Positions 1 through 64,000 of a DNA stretch of 64,000 bases are shown in pieces. A program made the translations under genes and the position numbers. The notes beneath the pieces are model-generated. The model worked only from the letters and a program-made list of their open reading frames with translations. It was not told where the DNA came from and ran no database searches. The stretch covers positions 1 to 64,000 of the forward strand of contig JODI01000057.1 in NCBI GenBank assembly GCA_000720805.1. The letters are read 5' to 3'. Origin of the DNA: Streptomyces violaceoruber (GTDB taxonomy: Bacteria; Actinomycetota; Actinomycetes; Streptomycetales; Streptomycetaceae). How positions within the stretch are numbered: position 1 is the stretch's first letter; each line of letters begins with the position of its first letter.

Positions 1-27
1 TTCTGGGGCCGTAAGCGCGTCGCCTGA
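1..27 (+). CDS. possible 3' end of an upstream gene (partial)
   Basis: The first 27 bases read FWGRKRVA followed by TGA. This could be the last eight codons of a gene that begins before the window. It is too short to name. The only support is the basic C-terminus and the non-coding look of what follows. Confidence 0.25.
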   Translation, partial: FWGRKRVA

Positions 28-229
28 CGTATCGCCAGGACACCCACCCCCAGAACACCCAGCTCCAGAGAACACCCACCTCCGGCCGCACACCGCCCTT
101 CGGTTGCCGAGCCGTGCCCTTGTGCTGCCCGCTGCCCGCTGTCCGCGTGCCGGGCCGCCAACTCCCTCACGACCATCGGGAAGGACCCGAGTTGAAGCCG
201 AACAGAAAGCACAGAAGACAGCTGAACGG

Positions 230-475
230 TGATGCCGTCGCGGAGGAACTGCTCGTCGCCGCAGCGGTCACCTGCGGGGCGGCTCAGGCGGCGCCAGCGG
301 CCCAGAAGCCGAACCAGCCGACGAACAACGGCCCCGCACCGGCCGGGACTCCCAGACCGTCACCCTCATCACCGCTGACCGGGTCACCCTCGACACCGAC
401 GGCAAGGTCACCCGTGTCACGCCCGCCAAAGGCCGCACCCTGACGCCACCGCGCGGGCCGGCTGCGGCCCGGCCG
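230..475 (+). pseudogene. remnant of a secreted S8 (subtilisin-like) peptidase N-terminus
   Basis: Around 237-345 one frame reads like a secretion leader (LLVAAAVTCGAAQAAPAAQ). From about 347 a second frame reads GRDSQTVTLITADRVTLD and then GKVTRVTPAKGR. From memory, the TVTLI-(T)-x-DRVT block with a following GRV/GKV segment opens the mature propeptide of many Streptomyces secreted subtilisins. The two halves lie in different frames, so one base has been gained or lost near 340. No protease domain follows. I read it as a decayed 5' end. The family call rests on one short motif. Confidence 0.4.
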
Positions 476-754
476 GTGCAGTCGTCGCGCTCCTTAGCGA
501 CCGAATTCTCCCTGATCAGGGGGTATCTCAGCGGTTCAGCGTCCCCCGTTGCCCGCCATGGCCGGCCGCTGGGACGGATCACCTCACGAGCTTCGGCCCA
601 CCGACGCGAACAGGCAGGTAAGCACTATGCGCAGCACCCGCAGGATCTCCCGTTTCGTCACCGCCTTTCTCGGCGCGGCCTTCCAGGTGATCGTCTTGGG
701 CGGCACTGGGCACCAGGCACAGGAGGCGGGCGTGGTCCGGCGTCGCCACACGGT

Positions 755-950
755 GTCAACTTGACCCTCACCGCGCTGCTCGCCGTCCACGCCCTGCGCG
801 TGGGTGAGATCCGCCGCCTCACCCTCACCGACGTCCGCGACCTCGACCGAGCCCGCCTATACCTGCCCGGCCGCCCCGTGCTGCTCGCCCCACCGGTGCT
901 CGCCGCCTACCTCGCCCACCGCCACCAGCGCAGCAGCACCTGGTCGGCGA
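755..950 (+). pseudogene. tyrosine recombinase (integrase) core fragment
   Basis: From about 761 the frame reads LTALLAVHALRVGEIRRLTL, then TDVRDLDRARLYL, an open stretch up to about 945. The pattern L-x-L-R-x-G-E-(I/L)-x-x-L-x-x-x-D-(V/I) is the helix carrying the first catalytic Arg of tyrosine recombinases. The downstream HxxR and Tyr boxes are missing, because the frame soon runs into the palindrome at 1025. It is a fragment, not a working integrase. It shares its frame with the decayed peptidase upstream, so the two probably became joined by rearrangement. Confidence 0.5.
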
Positions 951-1024
951 TGCCGGCGTCGGTACCCAGTTATCCGATCGACTGCGCGAACATTCGGTTC
1001 GGGTCGCGCCGATCTACCGTCGCC

Positions 1025-1090
1025 TTAGTACTGCAACGGTGCTTGCCGTGACTGCTGGCCAGGTCACGGCAAGCACCGTTGCAGTACTAA
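1025..1090. repeat. perfect 28-bp inverted repeat with 10-nt loop
   Basis: Left arm 1025-1052 (begins TTAGTACTGCAACGG), loop 1053-1062, right arm 1063-1090 (ends CCGTTGCAGTACTAA). All 28 positions pair. It sits next to an integrase fragment. It is far longer than a normal Streptomyces terminator stem and lacks a T-run. It may be two insertion-sequence ends lying head to head, or a small palindromic mobile unit. No transposase is adjacent. Confidence 0.85.
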
Positions 1091-1469
1091 AGCGCGGAGA
1101 AAGGGGCGCACTTCTCGGAGAGCACGACAGGTGTGACGCCTGCGTCGACGTCCTTTGAATACATGCGGCGGGCGCTCCCCCAGGGGAACGGGGTCAGGCC
1201 ACCGCCTCGCGCGAGCGGTAAGTCCATCTCCGCCACACCGACCCGCGCCCGGAAGCGGCCGCCGCACGGGGCCGCGCAGTTCGGGCGTGCGAGCGCACCC
1301 GGCTTCCGACGACGAAGCCGCCACAGCGCGGCGTCAAGACAACGCCAAGTGGTGCAGGGCCGGTGTGCCCGCCACTCTGCGTCCGTACGGCTGATCGACG
1401 CTGGTCCGGGAAGCGCTCGCGGAGCGTTGGGCTGTCCCGCTTGCGTTCGCGCCGGCGCGCCCCGGGGTG
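1091..1469. other. no gene seen
   Basis: The short open frames on both strands here show no recognisable motif and no ribosome binding site. I saw no clear hairpin. Confidence 0.5.
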
Positions 1470-1823
1470 TCAGGCGCTGCCGGTGTCCGCGCGGGGCGTC
1501 ACACGGGCGGCGCCCTCCTTGAGGACGAGGTCGATCAGTCCGGGGAAGCGCTGGTCGAGTTCTTCCTTGCGCAGGGTGTTGAAGCGGCGGGTGCCGACGT
1601 CCTGCTGCCGGATGACGCCGGCCTCGCGCAGGACGCGGAAGTGGCGGGTGAGCACGGAGGCGGTGGCGTCCTGCCTGAAGACGCTGCAGGCCAGACCGGG
1701 AGAGGCGGCGAGTCCGACGACGATGGCGAGCCGGGTCTCATCGGTCAGCGCGCTCATGACCTTGAAGAGGTCGAAGTCGTCGATGTCGGGGTGGACGAGC
1801 GGGGATGCGGTACGGCTGGCCAT
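1470..1823 (-). CDS. ArsR-family transcriptional repressor
   Basis: 117 aa, the usual size for ArsR/SmtB proteins. The winged helix-turn-helix is clear: SALTDETRLAIVVGLAASPG (about residues 24-43), then the recognition region SVLTRHFRVLREAGVIRQQ and the wing DVGTRRFNTLRKEEL. No CxC metal motif is present; one Cys (ACSVF) lies before the recognition helix, so a thiol or electrophile sensor is more likely than a metal sensor (inference). It diverges from the aldehyde dehydrogenase at 1948, with a palindrome overlapping that gene's -35 box. A near copy of this operator-promoter lies before the Old Yellow Enzyme gene at 25734, so this protein may act there too. Confidence 0.88.
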   Translation of the reverse strand: MASRTASPLVHPDIDDFDLFKVMSALTDETRLAIVVGLAASPGLACSVFRQDATASVLTRHFRVLREAGVIRQQDVGTRRFNTLRKEELDQRFPGLIDLVLKEGAARVTPRADTGSA

Positions 1824-1846
1824 GGGAGAAGGGTAACGCGCCCCTT

Positions 1847-1879
1847 CATGTTCGCGTTAGTGCGTACATGGGCTACAGT
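1847..1879 (+). promoter_or_regulatory. ArsR-type operator overlapping the aldehyde dehydrogenase promoter
   Basis: Imperfect palindrome 1847-1870, starting CATGTTCGCG and ending GCGTACATG. Within it TTCGCG (1851-1856) can serve as -35. After exactly 17 nt TACAGT (1874-1879) fits a -10. The same geometry and bases recur at 25648-25680. A repressor bound here would cover the -35 box and could also reach the arsR promoter on the other strand. Confidence 0.7.
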
Positions 1880-1947
1880 GAAGACCGGAGTGACGCCTTC
1901 ACCAACGCCTTGATGGCGTGGGCTTCATCCAGAACGGAGCACATCCC

Positions 1948-3294
1948 ATGACCGCAACAGCGGCGAATGAGTCCAGGACGTCCCAGAGCGAACCGGCCGC
2001 TGAGGTCGTCGGCCGCCTGCGCGCGACGTTCAACGCCGGCGTCACCCGCCCACTGGACTGGCGCGTCAACCAGCTGCAGCGACTGCGGGCATTGCTGGTC
2101 GAAAACGAGAAGGAGCTGCTCGAAGCGGTCTGGGCGGATCTGAGGAAGAACGCCGCCGAGGCGAAGATGGCGGAGATCGACCTCACCGTCGGTCACATCG
2201 ACGAGACGCTGGCGAGTCTCGAGGGCTGGCTTCAGCCGCGCCCGGTGGAGGTCCCTGCCTTCCTCGGCCCCACGACAACGGCTCACACCAAGTACGACCC
2301 GCTCGGGGTCGTCCTGGTGATCGGCACGTGGAACTTCCCGGTGCACCTTCTCATCGATCCCCTCATCGGCGCCCTGGCCGCCGGAAACACCGTGGTGGCC
2401 AAGCCGAGCGAGATCTCGGTGCATACCTCGGCGGTGCTTTCCCGCCTCCTGCGCCAGTACTTCGACGCCGACGTGCTCACCGTGGTCGAGGGAGGCGCCG
2501 AGCAGACCACGGCCCTCCTGGCGCAGCGTTTCGACCACATCTTCTACACGGGCAACGGCACGGTCGGCCGGATCATCATGGCCGCAGCAGCCAAGAACCT
2601 CACCCCGGTCACGCTGGAACTCGGGGGCAAGAATCCGATCTTCGTGGCGCCCGACGCTGACGTGGACGAGGCCGCGCAGCGGCTGGTCGGCGGCAAGTTC
2701 ATGAACGCGGGACAGTCGTGCGGAGCCCCGGACTATGTTCTGGCTGATCCCGCCACCGCTGCCGCGCTGGTTCCCGCCCTCCGCAAGGCGCTCGAAGCCC
2801 AGTTCGGCTCCACTCCGCAGACCGCCCCCGACTACGGGCGGGTCATCAACGAGCGGCATTTCGACCGGCTCACTCGTCTGCTGGATTCCGGCAAGGTGGC
2901 GGTGGGAGGCCGGCACGACCGCGAGGACCTGTTCATCGCACCGACGGTGCTCACCGACGTCGACCCCGCATCACCGGTCATGCAGGAGGAGATCTTCGGT
3001 CCGATCCTCGCCGTCGTCGAAGTCGAAGACCTCGACGCCGCCATCGCCTTCATCAACGAACGCGACAAGCCGCTGGGGCTCTACGCTTTCACCACGTCCG
3101 AGGCCACCAAGTCGCGCCTGGCGAACGAGACGTCCTCCGGCGCCGTCACCTGGGGCTCGCCGGGGATCCAGGTGCTCATATCCGGCCTGCCCTTCGGCGG
3201 CGTCGGCGAAAGCGGCATGGGCCGTTACCACGGCCTGTACTCCCTCGAGACATTCAGCCACCTCAAGAGTGTCGTGGACGTGCCGCTCAGCTAG
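1948..3294 (+). CDS. NAD(P)-dependent aldehyde dehydrogenase, class-3 type
   Basis: 448 aa. It oxidises aldehydes to carboxylic acids in the cytosol. The class-3 hallmarks are present: TAHTKYDPLGVVLVIGTWNF (substrate and cofactor channel), AGNTVVAKPSE, the Glu loop TLELGGKNP, and the catalytic Cys in MNAGQSCGAPDYV. EEIFGPILAVVEV and LPFGGVGESGMGRYHG close the fold. I chose ATG 1948 because GGAG at 1936-1939 is well spaced; the in-frame ATG at 1918 lies upstream of any good ribosome site. It is the only gene in this unit. The ArsR operator suggests induction by the aldehyde or a related electrophile. Confidence 0.92.
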   Translation: MTATAANESRTSQSEPAAEVVGRLRATFNAGVTRPLDWRVNQLQRLRALLVENEKELLEAVWADLRKNAAEAKMAEIDLTVGHIDETLASLEGWLQPRPVEVPAFLGPTTTAHTKYDPLGVVLVIGTWNFPVHLLIDPLIGALAAGNTVVAKPSEISVHTSAVLSRLLRQYFDADVLTVVEGGAEQTTALLAQRFDHIFYTGNGTVGRIIMAAAAKNLTPVTLELGGKNPIFVAPDADVDEAAQRLVGGKFMNAGQSCGAPDYVLADPATAAALVPALRKALEAQFGSTPQTAPDYGRVINERHFDRLTRLLDSGKVAVGGRHDREDLFIAPTVLTDVDPASPVMQEEIFGPILAVVEVEDLDAAIAFINERDKPLGLYAFTTSEATKSRLANETSSGAVTWGSPGIQVLISGLPFGGVGESGMGRYHGLYSLETFSHLKSVVDVPLS

Positions 3295-3824
3295 CCTCGG
3301 CTCCCCCGAAGCAGGCTGTCAGGCTGGTGAGCGGCAACGCACAAAGTGCTTCTGACAAGCGAGAACGAGGACTGCCGAGGTCCCTGTGCCGGCCACCGCC
3401 GGAGCCACTTTCAGGTTCCTGGCCTCGTGGTCGGGTTGAGGGCGGTGGTCGCGGGGGCGTCTCACAGGCCGGGGCGCGCCCTGGATCGACGTGAACATCG
3501 AAGCCCTGAACCCGGCTCCGTGCTCTCCCGAGCCCGGGCTGGCCAGCACCTTCCCGCCCCTACGGGCACCGCCCTACGGGGGTCGTGAAGACCGGCGCGC
3601 ACCCGAGGCGACAACCGGGCGCTCAACTTGCCCAGACTCCGAAAATCCCTACCAACACTCACCGTAAACAGGTCCGCCAGCAAATGACGGTCCTTACGCA
3701 GGGGCGGGGGCTGGCGCGGTGGCGGATCAGGGGGTCTTCGAAGATGTGCGGTGCGCTGGCTCGGTCTGTTGACGGGACGTCACGGTTCGTGTTGGGCCGG
3801 GTGGCTTGGCCCTGGATGCGGGAT
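3295..3824. other. intergenic stretch, no supported gene
   Basis: 530 bases between the aldehyde dehydrogenase and a palindrome. Open frames on either strand are short, lack ribosome sites and show no known motif. About 3684-3824 is open on the plus strand (WRIRGSSKMCGALARSV) and could be part of an old mobile element whose end is the palindrome at 3825-3888, but I cannot identify it. Confidence 0.45.
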
Positions 3825-3888
3825 GCCCGTGGCTCCTGCGTGATCATTTCCGTTCTCTCCGCAGAACGATCACGCAGGAGCCACGGGC
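3825..3888. repeat. 21-bp perfect inverted repeat
   Basis: Left arm 3825-3845 (GCCCGTGGCTCCTGCGTGAT then C) and right arm 3868-3888 are exact reverse complements, separated by 22 nt. It ends 12 bp before the MITE-like element at 3901. It could be the abutted ends of a lost insertion element or a large terminator for the convergent genes around it. Confidence 0.8.
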
Positions 3889-3900
3889 TTGCTTACTGTA

Positions 3901-4132
3901 GGAGTCCTTTCACTATGAGCGCCCGATGAGGTCGCGTGCCCTGGTGCCGTGCATCGCAAGGCGCCGGAGAGCCCTGGATGGGGGTCCCCCCGCTCGAGCG
4001 CAGTCGAGAGTGGGGGAGGAGCTGCCTGGGCTCTCCGGCAACACGGCGGTGGGGCCCCTGCCGCGCGAGCGGAGCCGAGCGTGGGGGAGCGGTGCCAGGC
4101 CGCGTGACCCGGCGGCATAGTGAAAGGACCCC
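3901..4132. mobile_element. MITE-like element, copy 1 (internally expanded)
   Basis: The ends are GGAGTCCTTTCACTATG (3901-3917) and CATAGTGAAAGGACCCC (4116-4132), inverted copies with one mismatch. The left 60 bp or so (GAGCGCCCGATGAGGTCGCG onward) matches the reverse complement of the right half of the element at 28323-28441. The middle holds extra palindromic blocks of the form CGCTCGAGCG / GTGGGGGAGG. No protein is encoded. No clear target duplication is visible. Its ends resemble those of the IS5-family element at 45459-46360, which may have moved it (inference). Confidence 0.7.
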
Positions 4133-4189
4133 TTGATCGACGGGCCCACCGGCCTGCCTCTTGCCTCAAGGCGGCGGTGAGGGGAACCG

Positions 4190-4837
4190 TCAGGGTTCCC
4201 CGGGATGTGCCTCGTCGGCGAGAAGGCCCAGCAGGATGATGCCGAGCGCCCCGGCGAGGCGCTCGTCCAGGTCGAAGGGGGCCGGTTCCTCGCGGATCCA
4301 GCGCAGGATCGTCGAGAAGTAGCAGGCGGCCAGCAGTTGGCCGGCCTGGTCGCAGTCGACGCCCGCCCTGATCTCCCCGCGTTGCCGCCCTTGCTCGACG
4401 ATCCTGCCGAGTTCGATTTCCAGGGACGGGTCCTGCAGGAGGTGCCCGTACCGCGCTGAGGCGTCCATCAGGACGGTGGTCTCGGCACGTGAGGCGACGT
4501 TGAGGTCGCCCATCTCCTTCAGGTAGCGGCGCAGCCGGTCGCCGACCGGCAGGTCCTCGGCGTGCTCCGCGCCGAGGATCTCAGCGACGCGGGCACGGCG
4601 GCGGACTCCCCATTCCTCGAGGAAGCCGACCTTCTGTGCGAAGTGGTTGAAGACGGTGGCCCGGGCGACATCGGCGGCCTCGGCGATCTGCTCCATGGTG
4701 GTCGCCTCGTATCCCTGGGCGACGAAGAGACCGACCGCCGTCTCGTACAGCTGGTCGTGCAGCTTCCGACGCCTGCGCTCCTGGCGCCCGACGGTCGCGC
4801 CGCCCTCGGAGGCGGCTGCCGCGTCCCGGATCTTCAT
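4190..4837 (-). CDS. TetR-family transcriptional regulator
   Basis: 215 aa. The N-terminal DNA-binding domain is clear: KLHDQLYETAVGLFVAQGYE, then TTMEQIAEAADVARATVFNH and FAQKVGFLEEW. The C-terminal ligand domain is variable, as usual. ATG 4837 is preferred over the one at 4864 because GAGGG lies just before it. It diverges from the hydrolase-transporter-CoA-transferase operon at 4979. A perfect palindrome straddles that operon's likely transcription start, so this protein is most likely its repressor, released by a pathway compound. Confidence 0.9.
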   Translation of the reverse strand: MKIRDAAAASEGGATVGRQERRRRKLHDQLYETAVGLFVAQGYEATTMEQIAEAADVARATVFNHFAQKVGFLEEWGVRRRARVAEILGAEHAEDLPVGDRLRRYLKEMGDLNVASRAETTVLMDASARYGHLLQDPSLEIELGRIVEQGRQRGEIRAGVDCDQAGQLLAACYFSTILRWIREEPAPFDLDERLAGALGIILLGLLADEAHPGEP

Positions 4838-4869
4838 GGCCCTCAGTACAGCACAAGGCCGCACGCCTC

Positions 4870-4931
4870 TTGACCCCTCCCCGACATCTATCTAGATTCC
4901 TCTCCACTGCTGGACCCGAGTCCAGCAGTGG
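4870..4931 (+). promoter_or_regulatory. promoter and TetR-type operator of the 4979-10023 operon
   Basis: TTGACC (4870-4875), 17 nt, then TAGATT (4893-4898) make a good vegetative promoter. Immediately downstream, CCACTGCTGGAC (4904-4915) and GTCCAGCAGTGG (4920-4931) are exact inverted 12-mers with a 4-nt centre, placed over the expected start point near 4905. This is the textbook position for repression by the divergent TetR gene. Confidence 0.75.
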
Positions 4932-4978
4932 ATGAAAGTCTCGCACTGCTGATCGCGGGACTCTGACAAGGAGGCAAC

Positions 4979-5917
4979 GTGGCTTCCGTGACATCCCGGA
5001 CGGGCCGTGTCGATCTCGGACACGGCTGTTACGCCTGGATCGCGGGCGATGTCGGATGGGGCATGAGCAACGCCGGGCTGATCACCGGCCGGGGCGCGTC
5101 ACTGCTCGTCGACACCCTCTACGACCTGCGGCTGACCAAGACCATGCTCGACGCGCTGGCGCCGCTCACCGCTCCCGCACCGATCTCCACCGTGGTCAAC
5201 ACCCACGGCAACGGCGACCACTGGTTCGGCAACCAGCTCGTGTCCCACGCCGAGATCATCGCGGCCCGCGGGTCCCTGGTGGACATGCGGCAGGTGGGCC
5301 CGGCCGAAATGCGCGCACTGACCGGCATGGACAGCCCGGCCGGACACTTCGCCCGCCGGATCTTCGGCCGCTTCGACCACACCGACATCGAACCCGTCCT
5401 CCCGAACCGGGTCTTCGACGGCGAGACCGTCCTCGACATCGGCGGCACGGAGGTCCGCCTCATCGACGTGGGGCCCGCGCACAGCGCCGGCGACACGATC
5501 GTCCACGTGCCGCGGGCCCGGATCGTCTACACCGGCGACATCGTCTTCGCCGGAGCGGCGCCGGTCGTCTGGCACGGTCCCTTCGCCCGCTGGCTCGCCG
5601 CCTGCGACCTGCTGCTGGGCCTCGACGCCGACATCGTCGTACCCGGCCACGGCCCCGTCGCCACCAAGCAGTCCGTCCGCGAGATCCGCGACTACCTCGA
5701 ATACGTCCACGAGCAGGCCACCGCCCGCTTCACCGCCGGCATGCCCGCCATGGACGCGGCACGCGACATCCGCCTCGGCCGCTTCGCCGACCTGGACGAG
5801 AGCGAACGCCTCGCCGTCAACGTGCACACCGTCTACCGGGAGCTCGACACCTCACTGCCCCCGCTCGACGGCCCCGGACTGTTCGGCTGCATGGCCGAGC
5901 TCTCGCCCGGCCTCTGA
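4979..5917 (+). CDS. MBL-fold metallo-hydrolase
   Basis: 312 aa. The metallo-beta-lactamase fold is shown by VVNTHGNGDHWFGNQL (residues about 77-92), HSAGDTIVHV, IVYTGDIVF and DADIVVPGHGPV. The first metal motif reads HGNGDH instead of the usual HxHxDH: the second His is Asn, so one metal site may be altered. The substrate is unknown; family members cleave lactones, thioesters or phosphodiesters. The start is GTG 4979 with AAGGAGG at 4968-4974. It is the first gene of the TetR-controlled operon, 77 nt ahead of the exporter gene. Confidence 0.85.
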   Translation: MASVTSRTGRVDLGHGCYAWIAGDVGWGMSNAGLITGRGASLLVDTLYDLRLTKTMLDALAPLTAPAPISTVVNTHGNGDHWFGNQLVSHAEIIAARGSLVDMRQVGPAEMRALTGMDSPAGHFARRIFGRFDHTDIEPVLPNRVFDGETVLDIGGTEVRLIDVGPAHSAGDTIVHVPRARIVYTGDIVFAGAAPVVWHGPFARWLAACDLLLGLDADIVVPGHGPVATKQSVREIRDYLEYVHEQATARFTAGMPAMDAARDIRLGRFADLDESERLAVNVHTVYRELDTSLPPLDGPGLFGCMAELSPGL

Positions 5918-5994
5918 CGACGCTCCCCGCGCCGACGAATTCCCCTCCGCTCCCCTCGGGCCGTACGACCCGCCAACCCCTCCAAGGAGGAGAC

Positions 5995-7593
5995 ATGGTC
6001 TCCACTCCTGCCTACGACCCACCGCTCCCCGCGTCCGAGACCGCTCCGGCCGCTCCGGTCCGGCACACCGGCACGATCGTCGCCGGCTGTCTGGCCGTCT
6101 GCCTGGCCCAGATCGGTCTGGTGCTGCCTGCCGCGATCAACGGCGAGATGCAGCGCGCGCTCCAGACGTCCGGCGCGGAACTGACCTGGATCAGTGACGC
6201 CTTTCTGGTGCCCGCCGCCATCCTGGCGCTGACCTTCGGCGTCGTGGGCGACCGCTACGGCCGCAAGAAGCTCGTCGTCGTCGCGGCACTGCTGGCCGCC
6301 GTCGGCTACCTGGTGTCCGCCACCTCCGCCACCCCGGCCCAGCTGATCACCGGCCAGGCGATCTCCGGCATCGGAGCCGCCGCGCTCTTCCCCGCGTCCC
6401 TGACGATGATCACTGCGATCACGACCACCCCGGCCGCACGCGCCAGGGGCCTGGCCTCCTGGACCGCGGCCCTGTCGCTCGGCGCCTTCATCGCCCCGCT
6501 CATGTCCGGAGGCATCGTCGAACACGCGCCCTTCCAGTGGGCGTTCGGCGTGACCGGCGTGCTCTCCCTGATCACCGCCGTGGCGGCCTGGCTGCTCGGC
6601 ACCGAGTCCAGCGCCCCGGAGGGCCGCTCGCTGGACTGGCCCGGGCAGATCACCATCGCCGTGGCCCTGCTCGCCCTGCTGTACGGCATCATCCAGGGCC
6701 CCTCGGACGGCTGGGGCTCGGCCCCCGTCGTCGCGTCCTTCGTCACCTTCGCCGTCTTCATCGCCGTGTTCATCGTGGTGGAGAACCGCAGCGCGGCCCC
6801 GATGCTGAGGCTGAGCCTCTTCCGTATCCCGGCGTTCGCCGCGTCGGCCGCGATGGCGGTGATCGGCATGCTGGGCTTCCTCGGCGGCGCGTACGACCTG
6901 AGCATCCGCCTCGGTGTCATCCAGCACCGGAGCCCCTTCGAGGCCGCGATACCAGTCATGATCATCCAAGCGTGCACGCCGTTCATCTGGCCCCTGCTGG
7001 TCCGGCTGCTGCACCGCATCGGACCCGGGCCCATGCTCGTCACCGGCTTCCTGGCGATGGCCACGGGCCAGCTGTGGCTGCGGGCGCTGCCGATCCACGA
7101 GACCGCTCTGCCGCCCATGCTGGGCCCGCTGATCCTGAACGGTGTCGGCTTCGGCCTGGTCGTCGCCGCGATCACCGCCGCCGCCGTCAACGTCGTACCG
7201 CAGAACCTGACCGGCATGGCAGCGGCCACCACCAGCCTGGTCCGCGACCTCGGCCAGACGCTCGGCCCGGCCGTCGTCGGCGCCGTCGCCCTCGGCATGG
7301 CCGCCAGCCGGCTGACCGGGAGCCTCGCGGATGCCGGACTGACCCCGAAGGAGCACGGCATCGCCTCCGCGATCCTGCACGAGGGCGGCCCGATCGCCCT
7401 GCACAGCGTCGACCTCGGGCCACTCAGCGCCAAGCTCGCCCCCTACACCACGGATGCCCTGGCCCACGGCTACGACAACGGACTGATCCTCACCGCCGCC
7501 GCCTGTGTGACCGCCGCCGTGATCGCAGCCGTCTTCGTCGGCTTCCGACCGAGCGGCACCGCGCCGGCCGAGGCGGAGGGGAGCGCGGCGTGA
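5995..7593 (+). CDS. MFS drug-resistance-type exporter (DHA2, 14 TM segments)
   Basis: 532 aa membrane protein. Motif A is seen as GDRYGRKKLVVV after the second helix, and motif C-like TGQAISGIGAAALFPASLTM follows. Repeated hydrophobic helices to near residue 520 fit the 14-segment EmrB/QacA type, driven by proton exchange. ATG 5995 follows a strong AAGGAGGAG site. The stop overlaps the GTG of the next gene (GTGA), so translation is coupled. In this operon it probably exports the substrate or a toxic intermediate of the pathway. Confidence 0.9.
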   Translation: MVSTPAYDPPLPASETAPAAPVRHTGTIVAGCLAVCLAQIGLVLPAAINGEMQRALQTSGAELTWISDAFLVPAAILALTFGVVGDRYGRKKLVVVAALLAAVGYLVSATSATPAQLITGQAISGIGAAALFPASLTMITAITTTPAARARGLASWTAALSLGAFIAPLMSGGIVEHAPFQWAFGVTGVLSLITAVAAWLLGTESSAPEGRSLDWPGQITIAVALLALLYGIIQGPSDGWGSAPVVASFVTFAVFIAVFIVVENRSAAPMLRLSLFRIPAFAASAAMAVIGMLGFLGGAYDLSIRLGVIQHRSPFEAAIPVMIIQACTPFIWPLLVRLLHRIGPGPMLVTGFLAMATGQLWLRALPIHETALPPMLGPLILNGVGFGLVVAAITAAAVNVVPQNLTGMAAATTSLVRDLGQTLGPAVVGAVALGMAASRLTGSLADAGLTPKEHGIASAILHEGGPIALHSVDLGPLSAKLAPYTTDALAHGYDNGLILTAAACVTAAVIAAVFVGFRPSGTAPAEAEGSAA

Positions 7594-8531
7594 AGTTCGC
7601 GAGCTTCGTCCACGAAGGGAAACGGCAGTCGGGAGTCGTCGACGACGGCCGGCTCCACCCCTTCGAGCACCCCGTCGACCTCCTGGACCTGATCGTGGAG
7701 GGCGAGGAGGCCCTGCGAGGGGCGGGAGAACGCGCCCTGACCGCCTCCCTGCCCGTGCCCCTGGCCGACGCGCACCTGCTGCCTCCGCTGCAGCCGCCCA
7801 CCGTTCGCGACTACATGACCTTCGAGAGCCATGTCGCGGGAGTCGCACAGGGATACGGCGACACCGTCCCCGAGGAGTGGTACGCCGCCCCCGCCTTCTA
7901 CTTCACCAACCCGTACGCGATGATCGGCGCCCACGACGACGTGCCGGTACCTCCGGGCTGCGGGCGCTTCGACTTCGAACTCGAAGTCGCCGCCGTCATC
8001 GGCAAGGCGGGCCGGGACCTGACGCCCGCGCAGGCCCGCGATCACATCCTCGGCTACACGATCCTGGGCGACTGGTCCGCCCGCGACCTCCAGGGCCGCG
8101 AAATGCGGGTCAAACTCGGCCCGGCCAAGGGGAAGGACACCTCCACCACCCTCGGCCCCTGGCTCGTCACCGCCGACGAACTCGAACCCCACCGCGACGC
8201 CGACGGCTTCCTCGACCTCGCCCTCACCGTCGCCGTCAACGGCGAGACGGTCGGACAGGACCGACTGGCCAACATGGCCTGGACGTTCGAGGAGATGGCG
8301 GCGTACGCCTCCCGCGGCACCTGGATCCGCCCCGGCGACGTCCTGGGCTCCGGAACCTGCGGCAACGGCGGCTGCCTGGCCGAACTCTGGGGCCGCCACG
8401 GCATCCTCGAACCCCCGCCCCTCGTCCCCGGCGACAGCGTCACCATGACGGTCGAGGGCATCGGCACCATCAGCAACACCGTCGTCGAGGGTGTCGCCCC
8501 GGTGCCTCTGCCACCTGCCCGCCGCAGGTGA
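7590..8531 (+). CDS. fumarylacetoacetate hydrolase (FAH) family protein
   Basis: 313 aa. The FAH C-terminal fold is shown by FYFTNPYAMIGAHDDVPVP, then the metal ligands in GRFDFELEVAAVIGKAGRDL and ILGDWSARDLQGREM, and WIRPGDVLGSGTCGNGGCLA near the end. Family members hydrolyse C-C bonds of acylpyruvates or diketo acids, or hydrate or decarboxylate similar compounds. The start is GTG 7590, overlapping the exporter stop. A CoA-transferase pair for 3-oxoacids follows, so release of acetoacetate or a similar 3-oxoacid is a reasonable guess. The exact substrate cannot be read from the sequence. Confidence 0.88.
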   Translation: MKFASFVHEGKRQSGVVDDGRLHPFEHPVDLLDLIVEGEEALRGAGERALTASLPVPLADAHLLPPLQPPTVRDYMTFESHVAGVAQGYGDTVPEEWYAAPAFYFTNPYAMIGAHDDVPVPPGCGRFDFELEVAAVIGKAGRDLTPAQARDHILGYTILGDWSARDLQGREMRVKLGPAKGKDTSTTLGPWLVTADELEPHRDADGFLDLALTVAVNGETVGQDRLANMAWTFEEMAAYASRGTWIRPGDVLGSGTCGNGGCLAELWGRHGILEPPPLVPGDSVTMTVEGIGTISNTVVEGVAPVPLPPARRR

Positions 8532-8599
8532 TGACCACCGTGCGATGAGCTCTGGCACCACCCCGGTGCCGGACACCGTGTCCGGCACCGGAGAAAGGC

Positions 8600-9373
8600 A
8601 TGAACAACGTGGACAAGGTCATGGCCTCGGCCGCCGAGGCGGTCGCCGACGTACCGCAAGGGGCGTCGCTGGCGGTGGGCGGCTTCGGGCTGTGCGGCAT
8701 ACCCACCGCGCTCATCGACGCCCTGCACGCCCAGGGCGCCGGCGGACTGCGCGTCGTCTCCAACAACTGCGGCGTGGACGGCCAGGGTCTCGGCGTCCTG
8801 CTGGCGGCCGGCCGAATCGCCCGGGTGACCGGCTCCTACGTCGGCGAGAACAAGGAGTTCGCCCGCCAGTACCTCGCCGGTGAACTCGAGGTGGAACTCA
8901 CCCCGCAGGGCACCCTCGCCGAACGGCTGCGCGCCGGCGGCACCGGCATCCCCGCCTTCTACACCCCCGCCGGGGTCGGCACCCAGGTCGCCGACGGCGG
9001 CCTGCCCTGGCGCTACGCCCCGGACGGCAGCGTCGCGGTGGCCTCCCTACCCAAGGAGACACGCACCTTCCGCGGCCGGGCGTACGTCCTGGAGGAGGCC
9101 ATCACCACCGACTTCGCACTGGTACGCGCCGCCCGCGGCGACCGGCACGGCAACCTCGTCTTCCACCGCAGCGCCGCCAACTTCAATCCCCTGGCGGCCA
9201 TGGCGGGCCGTATCACGATCGCCGAGGTCGAGGAACTCGTCGAACCCGGCGCCATCGACCCCGACGTCGTCCATCTGCCCGGCATCTACGTCGACCAAGT
9301 CGTGGGCCCCGTCCGCGCCGACGCCAAGGGCATCGAGAAGCGCACCGTCCGCACACGTGAGGAGCGGCACTGA
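8600..9373 (+). CDS. 3-oxoacid CoA-transferase, subunit A
   Basis: 257 aa. This is the glycine-rich CoA-binding subunit: [20 protein letters not shown] near residues 27-46, then [14 protein letters not shown] and the conserved tail [13 protein letters not shown]. With subunit B it moves CoA from a donor such as succinyl-CoA to a 3-oxoacid (acetoacetate or 3-oxoadipate). It lies 68 nt after the FAH-family gene and its stop overlaps the ATG of subunit B (TGATG), which favours equal synthesis. Confidence 0.92.
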
Positions 9374-10023
9374 TGGCCTGGACCCGCGACCAGATGGCGG
9401 CCCGCGCCGCCCGCGAACTGCCCGACGGCTCCTACGTGAACCTGGGCATCGGACTGCCCACCCTCATCCCCAACCACCTCCCGCCCGGCGTCCACGTGGT
9501 GCTGCACTCGGAGAACGGCATCCTGGGCACCGGCCCCTACCCCTACGACGACGAGGTCGACCCCGACCTGATCAACGCGGGCAAGGAGACCGTCACCGTG
9601 CTGCCGGGGGCGTCCTTCTTCGACTCGGCTCTGTCCTTCGGGATGATCCGCGGTGGCCGCATCGACGTCGCCGTGCTGGGCGGCATGCAGGTCTCCGCGG
9701 CCGGTGACCTCGCCAACTGGACCGTACCCGGCAAGATGATCAAAGGCATGGGCGGTGCCATGGACCTGGTGCACGGTGCCCGCAAGGTCATCGTCCTCAT
9801 GGAGCACACCGCCAAGGACGGCTCACCGAAGATCGTTGACGAGTGCACGCTCCCGCTGACCGGGCGCGGCTGCGTCCACCGGATCATCACCGACCTCGCC
9901 GTCCTCGACATCACGGCCGACGGCCTGTCCCTCGTCGAACTCGCCCCTGAAGTGTCCCTCTCGGACGTCCGCGAGCGCACCGAACCGGAGGTGGGAATGG
10001 CGCTCTCCGTCCCCCGCAGTTGA
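9373..10023 (+). CDS. 3-oxoacid CoA-transferase, subunit B
   Basis: 216 aa catalytic subunit. The active-site Glu lies in [12 protein letters not shown] (residues about 37-48), the position that forms the glutamyl-CoA thioester in this family. [20 protein letters not shown] and [20 protein letters not shown] are typical of the fold. The start ATG overlaps the stop of subunit A. It ends the operon; 183 nt later the convergent glycosidase gene ends, with no strong hairpin seen between them. Confidence 0.92.
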
Positions 10024-10206
10024 CCCCGCCACCAGGAAGAACCCTCCGCATGTGTCCTGTCCTCACCCAGCCCTCCAGCAGGCAGCGGCTCACTCCGGGG
10101 CCGGCCGGCGCTGCCCAAGATCGTCCCGCCAGCCGACCGAAACGCGACACATAGGTGGACACGCGACTTCCTGCGCAGGACACCGGCGGGCGTGTTCGCG
10201 GATCCG

Positions 10207-11145
10207 TCAGGACGGCACGTCGCCGCCCCGCAGTACGGGCGTACGGTCCGACCGCAGTTCCAGGTCGAACACCGCGTCCCGCTCGCAGCACAACCGGCCG
10301 TCGCGCACCGTCAGTGGGGCGGCCTGAATGCAGGAGCGCTGCCCGTCGGCAAGGTGTGTGAAGTAGAAGAGGTGGGCGTCCTCGCCCTGGGACAGCGCGA
10401 AGGCGTGATGGCCGATCGCCTCGTCGCCCGGACGGCTGCCCTTGCCCGCCAGCAGCGGCTCGTCCTGCCGCGTCCAGTGGGTCAGGTCGTCTGAGCGGTA
10501 GACCAGCAGCCCGGACCAGTAGTCGGTGACCATCCAGTAACCGCCGGCGTGACGGAAGACGTTGGGTCCCTCCTGGGCCTGCTTGTCGAGCGCCGGGCCC
10601 ACGTCCTGCCACTCGTACAGGTCCGCCGAGTCCGCCGCGTGTATGTGGGAGCCGCCGGTCTCGTCCTTGAACCACATCCGCCAGCCCCCGTCGGGCAGCG
10701 GCCATACGGACGCGTCGATGACCCGGTCGCTGCCGAGGTCGACCAGCGACTCGAAGCGCCAGTGCTCCAGGTCGCGGGAGGTGTAGTGCAGGATGTGCGC
10801 CTCGCCGCCCCAGTCGGTCGGCACCCCGGACACGTAGGACACGTACATGTGATAGGTCCCGTCGTGCCACAGGATCTCCGGTGCCCAGTAGGTGTTGCGG
10901 CCCGGCTCGTAGGTCAGGCCCTGGGCGATTCCGCGGTATGTCCAGCTGCGGCCGCCGTCCGCGCTGGTGGCGATGCCGATGTCGGTGCCGTGGACCCAGC
11001 CGAAGCCCTCGGTGGTGAGGTCGGCGCGGCGGGCGGTGTAGAACATCCACCACTCGGCGGTCTCCCGGTTGCGGATCAGCGTGGGATCGGCGGCGCCGTC
11101 GTGGACCGGATCGCGGAACAGCGGGGCGTCGGGGGAGAGGTTCAA
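10207..11145 (-). CDS. GH43-like (five-bladed propeller) glycoside hydrolase
   Basis: 312 aa. Blade motifs recur: FRDPVHDGAADPTLIR (likely catalytic-base Asp region), EWWMFYTARR, NTYWAPEILWHDGTYHMY, RVIDASVWPLPDGGWRMWF and QEGPNVFRHAGGYWMVTDYW (candidate acid Glu). These fit the GH43/GH32 clan, whose bacterial members release arabinose or xylose. No signal peptide is seen, so it should act inside the cell on imported oligosaccharides. The start is TTG 11145 with AGGAG about 10 nt upstream. It is the last gene of the leftward importer and glycosidase operon. The exact subfamily is uncertain. Confidence 0.78.
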   Translation of the reverse strand: MNLSPDAPLFRDPVHDGAADPTLIRNRETAEWWMFYTARRADLTTEGFGWVHGTDIGIATSADGGRSWTYRGIAQGLTYEPGRNTYWAPEILWHDGTYHMYVSYVSGVPTDWGGEAHILHYTSRDLEHWRFESLVDLGSDRVIDASVWPLPDGGWRMWFKDETGGSHIHAADSADLYEWQDVGPALDKQAQEGPNVFRHAGGYWMVTDYWSGLLVYRSDDLTHWTRQDEPLLAGKGSRPGDEAIGHHAFALSQGEDAHLFYFTHLADGQRSCIQAAPLTVRDGRLCCERDAVFDLELRSDRTPVLRGGDVPS

Positions 11146-11200
11146 TGCGGCTCCTGGATTTTCTCGACGCCGATCGTCGTCCGCGTCGTCGCGGGGGTCG

Positions 11201-13291
11201 TCATGCGGCGCTTGCGGAAGTGAAAGCGTCCGCGACAGCGGCGCCCTCGCGGACGAAGACCGGAACGCGCTCCAGCGGGGCGGCCACGTCGGGTGTCGTG
11301 CCGCCCTCGTGGAACTCGCCCGTGGCGGTGTCGGTCCAGCGGGTACCGTCCGGCAGATAGACGGTGCGGCTGCGGGCGCCCCCCTCGGTGACCGGCGCGA
11401 CCAGGATGTCGGGGCCCAGCAGGAACTGGTCGTCGACGGTCCAGGCCTGGTCGTCGCCCGGGAAGCCGAAGAGCAACGGCCGCATGACGGGGGCGCCGGT
11501 GCGGTGCGCCTGCTCGGACAGCTCCAGCAGATACGGGCGCAGGCGCTCGCGCAACCGCAGGTGTTCGGCGAGGATCGGGTACGCCCGCGGTCCGTAGGAC
11601 CAGACCTCGTTCGGCCCGCCGGTCATGTCTGCCGAGAAGGCGGGCCAGTTGGGCTCACGGTCGCCGTGCAGGCGCATGACCGGGCTGAAGGTGCCGTACT
11701 GGAACCAGCGGACCAGCACCTCCTGATACGCGGGATCGGCCGGGTCGCCACCCGCGAAGCCGCCGATGTCGGTGTTCCACCACGGGATGCCGCTCATCGC
11801 GACGTTCAGCCCGGCCCGCACCTGCTGGGCCAGCGACTCGAAGGTGGGGCGGATGTCGCCGGACCACAGGGCGGCGCCGTAGCGCTGGCTGCCGGCCCAG
11901 GCGGAGCGGACCAGGATGAACGGGCGGTCCTCGCCGTCCTCGCCCAGCCCGTCGGCGACGGCGCGCGCCTGCATGAGCCCGTACAGATTGCCGACCTGGA
12001 CTCCGGGGCCCGCGGAGTAGACCGCGCGGGCGGCGAGTTCCGGGGGCAGGTCGGGCTCGCAGGCGTCCAGCCAGAACGCGGTGACGCCGAGTGCCCGGTA
12101 GTGCTCGCGCAGCTGCTGCCAGAGGTGGCGGCGGGCGGCGGGGTCGGTGGGGTCGATGTACGCCATCGGCTGGTGGTTCTCGCCGTGGCCCCGGGAGGGC
12201 CAGGGGAAGGTCAGCAGGCCGCCGTGGCTGTCACCGACGAGGTGTCCGGCGGCCAGCAGGGCGTCGTGGTTGCCGCTCCCGGGCTCCACCGTCGGCCAGA
12301 CGGACACCGCGAGCTTGACGCCGAGCGAGTCCAGCTCCTTGACCATCGCGTCCGGGTCGGGCCAGTCGGTCTCGTCGAAGTGCCAGTCGCCCATACGGGT
12401 CCAGTGGAAGAAGTCGCAGATGATCACCGACAGCGGCAGCCCGCGCTCCTTGTACTCGCGGGCGACGGCCAGGAGTTCGTCCTGCGTGCGGTAACGCAGC
12501 TTGGACTGCCAGAAACCGGCCGCCCATTCGGGCAGCAGCGGCGGATGGCCGGTGGCGTCGGCGTACGCCTCCATGATCTCGGCCGGAGTGTCGCCCGCCG
12601 TGACCCAGTAGTCGATCTGACCGGCCGAGTCGGCGACCCAGCGCGTGGTGTCCGCGCCCAGCTCGACCCGGCCCGTCGCCGGGTTGTTCCACAGCAGCCC
12701 GTAGCCACGGGAGGAGTGCAGAAAGGGGATGGCGGCGATGGTGTTGCCCTGGACCAGGTCGACCACCAGGCCCTTCTGGTCCAGGCGGCCGTGCAGATGC
12801 TGGCCGAGGCCGTGGATCCGCTCGCCGTCGTACGCCTCGAAGCTCTGCTCGATGCGATACGTGCCGTCGCCGAGCGGTGCGTATGCGCGCGGCTCCGGAT
12901 ACCAGGTGTACGGCCGCTTGTCGGCGAGCAGTTCGCGACCCGTGGCGGTGTGCAGGAAGCGCAGCTTGCCGCTCTGATCGGCCTCGACCGTGAGCCTGCC
13001 GTTGACGAGGCGGGCGGTGCCGTCGTCGTACGCGGTCACAGTGGCGGGCGGGCCGGCGGCGGGGACGTCGAGGGCCCCGGGGAGCGTGTCGTCGATCTCG
13101 CCGGAGGTGACGGCGTTGCCGGCGTGGGTGACGGCGGTGCCGTCGAGGCTGCGGCCGGAGATCGCGCCGTCACTCTCTCGGACGGCGCGGGCGCGGACCC
13201 GAACCGAGTGCGGGCCCCACGGCTCGACGACCAGGACCTCGTGCGGTGCGCGCCGTTCGAGGGCGCCGCGCTGTGCGCTGAAGAGAGCCAT
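11201..13291 (-). CDS. GH31 alpha-xylosidase / alpha-glucosidase
   Basis: 696 aa. The GH31 nucleophile region AFWLDACEPDL is followed by the second signature, WSGDIRPTFESLAQQVRAGL then NVAMSGIPWWNTDIGGF, and by the barrel end WFQYGTFSPVMRLHG. An N-terminal galactose-mutarotase-like domain precedes the barrel. No secretion signal is present. Family members remove alpha-linked xylose or glucose from non-reducing ends. Among these neighbours alpha-xylosidase activity on xyloglucan fragments is the better fit, but the motif alone does not settle it. It lies 15 nt after the GH51 gene. Confidence 0.9.
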   Translation of the reverse strand: MALFSAQRGALERRAPHEVLVVEPWGPHSVRVRARAVRESDGAISGRSLDGTAVTHAGNAVTSGEIDDTLPGALDVPAAGPPATVTAYDDGTARLVNGRLTVEADQSGKLRFLHTATGRELLADKRPYTWYPEPRAYAPLGDGTYRIEQSFEAYDGERIHGLGQHLHGRLDQKGLVVDLVQGNTIAAIPFLHSSRGYGLLWNNPATGRVELGADTTRWVADSAGQIDYWVTAGDTPAEIMEAYADATGHPPLLPEWAAGFWQSKLRYRTQDELLAVAREYKERGLPLSVIICDFFHWTRMGDWHFDETDWPDPDAMVKELDSLGVKLAVSVWPTVEPGSGNHDALLAAGHLVGDSHGGLLTFPWPSRGHGENHQPMAYIDPTDPAARRHLWQQLREHYRALGVTAFWLDACEPDLPPELAARAVYSAGPGVQVGNLYGLMQARAVADGLGEDGEDRPFILVRSAWAGSQRYGAALWSGDIRPTFESLAQQVRAGLNVAMSGIPWWNTDIGGFAGGDPADPAYQEVLVRWFQYGTFSPVMRLHGDREPNWPAFSADMTGGPNEVWSYGPRAYPILAEHLRLRERLRPYLLELSEQAHRTGAPVMRPLLFGFPGDDQAWTVDDQFLLGPDILVAPVTEGGARSRTVYLPDGTRWTDTATGEFHEGGTTPDVAAPLERVPVFVREGAAVADAFTSASAA

Positions 13292-13306
13292 GGATTGAGG
13301 CGTTCC

Positions 13307-14851
13307 TTATCGGTTCTGGCCGCTGGTGACAGCCAGGCGGATGACGTTCCAGGACAGCGGCGGCAGCGTGGAGGTCAGCACGTCACCGGTGACGGTGCTG
13401 GCGTCGACCGTGCGGGGGGCGACCCGTTCGGGTTCCGTCAGGGTGTTGCGGGCGTCGGGGTCGTCGTCGCTGAGCAGCAGGTGCTCCACGACCCGGACGC
13501 CGCCGAGCCCGCGCAGGTCGACTTCGAGCGGGAGCTCGGCCGTCCGGCTGCGGTTGACGGCGAAGACGGTGATCGTGCCGGCTTCCTCGTCGTGGGTGGC
13601 GGTGGCGTGCAGCAGGTCGACCTCGCCGAAGCGTCCGGTGCTGTGGGTCGGGCTGTCCACCTCGACCCGCAGCACCCGGCCGCGTCCGTACCGCGAGGCC
13701 TGGGCGAAGGGGAAGAAGGTGGTCTGCCGCCAGGAGGGGCCGCCCGGTTCGGTCATGATCGGGGCGATGACGTTGACGAGCTGGGCGAGGGAGGCGGAGG
13801 TGACCCGGTCGGCGTGCCGCAGCAGGGCGATCATCAGCGAGCCGACGAGGACGGCGTCGGTGAGGGTGTAGCTGTTCTCCAGCAGGCGGGGGGCCCGGGG
13901 CCAGTCGTCCTCGGGCCCTGCCGGGGGCGGCGAGGCGGGTTCGTTGTGCCAGACGTTCCACTCGTCGAAGGAGATCATGATCTTCTTGTCGGACTTCAGG
14001 GTGGCGCCCACATGGTCGCAGGCGGCGACCGCCGCCTCGATGTAGCGCTCCATTTCCACCGCCGAGGCGATGAAGGAGTCGAGGTCGGGCTTCTCCCGGT
14101 CGAGGCCGTAGTAGGTGTGCAGGGAGATGTACTCCACCTTGTCGTAGCACTCGGTCAGCACCGTCGACTCCCAGCTGCCGAAGGTCGGCATCGCGAAGCT
14201 GGAGGAGCCGCACAGGACCAGCTCGAGGCCGGGGTCGATCTGCTTCATGAGATTGGCGGTCTCACGGGCCAGGGGGGCGTACTCCTGCGCCGTCTTGTGG
14301 CCGATCTGCCAGGGGCCGTCCATCTCGTTGCCCAGGCACCACATGCGGATGCCGAACGGTTCCTTGTTGCCGTGCGCGGCACGCAGGTCGGACAGCTCGG
14401 TGCCGCCGGGGTGGTTCGCGTAGTCCAGCAGCCGGCCGGCGTCCTCCACGCCACGGGTGCCGAGGTTGACGGCCATCATCGGCTCGACGCCCGACTTGGC
14501 GCAGAAGTCCATGAACTCGGCGAGGCCGAACTCGTTGGTCTCGGTGGACCGCCAGGCCGGCTCCAGCCGCCGCGGCCGCCCCTCGACCGGGCCGACGCTG
14601 TCCTCCCAGCGGTAGCCGGACACGAAGTTCCCGCCCGGGTAGCGGACCGTGGTGACACCCAGCTCCCTGACGAGGGCGAGTACGTCCTCGCGCAGACCGG
14701 CCTCGTCGGCGTCGGGGTGGCCGGGCTCGTGGATGCCGTCGTAGACGCAGCGGCCCAGGTGCTCGACGAAGGAGCCGTAGAGCCGCGGGTTGACGGCACC
14801 GATGCCGAAGGCGGGGTCGAGGGTGAAACGGGCAGGGCGGGGCGAAGACAT
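13307..14851 (-). CDS. GH51 alpha-L-arabinofuranosidase
   Basis: 514 aa, the normal size of intracellular GH51 enzymes. PRLYGSFVEHLGRCVYDGI opens the barrel and TTVRYPGGNFVSGYRWED follows. The acid/base Glu is in MWCLGNEMDGPWQIGHK and the nucleophile Glu in MISFDEWNVWH. A beta-sandwich domain ends the chain. It removes terminal arabinofuranose from arabinan, arabinoxylan or arabinosylated xyloglucan pieces. It lies 33 nt behind the permease gene with its own AAGGACG site. Confidence 0.93.
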   Translation of the reverse strand: MSSPRPARFTLDPAFGIGAVNPRLYGSFVEHLGRCVYDGIHEPGHPDADEAGLREDVLALVRELGVTTVRYPGGNFVSGYRWEDSVGPVEGRPRRLEPAWRSTETNEFGLAEFMDFCAKSGVEPMMAVNLGTRGVEDAGRLLDYANHPGGTELSDLRAAHGNKEPFGIRMWCLGNEMDGPWQIGHKTAQEYAPLARETANLMKQIDPGLELVLCGSSSFAMPTFGSWESTVLTECYDKVEYISLHTYYGLDREKPDLDSFIASAVEMERYIEAAVAACDHVGATLKSDKKIMISFDEWNVWHNEPASPPPAGPEDDWPRAPRLLENSYTLTDAVLVGSLMIALLRHADRVTSASLAQLVNVIAPIMTEPGGPSWRQTTFFPFAQASRYGRGRVLRVEVDSPTHSTGRFGEVDLLHATATHDEEAGTITVFAVNRSRTAELPLEVDLRGLGGVRVVEHLLLSDDDPDARNTLTEPERVAPRTVDASTVTGDVLTSTLPPLSWNVIRLAVTSGQNR

Positions 14852-14884
14852 GGTGCGTCCTTGGAGGATCGGAAGTGACGGTCT

Positions 14885-15709
14885 TTACTTCAGGCCCGAG
14901 GTCGAGACCCCGGTGACGAAGCCCTTCTGCAGGACCAGGAAGAGCAGCAGGACGGGGATGATGTACATGACCGCGCCGGCCGCGAGGAGGTTGTTGATCG
15001 ACGCGCCGGTGGAGGGGACGACGTACTCGGTGGCCACCGCGACGGCCAGGGTGGTGTGGTCCGTACTGAGCAGCAGCGACGGAGCGATGTAGTCACCCCA
15101 GGTCCAGGTGAACGACAGCACCACGCTGGTGGCCAGCACCGGCCAGGACTGCGGCAGGAAGATCCGCCAGAAGATCCGGCCGTAGCCGCAGCCGTCGACG
15201 ATCGCGGCCTCCTCCAGCTCGCGGGGCATGTTCGCGAAGAACTGCCGGAACAGGAAGATCAGGTAGGGGGCGCCGGCCAGTCCCCACAGGACCCAGGGCC
15301 AGTAGGTGTCGACCATCCCGGTCTTGGCGAAGATGATGTAGGTGGGGATGAGGGTGATCATCGCCGGCATCATCATCGTGGACAGCAGAACCCCGAAGAG
15401 GAACCCCTTGCCCCGGGCGCGCAGCCGGGCGAACCCGAAGCCCGCCCAGGCCGAGCTGAGCGTGACCAGCACCGAATAGATGACGGCGATGGTCAGGGAG
15501 TTCCTGGCGTAGGCGAGGTAGGGGATCTGCGTGAGGGCCCGGGAGAAGTTGCTCCACTCCCACTCGTGGGGCGTCCAGTGCAGCGGGTAGGCGGCCAGCT
15601 CGGAGGTGTCCTTGAGCGCGGTGATGACCAGCCAGCCGAAGGGGCTGATGAACAGCGTGGCCAGCGCGATGAGGATCAGATACATGCTGGTGCGACGAGC
15701 GAGAATCAT
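14885..15709 (-). CDS. carbohydrate ABC transporter permease (MalG/LacG type)
   Basis: 274 aa with about six membrane segments (SMYLILIALATLFISPFGWL first). The EAA loop that meets the ATPase reads EEAAIVDGCGYGRIFWRIFL (A-A-x3-G-x9-I-x-L-P pattern). The start is ATG 15709, overlapping the stop of the partner permease by 4 nt. No ATPase gene is present here. As in most Streptomyces sugar importers of this class, a shared MsiK-type ATPase encoded elsewhere is expected to energise it. Confidence 0.92.
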   Translation of the reverse strand: MILARRTSMYLILIALATLFISPFGWLVITALKDTSELAAYPLHWTPHEWEWSNFSRALTQIPYLAYARNSLTIAVIYSVLVTLSSAWAGFGFARLRARGKGFLFGVLLSTMMMPAMITLIPTYIIFAKTGMVDTYWPWVLWGLAGAPYLIFLFRQFFANMPRELEEAAIVDGCGYGRIFWRIFLPQSWPVLATSVVLSFTWTWGDYIAPSLLLSTDHTTLAVAVATEYVVPSTGASINNLLAAGAVMYIIPVLLLFLVLQKGFVTGVSTSGLK

Positions 15710-16722
15710 TTCTTGGCCTCCGGCTCGAAGTTGTAGAACACCGCACCGGAGCTCAGCTTGAAGATCACAGCGGTGATGACGAGGATCACGGCGAACAGCA
15801 CCCACAGCAGCGCGGAGGCGTAGCCGAAGCGGCCGTATGCGAGGTACTGCGCGAACACGTTGATCATGTAGAGGTAGTCGCCCTGAGGCACTGTGGTGAC
15901 CCCGGCGGTACCCGGATTCGCCGCCAGGAGCAGGGGCATCGCGCTCTGCAGGGCCCCGATGACACCGGTGATGACCTGGAAGAAGATCACGGGCGACAGC
16001 AGGGGGATGGTGATCTTCCGGAACACCTGCCAGGCACTTGCTCCGTCGAGGCGTGCGGCCTCGTGCAGTTCCTTGGGCATGTCCTGCAGCCCCGCCAAGG
16101 AAATGATCATGGCGTTTCCGCAGCCCCAGAGGGTGAGCATCATCAGTACGTACCGGGCGTAGGGATCGGTGAGCCAGGAGACCGGGTTGATGTCGGCGAA
16201 GCCGAGGAGGCCGTTGGCGGCGCCGGCGTCACGGTCGAAGATCATCTTGAAGGCCATCGCCGCACCCACCGGCGGGAAGACCGCCGGCAGGTAGAGCAGG
16301 GTCCGGAAGACGCCCCGGCCCCGGATCGGGCGGTTGAGCAGCACCGCGAGGGCGAGTCCCGCGATGATGCCCAGCGGCACGACGACCGCGACGAAGACTC
16401 CGGTGCGGACCAGGGTGTCCCGGGTGACCGGATCCGAGAGCAGTTCCTTGTAGTTGTCCAGTCCGATGAAACTCGCGTTCTTGGAGATTCCGTCGGAGTT
16501 GGTAAGGCTCAGCCACAGGGCGTACCCCAGGGGATACAGCGTGAGGCCGAGGAACCCGAGCGCCCACGGCGTGACACAGAGATAGAAGACCCGTGACTGT
16601 TGGCGGGCCATTGCGCCCCCGCGGCCGGCCCGCCGGTCTCTTTCCCGGTCGGCGGTCACCCGCGTGCTTCCGGAGGGCTTCGCGGACTGGACGGAGGCTT
16701 CGGCGAGCCGGCCCGTACTCAC
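15706..16722 (-). CDS. carbohydrate ABC transporter permease (MalF type)
   Basis: 338 aa. Hydrophobic segments begin at FYLCVTPWALGFLGLTLYPL. The EAA loop reads ELHEAARLDGASAWQVFRKI then TIPLLSP. The start is GTG 16722, whose GTGA overlaps the stop of the binding-protein gene. A shorter start at ATG 16611 is possible; the first 37 residues are polar and cytoplasmic. It pairs with the downstream permease to form the membrane channel. Confidence 0.9.
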   Translation of the reverse strand: MSTGRLAEASVQSAKPSGSTRVTADRERDRRAGRGGAMARQQSRVFYLCVTPWALGFLGLTLYPLGYALWLSLTNSDGISKNASFIGLDNYKELLSDPVTRDTLVRTGVFVAVVVPLGIIAGLALAVLLNRPIRGRGVFRTLLYLPAVFPPVGAAMAFKMIFDRDAGAANGLLGFADINPVSWLTDPYARYVLMMLTLWGCGNAMIISLAGLQDMPKELHEAARLDGASAWQVFRKITIPLLSPVIFFQVITGVIGALQSAMPLLLAANPGTAGVTTVPQGDYLYMINVFAQYLAYGRFGYASALLWVLFAVILVITAVIFKLSSGAVFYNFEPEAKK

Positions 16723-18077
16723 TTGACCAGCTTCTTGCCGTTCGCGAGCTGCTTGTTGATCCCGGAGTTGAGCTGGTCCGCGAGCTTTCCCACGGCCAGG
16801 TTCCCCTTGATCGCCGCGGGCATCACCTGGTTGACCACGGCATCGAGGGCGTCGAGCCGAGCGTAGGGGGTGAACGAGATCACCGAGAAGAAGGGCAGCT
16901 CCTTCTCCTGCACCGCGTAGGCCTCCTTCTGGTAGGCCTCGGTCTGCGGCAGCAGGGGGCGCAGGGACTTCAGTGCGGGCAGACCGCCGCCGCTTTCCGC
17001 ACGCGCCTTGGCAGGCGCACCGCCGAGGAAGTACTCGTACGCCGCCCAGGCCGCGTCCTTGTTCTTGCCGGCCTTGGGCATCCAGTAGCCGGTCGCTCCG
17101 GAGCAGGAGCTCACCCGGGTGCTGCCGAACTGCGGGGCGGGGGCGAAGCGCGCGGTCTTCGCGCTCTTCTTGTCGGTGGCGACCATGCCGCCGAACCAGT
17201 AGCCGTCGGTGGCGATCGCCATGCGGTCGGCCTGGAAGGTGGGCCAGTCCCAGCCGTTGGGGTCGGGGTTGGCGATGCTGGGCGTGATACCGGCCTTGGC
17301 CAGCTTCAGATACCAGGTGAGGGCCTTGATCCCCTCCGGGCTGGAGAAGTCGACGGCGGAGAAGTCGTCGGTGAAGAGCCGGCCCCCCTGGGAGGCGATC
17401 ATGGTCAGGAAGTTCGCGGTGTTGCCGGCGAAGCTCAGCCCGTAGACCTTGGCCTTCTTGCCGGTCTGAGTGAGGGCCTGGCCCTTCTCGAAGACCTCGT
17501 CGTAGGTCATCGGCTCGGTGTCGCTGGGGTAGTCCACACCGGCCTTGTCGAACAGCCCGGTGTTGTACCAGACCATGTTGTCCTGGGAGTAGTCCTTCAC
17601 CATCCCGTAGCGGGGGCCCTTGCCCTGCGTCGTACCGTCGTAGCGCCAGACGTCGTTGACCGGGTCCAGGTCGCTGACCTTGAGGATGCTGCTCTTGGCG
17701 AAGTAGTCGTCCAGGTCCTCGGCGACACCGTGCGCCGCGAGGTAAGGGGCTTCCACGGCGCCCTGACCGCGGACGATGTCCGGGGGGCTGCCGGCGGTGA
17801 GCATGGCGGTCAGCCGGGTGAGGTCGTACTTGAGGATCGTGAGTTTGAGGCCGAGCGCCTTCTCGGCCGCCTTGATGGCGGCGGGGTCTCCCAGCTCCGT
17901 GCCGCTCGCCATGATGGTCACCGTGGCCTTGCCCCCGGCCTTGCCCCCGGACTTGTCCGAGGACACCGAGCCGGCGCACCCCGTCAACAGGCCACCTCCG
18001 GTGGCCGCCGCGGCGACGCCGACCGAAGTGGTGAGGAACCCACGACGTGTCATCGCAGTTCCGGCTATGGACCGCAT
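16719..18077 (-). CDS. sugar-binding lipoprotein of the ABC importer (family 1 SBP)
   Basis: 452 aa. The leader holds a twin-Arg stretch (MTRRGFLTTSVGVAAAATGG) and a lipobox LLTGC, so it is exported, possibly by Tat, and lipid-anchored outside the membrane. The mature part has typical family-1 landmarks: ATVTIMASGTELGD, YSQDNMVWYNTGLFDKAGVD and MAIATDGYWFGGMVATDKKS. It captures the oligosaccharide for the two permeases. It is the first gene of the leftward operon. Upstream are a tandem repeat (18109-18175) and a LacI operator (18311-18330). Starting at the in-frame ATG 18053 would also leave a full signal peptide. Confidence 0.93.
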   Translation of the reverse strand: MRSIAGTAMTRRGFLTTSVGVAAAATGGGLLTGCAGSVSSDKSGGKAGGKATVTIMASGTELGDPAAIKAAEKALGLKLTILKYDLTRLTAMLTAGSPPDIVRGQGAVEAPYLAAHGVAEDLDDYFAKSSILKVSDLDPVNDVWRYDGTTQGKGPRYGMVKDYSQDNMVWYNTGLFDKAGVDYPSDTEPMTYDEVFEKGQALTQTGKKAKVYGLSFAGNTANFLTMIASQGGRLFTDDFSAVDFSSPEGIKALTWYLKLAKAGITPSIANPDPNGWDWPTFQADRMAIATDGYWFGGMVATDKKSAKTARFAPAPQFGSTRVSSCSGATGYWMPKAGKNKDAAWAAYEYFLGGAPAKARAESGGGLPALKSLRPLLPQTEAYQKEAYAVQEKELPFFSVISFTPYARLDALDAVVNQVMPAAIKGNLAVGKLADQLNSGINKQLANGKKLVK

Positions 18078-18108
18078 AATTGCCTGCCTTTCAGGGGCTG
18101 TTACGGGC

Positions 18109-18175
18109 TTTGCTGGTACGACGGGGGGTGGCGTTTCGCTGGTACGACGGGGGGGTGGCGTTTTGCTGGCGCGAC
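18109..18175. repeat. tandem repeat of about 26 bp, 2.6 copies, in the SBP leader
   Basis: Unit 1 at 18109-18133 (TTTGCTGGTACGACGGGG...GGCG), unit 2 at 18134-18160 (two bases longer), partial unit 3 at 18161-18175. They lie 32-98 bp upstream of the binding-protein start, between it and the LacI operator, so they would fall in or near the 5' leader. They could bind a regulator or change leader folding. Slippage in the G-run explains the length difference. Confidence 0.75.
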
Positions 18176-18310
18176 AATGCCGTCCAGCGCCAGGATGAAT
18201 ACCGAAGTTGTGGACGCACGTCGGATCGATGACGTCAGCGCAGCTCAGGCGGCGGCGTGAAGGCCGGGGAGCACGCTTGATCGAATGAAATGAATGTGCG
18301 GCAGACCGGC

Positions 18311-18330
18311 TTTTGACCGGTCAAACGCTG
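18311..18330. promoter_or_regulatory. LacI-family operator, site 1
   Basis: TTTGACCGGTCAAA at 18312-18325 is a perfect 14-bp palindrome with the CG-type centre usual for LacI operators. Its extended form, continuing as CGCTG, recurs inverted at 18471-18494. It lies 234 bp from the binding-protein start, upstream of the leader repeat, suited to repressing the leftward operon. Confidence 0.75.
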
Positions 18331-18476
18331 CGGGGCAAGACGTTAGCCACGGGTGTCGGGTGCGTCAAGAAGTCGTGTCAATCTCTTTTTGAGGGTGACC
18401 GGAGACCCGCGGGAATCCTGAATGGTGCACGCCTTGACTGCGCTCTTCGGCCGCTGTAAGAATCCAGGCCGGTCAG

Positions 18477-18494
18477 CGTTTTACCGGTCAAACG
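18477..18494. promoter_or_regulatory. LacI-family operator, site 2
   Basis: CGTTTTACCGGTCAAACG is a near-perfect palindrome matching site 1 on the opposite strand, including the flanking CAGC. It ends 17 bp before the lacI start codon, so it should give autoregulation and may also control the GH2-GH95 genes read from the same transcript. Confidence 0.75.
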
Positions 18495-18511
18495 AGAGGC
18501 GGTACCGCTCC

Positions 18512-19516
18512 GTGGTCACCATGGCCGACGTCGCGAAGCGCGCCGGCGTCACCAAGCAGACCGTCTCCAACGTGGTCCGGGGGCGGTCGGTCGTCAGTCC
18601 CGCCACCAAAGCCAGGGTTGAGGCGGCGATCGCGGAGCTGGGGTACACCCCCAACCTGGTCGCCCGGAGTCTGGCTACCGGCACGACGATGACCGTCGGC
18701 TTCATCGTGCCCACCATCGTCCATCCGTTCTACTCGGAGGTGGTGGAGGAAGTGGAGACCCTGCTGGAGGAGCACAGCTATCACCTGCTCCTGGCCACGA
18801 CCCGGGGTGACGGCGAGCGCGCCCGCCGCCACCTGGCCTCGCTGTCCAGCCGGTCCGTGGATGCCCTTCTGGTGGCCGGCGACTTCGACCTGAGTGACGG
18901 CGTCCCGCTGCTGGACGACCACGGCCTGCCGGTCGTACTGTGCGCCTGGGAGATCGACCCGCCGGACACGCTGCCCGTGGTCACGGTCGACTACGAGCAG
19001 GCCGGGTATCTGGCCGGCCGTCACCTCCGGGATCTCGGCCACCGCCGGCTGACGGTGATCGCCGACCTCCCGGCACACCGCATCAGGGTCAGCGGCGCTG
19101 TACGGGCCTTCGCCGAGGACGGCCTCGACGTCCCCGAGGGCTCGGTGTTCCCCGCACCCAGGGCGACCCCCGAGTCCGGATACGACGCGGCCATGCTCGC
19201 CCTGAGCGCCGCCGACCGCCCGACGGCGGTGTTCGCGTCCACCGATGCCATCGCCCTGGGCGTGATGGAAGCCGTACGGCGCCACGGCCTGCGGGTACCC
19301 GAGGACGTCTCGGTCGTCGGCATCGACGACATCCCGCAGGCCTCGCACGCCCATCCGCCGCTGACCACCGTGGCCCTCCCGAAACGGCGGATGGCCCAGG
19401 AGGCCACCGGGCTTCTGCTGGGCGCGCTCGCCGAGAACCGGCTCGTGCCACCCTCCCTGACCCTCATCACCCCCGAAGTCCTGGTCCGCGCGAGCTCCGC
19501 GCCGCCGGCCGGCTGA
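18512..19516 (+). CDS. LacI-family repressor of the glycan locus
   Basis: 334 aa. The helix-turn-helix and hinge are textbook: TMADVAKRAGVTKQTVSNVV then KARVEAAIAELGYTPNLVAR. A periplasmic-binding-protein-like ligand domain follows (GFIVPTIVHPFYSEVVEEVE, PTAVFASTDAIALGVMEAV, VSVVGIDDIPQASHAHPPLT). GTG 18512 is the likely start because GAGAGGCGG precedes it by 9 nt; ATG 18521 is the alternative. It diverges from the importer operon and is followed after 66 nt by the GH2 gene in the same direction. The two palindromes in the divergent region are its obvious targets. Confidence 0.93.
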   Translation: MVTMADVAKRAGVTKQTVSNVVRGRSVVSPATKARVEAAIAELGYTPNLVARSLATGTTMTVGFIVPTIVHPFYSEVVEEVETLLEEHSYHLLLATTRGDGERARRHLASLSSRSVDALLVAGDFDLSDGVPLLDDHGLPVVLCAWEIDPPDTLPVVTVDYEQAGYLAGRHLRDLGHRRLTVIADLPAHRIRVSGAVRAFAEDGLDVPEGSVFPAPRATPESGYDAAMLALSAADRPTAVFASTDAIALGVMEAVRRHGLRVPEDVSVVGIDDIPQASHAHPPLTTVALPKRRMAQEATGLLLGALAENRLVPPSLTLITPEVLVRASSAPPAG

Positions 19517-19570
19517 CCTCACCGGGCGGGCCGTGCGCCCCGCCCCCACCACGCCCGCACCCGCCCTTAG

Positions 19571-24945
<5,375 letters not shown>

Positions 24946-25615
24946 AGGCCGTCCGAAAAGCCGATCAGCGGGGCATACGGGCAGGTAGCGGGATGGCGGC
25001 GCATTCTCGGGGGCTGGGGTGGCGAGCCGCGCGCCCGTTGCTCGCCGGGCATTTACGCATGCCTCCCCTTCGCTGAACTTCTCGATCACCTGTGCCCCTT
25101 CGCCCTTGTTCCGGCTCTCCCGGACCTCTCGGCAGGTCGTGACTCCTGCGACTACTGCGGGCACTCCGTCGCCACAGGGCTCGCGCCCCGTAGGCGATCC
25201 CGTGGTACGTCTTCGCTGTACGTGTCGAGCACGACGTAGGCCGCCCACTTGTCTCCTTGACCGCCCTCGCTGGGCGACGCTCCGCGTCACGGAGGTCGCC
25301 TGGCCCCACAGGTGCGAGGCCCGGCATGACGCGGCATCGGTCACAGGTGTCGTTCCGACGGGTGCGCACTCTCACCACTGGAGATCGGGCTTCAAGCAAT
25401 CCAGCCTTGGCCATGTCGCGCGGGTCTCGCGGCACCCCGCTCCCGGACACCTCCGGAAATATCCAGCCCATCCGTGCGGGAACGCGTTGAGGTTCCCCGT
25501 GATGCTCCGCTCAGGCAGTGCGGTGACCTACTTCCGCCGCACCGCCGCCCGGAACACCGAACTGGGTGGCAAGCAGGCCAAGAAGGGTCAATCGGGCGCA
25601 GACGAGATGTGACTG
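24946..25615. other. long intergenic stretch with no identifiable gene
   Basis: About 670 bases between the GH95 gene and the Old Yellow Enzyme promoter. Base use is less GC-biased than in the genes. Frames on both strands are open for long runs but have no ribosome sites and no motif I know. The last 110 bases on the plus strand (AVTYFRRTAARNTELGGKQA ending GQSGADEM) read like a protein C-terminus and may be a gene end brought in by rearrangement. Confidence 0.4.
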
Positions 25616-25620
25616 GCCAT
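25588..25620 (-). pseudogene. 5' stub of a second ArsR gene
   Basis: Reading left from 25620, ATG GCC AGT is followed by eight more codons and then TGA (MASHISSAPD). The intact ArsR at 1823 also begins MAS, and the DNA just upstream of both starts is alike (GGCCATG-GAGAAGGG on the plus strand), followed by the same operator. The OYE gene therefore once had its own divergent repressor, of which only the first codons survive. Confidence 0.5.
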
Positions 25621-25647
25621 GAGAGAAGGGGGGCGACCCCCTCGACT

Positions 25648-25680
25648 CATGTTCGTGCTGACGCGAACATGCGCTACATT
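25648..25680 (+). promoter_or_regulatory. ArsR-type operator overlapping the OYE promoter
   Basis: Palindrome 25648-25671 with exact 8-bp arms, CATGTTCG and CGAACATG. TTCGTG (25652-25657), a 17-nt gap and TACATT (25675-25680) form the promoter. Spacing and sequence match the site at 1847-1879, and similarity continues 3' as CTACA-TGAAGA--CGG. The two sites are copies of one regulatory region and probably answer to one repressor. Confidence 0.7.
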
Positions 25681-25733
25681 GAAGAACCGGATGACTTCCC
25701 TCCCGTTATCCACCCCTTTACGCAAGGACGCTC

Positions 25734-26767
25734 ATGCCTGTCAGTGCTGCAGAAATTTCTCCTGTTCCGTCACTTTTCTCCCCGGTCACCCTCGGGAAGA
25801 TCGAGCTCGCCAACCGCATCGTCATGGCACCGCTGACCCGGGTCCGGGCCGGTTCCACCGGCATCCCCGGGGACCTGATGGTCGAGTACTACAGCCAGCG
25901 GGCGAGCGTCGGAATGATCATCACTGAGGGCACCTATCCCGACCACGCGTCGCAGGGATGGGTCGGCGCGCCGGGCATCGCCACCGACGAGCAGGCGGCC
26001 GGCTGGCAGCGGGTGTTCGAGGCGGTGCACGCCGAGGGCGGCCGCATCGTCCTGCAGATCATGCACGCTTCACCGAGAAGGGCGAGCAGCCCTACCCCGT
26101 ACCGGAAGCGATGACCACCGCAGAGGCCCGGGCAGCCCTGGAGGACTTCGTCGCCGCGGCCCGCCGGGCCGTCGAGGCGGGAGCGGACGGCGTGGAAATC
26201 CACGGCGCCAACGGCTATCTGCTTCACCAGTTCCTCTCCCCGGCGGCCAACCAGCGCACCGACGAATACGGCGGCTCGCCGCAGAACCGGGCGCGCTTCG
26301 TCGTCGAGGTGGTCACGGCGGTCGCCCAGGCCGTCGGTGCCGAGCGGGTCGGGCTGCGGATCTCGCCGGAGATCACCCTCGCGGACGTCTTCGAGACCGA
26401 CCGGGACGACGTCCTGGCCACCTACGGCGCCCTGGTGGACCAACTGCGCCCGCTGGGCCTGGCCTACCTCTCCGTCCTGCACACCGAGCCGGGCGGCGAC
26501 CTTGTACAGGAGCTGCGGCAGCGCTTCGACGGCAAGCTGATCGTCAACAGCGGCTTCCTCGGGGGGCAGACCACCCGCGAGGACGCGATCCAGCGGATCG
26601 AGGCCGACCACGCCGACGCCGTGGTCGTGGGCCGAGCCGTCATCGCCAACCCCGACCTGGTGGAGCGCTGGCAGGGCGGGCACCCCGAGAACGAGCCGCG
26701 GCCGGAACTGTTCTACGTACCGGGGCCGGAGGGCTACACCGACTACCCCTCCCTCCAGACGGCCTGA
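25734..26767 (+). pseudogene. Old Yellow Enzyme / NemA-type flavin oxidoreductase, internally deleted and frameshifted
   Basis: The N-terminal part from ATG 25734 (FSPVTLGKIELANRIVMAPL, then TRVRAGSTGIPGDLMVEYYS) and the C-terminal part (HGANGYLLHQFLSP with catalytic His/Asn, DEYGGSPQNRARFVVEV, AVVVGRAVIANPDLVERW) are both good OYE sequence but lie in different frames. Near 26066 LQIMHA in the first frame meets FTEKGEQPYPVP in the second. About 30 family residues (the HAGR-x-x-H/N-P to PGE block) are missing. An uneven deletion of roughly 90 bases therefore removed this block and broke the frame. When intact it reduced activated C=C bonds or nitro compounds with NADPH. A ribosome site (AAGGA) and the ArsR operator are still present. 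Confidence 0.8.
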
Positions 26768-26996
26768 GGACACGCGGCTGCACCGGTCCGTGCTACGGCC
26801 CGCCGCTCGCGACGGGCCCGCCGCCGCTGCCGGACCCGCCCCGCGTTCCGTTTCTCCGGCGGCCGAGCACCGTGCCGCAGCCGCCTCCTCAGGTCCCCTC
26901 TCACGCCGGTAAAGGCCGATTCGGACCGGTACCGGCGCCACCACCAAGGCCACGGCCCGCACGCCCATCTCCCTCACCCCGACCACAGGAGCAGAC

Positions 26997-27722
26997 ATGA
27001 CCACCCTCGGCATCATCGGAAGCGGAAACATCGGCACCGCCGTCGCGCGCCTCGCGGTCGCGGCGGACATCCCCGTCGTGATCTCCAACTCCCGGGGCCC
27101 GCAGAGCCTCACCGGCCTCATCGACGAGCTGGGCCCGCTGGCCACGGCCGGCACGGTCGAGCAGGCGGCCGGCGCCGGTGACCTCGTCCTGCTCTCCGTA
27201 CCGCTCGCCGTGCACACCGCCGTCCCGGCCGCACCGCTCGTAGGCAAGACCGTGATGGACACCAGCAACTACTACCCGTCCCGCGACGGCCGGATCGCCG
27301 AACTCGACGACGACAAGCTCACCACCAGCGAGCTGGTCCACCGGCACTTCGACGGAGCCCGGCTGGTCAAGGCGTTCAGCAACATCCTGGCCCACCACAT
27401 CCCCCAGCTGGCCCGCCCCTCGGAGAACCCAGGGGCCGCCGACCGCACCGCACTGCCGATCGCCGGTGACGACGCCGGCGCGAAAGCCGACGCGGCGACG
27501 CTGATCAACCGACTGGGATTCGACACCATCGACACCGGCTCGCTCTCGCAGAGCTGGCGCTTCGAGCCGGACGCCACCGCCTACACCCGCCTCTACCTCA
27601 CCGATCCCGCCACGCCCGACGAGCAGATCTTCACAGCGCCCGGCCGCCCCGTTCCCGCCGCCGAGCTGCGAACCGCGCTCCAGGCAGCCGAGCGGGTACG
27701 GGTGGCCGACCGCGTCATCTGA
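26997..27722 (+). CDS. NADPH-dependent F420 reductase-like protein
   Basis: 241 aa. The Rossmann start TLGIIGSGNIGTAVARLAVA is followed by the NADP-type ISNSRGPQSL, VMDTSNYYPSRDG and LVKAFSNILAHHI. These are the landmarks of the FNO-like family (COG2085), which transfers hydride between NADPH and F420 or acts as a related reductase. It lies 229 nt after the broken OYE gene, with its own upstream region. Two more full-length relatives and one partial relative occur at 40979, 47763 and 48724. The true substrate is unknown. Confidence 0.85.
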   Translation: MTTLGIIGSGNIGTAVARLAVAADIPVVISNSRGPQSLTGLIDELGPLATAGTVEQAAGAGDLVLLSVPLAVHTAVPAAPLVGKTVMDTSNYYPSRDGRIAELDDDKLTTSELVHRHFDGARLVKAFSNILAHHIPQLARPSENPGAADRTALPIAGDDAGAKADAATLINRLGFDTIDTGSLSQSWRFEPDATAYTRLYLTDPATPDEQIFTAPGRPVPAAELRTALQAAERVRVADRVI

Positions 27723-28319
27723 CCCCGACAGCACCCACAGCTCAGTCAGCACCAAGCACGGTCCTTCTCCATGCGGAGCAACTGACATCCCGTGCCGACC
27801 GCGACGCAGCTCCGTGCCCGGACCCGCATCGGCCCGTGGGGCGGCTGGGATGTGCGCCGTCCATGGTCTTGGGGGGCCGTGGAGACGGTGGGCTCCTCAC
27901 GGTAAGAGATGCCTGTTGTGGTGCCGGATAGCGAGGAGCCGGTCGGGTGCCCACGCCCGGCTGGTTGTCGGTCAACCGGGCGGCGGCCTGGGCGGTCCGT
28001 CGCGACGGCCACGGATGACCAGCTCACGCCATGCCGCATTGCGGACCTCGTGATTGGCACCCACGGCGAGCAGCAGCGTGCGCGGCTCCTCCAGAGGCAG
28101 AATCCGGTCGGCCGGCCCGTCGAAGCCGCGTGCGTCGAACGGCACGCGGGTCGGCGCCTCGGCCGGCACGGTGAACGCCTTCTCCGCCACGTCCAGCGGC
28201 GTCCACGGCCAGGACGAAGTACACGTTGCGGAACTCCCGAACAGGCGGTGCGCCAACGGAAGTCGGCGCGTGAACGCTCTCTCGCGACATGGCGAGGCGC
28301 ACCGACCGAACACCGGGTC
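27723..28319. other. intergenic stretch with an eroded minus-strand coding remnant
   Basis: On the minus strand, about 28250-27985, the text reads EFRNVYFVLAVDA in one frame and then LDVAEKAFTVPAEAPTRVPF and RILPLEEPRTLLLAVGANHE in the next. It has good codon bias and looks like a real gene broken by a frameshift near 28205. I do not recognise the family. Its 5' end is cut by the MITE-like element at 28323. The rest of the stretch (27723-27970) holds nothing I can identify. Confidence 0.35.
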
Positions 28320-28322
28320 TCA

Positions 28323-28441
28323 GGGGTCCTTGCACTATGCCCGCCCGGGTCGCGCGGCCTGGCACCGCACCTCTCCGGCGCCTTGCGATGCGCGGCACCA
28401 GACGACGCGACCTCATCGGGCGCTCATAGTGCAAGGACCCC
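28323..28441. mobile_element. MITE-like element, copy 2, with 3-bp target duplication
   Basis: 119 bp. The ends GGGGTCCTTGCACTATG (28323-28339) and CATAGTGCAAGGACCCC (28425-28441) are exact 17-bp inverted repeats. It is flanked on both sides by TCA (28320-28322, 28442-28444), a likely target duplication. The right half matches the left part of the element at 3901-4132. The outer 12 bp equal the right terminal repeat of the IS5-family element at 45459-46360. It encodes nothing. Confidence 0.8.
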
Positions 28442-28507
28442 TCAGGCCCCACCGACGGGCGATCCGTCGATGGGCGATCCGTCGGCCAGCTCCAGGCCAG
28501 GGGGTAA

Positions 28508-28541
28508 TTGACAGGGTACGAACGTACCTCTTAACGTACCC
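28508..28541 (+). promoter_or_regulatory. promoter with operator-like repeats before the CocE operon
   Basis: TTGACA (28508-28513), 18 nt, TAACGT (28532-28537) is a strong promoter. Between and over it lie GGTACG (28515-28520) and two direct AACGTACC units (28521-28528, 28533-28540), which together make overlapping inverted repeats. This is a typical repressor target, but no regulator gene is adjacent. Confidence 0.6.
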
Positions 28542-28580
28542 GCATCCAGTGCAATGCCGTCAGCTCAACGAGGAGCACCG

Positions 28581-30329
28581 ATGCAGCACGTGTACGACAT
28601 AGATGTCCGGGTTCCGATGCGTGACGGCGTGGCCCTGGCTGCCAACGTGTGGCATCCGGCCGAGGGGCAGGCTCCGACGCTGCTCGTGCGCATGCCCTAC
28701 GGCAAGGACGCGATGGGCATCAGCCAGGGCGGGGTCGTGCCCGACCTCCTGGCTCTGGTGGAGGCGGGCTACGCGGTGGTGGTGCAGGACTGCCGGGGCA
28801 CTCACCGCTCGGAGGGCGAGTTCGTTCCGCATATGGCCGACCGGGCCGACGGTGAGGACACCGTCGGCTGGATCGCCGACCAGCCGTGGTCGGACGGCAC
28901 GGTGGGCATGTACGGGCCGTCGTACCTCGGGATGGTCCAGTGGGAGACCGCCGTGACCGGTGCCCCCGGCCTCAAGGCGATCGCGCCGGCCTTCACCTCG
29001 ATCGACAACTACGAGGCGCCCTGGTACGGCGCGGGCGGTGCGCTGTCACTGAGCCTGGTCACCCTGTGGAACGCCATGATGTACGCGGCCGACGCGCAGC
29101 GGTCCCTGGCGGCCGGCGAGGACACTTCGGCCCAGCTGCAGCAGCTCGGCCAGGCGCTCCTGTCCGCCGACGCCCTCAACGACGTACTGCCGACGGCCGA
29201 GGTTCCGGTCCTGAAGGCGTACGGCAAGTGGTGGGACGACTGGATGGCCCACCCCTCCCACGACGGGTACTGGGACGCCATGGAGCTCACATCCGAGCTC
29301 AAGAACGTCACCGCCCCGGCGCTCAACATCGGCGGCTGGTACGACCTCTACATCGGGCAGACCGTACGCACCTACGCCACCGCCCGCCGGCAGGCGGGCA
29401 GTGCGCAGGCGCGCGAGGGACAGCGGCTGATCATCGGTCCGTGGGATCACATGTCCGCGAGCGGCGTCTATCCCGACCGCTCCTTCGGCCCGCTGGCCAG
29501 TGCCCAGATGCTGGGCCTGACCGGCCTGCATGTGAAGTTCTTCGACCGCTGGCTCCGCGGCGACACCACCGCCCTCGACGACGTGGCACCGGTGAAGATC
29601 TTCGTGATGGGCATCGACCAGTGGCGTGACGAGCAGGAGTGGCCGCTCCCCGACACGCGGTGGACCGACTTCCACCTCACCAGCGCCGGACACGCCAACA
29701 CCGCGGGCGGCGACGGTGTGTTGACGACCGAGCCGGCGGCCGGGGCCGGGTACGACACCTACCTCTACGACCCGCGCCGCCCGGTTCCCACGGCCGGCGG
29801 GGCGTCCATGCCGGTGACGCTGGAACTCTGCGGCCCGGTCGACCAGCGGACCGTCGCCGCCCGCGAGGACGTTCTGTGCTTTGCCACGCCCGTGCTGGAC
29901 GAGCCCGTGGAGGTCACGGGTCCGGTCAGCCTGACCCTGTTCGTCTCCTCGTCGGCGGTGGACACCGACTTCACCGCCAAGCTCGTCGACGTCTTCCCCG
30001 ACGGCAAGGCGATCAACCTGTGCGACGGCATCCTGCGCGCCCGCTACCGGGGCGGCCTGGCCACGGAAGAACTGATGGAGCCCGGCACGGTCTACGAGAT
30101 CACCATCGACATGACCGCCACTTCCAACGTGTTCCTCCCCGGTCACCGCATTCGGGTGGACGTCTCCAGCAGCAACTTCCCCCGCTACGACCGCAACACC
30201 AACACCGGCGGCGTCATCGCTCGCGAGAGCGAGGAGCAGATGATTCCCGCGGTCAACCACATCCATCACGGACCGAACCACCCCAGCCGTCTGGTCCTGC
30301 CGGTCATCGACCGCAAGGACCAGCAGTGA
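28581..30329 (+). CDS. CocE/NonD-family hydrolase (cocaine-esterase-like)
   Basis: 582 aa. Alpha/beta-hydrolase domain: VRVPMRDGVALAANVWHP, VVVQDCRGTHRSEGEF, the nucleophile Ser in MYGPSYLGMVQWETA, and His in IIGPWDHMSASGVY. A C-terminal jelly-roll domain follows (VSLTLFVSSSAVDTDFTAKL, VDVSSSNFPRYDRN). Members cleave esters or amides and acyl-peptidyl bonds. ATG 28581 fits GAGGAG at 28570-28575; the earlier ATG 28554 has no site. It is the first of four genes joined by 4-nt overlaps, so it probably releases the acid that the next gene activates with CoA. Confidence 0.9.
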   Translation: MQHVYDIDVRVPMRDGVALAANVWHPAEGQAPTLLVRMPYGKDAMGISQGGVVPDLLALVEAGYAVVVQDCRGTHRSEGEFVPHMADRADGEDTVGWIADQPWSDGTVGMYGPSYLGMVQWETAVTGAPGLKAIAPAFTSIDNYEAPWYGAGGALSLSLVTLWNAMMYAADAQRSLAAGEDTSAQLQQLGQALLSADALNDVLPTAEVPVLKAYGKWWDDWMAHPSHDGYWDAMELTSELKNVTAPALNIGGWYDLYIGQTVRTYATARRQAGSAQAREGQRLIIGPWDHMSASGVYPDRSFGPLASAQMLGLTGLHVKFFDRWLRGDTTALDDVAPVKIFVMGIDQWRDEQEWPLPDTRWTDFHLTSAGHANTAGGDGVLTTEPAAGAGYDTYLYDPRRPVPTAGGASMPVTLELCGPVDQRTVAAREDVLCFATPVLDEPVEVTGPVSLTLFVSSSAVDTDFTAKLVDVFPDGKAINLCDGILRARYRGGLATEELMEPGTVYEITIDMTATSNVFLPGHRIRVDVSSSNFPRYDRNTNTGGVIARESEEQMIPAVNHIHHGPNHPSRLVLPVIDRKDQQ

Positions 30330-31969
30330 GCGCCGCCGACCGGGTCGCCGAACTGACCGCGCGATTCGCGGCTCCCTCCCTCAACGTGGCAGGGCTGCTG
30401 TGCGACCAACACCCCGCCGACCGCCTGGCGTTCACTGTTGTCGATGCCGCTGGTGTGGCTTCCACGCTCACCTACGGCGAGCTTGCCGCGGACTCGCACC
30501 GCTGTGCGCGGGCGCTCCAAGGGCTTGGCGTCGGTCCGGGTGACAGGGTGGCGACCCTGATGGGCAAGAGCACCGACCTGGTCACCGTCATCCTGGCGAT
30601 CTGGCGGCTCGGTGCGGTGTACGTCCCGCTGTTCACCGCGTTCGCGCCCCAGGCCATCGCCCTGCGCCTGGAGGGCTCGGGTGCGCACGTCGTGGTCGTC
30701 GACCCGGACCAGCGCCACAAACTCGACCCCGGCCCCGACATGCCGGACGACCCCCAGCGCCGCGTCGTCGTCACCGGAACCGGCGCGCAGCACGGTGACG
30801 TGTCGCTGGCCGACCTCGTCGCCGCCGCGTCACCGGAGCCGGTGCCCGCCGTCACCACCAGCGGGGACGGACCTCTGGTGCACATGTTCACCTCCGGCAC
30901 CACCGGCAAGCCCAAGGGGGTCATCCACCCCGTCTCCTACATCGCCGGATGGCAGGTCTACCTGGAGTACGGCCTGGGTGTCACCCGGGACAGCAGCTAC
31001 TGGTGCGCCGCCGACCCCGGCTGGGCCTACGGGCTGTACGCGGCCATCGTCGCTCCGATGGCCGCCGGCATCCCCAGCCTCCTGCTGTCCGGCGGGTTCT
31101 CCCCGGAGACGACCTGGCGCACCCTCGTCGACCACCAGGTCACCGACTTCGCCGCCGCCCCTACCGTCTACCGGGGAATGCGCTCCTCGACGCTGCCGGT
31201 GCCGCGGGGGCTGCGCCTGGAACGGGCGTCCAGCGCGGGCGAGCCCCTGACTCCCGAGGTCAACGAGTGGGCCGGCTCCGCGCTCGGTCTGGCCGTGCAC
31301 GATCACTTCGGCCAGACCGAGGTCGGCATGCCGTTGGCCAACCACCACCACCGCGAACTCGCCCGCCCCCTCAAGGCCGGGTCGATGGGCAGGCCGGTGC
31401 CCGGCTGGAGCCTGGCCGTCCTGGCCGACGAGAAGGACGAGCCCGCCGGACCGGGCGTGCTCGGCCGTGTCGCGATCGACGTCGCCGCCAGCCCGCTGAT
31501 GACCTTCCGCGGCTACCAGATCCCCGGGCAGAGCGACGCCAAGTTCACCGCCGACGGCCGCTGGTACCTCACGGGCGACGCCGGGCGCATCGACCCCGAC
31601 GGCGACTTCTTCTTCTCCTCCCGCGACGACGACGTCATCATCATGGCCGGCTACCGGATCGGGCCGTTCGAGATCGAGAGCGTCCTCGCCCAACACCCCG
31701 CCGTCGCCGAGTGCAGCGTCATCGGCGCACCCGACGACGTCCGCGGCGAGGTCATCGAGGCGTACGTCGTCCTCCGTGACGGCCACGACGGCTCGCCGGA
31801 CCTGGCGACCGAACTCCAGCTCCTGGTCAAGACCCGCTACGCCGCCCACGCCTACCCGCGCACCATCCACTTCATCGACGCCCTGCCCAAGACCCCCAGC
31901 GGCAAGACCCAGCGCTACCTGCTGCGCAACCGCCGCCGCACCGAACTCGCCACCCCGGAGCCACGTTGA
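30326..31969 (+). CDS. AMP-forming acyl-CoA synthetase
   Basis: 547 aa. Adenylation motifs in order: the P-loop MFTSGTTGKPKGVIHPVSYI, HDHFGQTEVGMPLANHHH, YLTGDAGRIDPDGDFFFSSR, MAGYRIGPFEIESVL, and the catalytic Lys in LPKTPSGKTQRYLLR. It forms an acyl-AMP and then the CoA thioester. The acetyl-CoA-synthetase-like sequence SYWCAADPGWAYGLYAAIVA suggests a short or medium chain acid. The start is GTG 30326, overlapping the esterase stop. Confidence 0.92.
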   Translation: MSAADRVAELTARFAAPSLNVAGLLCDQHPADRLAFTVVDAAGVASTLTYGELAADSHRCARALQGLGVGPGDRVATLMGKSTDLVTVILAIWRLGAVYVPLFTAFAPQAIALRLEGSGAHVVVVDPDQRHKLDPGPDMPDDPQRRVVVTGTGAQHGDVSLADLVAAASPEPVPAVTTSGDGPLVHMFTSGTTGKPKGVIHPVSYIAGWQVYLEYGLGVTRDSSYWCAADPGWAYGLYAAIVAPMAAGIPSLLLSGGFSPETTWRTLVDHQVTDFAAAPTVYRGMRSSTLPVPRGLRLERASSAGEPLTPEVNEWAGSALGLAVHDHFGQTEVGMPLANHHHRELARPLKAGSMGRPVPGWSLAVLADEKDEPAGPGVLGRVAIDVAASPLMTFRGYQIPGQSDAKFTADGRWYLTGDAGRIDPDGDFFFSSRDDDVIIMAGYRIGPFEIESVLAQHPAVAECSVIGAPDDVRGEVIEAYVVLRDGHDGSPDLATELQLLVKTRYAAHAYPRTIHFIDALPKTPSGKTQRYLLRNRRRTELATPEPR

Positions 31970-32754
31970 CCGACCCCGAACCCCTGCTCGTCGAGCAACG
32001 CGGCCCCGTCCGATGGCTGCGGCTCAACCGCCCCGAGCGGCGCAACGCCCTCGACGTCACCCTCGTGGAGGCCCTGGACAAGCAGATCACCAGCGCCGAG
32101 GCCGACCCCGGCACAGCGGTCATCGCCGTGGCCGGCAACGGGCCGAGCTTCTGTGCCGGCGGGGACTTCCACCAGTTCCTGGAACTGCACGAACGCGGTC
32201 AGAATCCGGTCGACTTCCTGACCGACGTGTCGGCCTGCTTCAGCCGCATCGCGGCCAGCCCCAAACCATGGGTCGCCGTCCTGCACGGTCACGCCGTCGC
32301 CGGGGGCCTCGAACTGGCACTGGCCTGTGATGTCGTCGTCGCCGCCGACACCACCCTCATCGGCGACGGCCACGTCAAGCGGCGGCTCGTACCGGCCGGC
32401 GGGTCCAGCCTCCGACTCCCCGGTGCGGTCGGACGCGGACTGTCGCGCTGGCTCCTGCTCACCGGCGAACTGCTCCCGGCGACCGCTTTCGCGAGCACCG
32501 GCTGGATCCGAGCAATCGTGCCCGAGGCCGACCTCGACGCCACCGCCACCCGCATCTGCCGACAACTGGCCGACCGCCACAGCCCCGCCCAGCAACACCT
32601 CAAGACGCTGCTGCACCGCATCGACGGCCTCGCCCCCGAGCACGCCCTGCGCGAGGAACTCGCCACCTTCGCCGACAACTGGCAGGCCAGCTCCGTGGCC
32701 GACGCCCTACGCGCCTTCCTCACTCCCCCCACCACGAAAGCAGACACCAAGTGA
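31966..32754 (+). CDS. enoyl-CoA hydratase/isomerase family protein
   Basis: 262 aa. Crotonase fold: VRWLRLNRPERRNALDVTLV, the oxyanion-hole loop GNGPSFCAGGDFHQFLEL, and PWVAVLHGHAVAGGLELALA then CDVVVAADTT. The usual catalytic Glu region reads LIGDGHVKRRLVPAGGSSLR, so hydratase versus isomerase activity cannot be settled. It acts on the CoA thioester made by the preceding synthetase. The start is TTG 31966 inside the TTGA overlap. Confidence 0.88.
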   Translation: MTDPEPLLVEQRGPVRWLRLNRPERRNALDVTLVEALDKQITSAEADPGTAVIAVAGNGPSFCAGGDFHQFLELHERGQNPVDFLTDVSACFSRIAASPKPWVAVLHGHAVAGGLELALACDVVVAADTTLIGDGHVKRRLVPAGGSSLRLPGAVGRGLSRWLLLTGELLPATAFASTGWIRAIVPEADLDATATRICRQLADRHSPAQQHLKTLLHRIDGLAPEHALREELATFADNWQASSVADALRAFLTPPTTKADTK

Positions 32755-33509
32755 ATCGCTACCAGGGGCGGGTCGTCGCCATCACCGGGGCCGCACAGGG
32801 TCTCGGCCTCGCCATGGCCACCCGGTTCGCCGCCGAGGGCGCCACCGTCGCGCTCGCCGACGTCAACGAACACGCCCTCACCGACGCCGTAGGCACAATC
32901 GCCGACGCCCACGACGCGAAACACCGCACCGACGTGGTGAACGTGACCGACTCCGCCCAGGTCGACGACTGGGTCACCGGCATCACCGCCGATCTCGGCC
33001 GCCTCGACGTGCTGGTCAACAACGCCGGCATCATCCGCGACAACCGCATCGAGGACATCACCGACGACGACTGGCACGCCGTCGTCGACGTCAGCCTCAC
33101 CGGCGCCTTTCACTGCGCCCGCGCCGCGTTCGCGCCCATGAAACGCCAGGGCTACGGACGCATCATCAGCTTCTCCTCCATGTCCTGGCGCGGGAACTTC
33201 GGCCAGACCAACTACGTGGCCGCCAAGGCCGGCATCGTCGGCATGACCCGCACCCTCGCGCTCGAGGGCGCCCGCCACGGCATCACCGCCAACGCCATCG
33301 CCCCAGGCCTCATCGAGACACCCATGCTCGCCTCCATGAACGGCCCCGCACGCGACAAACTCACCAACAAGATCCCCATGCGCCACACCGGCAAGCCCGA
33401 GGACATCGCCGAAGCCGCGGCCTTCCTCGCCGGCGAAGCCGCCGGCTACATCACCGGCATCGTCCTGGACGTGGACGGCGGAATCTCCATCGGATCCTCC
33501 ATCCGGTAA
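32751..33509 (+). CDS. short-chain dehydrogenase/reductase (FabG-like)
   Basis: 252 aa classical SDR. Cofactor motif VVAITGAAQGLGLAMATRFA, the NNAG motif DVLVNNAGIIRDNRIED, catalytic Ser in IISFSSMSWRGNFGQ, and Tyr/Lys in TNYVAAKAGIVGM. PGLIETPML and TGIVLDVDGGISI end the fold. It probably oxidises the 3-hydroxyacyl-CoA made by the hydratase in this beta-oxidation-like set. The start is GTG 32751 in a 4-nt overlap. Last gene of the operon. Confidence 0.92.
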   Translation: MNRYQGRVVAITGAAQGLGLAMATRFAAEGATVALADVNEHALTDAVGTIADAHDAKHRTDVVNVTDSAQVDDWVTGITADLGRLDVLVNNAGIIRDNRIEDITDDDWHAVVDVSLTGAFHCARAAFAPMKRQGYGRIISFSSMSWRGNFGQTNYVAAKAGIVGMTRTLALEGARHGITANAIAPGLIETPMLASMNGPARDKLTNKIPMRHTGKPEDIAEAAAFLAGEAAGYITGIVLDVDGGISIGSSIR

Positions 33510-33572
33510 CCGCGGCAGCGAGTCCGCCGGACGAGAAGGACGACCGGGAAGTACTGATGCAGGGTGTGCTGG

Positions 33573-33677
33573 TCACCGCGTTCGAGGGTCCTGAAGGTGG
33601 GCGAGGGTCTCGGCATGGAAGGAGCCCATGCGTCCGGCGCCGACGAGGCCGATGGCGAGGGGCTGGCGGGCGGTCAT
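33573..33677 (-). pseudogene. Gfo/Idh/MocA-family dehydrogenase, N-terminal stub
   Basis: From ATG 33677 the minus strand reads LAIGLVGAGRMGSFHAETLA and stops after 34 codons. The GxGxxG and the FHAETLA helix are the start of sugar and inositol dehydrogenases of this family, which run to about 340 residues. The rest of the gene is gone; the break point near 33576 is close to the end of the SDR operon. It follows the isomerase gene by 56 nt in the same direction, so the two formed an operon. Confidence 0.65.
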
Positions 33678-33733
33678 GCGGGTTCTCCGTCCGTGCGTGG
33701 GTGACCGTGGGCGGAGGGTTGGGTCGAGAGGGT

Positions 33734-34519
33734 TCAGAGGGTGAAGGCCGAGCGGAAGCGCTCCAGGGCGCGCTCGCTGTCGTCGTCGGAGGCCCACGCC
33801 TCCATGGCGACCGTGCCGTCGTAGCCGAGGCCGGCCAGGGCGCGGGCGACGGCCGGGTAGTTGATCTCGCCGGTGCCGGGTTCCTGGCGGCCGGGTACGT
33901 CCGCCACCTGGATCTCGCCGATCAGGCCCAGCCCGTGCGCCCGGCGGACCAGTTCGATGAGGTTTCCCTCGCCGATCTGGGCGTGGTACAGGTCCAGGTT
34001 CATCCGCAGGCCGGGGCGGTCCACGGCCGCGACCAGGGCGAGCGTGTCCGCAGCCGTCGCGAACGGTACGCCCGGGTGGTCGACGGCGGTGTTGAGATTC
34101 TCCAGGGTGAAGGTGACCCCGGCGCTCTCGCCCAGCTCAGCCAGGCGGGCCAGGGTGCGGCGGGCGGCGCTCCACATGACTTCCGTGGCCTCGCCGGTCA
34201 CCGGCACCACCGGCAGGCCATCGCCGTCCAGTCCGGTGCCGTGCAGGTTCAGCCGGGGGCAGCCCAGGTGCTCGGCGGCCTTGACGGATTCCTCGGCGGT
34301 GCGCAGCAATTCGGCGGCGCCGTCCTCGTCGGTGAGGTTGCCCCGGATGTAACCCGTCATCGACGAGAACTCGGCCGGGGTCCGCGCGAGCGCGTCGAGA
34401 TCGTGCCGGGTCCAGTCCCAGATCTCGACCTGGAAGCCGGCCTCATGGATACGCCGCGCCCGCTCGTCGATCGGCAGGTCCCGGAAGACCATCTCGGCAC
34501 AGACCGCCAACGTGTACAT
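33734..34519 (-). CDS. sugar isomerase/epimerase, hydroxypyruvate-isomerase-like TIM barrel
   Basis: 261 aa. Xylose-isomerase-like barrel: LAVCAEMVFRDLPIDERARR, the metal Glu in VTFTLENLNTAVDHPG, the Asp/His pair in RMNLDLYHAQIGEGNLIEL, then IGEIQVADVPGRQEPGTGEI and the final Glu in DGTVAMEAWASDDD. These match the Hyi/OtnI subfamily, which isomerises small keto acids or sugars. GAAGGGGG precedes ATG 34519. It diverges from a LacI gene with a perfect palindrome in between. Its former partner, a dehydrogenase, is truncated. Confidence 0.87.
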   Translation of the reverse strand: MYTLAVCAEMVFRDLPIDERARRIHEAGFQVEIWDWTRHDLDALARTPAEFSSMTGYIRGNLTDEDGAAELLRTAEESVKAAEHLGCPRLNLHGTGLDGDGLPVVPVTGEATEVMWSAARRTLARLAELGESAGVTFTLENLNTAVDHPGVPFATAADTLALVAAVDRPGLRMNLDLYHAQIGEGNLIELVRRAHGLGLIGEIQVADVPGRQEPGTGEINYPAVARALAGLGYDGTVAMEAWASDDDSERALERFRSAFTL

Positions 34520-34564
34520 GGCTGCCCCCTTCTCAGTTCGTTCTCAGTTCGCGGGACTCCGGGT

Positions 34565-34584
34565 CCTCTAGAACGTTCTAGAGG
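34565..34584. promoter_or_regulatory. LacI-family operator, perfect 20-bp palindrome
   Basis: CCTCTAGAACGTTCTAGAGG reads the same on both strands and has the central CG of LacI sites. It lies 46 bp upstream of the isomerase start and about 105 bp before the lacI start. Confidence 0.75.
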
Positions 34585-34634
34585 GCAGTACGCCAGCCGC
34601 CCGGCCTCGCTGTCAACCCTTCGTGCGGCGTAGG

Positions 34635-34649
34635 CCTAGAACGTTGCAG
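34635..34649. promoter_or_regulatory. second, half-degenerate LacI operator
   Basis: CCTAGAACGTTGCAG keeps the left half and centre of the palindrome at 34565 but the right half has drifted. It lies 40 bp before the lacI start, where it may allow autoregulation. Confidence 0.5.
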
Positions 34650-34688
34650 TACCCTCGGAAAGCTACGATCCTCGCCGGGAAGGACACC

Positions 34689-35786
34689 TTGACCACGTCG
34701 ACGACCACGTCGACCGGCTCGCCCAGCCCGACCGGAAGGACAGCCGTGCCAGCCACCCCCGCGGTCCCCGACGGGAAGCGGCCGACCCTGGCCCACGTGG
34801 CGACACGCGCGGGCGTGTCCGTAGCGCTGGTCTCCATCGTGATGCGCGGGGCCAAGGGCGCGAGTGACGCCACCCGCGAGCGGGTGCTCAAGGTCGCCGA
34901 GGAGATCGGCTACCGGCCCGACACCCGTGCCCGGCTGCTGCGCAGCAGCCGCTCGCGCCTGCTCGGCGTGCAGTTCGGGCTAGGCCACCCCTTCCACACC
35001 GACCTGGTGGAGGGAATCTACGCCGCCGCCGAGCCAGCCGGCTACCAGATCGCCCTCAGCGCGGTCGCGCCGTCGCGCGGCGAACGGCAGGCCGTGGAAG
35101 CACTGCTCGCCGACCGATGCGAGGCCCTCATCCTGCTCGGCCCGCAGGCCCCGGCCGCCCGGCTCGCGGATCTCGCGGCCCAGGTCCCGGTCGTCTCGGT
35201 GGCCCGGCGGCTTCGACCCGTCCCACTGGGCGTGGACGTCGTTCGCAGCGCCGACGACAAGGGCGCCCGCCAGGCCGTCGAGTACCTCGTGACGCTCGGG
35301 CACCGTGCCATCGTCCACATCGACGGCGGCAGGGCGCCCGGCGCCGCCGACCGGCGGCGCGGCTACCGCACCGCGATGCACCGCCACGGCCTCGCCGACC
35401 ACGTCCGTGTCCTGCCCGGCGGGCTCACCGAGGAAGACGGCGCACAGGCCGCCCGCACCCTGCTCGCCGAACCCGCCCGACCGAGCGCCGTCCTCGCCTT
35501 CAACGACCGCTGCGCCACGGGCGTCCTCGACGTCCTCCTGCGAGCCGGTGTCACCGTCCCCGACAAGGTCTCCGTGGTCGGCTTCGACGACACCCGCCTG
35601 GCCCGTCTCGCCCACATCGACCTCACCACCGTCGCCCAGGACATCCCCCGCCTGGCAGAACTCGCCGTCGGCCGCGCCATCGCCCGCCTGGACGAACAGG
35701 CCACGCCAGACCGCGAGAGCGTCATTCCACCCCACCTCGTCACTCGCGGCACCACGGCCCCGCCCAGCAAGGACAGGACGCGCTGA
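34689..35786 (+). CDS. LacI-family transcriptional regulator
   Basis: 365 aa from TTG 34689 (GGAAGGAC just upstream); GTG 34746, also with GGAAGGA, would give 346 aa and is equally possible because the first 20 residues are low-complexity Thr/Ser. DNA-binding part: TLAHVATRAGVSVALVSIVM then RERVLKVAEEIGYRPD. Ligand part: LGVQFGLGHPFHTDLVEGIY, SAVLAFNDRCATGVLDVLLR and VSVVGFDDTRLARLAHIDLT. It diverges from the isomerase gene and should repress it through the palindromes between them. Confidence 0.9.
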   Translation: MTTSTTTSTGSPSPTGRTAVPATPAVPDGKRPTLAHVATRAGVSVALVSIVMRGAKGASDATRERVLKVAEEIGYRPDTRARLLRSSRSRLLGVQFGLGHPFHTDLVEGIYAAAEPAGYQIALSAVAPSRGERQAVEALLADRCEALILLGPQAPAARLADLAAQVPVVSVARRLRPVPLGVDVVRSADDKGARQAVEYLVTLGHRAIVHIDGGRAPGAADRRRGYRTAMHRHGLADHVRVLPGGLTEEDGAQAARTLLAEPARPSAVLAFNDRCATGVLDVLLRAGVTVPDKVSVVGFDDTRLARLAHIDLTTVAQDIPRLAELAVGRAIARLDEQATPDRESVIPPHLVTRGTTAPPSKDRTR

Positions 35787-35879
35787 GCCGACCGGCCCCG
35801 ACCAACCGGCGTGTCCACCGCACTTCGGGGATCCGCCCGAGCGGCCGGTGGGAGGCGGATCGGGCCGGGATGCTCGCAC

Positions 35880-36130
35880 TGCCGCCCGTTGACCCGCCGC
35901 CCTGGAGGCGGTTCCGGATCCGCCTGGGGCGTGACCACTACGTCCGCGTCGACACCTGGCGACCACTCCGTCGACCCCGCGATGATCGGCGGGATGGTGA
36001 CCGTGCTCTGCAACAACGACGAGGCCATCGTCCTGGCCCTGGGCGGCGAGATCGTGGCCGGCATCCCCGCTGCTGGGCCCGCCACCGGACTCTCACCGAC
36101 CCGCATCAGTTCCTGCTTGAGCTTGCGCAT
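35880..36130 (+). pseudogene. IS21-family transposase (IstA) C-terminal remnant
   Basis: In one frame the sequence reads RIRLGRDHYVRVDT, in another DHSVDPAMIGGMVTVLCNND and EAIVLALGGEIVAG, and back in the first HPRCWARHRTLTDPHQFL. Put together this is the C-terminal beta-rich part of IstA (x-YVRVD-x-DYSVDP-x-x-IG-x-x-V, then H-x-R-x-W-x-x-H-x-T). Two frameshifts and the absence of the integrase core and IstB show an old fragment. It ends just before the promoter of the SDR gene at 36191. Confidence 0.65.
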
Positions 36131-36170
36131 GGAAACCGATCGGTTTACGATGATGAAAACCGATCGGTTT
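36123..36170 (+). promoter_or_regulatory. promoter with two tandem TetR-type operators
   Basis: The perfect palindrome AAACCGATCGGTTT occurs at 36133-36146 and again at 36157-36170, 24 bp apart. TTGCGC (36123-36128), 17 nt and TACGAT (36146-36151) form a promoter in which the first palindrome fills the spacer and the second covers the start point. No TetR gene is adjacent. Confidence 0.75.
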
Positions 36171-36190
36171 CTCACTCTGTGGAGGCAGTC

Positions 36191-36892
36191 ATGACCGCAT
36201 TGAAGGGCGCGAACGTCTTCGTTACGGGCGGCAGCCGGGGCATAGGCAAGGCCCTGGTGGAGGAGCTGTACGCGCGTGGTGCCGGCAAGGTCTACGCCAC
36301 GGCCCGTGACCCGCGCGGCGTGACGCACCCCGACGCCGTCCCTGTGGCACTGGAAGTCACCGACCCGGCCTCCGTGGCGGCCGCCGCCGCACAGGCGCAG
36401 GACGTCACCGTACTGATCAACAACGCGGGCGCCTCGGTCGGCGCGTCCTTCCTCGACTCCCCGGTCGACGACGTGCGTCGGGAGTTCGAGACCAACTTCT
36501 ACGGCCCGCTCCTTCTCACCCGGGCCTTCGTGCCGGTCATCGAACGCAACGGCGGCGGTCACCTCCTCAACGTGCACTCCGTGCTCTCCTGGATCGCCCT
36601 CGGCGGCTCCTACAGCGCCTCCAAGGCCGCCCTGTGGTCCCAGACCAACTCCCTGCGCCTAGAACTCCAGCCGCGCCGCATCGCCGTCACCGGACTCCAT
36701 GTCGGCTACGTCGACACCGACCTCGCGGCCGGCGTCGACGCCCCCAAGTCCGACCCCCGCCACGTCGCCGCACTCGCCCTCGACGGCATCGAGACCGGCG
36801 CGCACGAAGTCCTCGCCGACGACATCTCACGACAGGTCAAAGCCGGCCTCGCCGGCGACCTCGAAGGCCTGTACCCCCAGCTGGCGAAGTAG
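36191..36892 (+). CDS. short-chain dehydrogenase/reductase
   Basis: 233 aa. Cofactor motif ANVFVTGGSRGIGKALVEEL, NNAG in VTVLINNAGASVGASFL, the catalytic Ser region LLNVHSVLSWIALGG, and Tyr/Lys in SYSASKAALWSQTNSLR. C-terminus short as in reductases of this subgroup. ATG 36191 follows GGAGG. Its promoter carries two TetR-type operators, so it should be inducible. An alpha/beta hydrolase gene follows 108 nt later, probably with its own start signals. Substrate unknown. Confidence 0.9.
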   Translation: MTALKGANVFVTGGSRGIGKALVEELYARGAGKVYATARDPRGVTHPDAVPVALEVTDPASVAAAAAQAQDVTVLINNAGASVGASFLDSPVDDVRREFETNFYGPLLLTRAFVPVIERNGGGHLLNVHSVLSWIALGGSYSASKAALWSQTNSLRLELQPRRIAVTGLHVGYVDTDLAAGVDAPKSDPRHVAALALDGIETGAHEVLADDISRQVKAGLAGDLEGLYPQLAK

Positions 36893-37000
36893 GGCGCGAA
36901 CACGGCAGGGACCGCAGGCCGCGCGCCGGCGGCGGCGCCCCTCCCTGCGTACCCACGCCCGAATCACCCATCCGCAGTTCACACACGAGGAGTCGGCGAG

Positions 37001-37879
37001 ATGTCCATCCAGGAGCCGCGTCCCACGATTCACATTCCGGGGACCACCAGCCACACCATCGCCCCCCGCGCAGGACGCCACAGCCGCGAGGGAACCCTGC
37101 GCTACCTGAAGGCAGGCACCGGTGACTCCCTGGTCCTCCTGCACACTCTGCGGACGCAGGCCGAGCACTTCCGCCATCTCATCCCGCTGCTCTCGGACCA
37201 GTACACCGTGTACGCCCTCGATCTGCCCGGAATGGGCTACTCCGAGATCGTGCCCGGCGCCTCGTACGATGAGCCGGCACTGCGCGCGGGCGTCGAGCGG
37301 CTCCTCACCGAACTCGACCTCTACGACGTGACATTGGCCGGGGAGTCGTTGGGCGGGGTGCTCGCCCTGACCACCGCGGCCGAACTGCCGGAGCGGGTAC
37401 GACGCGTCGTCGCGGTGAACGCGTACGACTACCGCGACGGCATCGCTCGCTCCAGTGTCCTCGCGCGCGCGGTGATCGGCGGGATCATCGCTCCTGGGGT
37501 GGGCCCGCTGATCGCCCAGCAGGAACCCAAGCCTGTCCTGCGCAGAATCCTGCAGGGCGGCGTGGGTGACAAGACCGCTTTCCGGGAGGACTACCTGGAC
37601 GAGCTCCTCCAGTCAGGCAGGCGTCCCGGCTTCCCGACCGTCGCCCGCGCTCTGTACCAGAACATGCCCAGCCTCATCGCGGCCCGCTCGCGCTACCCCG
37701 AGGTCAAGGCCCCCGTCCACCTCGTCTACGGGGAGAACGACTGGTCCCGGCCCTCGGACCGCGAGGCCAACAAGAGGCTGCTGCCTGCCGCCGGTTTCAC
37801 ACAGGTGCCGGGAGCGCACCACTTCATCGCACTCGAGAGCCCGGAGGTAGTGGCCGACCTGTTGAACGCGACGGCATGA
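37001..37879 (+). CDS. alpha/beta-fold hydrolase
   Basis: 292 aa. Oxyanion region LVLLHTLRTQAEHFRHLIPL, nucleophile Ser in VTLAGESLGGVLALTTAAE, Asp in LVYGENDWSRPSD, and His in VPGAHHFIALESPEVV. The complete triad suggests an active esterase, lactonase or C-C hydrolase; the substrate cannot be told. GAGGAG stands about 11 nt before the ATG. A 7-bp stem at 37899-37922 may end transcription. Confidence 0.88.
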   Translation: MSIQEPRPTIHIPGTTSHTIAPRAGRHSREGTLRYLKAGTGDSLVLLHTLRTQAEHFRHLIPLLSDQYTVYALDLPGMGYSEIVPGASYDEPALRAGVERLLTELDLYDVTLAGESLGGVLALTTAAELPERVRRVVAVNAYDYRDGIARSSVLARAVIGGIIAPGVGPLIAQQEPKPVLRRILQGGVGDKTAFREDYLDELLQSGRRPGFPTVARALYQNMPSLIAARSRYPEVKAPVHLVYGENDWSRPSDREANKRLLPAAGFTQVPGAHHFIALESPEVVADLLNATA

Positions 37880-37898
37880 CCACCCCAGGGCGCCGTGG

Positions 37899-37922
37899 CC
37901 ACCCCCGTTCCGTTCGGGGTGG
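37899..37922 (+). terminator. possible terminator after the alpha/beta hydrolase
   Basis: CCACCCC (37899-37905) pairs with GGGGTGG (37916-37922) around a 10-nt loop, 20 bp after the stop codon. No T-run, as is common in Streptomyces. Confidence 0.45.
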
Positions 37923-38366
37923 AGCGGGATGAAGTGCGATTCCACGATGTCGCGCGACGGCGTCGTGGTGGGTGAGGGGCCGGTACTTGGCGGTGATGCC
38001 GATGGAGTGGGCGATGTTCCGGCTCAGCTGTGTGCCGCATCGGACTCGGGGAGACGCCGGCACTGGTGACCCGACGTCGGCGCTGACCTTCCTCGGAATC
38101 GTCGGTCACAGACCGAGCCGCTGCGCTCGCCGCTTGTCCTGTAGGGAGCGCGACTTCGTGAGCACTGACTCCTGCGGAAACACTGGGAGCCGCATCCGGT
38201 GAGCAGCACATGTGTTGGCTGATCATGGGCAAAATCGTCTGCCAGGTTCTGAGAGGTAGTCACCGCCGGTAGCAGGGCCACTCTGATGTCGGGGCCGTCG
38301 GCGTTCCAAGAAGGATGCGTTCTTCATACTCTCCGCGGGAAGCTCGGGGGGGAGCTTCAATGGCCG
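37923..38366. other. intergenic stretch, nothing identifiable
   Basis: About 440 bases between convergent genes. Short frames on both strands have no ribosome site, and I recognise no protein motif or strong palindrome before the hairpin at 38367. Confidence 0.45.
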
Positions 38367-38401
38367 CGACGATCGCCGGTTACCCAAACCGGCGATCGTC
38401 G
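38367..38401. terminator. strong hairpin, bidirectional terminator
   Basis: CGACGATCGCCGGTT (38367-38381) and AACCGGCGATCGTCG (38387-38401) pair perfectly over 15 bp with a 5-nt loop. It lies 82 bp beyond the stop of the leftward monooxygenase gene. Confidence 0.75.
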
Positions 38402-38482
38402 TCTATGTTGCAGCCGATTGGCAGGGGAAGCCGGGACCTCGGAGAGCTTGTCGAGCCTCGTGTGTCCGCATGCTCTGGCGGC

Positions 38483-39829
38483 CTACTCAGCGACCCTGGC
38501 CGGCTTCGTGAGGCGCGGGTCGAGGCCGTACTGCTCGTGGGCGCCGAGGTTCTCGCGCAGGGTGGGGCCTTCGTAGTCGTCGTGGAACAGGCCACGTTCC
38601 TGCAGGAGCGGGACGACCTGGTCGACGAAGGCCTCGAAGCCGTCGTGGTAGCTGTCGATGGCGATCGAGAAGCCGTCGCAGGCCCCTGCCTCGAACCACT
38701 GCTGCATGTGGTCGGCCGCGTCGGTGGCGGTGCCGGCGACCACCGGGTGGTAGTCGATGACGCCGTGGGCGAGCACGTCGCGCAGGGTCCAGCCTTCCCG
38801 GGCCACTTCGAGGGCGCGGGCGGAGCGTGGGTCGTGCGGGCTGGGTATGGCGTCGGCGAGCTGGTCCGCGGTCAGGGGCTCGTCGAGCTGGGCGGGGCCG
38901 AGCGGGAGACCGATCATGGCGCCGAGGTAGCGGACGCGTTGGTCCAGGTCGACGACCTCGTCCAGGAAGCGGCGCCGCTGAAGGGCGGCCTGGCGGGAGG
39001 GGGCAATGGTCGGCATGAAGCCGACGAGCATCTTCACCTCGTCCGGGTCGCGTCCGGCGCGCTCGGCGGCGTCCCGCAGAGCCTGGCGCTGGGCCCGGGC
39101 GTCCTCGATGGTGTACGGGTTGGCGTAGACGCCGCTGGCGTAACGTCCCGCGAGTTCCAGGCCGTAACTGCCGCCGCCTGCCTGGAAGATGACCGGCTGG
39201 CCCTGCTCGGACGGGGGGATGGGCAGCGGGCCGCGGGAGGCGGCGTGCTTGCCTTGCAGGTTCACCAGCTGGATCTTGTCCATATCGGCGAACCGCTTGC
39301 CGTCGACGTCGAGAAGCCAGGCGTCCTTCTCCCAGCTGCCCCACAGTGCCTGCACGATCTGGATGACCTCGTGGGCACGCTCGTACTTCTCCGCGCGCGG
39401 CGGGATCGTCGCGCCGAAGTTCGCCGCGGCGGCGGGGTCGGACGTGGTCACCGCGTTCCATCCGGCGCGACCGTGGCTGATCACGTCCAGGGCCTTGAAC
39501 TGGCGGGCGAGATTGTAGGGCTCGGTGAACGTGGTGGAGGCGGTGGTGACCAGACCTATCCGCTCGGTCTCACGCGCGAGGACGGTCAGGATCAGCAGCG
39601 GGTCGATCATGTGGTGCGGGGCGTGGTGGTCGAGGTCGACGTCCAGGACCGGGGTGTCCGCGATGAACAGCAGCTGGATCTTGCCGCGTTCGGCGGCCTG
39701 CGCGTAACGCACGAACTGGTCCATGTCGGTGTAGCTGTTCAGGTTCGCGCCCGGCAGCCGCCAGGCCCCGGGTGCGGCCCCGTATCCGCCGCTGAACTGC
39801 ATGCCCAGGACCATCTGTCGGCTTGTCAC
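38483..39829 (-). CDS. LLM-class flavin-dependent monooxygenase (NtaA/SnaA/DszA type)
   Basis: 448 aa. Family landmarks: LNSYTDMDQFVRYAQAAERG, VLDVDLDHHAPHHMIDPLLI, FTEPYNLARQFKALDVISHG followed by RAGWNAVTTSDPAAAANFG, and PVIFQAGGGSYGLELAGRYA. These enzymes use FMNH2 from a separate reductase to oxygenate sulfur, nitrogen or carbon substrates such as nitrilotriacetate or sulfones. No flavin reductase is adjacent, although the nitroreductase-like gene upstream on the same strand binds flavin. The two are separated by a strong hairpin. Confidence 0.9.
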   Translation of the reverse strand: MTSRQMVLGMQFSGGYGAAPGAWRLPGANLNSYTDMDQFVRYAQAAERGKIQLLFIADTPVLDVDLDHHAPHHMIDPLLILTVLARETERIGLVTTASTTFTEPYNLARQFKALDVISHGRAGWNAVTTSDPAAAANFGATIPPRAEKYERAHEVIQIVQALWGSWEKDAWLLDVDGKRFADMDKIQLVNLQGKHAASRGPLPIPPSEQGQPVIFQAGGGSYGLELAGRYASGVYANPYTIEDARAQRQALRDAAERAGRDPDEVKMLVGFMPTIAPSRQAALQRRRFLDEVVDLDQRVRYLGAMIGLPLGPAQLDEPLTADQLADAIPSPHDPRSARALEVAREGWTLRDVLAHGVIDYHPVVAGTATDAADHMQQWFEAGACDGFSIAIDSYHDGFEAFVDQVVPLLQERGLFHDDYEGPTLRENLGAHEQYGLDPRLTKPARVAE

Positions 39830-39926
39830 GGTTACTTCTCCAGGATGAGCGATGAAAAGGGGAGAACACCTCCACTTGCTTTCTCGAGGGCGGAGGCATC
39901 TTCGGGGTTGTCAAAGGCCGTGCGGG

Positions 39927-39971
39927 TGCCTGGGTTTGGGGCCGGCCGAGTGTCGGCCCCAAACCCAGGCA
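39927..39971. terminator. 18-bp stem hairpin between nitroreductase and monooxygenase
   Basis: TGCCTGGGTTTGGGGCCG (39927-39944) and its exact complement at 39954-39971 enclose a 9-nt loop. It starts 32 bp after the stop of the leftward nitroreductase gene and is the likely terminator for it. Confidence 0.75.
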
Positions 39972-40002
39972 TGGCACTGGATGGTTCCTGCGGGCGGAGG
40001 AG

Positions 40003-40701
40003 CTACGGCCTGTCGAGAACTCCCGGGGTGTCATGCAGGACCACGCTCCGCTGCAGCGGAACCCGCTCCGTGCGGAGCGTGTTCACCGGTGCCGCCGGGT
40101 CGGCCATGCCGAAGGAGATGCCGAACAGCAGCTTGAGCTCCGCGGGGACGCCCAAGAACTCGCGGACGGTGTCGGCGTAGACGCCGAGTACGGTCTGCGG
40201 GATGCCGGCCAGCCCCCGGGTCGCCAGCGAGAGCAGGAAGTTCTGCGCGTACATGCCGATATCGCCGGCCGTCCGTACCCCGTCGCCGAGGGCCGGCATG
40301 AACAGGAAGGCGGCATGGGGAGCGCCGTAGAACTCCAGGTTCTCGCGAACCGCCGCCCTCCTGCCGTCTCGGTCCGAGCGCTCGACGCCCCGGGCCCGGT
40401 AGACACTCGCGCCCAGGGCTTGCGAGCGCTCGAGGTAGAGGCCCTCGCCGTAGCCATCGGTGAAATCCGGGGAGGTCCGCCCCTCCTCCTCGGCCCGGAG
40501 CAGCTGTTTGGCCAGGGCGTCCCGCGCCGCACCCGAGACGACGTGCACCGTCCACGGCTGGGTGTTGCTGTTCGAGGGGGCCGTCTGTGCGTCTTCCAGC
40601 ACGCCGCGGATGTCCGAAGGGGACAGAGCGGTGGGCAGGAACCGCCGGGGGGAGCGTCGGGAGCGTGCGATGTCGGTGAAGGGTGATGCGGTACCGGGCA
40701 A
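40003..40701 (-). CDS. nitroreductase-family flavoprotein
   Basis: 232 aa from TTG 40701, chosen because GGAGAGG stands 7 nt upstream; longer starts have no such site. FMN-binding residues lie in ARSRRSPRRFLPTALSPSDI and DAQTAPSNSNTQPWTVHVVS. The middle and end carry DIGMYAQNFLLSLATRGLAG and VPAELKLLFGISFGMADPAA. The family reduces nitro groups, quinones or enones with NAD(P)H. It could also supply reduced flavin to the monooxygenase downstream (inference). Confidence 0.88.
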   Translation of the reverse strand: MPGTASPFTDIARSRRSPRRFLPTALSPSDIRGVLEDAQTAPSNSNTQPWTVHVVSGAARDALAKQLLRAEEEGRTSPDFTDGYGEGLYLERSQALGASVYRARGVERSDRDGRRAAVRENLEFYGAPHAAFLFMPALGDGVRTAGDIGMYAQNFLLSLATRGLAGIPQTVLGVYADTVREFLGVPAELKLLFGISFGMADPAAPVNTLRTERVPLQRSVVLHDTPGVLDRP

Positions 40702-40978
40702 GGCGATTCCTCTCCGCGGCGCGCAGTCACCCACGGAGGCTGCGGCACAGCGCGGTACGGCAGGGCCGTGCGACGAGGCAGCTGACGTAAGGGCCGGGCG
40801 CGGGACGCACCCTTCGCGGGTACCGGCAGGCATGCGGATGCTCGCAGGCAGCGGAGTGCCGAGACCGCAGGTCGCAGCGTGGGGGACTGCGCGCTCTTCG
40901 TGTTCGTCGTGTGTTTTCGTGGGCTGCCGACGCCGCCGCTCTCGTGCCGTTGCGTGCGCGAGAGTCGCGTCGGGTGTC

Positions 40979-41719
40979 TCAGCGGTGGGCGGCGCGGTTC
41001 ATCTCGACGACGTCGTCGACGGTGGGGTTGGCCGGGAGGGCGGCGAAGCGTTCCGGGAGGCTGTCGCGGATGGCCGCGTCCTTGACTCGGTCGGCCGCGG
41101 CCAGGGCCGCAGGCAGCTCGTCGAGAGTCAACTCGGTGCAGTAGGCGGGGCTGTTCGGCTGCTGGCGCCAGGAGTCGGCCAGCGTGCCGGCGTCGTAGGG
41201 GTCGAAGCCGGTGTCGTCCACCAGGCTCATGGCCACCTTCCGCGCCTCCTCGGAGTCGCCGGCGACGGGGATGGCGAGGCGGCCGGGTGTTCCGGCCGGA
41301 ACACCCTTGGTCCGCTGGGTTTCGGCCAGCGCGGCGTTCCACGCCTTGACCACGGGGCGGCCGAGCAGCTCGGCGGTGTACACGCTCTCCACCTGGCCGT
41401 GGTCCACCGCCTCGATCGGCTCGCTGAGCATGCCGGGGTAGTAGTTCGAGGTGTCGATGACCACCGTCTCCCCGGGCACCGACGCGAACAGGTCCGCCAG
41501 CTGGCTCGCCACCCCGAACGGGATCGACAGGACGATGACGTCCCGGCCCTGGACGGCGGCGTCGGCGAGCTCCACCGCGCGGGCCCCGGACTCCAGCACC
41601 TCCGCCCGGACGGCCTCGGGGCCGCGGGCGTCGGCCACCTGGACCTCATGACCGGCCGTGCTGAGCTTGGCAGCGAGGTTCCCGCCGATGGCACCGGCGC
41701 CTATGACAGTAATTTTCAT
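40979..41719 (-). CDS. NADPH-dependent F420 reductase-like protein (cassette copy A)
   Basis: 246 aa. Rossmann start MKITVIGAGAIGGNLAAKLS, VIVLSIPFGVASQLADLF, VIDTSNYYPGMLSEPIE, VVKAWNAALAET and ADSWRQQPNSPAYCTELTLD. AAGGAAC precedes ATG 41719. It lies 109 nt behind the TetR gene in the same direction. The C-terminal third reappears at 48724-49020 with small changes, part of a duplicated cassette. The family moves hydride between NADPH and F420 or a similar acceptor; the true substrate is unknown. Confidence 0.87.
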   Translation of the reverse strand: MKITVIGAGAIGGNLAAKLSTAGHEVQVADARGPEAVRAEVLESGARAVELADAAVQGRDVIVLSIPFGVASQLADLFASVPGETVVIDTSNYYPGMLSEPIEAVDHGQVESVYTAELLGRPVVKAWNAALAETQRTKGVPAGTPGRLAIPVAGDSEEARKVAMSLVDDTGFDPYDAGTLADSWRQQPNSPAYCTELTLDELPAALAAADRVKDAAIRDSLPERFAALPANPTVDDVVEMNRAAHR

Positions 41720-41828
41720 GATTTGTTCCTTAGAAGGTTGTGCCGCCCCTGGGGCAGCACGATGTGATGGATGGATGGTGGTGCCGCCTGGCGTTGCGGG
41801 GGCGGAGCGGGGCTGGGTGCCTGGCGGA

Positions 41829-42422
41829 TTACGCCTGGGGGTCCTGCTGGCGGTAGCCGCTCGCGATGAGCGTGCGGAGCCGGTCGAGCGACTCCTCCTC
41901 GGTGCCGGTGCCCTTGATCCAGGCAACGGAGCAGGCCGCGAGGAACAGGTCGTGCCCGCGCACCGACGCGCGCACGCGCCCCGCGAGCTGCGCGGCTTGC
42001 ACGTACTGATCGGTGGCGGTGATGAGGATGTGGCAGGGAATGGTGAGCGGGTTGTCCGGCTCCTGCGCCCGGGCGGCGGCCATGAGCGGGTCCGGCAGAC
42101 CGCTGAAGGCGCTGAAGTACTCCTCCATCGCCCGCAGCCACTGCTCCAGCGCCTCGGCGGGGTCGCCGAGCTGCTCGATGTCAGCCTGGCGGGCCACCAG
42201 CTCCTCGGAGCGTGTCTGCAGCACGGCCGCCAGCAGCGCTTCCCGGGTGGGGAAGTGCCGGTACAGGGTGCCGGGTCCGACGCCCGCCTCCTTGGCCACC
42301 GCCTCAAGGGAGGTGCCGACCCCGTGCTGCAGGAAGTGACGCTGCGCGGTCTCCAGGAGGGCCGCGCGGTTGCGCTGGACGTCCGCGCGGGGCTTACGTC
42401 CCCGCTGTTCGCCGGCACTCAT
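41829..42422 (-). CDS. TetR-family regulator (cassette copy A)
   Basis: 197 aa. DNA-binding domain: NRAALLETAQRHFLQHGVGT, then SLEAVAKEAGVGPGTLYRHF and PTREALLAAVLQ. The rest is an alpha-helical ligand domain. ATG 42422 is preceded by AGGAGG. It heads the F420-type reductase gene and probably regulates it. Only its first 22 codons survive in copy B (49122 leftward), where they are fused to the reductase end. Confidence 0.9.
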   Translation of the reverse strand: MSAGEQRGRKPRADVQRNRAALLETAQRHFLQHGVGTSLEAVAKEAGVGPGTLYRHFPTREALLAAVLQTRSEELVARQADIEQLGDPAEALEQWLRAMEEYFSAFSGLPDPLMAAARAQEPDNPLTIPCHILITATDQYVQAAQLAGRVRASVRGHDLFLAACSVAWIKGTGTEEESLDRLRTLIASGYRQQDPQA

Positions 42423-42668
42423 GCGCCCTCCTGCCTGCCGTGATCCTGCGGCCGCATCAAAACGGATGCTGCCTCCGTACATGTCTGAGAGTAAAGCGGA
42501 GGCAGCGTCCGGTCAAACTGGCGGCCTGAGGGCGGAGCTCGGACATCACAGGGGGCCTACATATTTCGCTGTGGAGCGCAGGGCACAAGCCGTGCGGGCT
42601 GCACCATTCCAGGTGCCCTTGTCCGGCCCCTCCCGCGCCGAACCGGCCCAGTCCCCCGGTCCAGGACG

Positions 42669-43505
42669 TCAGGGGGTGAGCTGCTGGTGTCCGATGACGG
42701 AGAGCAGTTCGAGTTTGCTGTGGCTCTCCGTGCCGGGGCGAGTGGTCAGCACCACCAGGGTCTGGGCGCGGTTCTCGGTGTACAGGAGCTGGGGGTCGAC
42801 GTCGATGCGACCGAGTTCGGGATGGAGGATGGTCTTGCAGTCACCGTAGCGAGCGACCTCCTGAAGCTCCCACATGCGGACGAACTCGGGGCTGTGCTCC
42901 TGGAGTTCGGCGAGGATCCGGGCGGCTCTGGGGGTGTCGCTGCCGGCCGTCAGCGCGGCCCGCAGGCGCGCCGCCTGGGCGCGGCCGTGGCGTTCGTGGG
43001 TCTCCTCGGGATACACCAGACGCTCGGCCGGGTCCATGAACCAGCGGTAGTAGCCGCTACTGGCCAGACCGGTGTGGCGGGTCTGGTCGCCGAGCAGCGC
43101 GACGGCCAAGGAGTTCATCGCGAGGGTGTCGACCAGGTCGGTCGTTACCAGGGCCGGGGAGTCGTCCAGGCGATCCAGGACCCGCATCAGCGTCGGGCTG
43201 ACATGCTCCGAGCGCAGGAAACGGGCCGGTGCGTTGTGACCGATGAGGACGAAGAGATGGTCGCTTTCGTCCAAGGTCAGCCGCAATGCCCGGGCGAGAG
43301 CCGTGGTGATCTGGACGGAGGGCTGCGGAGCACGCTGCTGCTCCAGCCGGGCGTAGTAGTCGGTGGACATGCCGGCGAGCTGGGCGACCTCCTCGCGGCG
43401 CAGACCCTGCGTACGCCTGCGCGGCCCCTCGACCAGCCCGACGTCGCGGGGACGCAACATCTCACGTCGGTGGCGCAGGAATTCCGCCAGTTCTTTCTTG
43501 TCCAT
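42669..43505 (-). CDS. XRE-family regulator with MmyB-like ligand-binding domain (copy A)
   Basis: 278 aa. N-terminal helix-turn-helix: RRTQGLRREEVAQLAGMSTD, YYARLEQQRAPQPS. The larger C-terminal part is the MmyB-like domain: DTLAMNSLAVALLGDQTRHT, YYRWFMDPAERLVYPEE, EFVRMWELQEVARYGDCKTI and the tail VLTTRPGTESHSKLELLSVI. Such domains are thought to bind a small hydrophobic ligand. I prefer ATG 43505; one 9 nt upstream is in frame. A nearly identical gene lies at 49462. The motif AGAGACTGCCGATCCATGGC stands 36 bp upstream and recurs before other cassette genes. Confidence 0.92.
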   Translation of the reverse strand: MDKKELAEFLRHRREMLRPRDVGLVEGPRRRTQGLRREEVAQLAGMSTDYYARLEQQRAPQPSVQITTALARALRLTLDESDHLFVLIGHNAPARFLRSEHVSPTLMRVLDRLDDSPALVTTDLVDTLAMNSLAVALLGDQTRHTGLASSGYYRWFMDPAERLVYPEETHERHGRAQAARLRAALTAGSDTPRAARILAELQEHSPEFVRMWELQEVARYGDCKTILHPELGRIDVDPQLLYTENRAQTLVVLTTRPGTESHSKLELLSVIGHQQLTP

Positions 43506-43540
43506 GCCCCCCATCCTCGCCGCATCCTGCCTGGCTATCC

Positions 43541-43560
43541 AGAGACTGCCGATCCATGGC
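43541..43560. promoter_or_regulatory. CCATGG-centred motif, site 1 (XRE copy A)
   Basis: AGAGACTGCCGATCCATGGC. It matches site 2 at 17 of 18 positions outside the variable pair, and sites 3 and 4 in the reverse orientation. Its placement before an XRE gene and before SDR genes suggests that it is that regulator's binding site. Confidence 0.6.
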
Positions 43561-43596
43561 TGAGCCCACCTCTCTCACCCGCGCGAAGCCGCAAAT

Positions 43597-43905
43597 TCAC
43601 CGACTGTCGGCGGTACGCCGCAGGCTGTCGGTCTGGAAGACGGCCCGCCGCGACGATCCCCCCGTCGAGGACACCCAACGCTTTGACCGGCCCCGGGACT
43701 CGTCACCCGGCCCGGCCGACACGACGATGTTCGCCGTGTCAGACAGGCGCTCACGTGCCTCTCGGCGCTCAGGACGGAGCCGGTCGCCTCCAGTGCGACG
43801 ACCGGGGCGAAGCCGAAGGCGCTTCCTTACCGTTCCGCGTCTCCGGTGAGGACCTCCCCGAGGCGGGTCCAGCTCGCGATCATCCATGATGCGGCCCGAC
43901 AGGAC
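43597..43905 (-). pseudogene. SnoaL-like protein, decayed copy A
   Basis: The minus strand holds pieces that align with the intact SnoaL-like protein at 45067: MDDRELD (MDDHELD there) in one frame, RLGEVLTGDAE in another, then ANIVVSAGPGDESRGRSKRW and TDSLRRTADSR, matching TNIVVSEGPGYEVRARSKGL and DDLRRTDDGWR. At least two frameshifts separate them. It sits between the XRE and SDR genes, exactly as the equivalent fragment does in copy B. Confidence 0.7.
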
Positions 43906-43944
43906 CCGCCCGCGTGCTGTTGTTCCGCGTCTGCCACAGATCGG

Positions 43945-44571
43945 TCAGCTGCCGCTGAGCATGGCGAGGACTTCGCCGTAGGAGCCGTTGGCCACCGCGT
44001 CGCGGAGGAACCTGGCTCGCTCCACGACCAGCTCCTTCGCGTCGGGCTTCTCACGCAGCAGGCCGAGAACCTCGGTGAGGAAGTCGTCCAGCGGCATGGA
44101 CTGGTCGTTGTCCTGCTGGCCCATCAGGGTCGTGCGCACAGCCGGCGGGACCACCTCGATCACCTGGACGCCGGCATCAGCACCGGCGAGTTGGATGCGG
44201 AGGCTCTCGGAGAAGGAGTGCAGCGCGGCCTTGGTCGCACTGTAGGTCGGCGTGAACGGGAGCGGTACGAACGCCAGCGCGGAAGTGACGTTCACGACGA
44301 CCGCGTCGTCCTTGCCCACCAACAGCGGCAGGAAGGCGTACGTCATCCGGATCGTGCCGAGCAGATTGGTCGCGACGTGATCCTCGGCGGCCTGGAGTCC
44401 GGCCGGGTCGAGGACGCTCTCCGGCAGCTGAATTCCGGCGTTGTTGACCAGGACGTTCAGCCCCGGGTGGCTCGCCGCCACGGTCTCACGGGCCCGGGCG
44501 ATCGAGTCGGGGTCCGCGACATCGAGGACGAGGGGCGCCCGCGAAGGGGCGGGAGAGGACGGTTTATCCAT
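43945..44571 (-). CDS. SDR lacking its cofactor-binding N-terminus (copy A, probably non-functional)
   Basis: 208 aa from ATG 44571. It begins MDKPSSPAPSRAP and then jumps straight into LVLDVADPDSIARARETVAA. NNAG is kept in HPGLNVLVNNAGIQ, as are Ser/Tyr/Lys in VVNVTSALAFVPLPFTPTYS then ATKAALHSF. The TGxxxGIG cofactor loop and first two strands, about 50 residues, are missing. Comparison with the fragments at 50650 and 61610 shows why: the leader of the gene has been joined to its middle by a deletion at a shared GCCCCTCG-like sequence. The frame is open, but NAD(P) binding should be lost. Confidence 0.8.
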   Translation of the reverse strand: MDKPSSPAPSRAPLVLDVADPDSIARARETVAASHPGLNVLVNNAGIQLPESVLDPAGLQAAEDHVATNLLGTIRMTYAFLPLLVGKDDAVVVNVTSALAFVPLPFTPTYSATKAALHSFSESLRIQLAGADAGVQVIEVVPPAVRTTLMGQQDNDQSMPLDDFLTEVLGLLREKPDAKELVVERARFLRDAVANGSYGEVLAMLSGS

Positions 44572-44586
44572 GGACGGGTGGTCTCT
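44567..44586. promoter_or_regulatory. CCATGG-centred motif, site 3 (SDR copy A)
   Basis: On the minus strand AGAGACCACCCGTCCATGGA, ending in the ATG used by SDR copy A. It agrees with sites 1, 2 and 4 except at two or three positions. Confidence 0.55.
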
Positions 44587-44613
44587 GCCTCGTGAAGCGA
44601 ACGCCGGCCGTCG

Positions 44614-44781
44614 GGCTGGGTCCTGCAGAAGCTGGGCGGCGACCGCGGTCCCGGCCGAGGCGTCGTCCACGCCGTCGACTGCGAGGAAGCACTCGCCGGG
44701 GCGCCGCTGCTGGCCCTGGACCAGGCACTGGACGCCGCGGAGCATCCCGGGACCCGGCTGTGCTCCCTGTGCAGCCCATGC
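44614..44781 (+). pseudogene. DUF6233-like C-terminal fragment
   Basis: The plus strand reads GWVLQKLGGDRGPGRGVVHA, then VDCEEALAGAPLLALDQALD and AAEHPGTRLCSLCSPC. From memory this is the C-terminal zinc-like (CxxC) part of the DUF6233 proteins that are common in Streptomyces (D-C-E-x-A-P-A-G-A, E-x-P-G-x-R-x-C-x-L-C). No start or N-terminal half is present. Function unknown. Confidence 0.5.
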
Positions 44782-44873
44782 TCGACGTCCCGTACGAGCT
44801 GGTTGAGCACGTCTCGTAGCTCACGACCGCAGCTCTTTCCTGTGCGCGATCTCCATGGTGGCCGGCTGGGGAG

Positions 44874-44894
44874 GATTGTCGGTCCATGGACATG
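44874..44894. promoter_or_regulatory. CCATGG-centred motif, site 5 (SnoaL-like gene), weaker
   Basis: GATTGTCGGTCCATGGACAT on the plus strand keeps CGGTCCATGGAC but not the AGAGAC part. It lies about 170 bp before the intact SnoaL-like gene. Confidence 0.35.
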
Positions 44895-44939
44895 TGATCC
44901 TCTCCCGCCCCCGCCGATACACCCCCATAGTCGAGACTG

Positions 44940-45036
44940 CCGGGCGCGCCCGGCCCCTGCGGCGAAGGAGAGTATCGCCGAGGTCAACGGCGCCTGCGAC
45001 CAGGTGCTGGCCCTGCTGAGCGGTGCCAAGACCTGA
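44940..45036 (+). pseudogene. C-terminal tail of an unidentified protein
   Basis: The plus strand reads RPAPAAKESIAEVNGACDQV then LALLSGAKT and a stop. It looks like the last helix of a real protein, with strong codon bias, ending 30 bp before the SnoaL-like gene. The upstream part is missing, and I cannot name the family. Confidence 0.35.
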
Positions 45037-45066
45037 TCCAGCAACGCACAAAATGGAGAGCCGAAC

Positions 45067-45459
45067 GTGAAACCCACGCATGAAGACACCGTCGAAATCA
45101 GCAGGGCCGTGGCGCTGTGGGCGCACATCATGGACGACCACGAACTGGACCGTCTCGGCGAATGCCTCACCGAAGACGCGGTGTGGGACGGCAGCGTCTT
45201 CGGCGGCGACCCGGTCGTCGGGCTGGACGCGATCGCGACCTTCATGAACGCCCCCGGACACGCGAAAGCCCACCACACGACGAACATCGTCGTGTCGGAA
45301 GGCCCGGGCTACGAGGTGCGGGCCCGATCCAAAGGTCTGAGCCTGCTGGAGGGCGGCGGTGTCGCCAGCGTCGTCTACGCCGACGACCTGCGACGCACCG
45401 ATGACGGCTGGCGCATTTCCCGGCGGGTCATCCATCTCACCTGGCCACATCGCTTCTAG
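45067..45459 (+). CDS. SnoaL-like / NTF2-fold protein
   Basis: 130 aa. NTF2-like helix and sheet: VALWAHIMDDHELDRLGECL, TEDAVWDGSVFGGDPVVG, HHTTNIVVSEGPGYEVRARS and LRRTDDGWRISRRVIHL. The fold serves as polyketide cyclase, dehydratase or ligand binder. It is the only complete copy in the window; decayed relatives lie in the two cassettes. Its stop TAG (45457-45459) uses the TA target and first base of the IS5-family element, so the insertion may have replaced the original last codons. Confidence 0.82.
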   Translation: MKPTHEDTVEISRAVALWAHIMDDHELDRLGECLTEDAVWDGSVFGGDPVVGLDAIATFMNAPGHAKAHHTTNIVVSEGPGYEVRARSKGLSLLEGGGVASVVYADDLRRTDDGWRISRRVIHLTWPHRF

Positions 45460-46360
45460 GGGTGCTTTCAACAAGCCGGGTGCTTGCGGGCGAGTGTCAT
45501 GCAGTGGGCGAGTTGCAGTAGGCGTCGTGCATGTCGTCGCGTGCTTCCCACTGGATCCACAGGCGGCGAGGGCCATGGAGCCAGGCGTTGGCGGACTCGG
45601 CGTCCCAGCGGACCTTGCCCGGACCCGAGCCGTGCGGCTGGCTCCGTCGAGCGATCTTCGGTGTGATGCCACGCTCGCGCAGTCGGCGGCGATAGAGGTC
45701 GTAGTCCTAGCCGCGGTCGGCATACAGCATCCTGGGTTTGCGCCGGGGGCGGCCCCGCTTGCCCCGCACCGACCCAAGGCTGTCGATCAGCGGCAGAAGC
45801 CCGGTGACATCGTGGCGGTGACCGCCGGTCAGCGACACCCGCAGCGGAGTGTCGCGGGCATCGGTCAGCACGTGATGCTTCGAGCCCGGCCGCCCGCGGT
45901 CAACCGGGCTCGGACCGACTTTCGGGCTGCTTCGCCCCCGCTGGGCCTGCACGTGCGAGGCGTCGATGGTGGCGCGGGAGAAGTCGAGACGGTCCGCCGC
46001 CCGCAACCCGTCCAGCAGCACCCGCTGGAGCTCCTCCCACACCCCGGCCTCCTGCCACTCGGCCAGCCGCCGCCAGCAGGCAGGACCGGAACCGAACCCC
46101 AACTCCTGCGGCAGGAACTCCCACTGGACACCTGTGTACAGGACGAACAACACACCCTGGAGCGTCCTGCGGTCATCGCTCCGCTTACGCCCCCGGTACC
46201 GGAACCGCCGCTCACGCTTCGGCAACAGCGGCTCGATCACCACCCACAACTCGTCACTGATCTCCCACGGCTTCCGCCGCGCCATGGTCACACCCCACAG
46301 AAAACACGGGATTACGCACATCTCCACCGTGCCACAACACGATCTTCCTGCAAGGACCCC
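45459..46360. mobile_element. IS5-family insertion sequence, about 900 bp
   Basis: Left end GGGGTGCTTTCAACAAGC (from 45459), right end, read inward on the minus strand, GGGGTCCTTGCAGGAAGATC (from 46360). These are imperfect terminal repeats. TA stands at both flanks (45457-45458 and 46361-46362), as expected for one IS5 subgroup. It carries one broken transposase gene. The right end lies 22 bp before the start codon of the epoxide-hydrolase-like gene, and the left end forms the stop of the SnoaL-like gene. The MITE-like elements at 3901 and 28323 share its outer 12 bp. Confidence 0.85.
45468..46285 (-). pseudogene. IS5-family transposase, nonsense mutation plus frameshift
   Basis: From ATG 46285 (ARRKPWEISDELWVVIEPLL) the frame is typical: GVQWEFLPQELGFGSGPACW, the first Asp in SRATIDASHVQA, GGHRHDVTGLLPLIDS and the second Asp in MLYADRG. 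A TAG at 45707-45709 then replaces the conserved Tyr codon of DRGYDYD. The same frame continues with DYDLYRRRLRERGITPKIAR and the Glu region VRWDAESANAWLHG. Near 45517 a one-base loss shifts the end, whose correct text LQLAHCMTLARKHPAC lies in the next frame, ending at 45468. All three catalytic acids survive in the DNA, but no full protein can be made. Confidence 0.85.
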
Positions 46361-46382
46361 TAAAAAAGGACGTAACACCGCC

Positions 46383-47321
46383 ATGCACGCTTTCACCACC
46401 GCCGTAGCCGTCGGGTCGGAGGAGCCGCTCAGCCCCGGCTACGACGCGGCAACCAAGGACGACACCGAGTTCAACCAGCACTTCCGGCACGGCTTCACCA
46501 CCATCGACGACGTACAGATGCACTACGTCATCGGCGGCGACGGCCCGCAGGTCATGGTGCTGCTGCACGGCTGGCCGCAGAGCTGGTACGAGTACCGCCC
46601 GATCATGCCCTCGCTGCTGCCCGGCCGCACCGTCATCGCCATCGACCTGCCCGGCATGGGCGACTCGACCGGAAACCCGCCCTCCATGACCAAGACGGTC
46701 CTGGCCACCTACGTCCACAAGCTGCTCAACCACCTCGGCCACCACGAGAACGTACACGTCGTCGCCCACGACCACGGCCTCAACGTCGCCTACCCACTGG
46801 CCGCCCAGCACCGCGACCAGGTGGCGGGCCTGTTCCTCATGGACGCCGCCCTCGTCGGCAAGAACCTGAAGTTCGCCACCCTCGAATCGACGTTCTGGCA
46901 CTTCTCCTTCTTCATGCAGAATCCGCTCGCCGAGGAACTGGTCACCGGCCGGGTCGAAACCTTCCTCACCCACTTCTTCCAGAGTGTGAAGACCGCCGGC
47001 GAGAACGTCTCCGACGACGAACTCGCCGAGTTCGTCCGGGTGTACTCCCGTCCCCAGGTCCTGCACGCCGGCTTCGAGCTCTACCGGACCCTGACCCAGG
47101 ACGAGGCCGACAACACCACACTCCAGGACACCCCGCTGACCATCCCGGTCCGCATGATCACCCAGGCTGGCCTCGCCGACATATTCCTGCCGACCATCCA
47201 GGACGCCGCCCCCCACGCCGCCTCCGCCGTCGTCCCCGGCGCCGGACACTTCCTCGTCCACGAAGCACCCGACCGCGTCCTGGCCGAGATCAACGCCTTC
47301 TACCCCACCTCAACCCACTGA
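46383..47321 (+). CDS. epoxide-hydrolase-like alpha/beta hydrolase
   Basis: 312 aa. HGWPQSWYEYRPIMPSL is the HGxP oxyanion motif of epoxide hydrolases and haloalkane or haloacetate dehalogenases. The nucleophile position is Asp in VHVVAHDHGLNVAYPLAAQH, and GAGHFLVHEAPDRV carries the His. Asp at the nucleophile elbow makes an epoxide or halide substrate more likely than an ester. AAGGACG at 46366-46372 precedes ATG 46383. The IS5-family element ends just upstream, so the native promoter is displaced and expression may depend on the IS end. Confidence 0.88.
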   Translation: MHAFTTAVAVGSEEPLSPGYDAATKDDTEFNQHFRHGFTTIDDVQMHYVIGGDGPQVMVLLHGWPQSWYEYRPIMPSLLPGRTVIAIDLPGMGDSTGNPPSMTKTVLATYVHKLLNHLGHHENVHVVAHDHGLNVAYPLAAQHRDQVAGLFLMDAALVGKNLKFATLESTFWHFSFFMQNPLAEELVTGRVETFLTHFFQSVKTAGENVSDDELAEFVRVYSRPQVLHAGFELYRTLTQDEADNTTLQDTPLTIPVRMITQAGLADIFLPTIQDAAPHAASAVVPGAGHFLVHEAPDRVLAEINAFYPTSTH

Positions 47322-47762
47322 CCAAAAAGCACCACACGACCACATGACGCCCAAACCACCCGATGCCAGAACTCGCGCGGTCCCTGAACGGCGACCTCGA
47401 AAGCCGGCACACCGAGGCCAACGTAAACGGCGCCTGACGACGTCTCAGCCGGATCACACCTGCCGGCATCCGCGTACGAGTGGATCCGCACCCCGGTCGG
47501 GGAACACGTCCAGGTGCAGTCCGCGAGTGGTGGGACGGGCGTGGCGACCGCGCTCGTCGGCGGCGCACCGATTCTGCCGGTCCGGCCCGGCGAGCTGTCC
47601 GGTCCGTCCCTGGGTGTCACGCTGGAGGCGTGGGGGCCGGCGGCCGGGCCGGTCCGTGGGCAGACCAGCCGAGCTGGTGATCACCCGACCGAGGCCGTCC
47701 ATGCCGCTGCACTTCTGGAACGACGCAGGTGGCAGCCGTCACCGCGTCGGCCCCGTCCCTCC
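47322..47762. other. intergenic stretch, no supported gene
   Basis: About 440 bases between convergent genes. One plus-strand frame is open from about 47460 (SAYEWIRTPVGEHVQVQ onward) with fair codon bias, but it has no start signal and no motif I recognise. No strong hairpin seen. Confidence 0.4.
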
Positions 47763-48506
47763 TCACATGGAAATTGCGCGGTTCAGGCGGACAAGGTATT
47801 CCGCGTCTGGTTGCACGCCGGCCCCGAAGCGTTCCCGGATCACGGCAAGCTCGAGGTCGCGCCGCTTCGGTGATCGCGCCGCGTCGGCCGTCGCCAGTGC
47901 GTCCGGCAGCTCCTGACGGGTGAGATCCGTGCAGTAGGCGGGTGTGCCGGGCTGTTGCCGCCACGATTCCGCGAGCGGCCCCGCATCAAAGGCGTCGAAC
48001 CCGGTGTCCTCTACGAGTGCCATGGCCAGGTCACGCTCGCGCGGACTGTCGGCCGCGACGGGGAGCGAGATGCGGTCCGCACTTCCCGCCGGCTTGTTCC
48101 TGTGCGCGAACGACTCGGCTCCGATCGAGTTCCACGCCTTGACGATGGGCCGGCCCAGCTGTGTGGCAACCCACATGCTCTCGGCCTGGCCGGCCTCGAT
48201 CGCCGCGATTCCGTTGTCCCGGTGCGGGAAGTAGTTCGACGTGTCGATGACCACCGTGTCAGCCGGCACCTTGGCGATCAGCGGCGCGACCTGCGGAATA
48301 CGATCGAAGGGAATGGAGAGGATCACGGCGTCGACGTCCACTACGGCTTCCGCCGCGGTCACCGCGCGTCCGCCCGAGGACAGCACGTCCGCCTCGATCG
48401 TCTCCGGGCCGCGCGAATTGGCCGCCTTCACCTCGTGCCCGGCCGCGCTCAACCGCCTGATCAACGTCGTGCCGATGTTCCCGGTGCCGAGAATGCCGAT
48501 CTTCAT
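47763..48506 (-). CDS. NADPH-dependent F420 reductase-like protein (second full copy)
   Basis: 247 aa. MKIGILGTGNIGTTLIRRLS, AVILSIPFDRIPQVAPLI, VIDTSNYFPHRDNGIAAIE, IVKAWNSIGAESFAHRNK and ESWRQQPGTPAYCTDLTRQE. The last motif closely mirrors DSWRQQPNSPAYCTELTLDE of copy A, so the two are paralogues, though more diverged than the duplicated cassette. AAGGAG precedes ATG 48506. It lies beside the left edge of cassette copy B on the same strand. Confidence 0.87.
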   Translation of the reverse strand: MKIGILGTGNIGTTLIRRLSAAGHEVKAANSRGPETIEADVLSSGGRAVTAAEAVVDVDAVILSIPFDRIPQVAPLIAKVPADTVVIDTSNYFPHRDNGIAAIEAGQAESMWVATQLGRPIVKAWNSIGAESFAHRNKPAGSADRISLPVAADSPRERDLAMALVEDTGFDAFDAGPLAESWRQQPGTPAYCTDLTRQELPDALATADAARSPKRRDLELAVIRERFGAGVQPDAEYLVRLNRAISM

Positions 48507-48723
48507 GGTGAGACTCCTTGTCCGGAACGGAACCCCGGTTTCGGTGACCGGGATTCCGGGGCTTGGTCCCTGCGGCGCGACTGGGCCTGCGGCCGACCGC
48601 GGACGCGGTGGCGTGAGTGGGTGATGACGACCTTGCCGAAGTGAGCGCCGCTCTTTGTGTTTGTGGTGTGCCGGCGCTGCCGCCGTCGTGTCCGTTGCGC
48701 GCACGAGTGCCGCGTCGGGTGAC

Positions 48724-49122
48724 TCAGCGGTGGGCGGCGCGGTCTATCTCAACGACGTCCTCCAGGGTGGCCGTGGCCGGGAGGGCGGCCAAACGCTCCG
48801 GCACACTGTCGCGGATACGGGCGTCCTTGACACGGTCGGCCGCGGCCAGCGCCACGGGAAGCTCATCGAGGGTCAGTTCGGTGCAGGAGGCGGGGCTGTT
48901 CGGCTGCTGGCGCCAGGAGTCGGCCAGCATGCCGGCGTCGTAGCCCGTGTCGTCCACGAGCCGCATGGCCGCACGCCGCGCCTCCTCAAAGTCGGCCGGT
49001 GACGGGGATGGCGAGGCGGCCGGACGTTCCGGCCGGAACACCCCGGGTGCGCTCAGGAGGGCAGCGCGGTTGCGCTGGACGTCCGCGCAGGGCTTGCATC
49101 CTCGCTGTTCACCGGCGCTCAT
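48724..49122 (-). pseudogene. fusion of TetR start to F420-type reductase end (cassette copy B, deletion product)
   Basis: 132 codons from ATG 49122. The first 22 (MSAGEQRGCKPCADVQRNRA then AL) equal the start of the TetR at 42422 but for two Cys changes. The chain then switches to reductase sequence: one stretch (VFRPERPAASPSPSP) lies in the wrong frame relative to copy A. It then returns to the right frame with LVDDTGYDAGMLADSWRQQP and NSPASCTELTLDELPVALAA to the end. A deletion therefore removed most of TetR, the spacer and the reductase N-terminus, about 0.9 kb compared with copy A. Neither protein can work. Confidence 0.8.
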
Positions 49123-49461
49123 GCGCCCTCCTGCCTGCCGTGATCCTGCGGCCGCATCAAAACGGATGCCGCCTCCGTATGTCTGCGAGAGTAAACGGAG
49201 TCGGCCTCCGGTCAAACCGGTGGCCCGACCACGGAGCCCGGACAGCCCAGAGGCCCACCTGTCTGGCCGCCGCAGCGCGCAGGACAAGAGCCGTGCGGAA
49301 GTGGGTGCGCGGGGTGCTGCGCCGCCGGTCCCGACGGCTTCCGGCGTCCTGGACCGTGAACCGCATGCATCACCAGCGCCCTGACCGGGTTCGGCACACA
49401 GGTCTCCAACTTGTTCGGCCCCTCCCGCGCCGAGCCCGGCCCGGTCCCCCGGTCCAGGACG

Positions 49462-50301
49462 TCAGGGGGTGAGCTGCTCGTGCCCGATGACGGAGAGCAG
49501 TTCGAGCTTGCTGTGGCTCTCCGTGCCGGGGCGAGTGGTCAGCACCACCAGGGTCTGCGCGCGGTTCTCAGTGAACAGGAGCTGGGCGTCGACATCGATG
49601 CGACCGAGTTCGGGATGGAGGAGGGTCTTGCAGTCGTCGTAGCTCTGTGCGACCTCCTGAAGTTCCCACATGCGGACGAACTCAGGGCTGTGTTCCTGGA
49701 GTTCGGTGAGGATCCGGGCGGCTCGGGGGGTGTCGCTGCCGGCTGTCAGCGCGGCCCGCAGGCGCGCTGCATGGGCGCGGCCGTGGTGCTCGTGGACCTC
49801 CTCGGGATACACCAGACGTTCGGCCGGGTCCACGAACCAGCGGTAGTAGCCGCTGCTGGCCAGACCGGTGTGGCGGGTCTGGTCGCCGAGCAGGGCGATG
49901 GCCAAGGGGTTCATCGCGAGGGTGTCGAGCAGGTCGGTCTGCACCAGGGCCGGGGAGTCGTCCAGGCGGTCCAGGACCCGCAGCAGGGTCGGGCTGACGT
50001 GTTCGGAGCGGTGGAAGCGGGCCGGGGCGTTGTGGCCGATGAGGGCGAAGAGATGGTCGCGTTCGTCCAGGGTCAGCCGTAGTGCCCGGGCGAGGGCTGT
50101 GGTGATCTGGACGGAGGGCTGCGGGGCACGCTGCTGTTCCAGGCGAGCGTAGTAGTCGGTGGACATGCCGGCGAGCTGCGCGACCTCCTCGCGGCGCAGA
50201 CCCTGTGTACGCCTGCGCGCCCCCTCGACCAGCCCGACGTCACGCGGCCGCAGCGCCTCACGCCGATGGCGCAGGAATTCCGCCACTTCCTTCTTGTCCA
50301 T
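49462..50301 (-). CDS. XRE-family regulator with MmyB-like ligand-binding domain (copy B)
   Basis: 279 aa. Nearly the same protein as that at 42669: RRTQGLRREEVAQLAGMSTD, LARALRLTLDERDHLFALIG, YYRWFVDPAERLVYPEE and LELLSVIGHEQLTP. Differences are mostly conservative, and one residue is inserted (AQSYDDC against ARYGDC). The reading frame is intact, so this copy is probably still functional, unlike its neighbours. ATG 50301 is preferred over in-frame starts further upstream. The motif site 2 (50336-50355) lies 35 bp upstream, the same distance as in copy A. Confidence 0.92.
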   Translation of the reverse strand: MDKKEVAEFLRHRREALRPRDVGLVEGARRRTQGLRREEVAQLAGMSTDYYARLEQQRAPQPSVQITTALARALRLTLDERDHLFALIGHNAPARFHRSEHVSPTLLRVLDRLDDSPALVQTDLLDTLAMNPLAIALLGDQTRHTGLASSGYYRWFVDPAERLVYPEEVHEHHGRAHAARLRAALTAGSDTPRAARILTELQEHSPEFVRMWELQEVAQSYDDCKTLLHPELGRIDVDAQLLFTENRAQTLVVLTTRPGTESHSKLELLSVIGHEQLTP

Positions 50302-50335
50302 GCCCCCATCCTCGCCGCATCCCGCCCGGCTATCC

Positions 50336-50355
50336 AGAGACCACCGATCCATGGC
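50336..50355. promoter_or_regulatory. CCATGG-centred motif, site 2 (XRE copy B)
   Basis: AGAGACCACCGATCCATGGC, followed by TGAGCCC as at site 1. It has the same position relative to the XRE start as in copy A. Confidence 0.6.
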
Positions 50356-50409
50356 TGAGCCCTCCCCTCCCACCCGCGAAGCCGCTCACACGGCCGACGC
50401 GAGGGCGTT

Positions 50410-50605
50410 CGCAGCGAGACGCCCCGATGATCACCTGCCCCTGCGTGACCCGCTGGGAAGTTCGCCGGCTGTCGGCGGTACGCCGCAGTCCGTCGGCATG
50501 GAAGGTGGCCTGCGGCGAGGGTCTCCGTCGAGGACTCCTGACGCTTTGGAATGGCCCCGGGCCTCGTCGCCCGGCCCGGCCGATAGGACGAGGTTCGTCG
50601 TGTGA
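50410..50605 (-). pseudogene. SnoaL-like protein, decayed copy B
   Basis: The minus strand from about 50605 reads HTTNLVLSAGPGDEARGHSK, matching HHTTNIVVSEGPGYEVRARS of the intact protein at 45067. It then drifts out of frame (GVLDGDPRRRPP). Only the second half is left. It holds the same place between the XRE and SDR genes as the copy A fragment. Confidence 0.65.
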
Positions 50606-50649
50606 CGGCCCTCGCGTGCTGTTGTTTCCCGTCGGAAATTACAGGTCGG

Positions 50650-51265
50650 TCAGCTGCCGGCGATCATAGCGAGGACGTCGTCGTAGGAGCCGGTGGCCAC
50701 CGCGTCGCGGATGAACCTGGCACGCTCGACGACAATCTCCTTCGCGTCGGGCTTCTCGCGCAGCAGGTCGAGGGCCTCGGTGAGGAAGTCGTCCAGCGGC
50801 ATGGCGTGTTCGCTGTCCTGCTGGCCGAGCAGGGTGGTTTGCACGCCCGGCGGGACCATCTCGACCACCTGGACGCCTGCGTCGGCACCGGCGAGCTGGA
50901 TGCGCAGGCTCTCGGAGAAGGAGTGCAGCGCGGCCTTGGTCGCACTGTAGGTCGGGGTGCTCTGATAGGGGACGAACGCCAGCGCCGAGGTGACGTTCAT
51001 GACGACCGCGTCGTCCTTGCCCACGAGCAGGGGCAGGAAGGCGTACGTCATCCGGATCGTGCCGAGCAGATTGGTCGCGACGTGATCCTCGGAGACCTGG
51101 AGTCCGGCCGGGTCTAGGAGGTTCTCCCGCTGCATGATGCCGGCGTTGTTGACCAGGACGTTCAGCCCGGGGTGGCTCGCCGCCACGGTCTCACGGGCCC
51201 GGGCGATCGAGTCGGGGTCCGCGACATCGAGGACGAGGGCGTCGATGCCCGGGTGCTCGGCCGTG
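50650..51265 (-). pseudogene. SDR, N-terminally truncated (copy B)
   Basis: From about 51265 the minus strand reads ITAEHPGIDALVLDVADPDS, ASHPGLNVLVNNAGIMQ, TSALAFVPYQSTPTYSATKA and so on to the stop at 50650, parallel to copy A. The piece before ITAEHPGID is replaced by IS630-type transposase sequence, so the cofactor loop and start are gone. In this frame the first usable start is GTG 51186 inside the protein. The missing N-terminus resembles the fragment at 61610-61767, which ends at TTAHPGID. Confidence 0.8.
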
Positions 51266-51269
51266 ATCG

Positions 51270-52005
51270 GACCGGCGCTCCCTGGCTGATCCGCAGACGA
51301 CGCTCCTGCCGGTCAGCGCCTCCAGAGCGGGAGCAGCGAGCCACCGGTAGGAGACGGCCCGGCTGGTAGCGGACCATCCCTGCCCCCGACACCCGGCCCG
51401 ATCCTCGCCCGCGTACCCGCACTACGGGCGTGCAGCCCCTGCGGCCCCAGGTCCTGGAGCGCGGCGGCGTCAGCGACTGCCCGGCCTCGTCCTGGAAGAC
51501 GATCCAGGCACCGAGAGCCGCCGCGGTGCTTTTACCCGCGGCCAGACGTCCTTCTTCCACAACTAGACCGCCGCGTCGTCGCGTTCGATGGCCCGGCGGG
51601 CGGGCTGCTGCCACGACCAGCCGTGCCGTCTCAGGAGCCGCCACGTGCCTTGGAGCGTGTGCGAGACGTGGAACATGCGACCAATGAGCGTCTTCACCCG
51701 GGCCAGTGTCCACCGCTGATCTGCCCAGCCGTGTGCCAACGGCCCACGCTGCAACTCGCTTTCAAGCCGGGCCACTTGAGCATTGTTGAGCTTGGGTCGT
51801 CGGGGTGATCCCTCGGAGGCGACACCGGCCGCACCGCGTTCGCGCCAGGACCGGCGCCACCGCTCCACGAACCGCTCGCTCACTCGCAGCGCGGCGGCGA
51901 CCTCCGGTTCTTCTCCCCGCGCTCGAAGCGGTCCCCGGCCTGCAAGCCGGACCCCCTCCCGCGCTGCCTTCCCAGCGTCGGTCAGCCCGCCGCCCTGCGC
52001 TTATC
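51270..52005 (-). pseudogene. IS630-family transposase, degenerate
   Basis: Running leftward from about 52005, the pieces LTDAGKAAREGVRL, QAGDRFERGEKN and VAAALRVSERFVERWRRSWR lie in different frames. A long clean part follows: GPLAHGWADQRWTLARVKTL and RLLRRHGWSWQQPARRAIER. A stop at 51563 replaces a codon before LWKKDVWPRVKAPRR. In yet another frame comes the catalytic Asp region AWIVFQDEAGQSLTPPRSRT then WGRRGCTPVVRVRG. This is a winged-helix plus DDE transposase of the IS630 type with three or more disruptions. It truncates the neighbouring SDR. Confidence 0.75.
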
Positions 52006-52123
52006 TCACAAGCCCACAGCTACCTGACCATCGCAGAGGCGTCAGGAGAACGCCCCGACATCACCCGATCAAGTTCAGTAGTATCTCTCTAAATTCCTTG
52101 AGAGTGTGAGAGAGCGCGAACGA

Positions 52124-53137
52124 TCAGGCTCCTGACAAGCCAAGGAGCGCGTCGGCGTTGCCATGGGCGATCCGCGCCCGATCGGCGGGAGAAACCGGCA
52201 AGTTGTTGAGGAACGCCGTGGCCTCGTCATTGGGGCTGTACGGATAATCGACCGAGAAAAGGATGCGATCCGCACCGAAAGCGGTCAGGGCGGCAAGGAA
52301 CGCGGATTGGTCGAAGAAACCACTGGTCGTGATCCACACCTGATCCAAGATGGTCTGCGATACGTCCCGCTTCAGCCCGATTGCCTTTCCCGGTCCGAAC
52401 ATCGCATCGACGCGCTGGAGCATCATCGGCAGCAGCTCGCCCATATGGCCGATGATCAGCTTCAGATCCGGATTTCGGTCGAGTGCACCCGACACGGCCA
52501 GGCGCAGAATGTGAAGCCCCGTTTCCGCATGCCAGCCGAAACCGGCATTAGACAAGATGAACGCGGTAAAGTCCGGCAGCCCCTGGAAGTAGATGTCGCG
52601 CACCACACGTGGCGCGGGTCCGGGATGAATATAGAGGGGGGCGCCGATGGCCTCGGCACGCGACAGGATCGGAGCGAAGCGCGGGTCGTCGAGGAACAGT
52701 CCGTCGGTGGTCCCGTTGATCGAGGCGCCGCGGAAGCCCAATCGGGTCACGCACCGTTCCAGTTCGTCCGCGGCCGCCTCGGGATCCTTCATGGGGAGGT
52801 GCGCGAACGCCGCGAACCGATCCGGATGCCGTTCGACGACCTGGGCCAGTCGGTCGTTATAGTCGCGCGCAAGGCTCACACCCTCCTCACCGGCCAGCAT
52901 CTCGGCGCCCGGGCCCACGGCCGACAGCACCTGCATGGTGATTCCGGCTTCGTCCATCGAGCCGATGCGTTCCTGCCGCGTATCGTCCAGGGCCCGGTCG
53001 AGCGCACTCGGCGCCTCGTCTGCATCAGAGGGCGCCCATCCGGCCGGCACCCATCCGGATGCGGCGACGTCCGCAGCGGAAATCCTCTGCGCCAGATCAG
53101 TGAAAAGGACGTGTTCCTCTAGAGCAACGATTCGCAT
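52124..53137 (-). CDS. amidohydrolase-2 family protein, likely aromatic-acid decarboxylase
   Basis: 337 aa. The metal ligands of the ACMSD / gamma-resorcylate decarboxylase group are in place: Glu in MRIVALEEHVLF, His in GAPLYIHPGPAPRV, His in DLKLIIGHMGELLPMMLQRV, Asp in ILFSVDYPYSPNDEATAFL. GFRGASINGTTDGLFLDDPR and GFGWHAETGLHILRL fit the same group. It would remove CO2 from a hydroxybenzoate-like acid or hydrolyse a related compound. ATG 53137 has GGAGAAC upstream. Three 60-base lines I counted have 58-62% GC, against 78% in a line of the GH95 gene, so it looks acquired. Confidence 0.85.
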   Translation of the reverse strand: MRIVALEEHVLFTDLAQRISAADVAASGWVPAGWAPSDADEAPSALDRALDDTRQERIGSMDEAGITMQVLSAVGPGAEMLAGEEGVSLARDYNDRLAQVVERHPDRFAAFAHLPMKDPEAAADELERCVTRLGFRGASINGTTDGLFLDDPRFAPILSRAEAIGAPLYIHPGPAPRVVRDIYFQGLPDFTAFILSNAGFGWHAETGLHILRLAVSGALDRNPDLKLIIGHMGELLPMMLQRVDAMFGPGKAIGLKRDVSQTILDQVWITTSGFFDQSAFLAALTAFGADRILFSVDYPYSPNDEATAFLNNLPVSPADRARIAHGNADALLGLSGA

Positions 53138-53196
53138 GATCTTGTTCTCCGTCCAATGGGAATGTGAGTGCGACACAAGGGGGCGGCGCTCGGCGG

Positions 53197-54170
53197 TCAG
53201 CGGCTCGGCTCGTAGGTGAGTTGCTTGACATGCCGCAGGGTCAGGGCGGTTTCCACCACCTGCACTCCGTCGAGGCCGCCGATCTTCTTGCTGAGGTATG
53301 TGTAGAGCTCGCTGGTGCTCGATGTGGCGACGGTGGCGAGGAGATTGGCCTGGCCGGTGGTGGCGCCGGCGAAGCGGACCTCGTGGTGCTCTGCCAGTTT
53401 CCGTCCGGCGGCGTCGAGTGCGGAGGGGGCGACGGTGAGCCAGAGCATCGCGCTGATGCCGTGTCCGAGGGACTCGCGGTCATGCTGCACCTTGAAGTAG
53501 AGGATGCCCGTGGAGCGCAGACGCTCCAGGCGCCGCTTGACAGCCGACTCCGACTGGCCGGTGCTGGTCTGCAATTCACTGAAGGTTGCCCGGCCGTCGC
53601 GCCGCAGCACGGCGAGCAGCGCCTCGTCCTCTCCGCCGAGAGTGATGGGGCGGCTACCGGTTCGCCGTACGGGAGACGCAGTGCCGCCTCCTGGTCGGGT
53701 TCGAGCGCCTGAGTCTTGTCGAGCCAGCCGAGGGGACCGCCGTAGAAGGTGTGCAGCAGGCAGTGGGCGCTGACCGACATGACCTGAGGTGTGCGTTGCA
53801 GGCGGTCGAAGAGAAGTTCGTCGCGATCCTGTCGGCTGCGGGGTTTCATGGCACACAGCACTTCGGTGCCGCCGGAGATGAGATCGACGTGTGAGGTGTC
53901 GGGACGCCGGGCCAGCGCGGTGGCGAGTTGTTCGGCCACGTCGGGAGTGCAGCGCAGCCGGACGATCCAGCTCTGGCGGCCCAGCAGGCTCTCGTCGGTC
54001 ATACCGACGATCCTGAGTCCGGCGGTCGTGCGCAGTTTGCGGAAGCGGCGCGCGACGGTCTGGTCGGACACTCCGAGGATCTCGGCGATACGACTGAACG
54101 GCGCCCGCCCGTCCACCTGGAGCGCGTGCAGCAGCTTCAGATCGAGCGCGTCGGGTGAAGGGGAGTGCAT
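53197..54170 (-). pseudogene. double-domain Lrp/AsnC-type regulator with a frameshift
   Basis: From ATG 54170 (AGGAG upstream) the first half reads LDLKLLHALQVDGRAPFSRI, AEILGVSDQTVARRFRKLRT and an RAM-like domain to PYGEPVAAP. The second half, in the next frame, reads ITLGGEDEALLAVLRRDGRA, TFSELQTSTGQSESAVKRRL and ends VVETALTLRHVKQLTYEPSR. One extra C in the C-run near 53650 would join them as VAAPITLGGED, giving a normal tandem-Lrp protein of about 324 aa. It is either a recent mutation or a homopolymer reading error. It would regulate the exporter upstream or the decarboxylase downstream on the same strand. Confidence 0.8.
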
Positions 54171-54369
54171 CGATGGCTCCTGCTTCGGCCGGGTGATGTT
54201 CACGTCGTGTCGTACGACAGCGCTGTGTGGCCCGGGACGGGAAGGGTCCGGTCCCTGGCCACTGAGCGGCGCCGTGCCCGTCCCCACGGTCGGCGCCTGT
54301 ACCGGCGCGGTGACTCCGCTCCTGAGCCATGCCGGTACGTCTGGTGTCACCTCGGTGCGGGTCCGGGGC

Positions 54370-56010
54370 TCACGAGGGGCGGCTGCCGGTGGCCGGCAGC
54401 GTCTGAGTGCCGGCGGTGGGCATGCCGGGTGTGCGAGGCCCTTGTACGGAGGCCGCAGGGCCGGGTGCCGGTAGGACCGACTGCTGCTGTGGCCGACGCA
54501 GCAGGACGAAGCCCACCACCGCCGCCAGCAGGGTCAGGACGGCCGCGACGACCAGGCAGAGCTGAAGACCGTCGATGAACGCCCGCGACACGGCGCCGAG
54601 GACACGCGGAGTGTCCGCGCCCAGACGAAGCCTGCCGACCGAACGCAGTCCGCCGGCGTCCGCTGCCTCGGTGACACGCCGGATCGTCGCTCCGCCCAGC
54701 CCCGCGTCGGTGAGATGTCCGGGCAGAGCGTCCACAGCCCGAGAGGACAGCAGCGCGCCCAGGACAGCGGGGCCCAGGGCGCCGCCGAGCTGACGGAAGG
54801 CGTTGTTGGCGGCAGCGGCCATACCGGCCTGGTGGAACGGCACCGAACTGACGGCGGTGGCGGTCATCGGGGTCAGGACGAAGGACACGCCCAGACCGAG
54901 CAGGGCCATCCGCCAGGCCAGTGAACCGAACGAGGTGCCGACGTCGATCGTGGTCAGCGACAGCAGCGCGACCGCCACGACCAGCAGGCCGCCGGGAATC
55001 AGCACCCGAGGAGAGACCCGGTGCACCAGGCGCCCCATGGGGACACCGAGGACAAGCGGCACCATGCACACCATCAGCAGCCGCCAGGCCGATTCGAGAG
55101 TGCTGAGCTGCTGGACCATGCCGAAGTAGAGGCTCAGGGCGAAGAAGAACCCGATGAGCCCGAGGAAGCTGATCATGGCGATCAGTGAGGTGGCGGTGAA
55201 GGAGGGGCTGCGGAACAGTGTCAGGTCCAGCATCGGGCTGGAGCTGCGCCGCTCCACCCGTATGAAGGCGACCGATGCGGCAACGGCGGTGGACAGGGCA
55301 AGCATCACCTTGGTGGCGGTGAAGGAGTCGGCGCCGCCCTCGATGATCCCGTAGACCAGAGCGGTGATGGCCAGCGCGGCGGTGATCTGGCCGGGCCAGT
55401 CCAGTCGGCGCGTGCCTGGGGCACGGGAGTCGGTGAGCAGCTTCGTCGAGACGACCAGCGCGAGCAGCGAGGCGGGGACGGGCAGCAGGTAGAGCCAGCG
55501 CCACGCGAAGTGCTCGAGGATCACGCCCGCGATGACGGGGCCGAGTGCGAGGGCGGCCACCAGGGAGGTCGCCCACACGCCGATGAAGTTCCCGCGCTCG
55601 CGCGGATCGGGAACGGCGTGGCTGATCAGGGCCAGAGTCGAGGGCAGCAACGCGGCCGCGCCCAGACCGGCGAAGGCCTGTCCGGCCCAGACGACCTCGA
55701 TCGACTGGGCGCACAGTGCGACCAGGGCACCCAGACCGCTGAAGGCCAGGCCCGCCTGGAAGACCTTCTTACGGCCGTGCACGTCACCGAAGACACCCGC
55801 GGTGAGGATGAGCGCGGCCATGGGCAGCACGAACGCGACGCTCACCCAGGACAGCTGCGAGGTCGACGTGTCCAGCGCCCGCTGAATGGCGGGCAGGCTC
55901 GCCGAGACGGTGGTCACCGGCAGATAGGCGACGAACACGCCGACGCAGGCCATGACGAGTGTGGGCACCCGCCGCTCCTGCGGCGGGTTCGCCGTGGTCG
56001 TGACGTTCAC
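54370..56010 (-). CDS. MFS drug-resistance-type exporter (DHA2, 14 TM segments)
   Basis: 546 aa. MACVGVFVAYLPVTTVSASL starts the first helix. Motif A is GDVHGRKKVFQAGL, followed by AGQAFAGLGAAALLPSTLAL. The loop RRLDWPGQITAALAITALVY is typical of 14-helix Streptomyces exporters, as in the protein at 5995. The start is GTG 56010 with AAGGAAGGGAG upstream; its GTGA overlaps the stop of a 95-codon frame. It probably exports aromatic or drug-like compounds. Confidence 0.9.
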   Translation of the reverse strand: MNVTTTANPPQERRVPTLVMACVGVFVAYLPVTTVSASLPAIQRALDTSTSQLSWVSVAFVLPMAALILTAGVFGDVHGRKKVFQAGLAFSGLGALVALCAQSIEVVWAGQAFAGLGAAALLPSTLALISHAVPDPRERGNFIGVWATSLVAALALGPVIAGVILEHFAWRWLYLLPVPASLLALVVSTKLLTDSRAPGTRRLDWPGQITAALAITALVYGIIEGGADSFTATKVMLALSTAVAASVAFIRVERRSSSPMLDLTLFRSPSFTATSLIAMISFLGLIGFFFALSLYFGMVQQLSTLESAWRLLMVCMVPLVLGVPMGRLVHRVSPRVLIPGGLLVVAVALLSLTTIDVGTSFGSLAWRMALLGLGVSFVLTPMTATAVSSVPFHQAGMAAAANNAFRQLGGALGPAVLGALLSSRAVDALPGHLTDAGLGGATIRRVTEAADAGGLRSVGRLRLGADTPRVLGAVSRAFIDGLQLCLVVAAVLTLLAAVVGFVLLRRPQQQSVLPAPGPAASVQGPRTPGMPTAGTQTLPATGSRPS

Positions 56011-56294
56011 GAAAGACTCCCTTCCTTAGGTGCCAGGCGCCGTGGTCGGCTGGCTTCCGCCGCAACGTTCCGGCTTGCCGGGGAGCCGAGGCCAGCCACG
56101 AGCGCCGGATCCCGGAAATCCGACATCGGGGCCTTCGGTCCGGAGGAAGCCCGACACGGCAGAGAACAACGGCTGGCAGCTCCCGGCGTGCCCGATGAAC
56201 TGGCAGAGCCGCGGGTACCGCCGTTCCGGCCGCGCTGCGATGCGGGTCCGGGGACGGCGCAGGCGCCGTCCCCGGCGAGGGCAAAGGTCGTCAT
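56007..56294 (-). CDS. hypothetical 95-aa frame coupled to the exporter gene
   Basis: ATG 56294 follows AAGGACTGATC on the minus strand. The frame ends in a TGA that overlaps the exporter's GTG by 4 nt, the same coupling used elsewhere in the window. The product (MTTFALAGDGACAVPGPASQ onward) matches nothing I know. Codon third positions are less GC-biased than in real genes here. A 13-bp perfect stem at 56248-56275 lies inside its 5' part. It may be a leader whose translation controls the exporter, or chance. Confidence 0.35.
   Translation of the reverse strand: MTTFALAGDGACAVPGPASQRGRNGGTRGSASSSGTPGAASRCSLPCRASSGPKAPMSDFRDPALVAGLGSPASRNVAAEASRPRRLAPKEGSLS
56248..56275. other. 13-bp hairpin in the exporter leader
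   Basis: CCGGGGACGGCGC (56248-56260) and GCGCCGTCCCCGG (56263-56275) pair exactly around 2 nt. It lies 65 bp after the XdhC-gene stop marker on the leftward strand side and 240 bp before the exporter start, so it could be a terminator or an attenuator. Confidence 0.5.
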
Positions 56295-56339
56295 GATCAG
56301 TCCTTGTGTGGGAGGGGCCGTCCCGGAGGGCGTGCCAGG

Positions 56340-57500
56340 TCACGGCGTCACCAGCGGGTTGAGGGCACGATGCACGTCGACTGCCTGGGGACCCGGCCGG
56401 TGGATCGGGCCCGTGCCCAGGGTCAGGGACAGGCCCGTGCCCTGGTTGGCGTGGGCGATGATCTCCGCGGTGATGGAGACCGCCGTCTCCTCAGGCGTGC
56501 ACGCTCCGAGGTCGAGACCGATCGGGGAGCGCAGCCGAGCCAGTCGGTCCTGCGCGACGCCCGCCTCGCGCAGGAGACGCAGGCGTTCGTCGTGAGTCCG
56601 GCGGGATCCCATCGCGCCCACGTAACCGACGGGCAGATCGAGTGCCAGCTGCAGCAGGGGGATGTCGAACTTGGCGTCGTGGGTGAGGACGCAGACGGCG
56701 GTACGGCCGTCCACCTCGGTGCGTTCCAGGTAGCGGTGGGGCCAGTCGACCACGACCTCGTCCGCGTGGGGGAAGCGGGCCGCGGTGGCGAATACGGGGC
56801 GGGCGTCGCACACGGTGACCCGGTAGCCGAGGAAGCGGCCGGCCTGGCTGAGCGCGGTGGCGAAGTCGACCGCGCCGAAGATCAGCATGCGGGGGCGGGT
56901 CGCGGCCACATGGACGAGGACGGAGAGCCGGTCGGGGCAGGTGTCCGCATCCCCGCCGAGCGAGACGAGCGCGGTGCGTCCCGCCCGCAGCTTGGCTGTG
57001 GCGCGGTCCGCCACCGCCTGGCCTGTCGGCCCTGCGGCCAGCGTCCCGTCGGCGATCCAGCTGTCACCGAGAACGCTCAGGGTGGCGCCGATCAGTCCGT
57101 CGGAGCCGCCGACGACCTGTGCCACAGCGGCGGGCCGGCCCCCAGCAACCTCGGCGAGGGCCGCGCCGAGATGCGGCCGGGTCGCGGGGGCGACGCGCTG
57201 GACGAGGACGTCGAGTTCGCCGCCGCAGGTCAGACCGACCGCGAAGGCGTCGTCGTCGGAGTAGCCGAACCAGGCGCGCTGGGGTGGACCCTGGTCGTGG
57301 AGGACCTGTCGGCACAGTTCGTAGACGGCGCCCTCGACGCAGCCGCCGGAGATGCTGCCGACGGCGTTGCCGTCCTCGTCCACCGCCACCGACGTACCGA
57401 CGGGCAGGGGCGCGCTGCCGGTGACGCCGACGACGGTGGCCAGGGCGAAGGGGCGTGCCTCGCGGCACCAGCGGTGCAGTGTGTCCGCGATGTTCAGCAT
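56340..57500 (-). CDS. XdhC/CoxI-family molybdenum-cofactor maturation factor
   Basis: 386 aa. N-terminal XdhC domain: FALATVVGVTGSAPLPVGTS, VGSISGGCVEGAVYEL with the conserved Cys, and AFAVGLTCGGELDVLVQRV. C-terminal Rossmann domain: MLIFGAVDFATALSQAGRFL, GYRVTVCDARPVFATAARFP and VGYVGAMGSRRTHDERLRLL. These proteins bind molybdenum cofactor, help its sulfuration and insert it into xanthine-dehydrogenase-type enzymes. ATG 57500 has GGAGAACG upstream. It follows the three enzyme subunits on the same strand, behind a hairpin. Confidence 0.92.
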   Translation of the reverse strand: MLNIADTLHRWCREARPFALATVVGVTGSAPLPVGTSVAVDEDGNAVGSISGGCVEGAVYELCRQVLHDQGPPQRAWFGYSDDDAFAVGLTCGGELDVLVQRVAPATRPHLGAALAEVAGGRPAAVAQVVGGSDGLIGATLSVLGDSWIADGTLAAGPTGQAVADRATAKLRAGRTALVSLGGDADTCPDRLSVLVHVAATRPRMLIFGAVDFATALSQAGRFLGYRVTVCDARPVFATAARFPHADEVVVDWPHRYLERTEVDGRTAVCVLTHDAKFDIPLLQLALDLPVGYVGAMGSRRTHDERLRLLREAGVAQDRLARLRSPIGLDLGACTPEETAVSITAEIIAHANQGTGLSLTLGTGPIHRPGPQAVDVHRALNPLVTP

Positions 57501-57632
57501 GGGTCGTTCTCCGGGTTCGCCGTGGGGAGGGAGGGAGTACGGGAGTGCGGGCGGGTTGCCGCCACGCGCGGACGCTGAGCGCATACGCGGGGAGACCCTG
57601 GTAGGTCCGGCGGTCGGACGGGGGCCGACGTT

Positions 57633-57660
57633 GGTCGGTGCGACGTCGGTCGCACCGACC
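57633..57660. terminator. 12-bp stem hairpin after the molybdenum subunit gene
   Basis: GGTCGGTGCGAC (57633-57644) and GTCGCACCGACC (57649-57660) are exact complements around 4 nt. It lies 40 bp beyond the stop of the leftward gene at 57700. It could also be a regulator site for the xdhC gene downstream. Confidence 0.65.
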
Positions 57661-57699
57661 AGGCACTCCTGCTCGCAGTGATCCTGACGGGTTGACGGC

Positions 57700-59874
57700 C
57701 TACATCACGTGCTCGATCCGGATGGGCAGCCGGTTCTGTCGCTGTCCGGTGGCGTGAAAGACCGCGTTCGCGACAGCGGCTGCCGCGCCGATCATCGTGA
57801 CCTCGCCGAGGCCCTTCACACCGACGTCGTTGAGGAGCAGATCGGGCTCGTCGATGAAGTCGAAGTCGATCTCCTGTATGTCGGCGTTGACCACGAAGGG
57901 GTACTCCTCCAGCGTGGTGTTGAGGAATCCGCCGAAGCGCGGGTCGACCTCGCTCGACTCCCGGAGCGCCTGGCTGATACCCCAGGTCACGCCCCCGCGG
58001 ACCTGACTGGCCGCGGTGACCGGGCTGGCGACCCGTCCGCAGTCGACCACACAGAGCGCCCTGGGCACACTGATGCGCCGTGTCGTGGCCTCGATGCGGA
58101 CCTCGACGAAGTGAGCGACCCAGCTGAAGGCCGTGAAGTCCGGGAAGACCGGACCCGCGGCGGAGAACAGGCCGGCCCGTGAACGGTCCAGCATCTCGGG
58201 GGGCTGGCCCGGTCCCACGGAGGTCACCTCCACGTCCGTCGCCCCGCCTCCGGTGGCCCGGACCGCGGCTGCCACATCCACGGTCCCGGTGTCGCCCGCG
58301 CCGAGCTGCTTGCGCAGCTCGCGCAGTGCCTTGTGCACCGCGGGCAATGCCGTCGTGGTGCCCCACGCACCGGCGGTGAGATGCTGCGGCGCGAAGCGCG
58401 TGTCACCAACCTGCACGACGACGTCCCGCACGGGAACACCGAGGTCCTCCGCGACCAGGAGAGCGATGGCCGAGCGGATGCCCTGCCCCATCTCGTGACC
58501 GTCGACGCCAACGGTCACCCGGCCATCGACCGCCGCGGACATACGGGCCACGGCCGGAGCGACCAGGACCGGGTGGGCGCCGACAGCGACGCCAAGGCCC
58601 ACGAACGATCCGTCAGCGGCACGCATCGACCCCGGCCGCGGATCGCGTTTGTCCCATCCGAACCGCTCCGCACCCCGCGTCAGACACCGCGCCAGGTGGC
58701 GGGAGGAGAAAGGCAGCCCGGTGACCGGGTCCGTGCCGGTGTCGTTGGCCAACCGCAGCTCGACGGGATCCCGGCCGGTGGCGTAGGCCAGTGCGTCGAT
58801 CGCCGACTCGAACGCGAAGCTGGCCGGGCCCTCCATCGGAGCCCTCATGAATCCCGGCGTCTGGACATCGGTCTGAACCAGGCGCTGACGTCCCCCGAAA
58901 TTGGGTACGCCGTACAGCCTCGACGTCATCTCCGTGAACATGGCGGGGTACAGGTCGTGGCGGGACGTCTGGTGCTCCGCGTCGTGGAGGGCGGCCAGGA
59001 GCCGTCCCGACGGGTCGGCGCCGAGCCGGATGCGGTGACGGCTGACCGGCCGGAAGCTGCCGGCGTGGAACGTCTGCGGGCGCGGAACGACCAGCTTGAC
59101 CGGACGCATCAGTCGGCGTGCGGCGAGCGCCAGCGGCCCGATGTGCGGCTGCAGTGCGTTGCGGGAGCCGAAGCCGCCTCCGGTGTAGGGCGAGATCACT
59201 TCGACATCCGCCGGATCGAGGTTCAGCTGCGTGGCAACTCCGTGGCGCAGTGCGCCGGCGTTCTGGGTGCCCTCGTGCACCACGAGCCTGTCGCCCCGCC
59301 ATTCCACGACCGAGCTGGTCAGTTCCATCGGGACCTGGTGCTGGGCCGGGTGCAGGTAGGTCTCGTCGATCTGCACCGGGCTCGCTGCGTATGCGCTCTC
59401 GGCGTCGCCCACCTTGATGTCGGGAAACCAGGGCAGGGCTTCTTCCTGGATGACGGAGGTGGCGCCTTCGTCGTCGAGTCCGACGGCGAACGGCTCGGTC
59501 TCGTAGCGTGCCCGGACGAGTTCCGCCGCCTCGGTTGCGGCGACCAAGGTGTCGGCGACGACCAAGGCGATCGGCTGTCCCCGGTAGGCGACGACATCGC
59601 TGAGCAGCGGCTGCAGGCTCTGGAAGGAGAAGCCTCCACCCATCAGGAACCCGGGTCCACGCAGTTCGTCCTCGGTGAACCGGGTCAGGACCAGACGGAC
59701 TCCGGGGACCGCCTCGGCCGCGGCGGTGTCGATGGCCAGGGTGCGGCCCTTTCCGATCGTGGCCAGGGCGAACATGGCATACGCCAGGTCGTCCGGGACG
59801 CGGTCGGCCCCGTAGCGTGCGGTGCCGGTGACCTTTTCGTGGGCGTCGACGCGGCGCAGGTCTGGGGTCTTCAT
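57700..59874 (-). CDS. aldehyde/xanthine dehydrogenase, molybdenum-binding subunit (PaoC/YagR type)
   Basis: 724 aa, the length of the PaoC group. RVDAHEKVTGTARYGADRVP opens the chain, QIDETYLHPAQHQVPMELTS and PYTGGGFGSRNALQPHIGPL follow, then AHPVLVAPAVARMSAAVDGR and VTVGVDGHEMGQGIRSAIAL. The catalytic Glu lies in DVGVKGLGEVTMIGAAAAVA. It hydroxylates aldehydes or purines at the Mo centre. The ATG at 59874 overlaps the stop of the FAD subunit. Gene order FeS-FAD-Mo-XdhC equals that of paoABCD. No Tat signal is seen on the FeS subunit, so the enzyme should be cytosolic. Confidence 0.93.
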   Translation of the reverse strand: MKTPDLRRVDAHEKVTGTARYGADRVPDDLAYAMFALATIGKGRTLAIDTAAAEAVPGVRLVLTRFTEDELRGPGFLMGGGFSFQSLQPLLSDVVAYRGQPIALVVADTLVAATEAAELVRARYETEPFAVGLDDEGATSVIQEEALPWFPDIKVGDAESAYAASPVQIDETYLHPAQHQVPMELTSSVVEWRGDRLVVHEGTQNAGALRHGVATQLNLDPADVEVISPYTGGGFGSRNALQPHIGPLALAARRLMRPVKLVVPRPQTFHAGSFRPVSRHRIRLGADPSGRLLAALHDAEHQTSRHDLYPAMFTEMTSRLYGVPNFGGRQRLVQTDVQTPGFMRAPMEGPASFAFESAIDALAYATGRDPVELRLANDTGTDPVTGLPFSSRHLARCLTRGAERFGWDKRDPRPGSMRAADGSFVGLGVAVGAHPVLVAPAVARMSAAVDGRVTVGVDGHEMGQGIRSAIALLVAEDLGVPVRDVVVQVGDTRFAPQHLTAGAWGTTTALPAVHKALRELRKQLGAGDTGTVDVAAAVRATGGGATDVEVTSVGPGQPPEMLDRSRAGLFSAAGPVFPDFTAFSWVAHFVEVRIEATTRRISVPRALCVVDCGRVASPVTAASQVRGGVTWGISQALRESSEVDPRFGGFLNTTLEEYPFVVNADIQEIDFDFIDEPDLLLNDVGVKGLGEVTMIGAAAAVANAVFHATGQRQNRLPIRIEHVM

Positions 59875-60872
59875 CGGGCGGCTCGCTTCCCGGCGGTGAG
59901 CAGTGCGTCGGTGACGGTGCGGATGCCCAGTTCGACCCGGAACGCGCCGGTGCGAGGGGCGCGGGCCTCGTGGAAGGCGACTTCTCCCGCGTGGCGGGCG
60001 GTTTCCCTGGTGAGTCGCTCGCCGATCAGCGAGCGTTCCGCTTCCGTCGCCCGCCAGGGGCGCGTGGCGACCCCTCCCAGACCGATCCGGCAGTCCGTGA
60101 CCATTCCTCGTGCGTCCAGCGTCACGGCGGTGGCGGCCGAGGTGAGGGCGAAGGCGTAGGACTCCCGGTCACGGATCTTGTGGTAGGTGGAGCCGCGACC
60201 GGCGGGTGTCGCGGGAACGCGGATCCGCAGGATCAACTCATCGGGGGCCAGGGTGTGTTCGAGCAGGGGGTTGTCTCCCGGTTCGACGTGCAGGTCGCCG
60301 AGCGGCAGCGTCCGCTCGCCGCCTGGGCCGACCACGTCGAGTACGGCGTCGAACGCGATCAGGGCTACGGCCCAGTCGCCCGGGTAGGTGGCGATGCAGG
60401 TGCCACTGGTGCCCAGCAGCGCGTGGGTGCGGTCTAGTCCCTCGAGAGCCGCACAGCCGCTGCCGGGATTCCTCTTGTTGCAGGGGAACTCCGCTCCGCC
60501 GCGGAAGTAGCCGCATCGCGTGCGTTGCAGCAGGTTCCCGCCGACCGTCGCCATGTTGCGCAGTTGCTGGGACGCCGCCCGCCACAGGGATTCCGACAGC
60601 GCCGGATAGTCACGGCGTACGACCGGATGGTCGGCGACCTCGGCCATTTTCACTCCCGCACCGAACGACAGTTCGTCCTCACCCGTGCTGATCTCGGTCA
60701 GCTCGGCGAGACGGTGAATGTCGATGACGGCCGGCGGCGCCTCGATGCCGAGCTTCATCAGGTCGTACAGGGTCGTGCCACCGGCCAGGATCTTGGTGCC
60801 CGGCTCGGCGGCGGCCAGGGCATCGACGGTCCCGGCGACGCTGTCGGGCACCACATAGGCGAATGAGCGCAC
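59871..60872 (-). CDS. aldehyde/xanthine dehydrogenase, FAD-binding subunit (PaoB/YagS type)
   Basis: 333 aa. FAD loops: GTKILAGGTTLYDLMKLGIE and RNMATVGGNLLQRTRCGYFR. The Cys-rich insert CGYFRGGAEFPCNKRNPGSG then CAAL is the extra iron-sulfur site typical of PaoB and 4-hydroxybenzoyl-CoA reductase type subunits. It passes electrons from the FeS clusters to FAD. Start 3 nt after the FeS subunit's stop; its end overlaps the Mo subunit's start by 4 nt. Confidence 0.93.
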   Translation of the reverse strand: MRSFAYVVPDSVAGTVDALAAAEPGTKILAGGTTLYDLMKLGIEAPPAVIDIHRLAELTEISTGEDELSFGAGVKMAEVADHPVVRRDYPALSESLWRAASQQLRNMATVGGNLLQRTRCGYFRGGAEFPCNKRNPGSGCAALEGLDRTHALLGTSGTCIATYPGDWAVALIAFDAVLDVVGPGGERTLPLGDLHVEPGDNPLLEHTLAPDELILRIRVPATPAGRGSTYHKIRDRESYAFALTSAATAVTLDARGMVTDCRIGLGGVATRPWRATEAERSLIGERLTRETARHAGEVAFHEARAPRTGAFRVELGIRTVTDALLTAGKRAAR

Positions 60873-60875
60873 CGT

Positions 60876-61403
60876 CTACACCTCGCTCTGCGCGGCCTGG
60901 GCGGCTTGGTCGGCCACCCGGCGTATGGCGGCGGTGATGCCGACATACGCGCCGCATCGGCACAGGTTGCCGCTCATGTACTCACGGATGTCGCCGTCGG
61001 TCCCGGTGTGGCCTTCGGCCAGGCAGGCCAGGCCGGACATCACCTGCCCAGGTGTGCAGTAGCCGCATTGCAGGGCGTCGCAGTCGACGAACGCCTGCTG
61101 CAACGGGTGCAGTGTGCCGTCGGGGGCCGCGACGCCTTCGATGGTCGTCACGTCCTGTCCCGCGACCTGGACCGCAGGGGTCAGACAGGACACGACGCGA
61201 CGGCCGTCGATGTGCACCGTGCAGGCGCCGCACTGCCCCTGGTCGCACCCCTTCTTGGTTCCGGTCAGCACGAGACGCTCGCGCAGCACGTCGAGCAAAG
61301 ACTCACGAGGATCCAGAGCGAGGCACACTTCCTCGCCGTTGACGGTGAAGGCCGTCTCGACAAGGCCGGTCGGCGGTCTAGCGGTCGTCGATATCCTCAT
61401 CAT
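60876..61403 (-). CDS. aldehyde/xanthine dehydrogenase, 2Fe-2S subunit (PaoA/YagT type)
   Basis: 175 aa. First cluster: KKGCDQGQCGACTVHIDGRR with VVSCLTPA. Second cluster: CDALQCGYCTPGQVMSGLAC and MSGNLCRCGAYVGITAAI. ATG 61403 is chosen because AAGGATGACG lies just upstream; ATG 61400 is equivalent. It is the first gene of the operon, and the fragment cluster 61.4-62.4 kb stands where its promoter and regulator would be. Confidence 0.93.
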   Translation of the reverse strand: MMRISTTARPPTGLVETAFTVNGEEVCLALDPRESLLDVLRERLVLTGTKKGCDQGQCGACTVHIDGRRVVSCLTPAVQVAGQDVTTIEGVAAPDGTLHPLQQAFVDCDALQCGYCTPGQVMSGLACLAEGHTGTDGDIREYMSGNLCRCGAYVGITAAIRRVADQAAQAAQSEV

Positions 61404-61469
61404 GACTTCGTCATCCTTTGCGACAGGGCCCCGACGAGGAGGGAGCGGGAGGGACTGGCAACCGCTTTC

Positions 61470-61590
61470 CTCTCGATTCCGACGCCCGAGTAGTCCTTCG
61501 TCATCATTGCTCGCCATCCGGAAAGGTCGATGTCGGCGATCAACTCAGCGGCCGTGGCTTCGAAGCCCAGCCTGGTCCGGATCCGCGCCG
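61470..61590 (-). pseudogene. degenerate SDR N-terminal fragment (second type)
   Basis: The minus strand reads RIRTRLGFEATAAELIADID then LSGWRAMMTKDYSGVGIERK. It resembles the start of a different SDR group (GF-x-(S/A)TA-x-x-(V/L)I-x-x-(I/V)DLSGK-x-A-x-VTGG-x-SGIG), with the cofactor loop TGGYSGIG decayed to TKDYSGVG. Nothing recognisable follows. Confidence 0.5.
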
Positions 61591-61609
61591 GGGGTTCGCT
61601 CTGGCGAGT

Positions 61610-61767
61610 CGATACCCGGGTGCGCAGTCGTGATCTCGTCGAGGAGTTCCCTGCGCCGGCCGGCGACGACCGTCTTGGTGTCGGCCTCGTGCAGGCGCAG
61701 GGCCGGCCCGGTGCCCGATGCCCGAGGTTCCGCCGTTGATCAGGATCGTGTTGCCGGTCATTTTCAT
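61610..61767 (-). pseudogene. SDR N-terminal fragment (cassette copy C)
   Basis: From ATG 61767 it reads MKMTGNTILINGGTSGIG, then after a frameshift ALRLHEADTKTVVAGRRREL then LDEITTAHPGID, and then ends. It supplies the cofactor-binding start that copies A and B lack, and it stops exactly where copy B begins (HPGID). The leader upstream, with ATGGATAAACC and the CCATGG motif, matches the DNA in front of copy A. The three are therefore remnants of one gene family. Confidence 0.65.
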
Positions 61768-61858
61768 GGGGGCCTCGCTCCTTCGTTGTGACGGGCCGGT
61801 GAGCGCCTCCGGCCTCGACCGTAGGGGCGCCCACGCAGTGGCGGGAGGGGAAGGTTTA

Positions 61859-61878
61859 TCCATGGATCGGCGGTCTCT
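61859..61878. promoter_or_regulatory. CCATGG-centred motif, site 4 (SDR copy C)
   Basis: On the minus strand AGAGACCGCCGATCCATGGA, about 92 bp before the SDR fragment's ATG. It is the closest of the SDR-side sites to those before the XRE genes. Confidence 0.6.
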
Positions 61879-61894
61879 GCCTGAGGTTCCGACT

Positions 61895-62166
61895 AGGCTG
61901 TGGGCGGTGAAGTGGTCGGCGAGCGCGGTGAGTTCGGCGGCGTCGTGGCCCAGGCGCTTCGTCTCGTACACGGTGAGGATGACGCGACAGTGCGGGGCGT
62001 GGGCCTTGACCTGGCGGGCGAGTGCGAGCGCGGCCTCGAACCGGGGCCGTACCCGGACACGGGTGCTGATCTTCTCGGAGAGGGCTTTGTCGCGTGGGAT
62101 GCCGTGCTTGGCGAGGGCCTCGAACTGGGACTGGAGTTCCTGGGCCGTCGTCGGGCGATCTGTCCG
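61895..62166 (-). pseudogene. serine recombinase (resolvase) catalytic-domain fragment
   Basis: Reading leftward from about 62166: RPTTAQELQSQFEALAKHGI, DKALSEKISTRVRVRPRFEA, ALALARQVKAHAPHCRVILT and VYETKRLGHDAAELTALADH. The SEKIS-(T/G)-R-x-x-x-RP-x-(F/L) block and the R-L-x-R/H-(D/S)-x-x-E-L helix are typical of resolvases. The first strand with the catalytic Ser and the DNA-binding part are both missing. The end runs into the cassette C leader. Confidence 0.6.
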
Positions 62167-62209
62167 CCGGCTCGGGCAGGCAGCCCGCGCAGGTGACCTC
62201 AGGAAGGAC

Positions 62210-62363
62210 CGTTCGAGACGGTCGGCGTCGACTGAGACGAGGGCGAGGGCGGTGACCGAACCGCCCAGCGCCTCCAGCGTGGCTGTCAGCTGAAAGACCG
62301 CGCTGCCCGCCGCGGGACTTCGACCCGAACGGTCATCGAGTAGGAGACGCTGGGTGTGCTCAC
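62210..62363 (-). pseudogene. NAD-malic enzyme, ACT-domain N-terminal fragment
   Basis: From GTG 62363: STPSVSYSMTVRVEVPR in one frame, then SAVFQLTATLEALGGSVTAL in the next. From memory, Streptomyces malic enzymes begin PSVSYSMTVR-L-EVP followed by AVSQLTTAVE-x-x-GGSVT-x-LDV, an ACT-like domain. A one-base frameshift and loss of everything after about 62215 make this a stub. It follows the dctA gene on the same strand by 100 nt, a sensible pair for malate uptake and use. Confidence 0.6.
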
Positions 62364-62463
62364 GGGAAGGGCCCTCATCTGTCCTGGTGCACGGCGGCCT
62401 GGAGGATGCCGCCGGTGGGTGACGTATATGCCGTCGAGGGGTGACTGCACTCGACGGGCACGG

Positions 62464-63810
62464 TTACTTGCCCGCGCCGACCTTGGCGGTGTCCGAGTCG
62501 GCCTGCGGCGGCGTGGTGGTGCGGGAGTGCAGGACCTTGCGGGCCTGTTCGGTGTCGAAGTCGTTCTCCCACTTGCCGATCACGATGGCGGCGACGGCGT
62601 TGCCGAGGACGTTGATGAAGACGCGGCCCTCGTTGAGGATCCGGTCGACGCCGACGATCAGGGAGAGGGCGGCGAGCGGGATGTGGCCGACCGCGGTGAC
62701 GGTGCTGGCGAGGACGATGAACGCGCCGCCCGCAATCCCGGCGGTGCCCTTGCTGGTGAGCATCATGACGCCGACCATGACCAACTGCTGCTGCCAGGAC
62801 AGGTCGATGCCCATGGCCTGGGCCAGGAAGAGGGAAGCCATCGTGAGGTAGACCGCGGAGCCGTCCAGGTTGAAGGAGAACCCGGAGGGGATGACGATGC
62901 CGACCACGGGCCGGCCGATGCCGAGGATCTCCAGTTTGCGTACCAGCTGGGGCAGTACGGCCTCGCTGGAACAGGTGCTGAGGGCGACGAGCAGTTCGGC
63001 CTTGAGGAAGCGGATGAGGCCGAACAGGCTCAGGCGGCAGGCCCGCATGATGGCGCCGAGGACGACCAGGACGTAGACGACGCAGGTCGCGGTGAACAGG
63101 ATGATGAGGTAGCCGAGCTGTGTGAGGCTCTCGGCGCCGTAGGTGGCGACCACGGTGGCCAGGGCGCCGAAGGTGCCCAAGGGTGCGAGCCGCATCACCC
63201 AGCCCACGATGCGGAAGACGACGTCCGACAGCGCCTTGATGCCGCGGGTCAGCGGTGCCCCTTCCTCGCCGGCCATGTTCAGGGCCACACCGAAGACGAT
63301 CGAGACCATCAGCGCGGCCAGGATCGCGTCCCCGGTGATCGCGCCCAGCAGGGAGGCGGGGATGAGGGAGGAGACGAAGCCGGTGAAGGTGGCGTGCTCG
63401 GTGGCGGCCTTGGGCACGTCGTCGGCGTTCAGTGACGAGGGGTCGACGTGCAGGCCGGAGCCGGGCTGGAAGATGTTGGCGACGACCAGCCCGATCAGCA
63501 TGGACACCAGGGACAGCACCAGGAAGTAGCCGATCGCCTTCACACCGATCCGGCCCGCCTTGCGCAGGTTGTCCATGGAGGCGATGCCGGTGGTGACCAC
63601 ACAGAAGACGACCGGGATCACGATCATCTTGACCAGCGCGATGAACCAGTCGTTGAGCGGCTTCAGGTCCTCACCCAGCCCGGGCGCGAGGATGCCGACG
63701 GCGATGCCGAGGACGGCGGCCAGTACGACCTGGAACCACAGCTCCCGTATGAGACGGCTCAGCCGTGACCGCTGCGGGCGGCCGGCGGCGGTGGTGGCGG
63801 TGCTTGTCAT
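62464..63810 (-). CDS. dctA: C4-dicarboxylate : cation symporter DctA
   Basis: 448 aa, DAACS family. LWFQVVLAAVLGIAVGILAP is the first membrane helix. Family motifs: LNDWFIALVKMIVIPVVFCV, STCSSEAVLPQLVRKLEILG (serine-rich reentrant loop), VVGIVIPSGFSFNLDGSAVY, MLTSKGTAGIAGGAFIVLAS and VGVDRILNEGRVFINVLGNA. It imports succinate, fumarate and malate with protons or sodium. ATG 63810 has AAAGGAG upstream; a start 66 nt earlier lacks one. A malic enzyme stub follows. No two-component regulator lies fully within the window. Confidence 0.93.
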   Translation of the reverse strand: MTSTATTAAGRPQRSRLSRLIRELWFQVVLAAVLGIAVGILAPGLGEDLKPLNDWFIALVKMIVIPVVFCVVTTGIASMDNLRKAGRIGVKAIGYFLVLSLVSMLIGLVVANIFQPGSGLHVDPSSLNADDVPKAATEHATFTGFVSSLIPASLLGAITGDAILAALMVSIVFGVALNMAGEEGAPLTRGIKALSDVVFRIVGWVMRLAPLGTFGALATVVATYGAESLTQLGYLIILFTATCVVYVLVVLGAIMRACRLSLFGLIRFLKAELLVALSTCSSEAVLPQLVRKLEILGIGRPVVGIVIPSGFSFNLDGSAVYLTMASLFLAQAMGIDLSWQQQLVMVGVMMLTSKGTAGIAGGAFIVLASTVTAVGHIPLAALSLIVGVDRILNEGRVFINVLGNAVAAIVIGKWENDFDTEQARKVLHSRTTTPPQADSDTAKVGAGK

Positions 63811-63975
63811 CGTTGGTGCTCCTTTGCACGACGATCGGGTGTAGCCCTGTCCCGTGGGGGTTCGGGGACGCGACACGGCCCGGGCGTCCCCGCTCTCGTG
63901 TGTGGCGCCCGTATCCGGCGGCGTCGGCCGACGCCGCCCGCCCGGTGGCGGGCGCGTCCGCGGTGGGGTGGCGGT

Positions 63976-64000
63976 CAGCTGTGCAGGGCGCGCAGCACCT
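63976..64000 (-). CDS. possible C-terminus of the next leftward gene (partial)
   Basis: The last bases read, on the minus strand, VLRALHS followed by TGA at 63976-63978. It may be the end of a gene upstream of dctA. Too short to identify. Confidence 0.25.

What the first reader, a model, noticed from the sequence alone, without database searches (positions are those of the whole stretch)
43541..61878. A shared 20-bp CCATGG-centred motif links XRE, SDR and SnoaL-like genes
AGAGAC-(Y/C)(R/A)-CCGATCCATGG-(M)-like sequence occurs at 43541, 50336 (both about 35 bp before XRE starts), 44567 and 61859 (before SDR starts, opposite strand), with a weaker form at 44874 before the intact SnoaL-like gene. 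Conservation of a non-coding 20-mer at matching positions in four decaying loci argues for a protein-binding site, most simply that of the XRE/MmyB regulator. That would make the scattered genes one regulon.
Basis: inference. Interest (0 to 1): 0.75.

Follow-up and report, generated by a model that had tools for sequence, protein, structure and literature searches.

The report
Operator of an MmyB-type regulator
The repeated DNA motif is very probably the docking site of a gene regulator that sits next to the enzyme gene it controls in many actinobacteria, and in this Streptomyces-like genome the sites survive beside several broken copies of that enzyme gene.

Summary
The motif is real: it occurs at 43541, 44568, 50336 and 61860 (0.15 hits expected by chance), with two decayed copies at 44869 and 51265. 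The rest of the genome adds two strong sites, at one more cassette of the same kind.

It is one 21-bp imperfect inverted repeat, CCATGGATCGGCGGTCTCTGG, which becomes near-perfect (CCAGGGAYCGSCGRTCCCTGG) in distant genera. It starts 52-54 bp before the regulator gene in 73 of the 80 closest regulator loci and accompanies the partner SDR gene through three gene orders. In diverged loci it holds 1.23 bits per column against 0.40 in the flanks.

Best reading: it is the operator of the adjacent XRE regulator (HTH + MLTR_LBD, MmyB/MltR type), serving that gene and an SDR(-SnoaL) operon. CCATGG is not the dyad centre of that repeat. It is the middle of three half-sites that would form two overlapping dimer sites, each centred about -43 from a seemingly leaderless start.

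'One regulon' holds for copies of this cassette, plus possibly a molybdenum-hydroxylase operon behind a captured SDR promoter. Binding has not been shown; activation versus repression is inferred.

The parts
43539..43559 (-). Operator of XRE copy 1, CCATGGATCGGCAGTCTCTGG, centre 44 bp before the ATG at 43505
   Evidence: 20 of 21 to consensus, 6 of 10 pairs
42669..43505 (-). XRE copy 1 (HTH_31 + MLTR_LBD), open; start set by homology at 43505
   Evidence: Pfam; ORF; 92% identical to copy 2
44568..44588 (+). Operator of SDR copy 1 (reads in the opposite direction to its gene), 17 of 21
43945..44567 (-). SDR copy 1, broken: promoter region fused into the gene, 5' part with the cofactor motif missing
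   Evidence: adh_short matches from profile position 53; comparison with intact relatives
44869..44889 (-). Decayed operator of a former SDR-SnoaL operon, 12 of 21, inner core kept
44974..45036 (+). Relic of an SDR C-terminus, IAEVNGACDQVLALLSGAKT*
45067..45459 (+). SnoaL-like gene, open
   Evidence: PF13577
50334..50354 (-). Operator of XRE copy 2, CCATGGATCGGTGGTCTCTGG, centre 43 bp before the ATG at 50301
   Evidence: 20 of 21, 6 of 10 pairs
49462..50301 (-). XRE copy 2 (HTH_31 + MLTR_LBD), open
51265..51285 (+). Truncated operator fused to SDR copy 2; right 17 bp kept
50650..51264 (-). SDR copy 2, 5' part missing
   Evidence: adh_short from profile position 74; tblastn
61860..61880 (+). 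Operator of SDR copy 3, CCATGGATCGGCGGTCTCTGC, centre 103 bp before the SDR ATG at 61767
   Evidence: 20 of 21
61604..61767 (-). 5' relic of SDR copy 3
   Evidence: homology to SDR promoter-gene regions of other genomes ends near here
57700..61517 (-). Xanthine-dehydrogenase-type genes (2Fe-2S, FAD and Mo-cofactor subunits) behind the SDR copy 3 promoter; candidate captured target
   Evidence: Pfam; junction also in a same-species genome

Best explanation
The motif is the operator of the adjacent XRE regulator, an MmyB/MltR-type protein with an XRE helix-turn-helix and a PAS-like ligand-binding domain. In the divergent form seen in distant genera it sits between two promoters, one for the regulator and one for an SDR enzyme, in some loci followed by SnoaL. 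Three half-sites about 15 bp apart would form two overlapping 21-bp dimer sites: O1, centred -43/-44 from the XRE start, and O2, centred about -43/-44 from the SDR start. They share the middle half-site, which in Streptomyces is the self-complementary CCATGG. Ligand-bound dimers most probably act from -43 as class II activators of the SDR promoter and autoregulate the regulator. In most Streptomyces loci SDR lies in tandem before XRE, and each gene has its own operator copy, in opposite orientation relative to its gene. In this genome the cassette was copied, the SDR copies broke, and operators and regulators remain. Shown: sites, symmetry, positions, conservation, gene order. Inferred: binding by this XRE, activation, ligand control, leaderless starts, mutual exclusion of O1 and O2.
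For: Upstream of XRE a site of at least 14 of 21 in 76 of 80 loci, 73 of them starting at -52 to -54. Complementary pairs at -53 average 5.8 of 10 against 2.9 over all positions, 44 loci. 1.23 bits per operator column against 0.40 in flanks, 38 loci. Site lies before SDR in divergent, SDR-then-XRE and XRE-then-SDR orders. A genus sample has the motif (up to 1 mismatch) in 11 of 150 genomes, 23 sites, 21 of them XRE- or SDR-side by their flanks, and 0 hits for the reversed control. Third half-site at least 5 of 7 in 20 of 33 loci against 5.8% of background positions; L101 lacks one 15-bp step and has the SDR ATG at 43. XRE domains.
Against: No binding data. In the window copies symmetry is weak (5-6 of 10 pairs), and for two own XRE copies another stretch scores as many or more raw pairs (L125, whose start was mis-set, and L128). 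4 of 80 loci (L064, L086, L094, L105) have no good site within 120 bp before XRE; L086 and L105 have one at SDR instead, L064 one 121 bp before the assigned start, L094 none. L065, L068 and L070 have SDR in tandem but no strong SDR-side site. L008 and L014 are genus hits with unrelated flanks. The third half-site is clear (6-7 of 7) in only 7 of 33 loci, and in 16 of 33 the best offset is another one. In 8 of 33 loci the XRE hexamer is not exactly 6 nt before the ATG. Related loci are not independent.
Confidence: 0.75

Rival explanations
1. Same operator and same regulator, but the XRE is a repressor: dimers at -43 cover the -35 regions of both promoters and ligand releases them.
For: The operator spans about -53 to -33 of the inferred XRE start and overlaps its -35 region. 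Autorepression is common for XRE proteins (general knowledge).
Against: Centre at -43/-44 is class II activator geometry; no TTGACA-like -35 is evident at either promoter (reading); family members are proposed to be activators (PMC3406030 section 13). None of this is decisive.
Confidence: 0.35
2. The element is an operator, but of another protein; the XRE is only a neighbour.
For: Binding by XRE is not shown. In many Streptomyces loci a TetR gene lies downstream of XRE (TetR query hits in 26 of 80 loci).
Against: The TetR gene is absent from most distant loci that keep the site, whereas the loci were found by XRE and keep XRE and SDR. Sampling was through XRE, so an SDR-plus-site locus without XRE would have been missed.
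Confidence: 0.12
3. The sites are alike only because the cassette was recently duplicated; the sequence has no function of its own.
For: In this genome the 0-1 mismatch sites are confined to XRE and SDR copies, and the similarity of promoter copies extends beyond the 21 bp.
Against: The same element stands out from its flanks in diverged loci (XRE identity down to about 53%) and keeps its place and symmetry.
Confidence: 0.05
4. CCATGG marks a start codon of a small protein, or the element is an RNA structure.
For: Short reading frames begin at that ATG.
Against: In many distant loci the arm is CCAGGG, without ATG; the site lies upstream of both inferred transcription starts.
Confidence: 0.02

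Closest known systems
MmyB/MltR family of XRE regulators (PF17765; MltR Caur_2278, PDB 3pxp; PMC3406030)
   Same: XRE HTH plus PAS-like ligand-binding domain; gene next to an SDR; shared upstream region with a divergent putative target; two-fold symmetric DNA target expected
   Different: The paper names no operator for this subfamily in the passages and sections I saw; MmyB's own pseudo-palindromic B-boxes are mentioned there without sequence in what I saw. Here a sequence, distance rule and target operon are given.
Catalogue of palindromic motifs of XRE regulators (PMC12565409)
   Same: Palindromes upstream of XRE genes found by comparing orthologs; 223 clusters; nine of ten tested pairs bound (abstract)
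   Different: The cluster tables are in supplements I could not read, so this motif may already be listed there; I saw the outline, part 1 of 2 of the results and the legends.
Lambda cI at OR2/PRM (recalled, no call)
   Same: XRE-fold dimer on an imperfect palindrome centred near -42 of a promoter, between divergent promoters, with several neighbouring sites
   Different: Here two sites would overlap and share a half-site; lambda sites are separate. A likeness of working, not of membership.

Membership tests
MmyB/MltR regulators (the two window XRE proteins) | XRE-type HTH at the N-terminus and MLTR_LBD at the C-terminus | tested here: met
   HTH_31 and PF17765 above cut-off in both, 127.9 and 133.8 bits against 26.3
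[quoted passage not shown]
   Met in many relatives, 33 divergent loci used; in the window itself SDR and XRE are in tandem
[quoted passage not shown]
   A symmetric site is present; binding was not testable
MmyB/MltR regulators (the two window XRE proteins) | Small-molecule (fatty-acid-like) ligand controls binding | not testable with these tools
   Proposed for MltR
MmyB/MltR regulators (the two window XRE proteins) | Sequence relation to the solved structure 3pxp | tested here: not met
   phmmer of copy 2 against PDB sequences at E 0.001 gave only 7t5u, a weak HTH hit. Full domain membership rests on Pfam; a profile or fold comparison was not run
   0-1 mismatch sites only at XRE and SDR copies; 17 further hits at 2-3 mismatches, against 45 in all for the reversed control. 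The xdh genes behind an SDR promoter are the one candidate exception

The most novel reading that the evidence does not exclude
The shared operator is a built-in switch: three half-sites give two overlapping dimer sites that compete for the central CCATGG, so a bound dimer serves either the regulator's promoter (O1 at -43) or the enzyme's promoter (O2 at about -44), never both. The module also spreads by promoter capture: the molybdenum-hydroxylase operon keeps the SDR operator and promoter in this genome and in a same-species genome whose SDR gene at that place is gone.
Probability: 0.25. Interest if true: 0.6.

Novelty: new member of a known kind. Interest (0 to 1): 0.42.

Why it matters
MLTR_LBD regulators are numerous (38 matches, some partial, in this genome alone), yet in the papers I searched and the parts I read I found no operator defined for this group. 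Here a precise, testable operator, its distance rule and its target operon are given for one widespread subfamily. A 21-bp inverted repeat about 43 bp before a seemingly leaderless start may help to read targets of other family members; at least three own-genome paralogs (L107, L109, L111) have a different palindrome at the same place. The cassette also shows regulators and operators outliving their enzyme gene, and an operator perhaps taken over by another operon.

Tried and rejected
Rejected: CCATGG as the dyad centre of the conserved 21-bp repeat. Rejected: coding remnant or RNA element. Rejected: a genome-wide regulon at unrelated genes. Led nowhere: papers naming this operator (searches; the text search for half-site strings, matched 648 papers, of which 25 were listed, none on this subject); PDB by sequence; Pfam on the short relics 61540-61971 and 61400-61834 (no family).

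Paralog survey: 30 loci fetched of 38 matches. An upstream region was printed for 21; two of these (L111, L114) are the same region, and L125 and L127 had a mis-set start or frame. L107, L109 and L111 have their best palindrome at -53/-54, with other sequences; L121 has one there by eye although its best-scoring one is at -45; most others show nothing clear. A family-wide rule is therefore suggested, not shown.

Rows dropped before counts: one search used 44 of 80 loci (those I judged divergent or distant); one search used 38 of these; one search used 33 divergent loci; one search used 33 sites picked from the listing (32 tandem loci plus L047, whose site lies between a second, divergent XRE and SDR; L075, which also has a site at 4074, was left out). 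Of the 33, 27 have centre to SDR ATG 102-103, 3 other values, 3 no start found by the pattern.

Full report
Observation. The whole genome (10.5 Mb, 350 contigs) holds six sites with up to 2 mismatches: four in the window and two on contig 27, again 1.2 kb apart. With a 21-bp degenerate consensus there are 5 sites at 0 mismatches, 1 at 1, 1 at 2 and 16 at 3; the reversed control pattern gives 45 in all, so only the first six stand out. Two decayed copies exist besides: 44869-44889 before SnoaL (12 of 21) and a truncated one at 51265-51285 before SDR copy 2 (14 of 21).

What carries the sites. Both window XRE genes encode HTH_31 plus MLTR_LBD, i.e. MmyB/MltR-type regulators. The contig-27 copy is 93% identical to copy 2. 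The SDR copies of this genome are broken: copy 1 has its promoter region fused into the gene; copy 2 lacks its 5' part and one operator arm; copy 3 is a 5' relic; a fourth is a C-terminal relic before SnoaL; the contig-27 copy has lost a stretch soon after its start. In related loci an SDR frame with the cofactor motif was found in 48 loci by a simple pattern that misses the variant motif of distant genera, so the decay is mostly local; the relic before SnoaL is shared with relatives.

Footprint. In 76 of 80 the 120 bp upstream of XRE contain a match of at least 14 of 21, 73 of them starting 52-54 bp before the start; the four without are L064, L086, L094 and L105. Far from Streptomyces the repeat is near-perfect, e.g. 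CCAGGGACCGGCGGTCCCTGG in several Promicromonospora and CCAGGGATCGGCGGTCCCTGG in Blastococcus. Over 44 divergent or distant loci the mean number of complementary pairs is 5.8 of 10 at -53, against 2.9 over all positions. Over 38 of them (effective number 20) the operator holds 1.23 bits per column, the flanks, which include the -10 and start codon, 0.40. In Streptomyces the symmetry is weaker: 5-6 of 10 pairs in the four strong window sites. In a genus sample, 11 of 150 genomes have the 19-mer with at most 1 mismatch (23 sites; the reversed control gives 0); by flank likeness 21 of the 23 are XRE- or SDR-side, L008 and L014 are not.

The site goes with SDR. In most distant genera SDR and XRE are divergent with one operator between them. 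In most Streptomyces loci SDR and XRE are in tandem and each has its own operator, in opposite orientation relative to its gene: 32 tandem loci listed, plus L047. In Solirubrobacter (L104; weaker in L086) the order is XRE, site, SDR; in Spirilliplanes (L105) site, SDR, XRE. Against this, L065, L068 and L070 have SDR in tandem without a strong SDR-side site. In 23 of 32 tandem loci the XRE-side site still carries a C/T-rich element like that on the SDR side (loose pattern), which would fit descent from the divergent form; this is inference.

Promoter geometry. In 25 of 33 divergent loci a nAnnnT hexamer ends exactly 6 nt before the XRE ATG. In 19 of 33 the SDR ATG lies 58-60 nt from the operator centre, and in L101 it lies at 43; of these 20, 19 have a nAnnnT hexamer exactly 6 nt before the SDR ATG. 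In 10 other loci the SDR ATG lies 84-145 nt away and in 3 it was not found. Both promoters look leaderless in the first group (inferred). In Streptomyces tandem loci the SDR has a leader, but TACGGT at columns 58-63 puts the inferred start about 59 nt from the centre. A third half-site lies about 15 bp further towards SDR: at least 5 of 7 in 20 of 33 loci against 5.8% of background positions, 6-7 of 7 in seven (L079, L083, L091, L096, L098, L100, L103); in 16 loci the best offset is 33, so outside these seven its identity is unsure. L101 (Microbacterium indicum) is shorter by one 15-bp step. The simplest reading is one dimer site at -43/-44 for each promoter, sharing the middle half-site. The loci are related, so the counts are not independent.

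SnoaL. SnoaL follows SDR directly in 10 of 80 loci (L028, L029, L032, L043, L049, L050, L053, L056, L060, L062) and in genome G091. In the window the SnoaL upstream region aligns with an SDR promoter, and IAEVNGACDQVLALLSGAKT* precedes the gene. The same fused structure is seen in L028, L044, L055, L062 and L138, not in L137. The weak fifth site is thus the operator of a former SDR-SnoaL operon; its inner core GGATYGTCGGTCC is kept.

Captured operon. Behind site 61860 the SDR homology stops near 61604, and genes with 2Fe-2S, FAD and Mo-cofactor domains of xanthine-dehydrogenase type follow on the same strand, then XdhC. A same-species genome (stretch L188) has a complete XRE frame (279 aa) and SDR frame (249 aa) elsewhere on the contig and, before the same xdh-type genes, an operator of 19 of 21 and about 120 bp of SDR promoter with no SDR relic found by blastn. 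That the operon is controlled from there is suggested, not shown.

Known work. PMC3406030 (passages, sections 12 and 13): 15 of 16 S. coelicolor paralogs share their upstream region with a divergent putative target; the regulators adjoin either an antibiotic-related gene (eight) or an SDR/MDR gene; a two-fold symmetric target and ligand-induced activation are proposed. PMC12565409 (outline, results part 1 of 2, legends) predicts 223 XRE motif clusters whose tables I could not read. PMC7532634 and PMC10717218 were seen as passages. Searches listed no paper with this operator. The lambda comparison and the class II activator rule are recalled.

Verdict. Observation confirmed; operator reading strongly supported but unproven; regulon claim narrowed to copies of one cassette plus one candidate operon.

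Noticed in passing
window 57700-61880; L188 9628-13654: Xanthine-dehydrogenase-type operon lies behind an SDR operator and promoter; in a same-species genome the SDR relic is gone but operator and promoter remain: possible promoter capture.
   Followed up: partly
window 44600-53187: Compared with L188 this stretch (second XRE-SDR copy, SnoaL, hydrolase, NADP-oxidoreductase genes, an IS4/5-type transposase at 45707-46399) has no collinear counterpart and looks inserted or duplicated.
   Followed up: partly
L107, L109, L111 (own-genome paralogs): Other MLTR_LBD regulators have different palindromes at the same -53/-54 position; in L107 two of them appear to overlap.
   Followed up: partly
L096, L098, L100, L102, L091: Two overlapping operator-like sites 15 bp apart in the SDR-XRE intergenic region.
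   Followed up: partly
window 41832-42482 and 49054-49179: TetR gene next to XRE copy 1 and a fragment of it next to copy 2; TetR query hits in 26 of 80 related loci.
   Followed up: no
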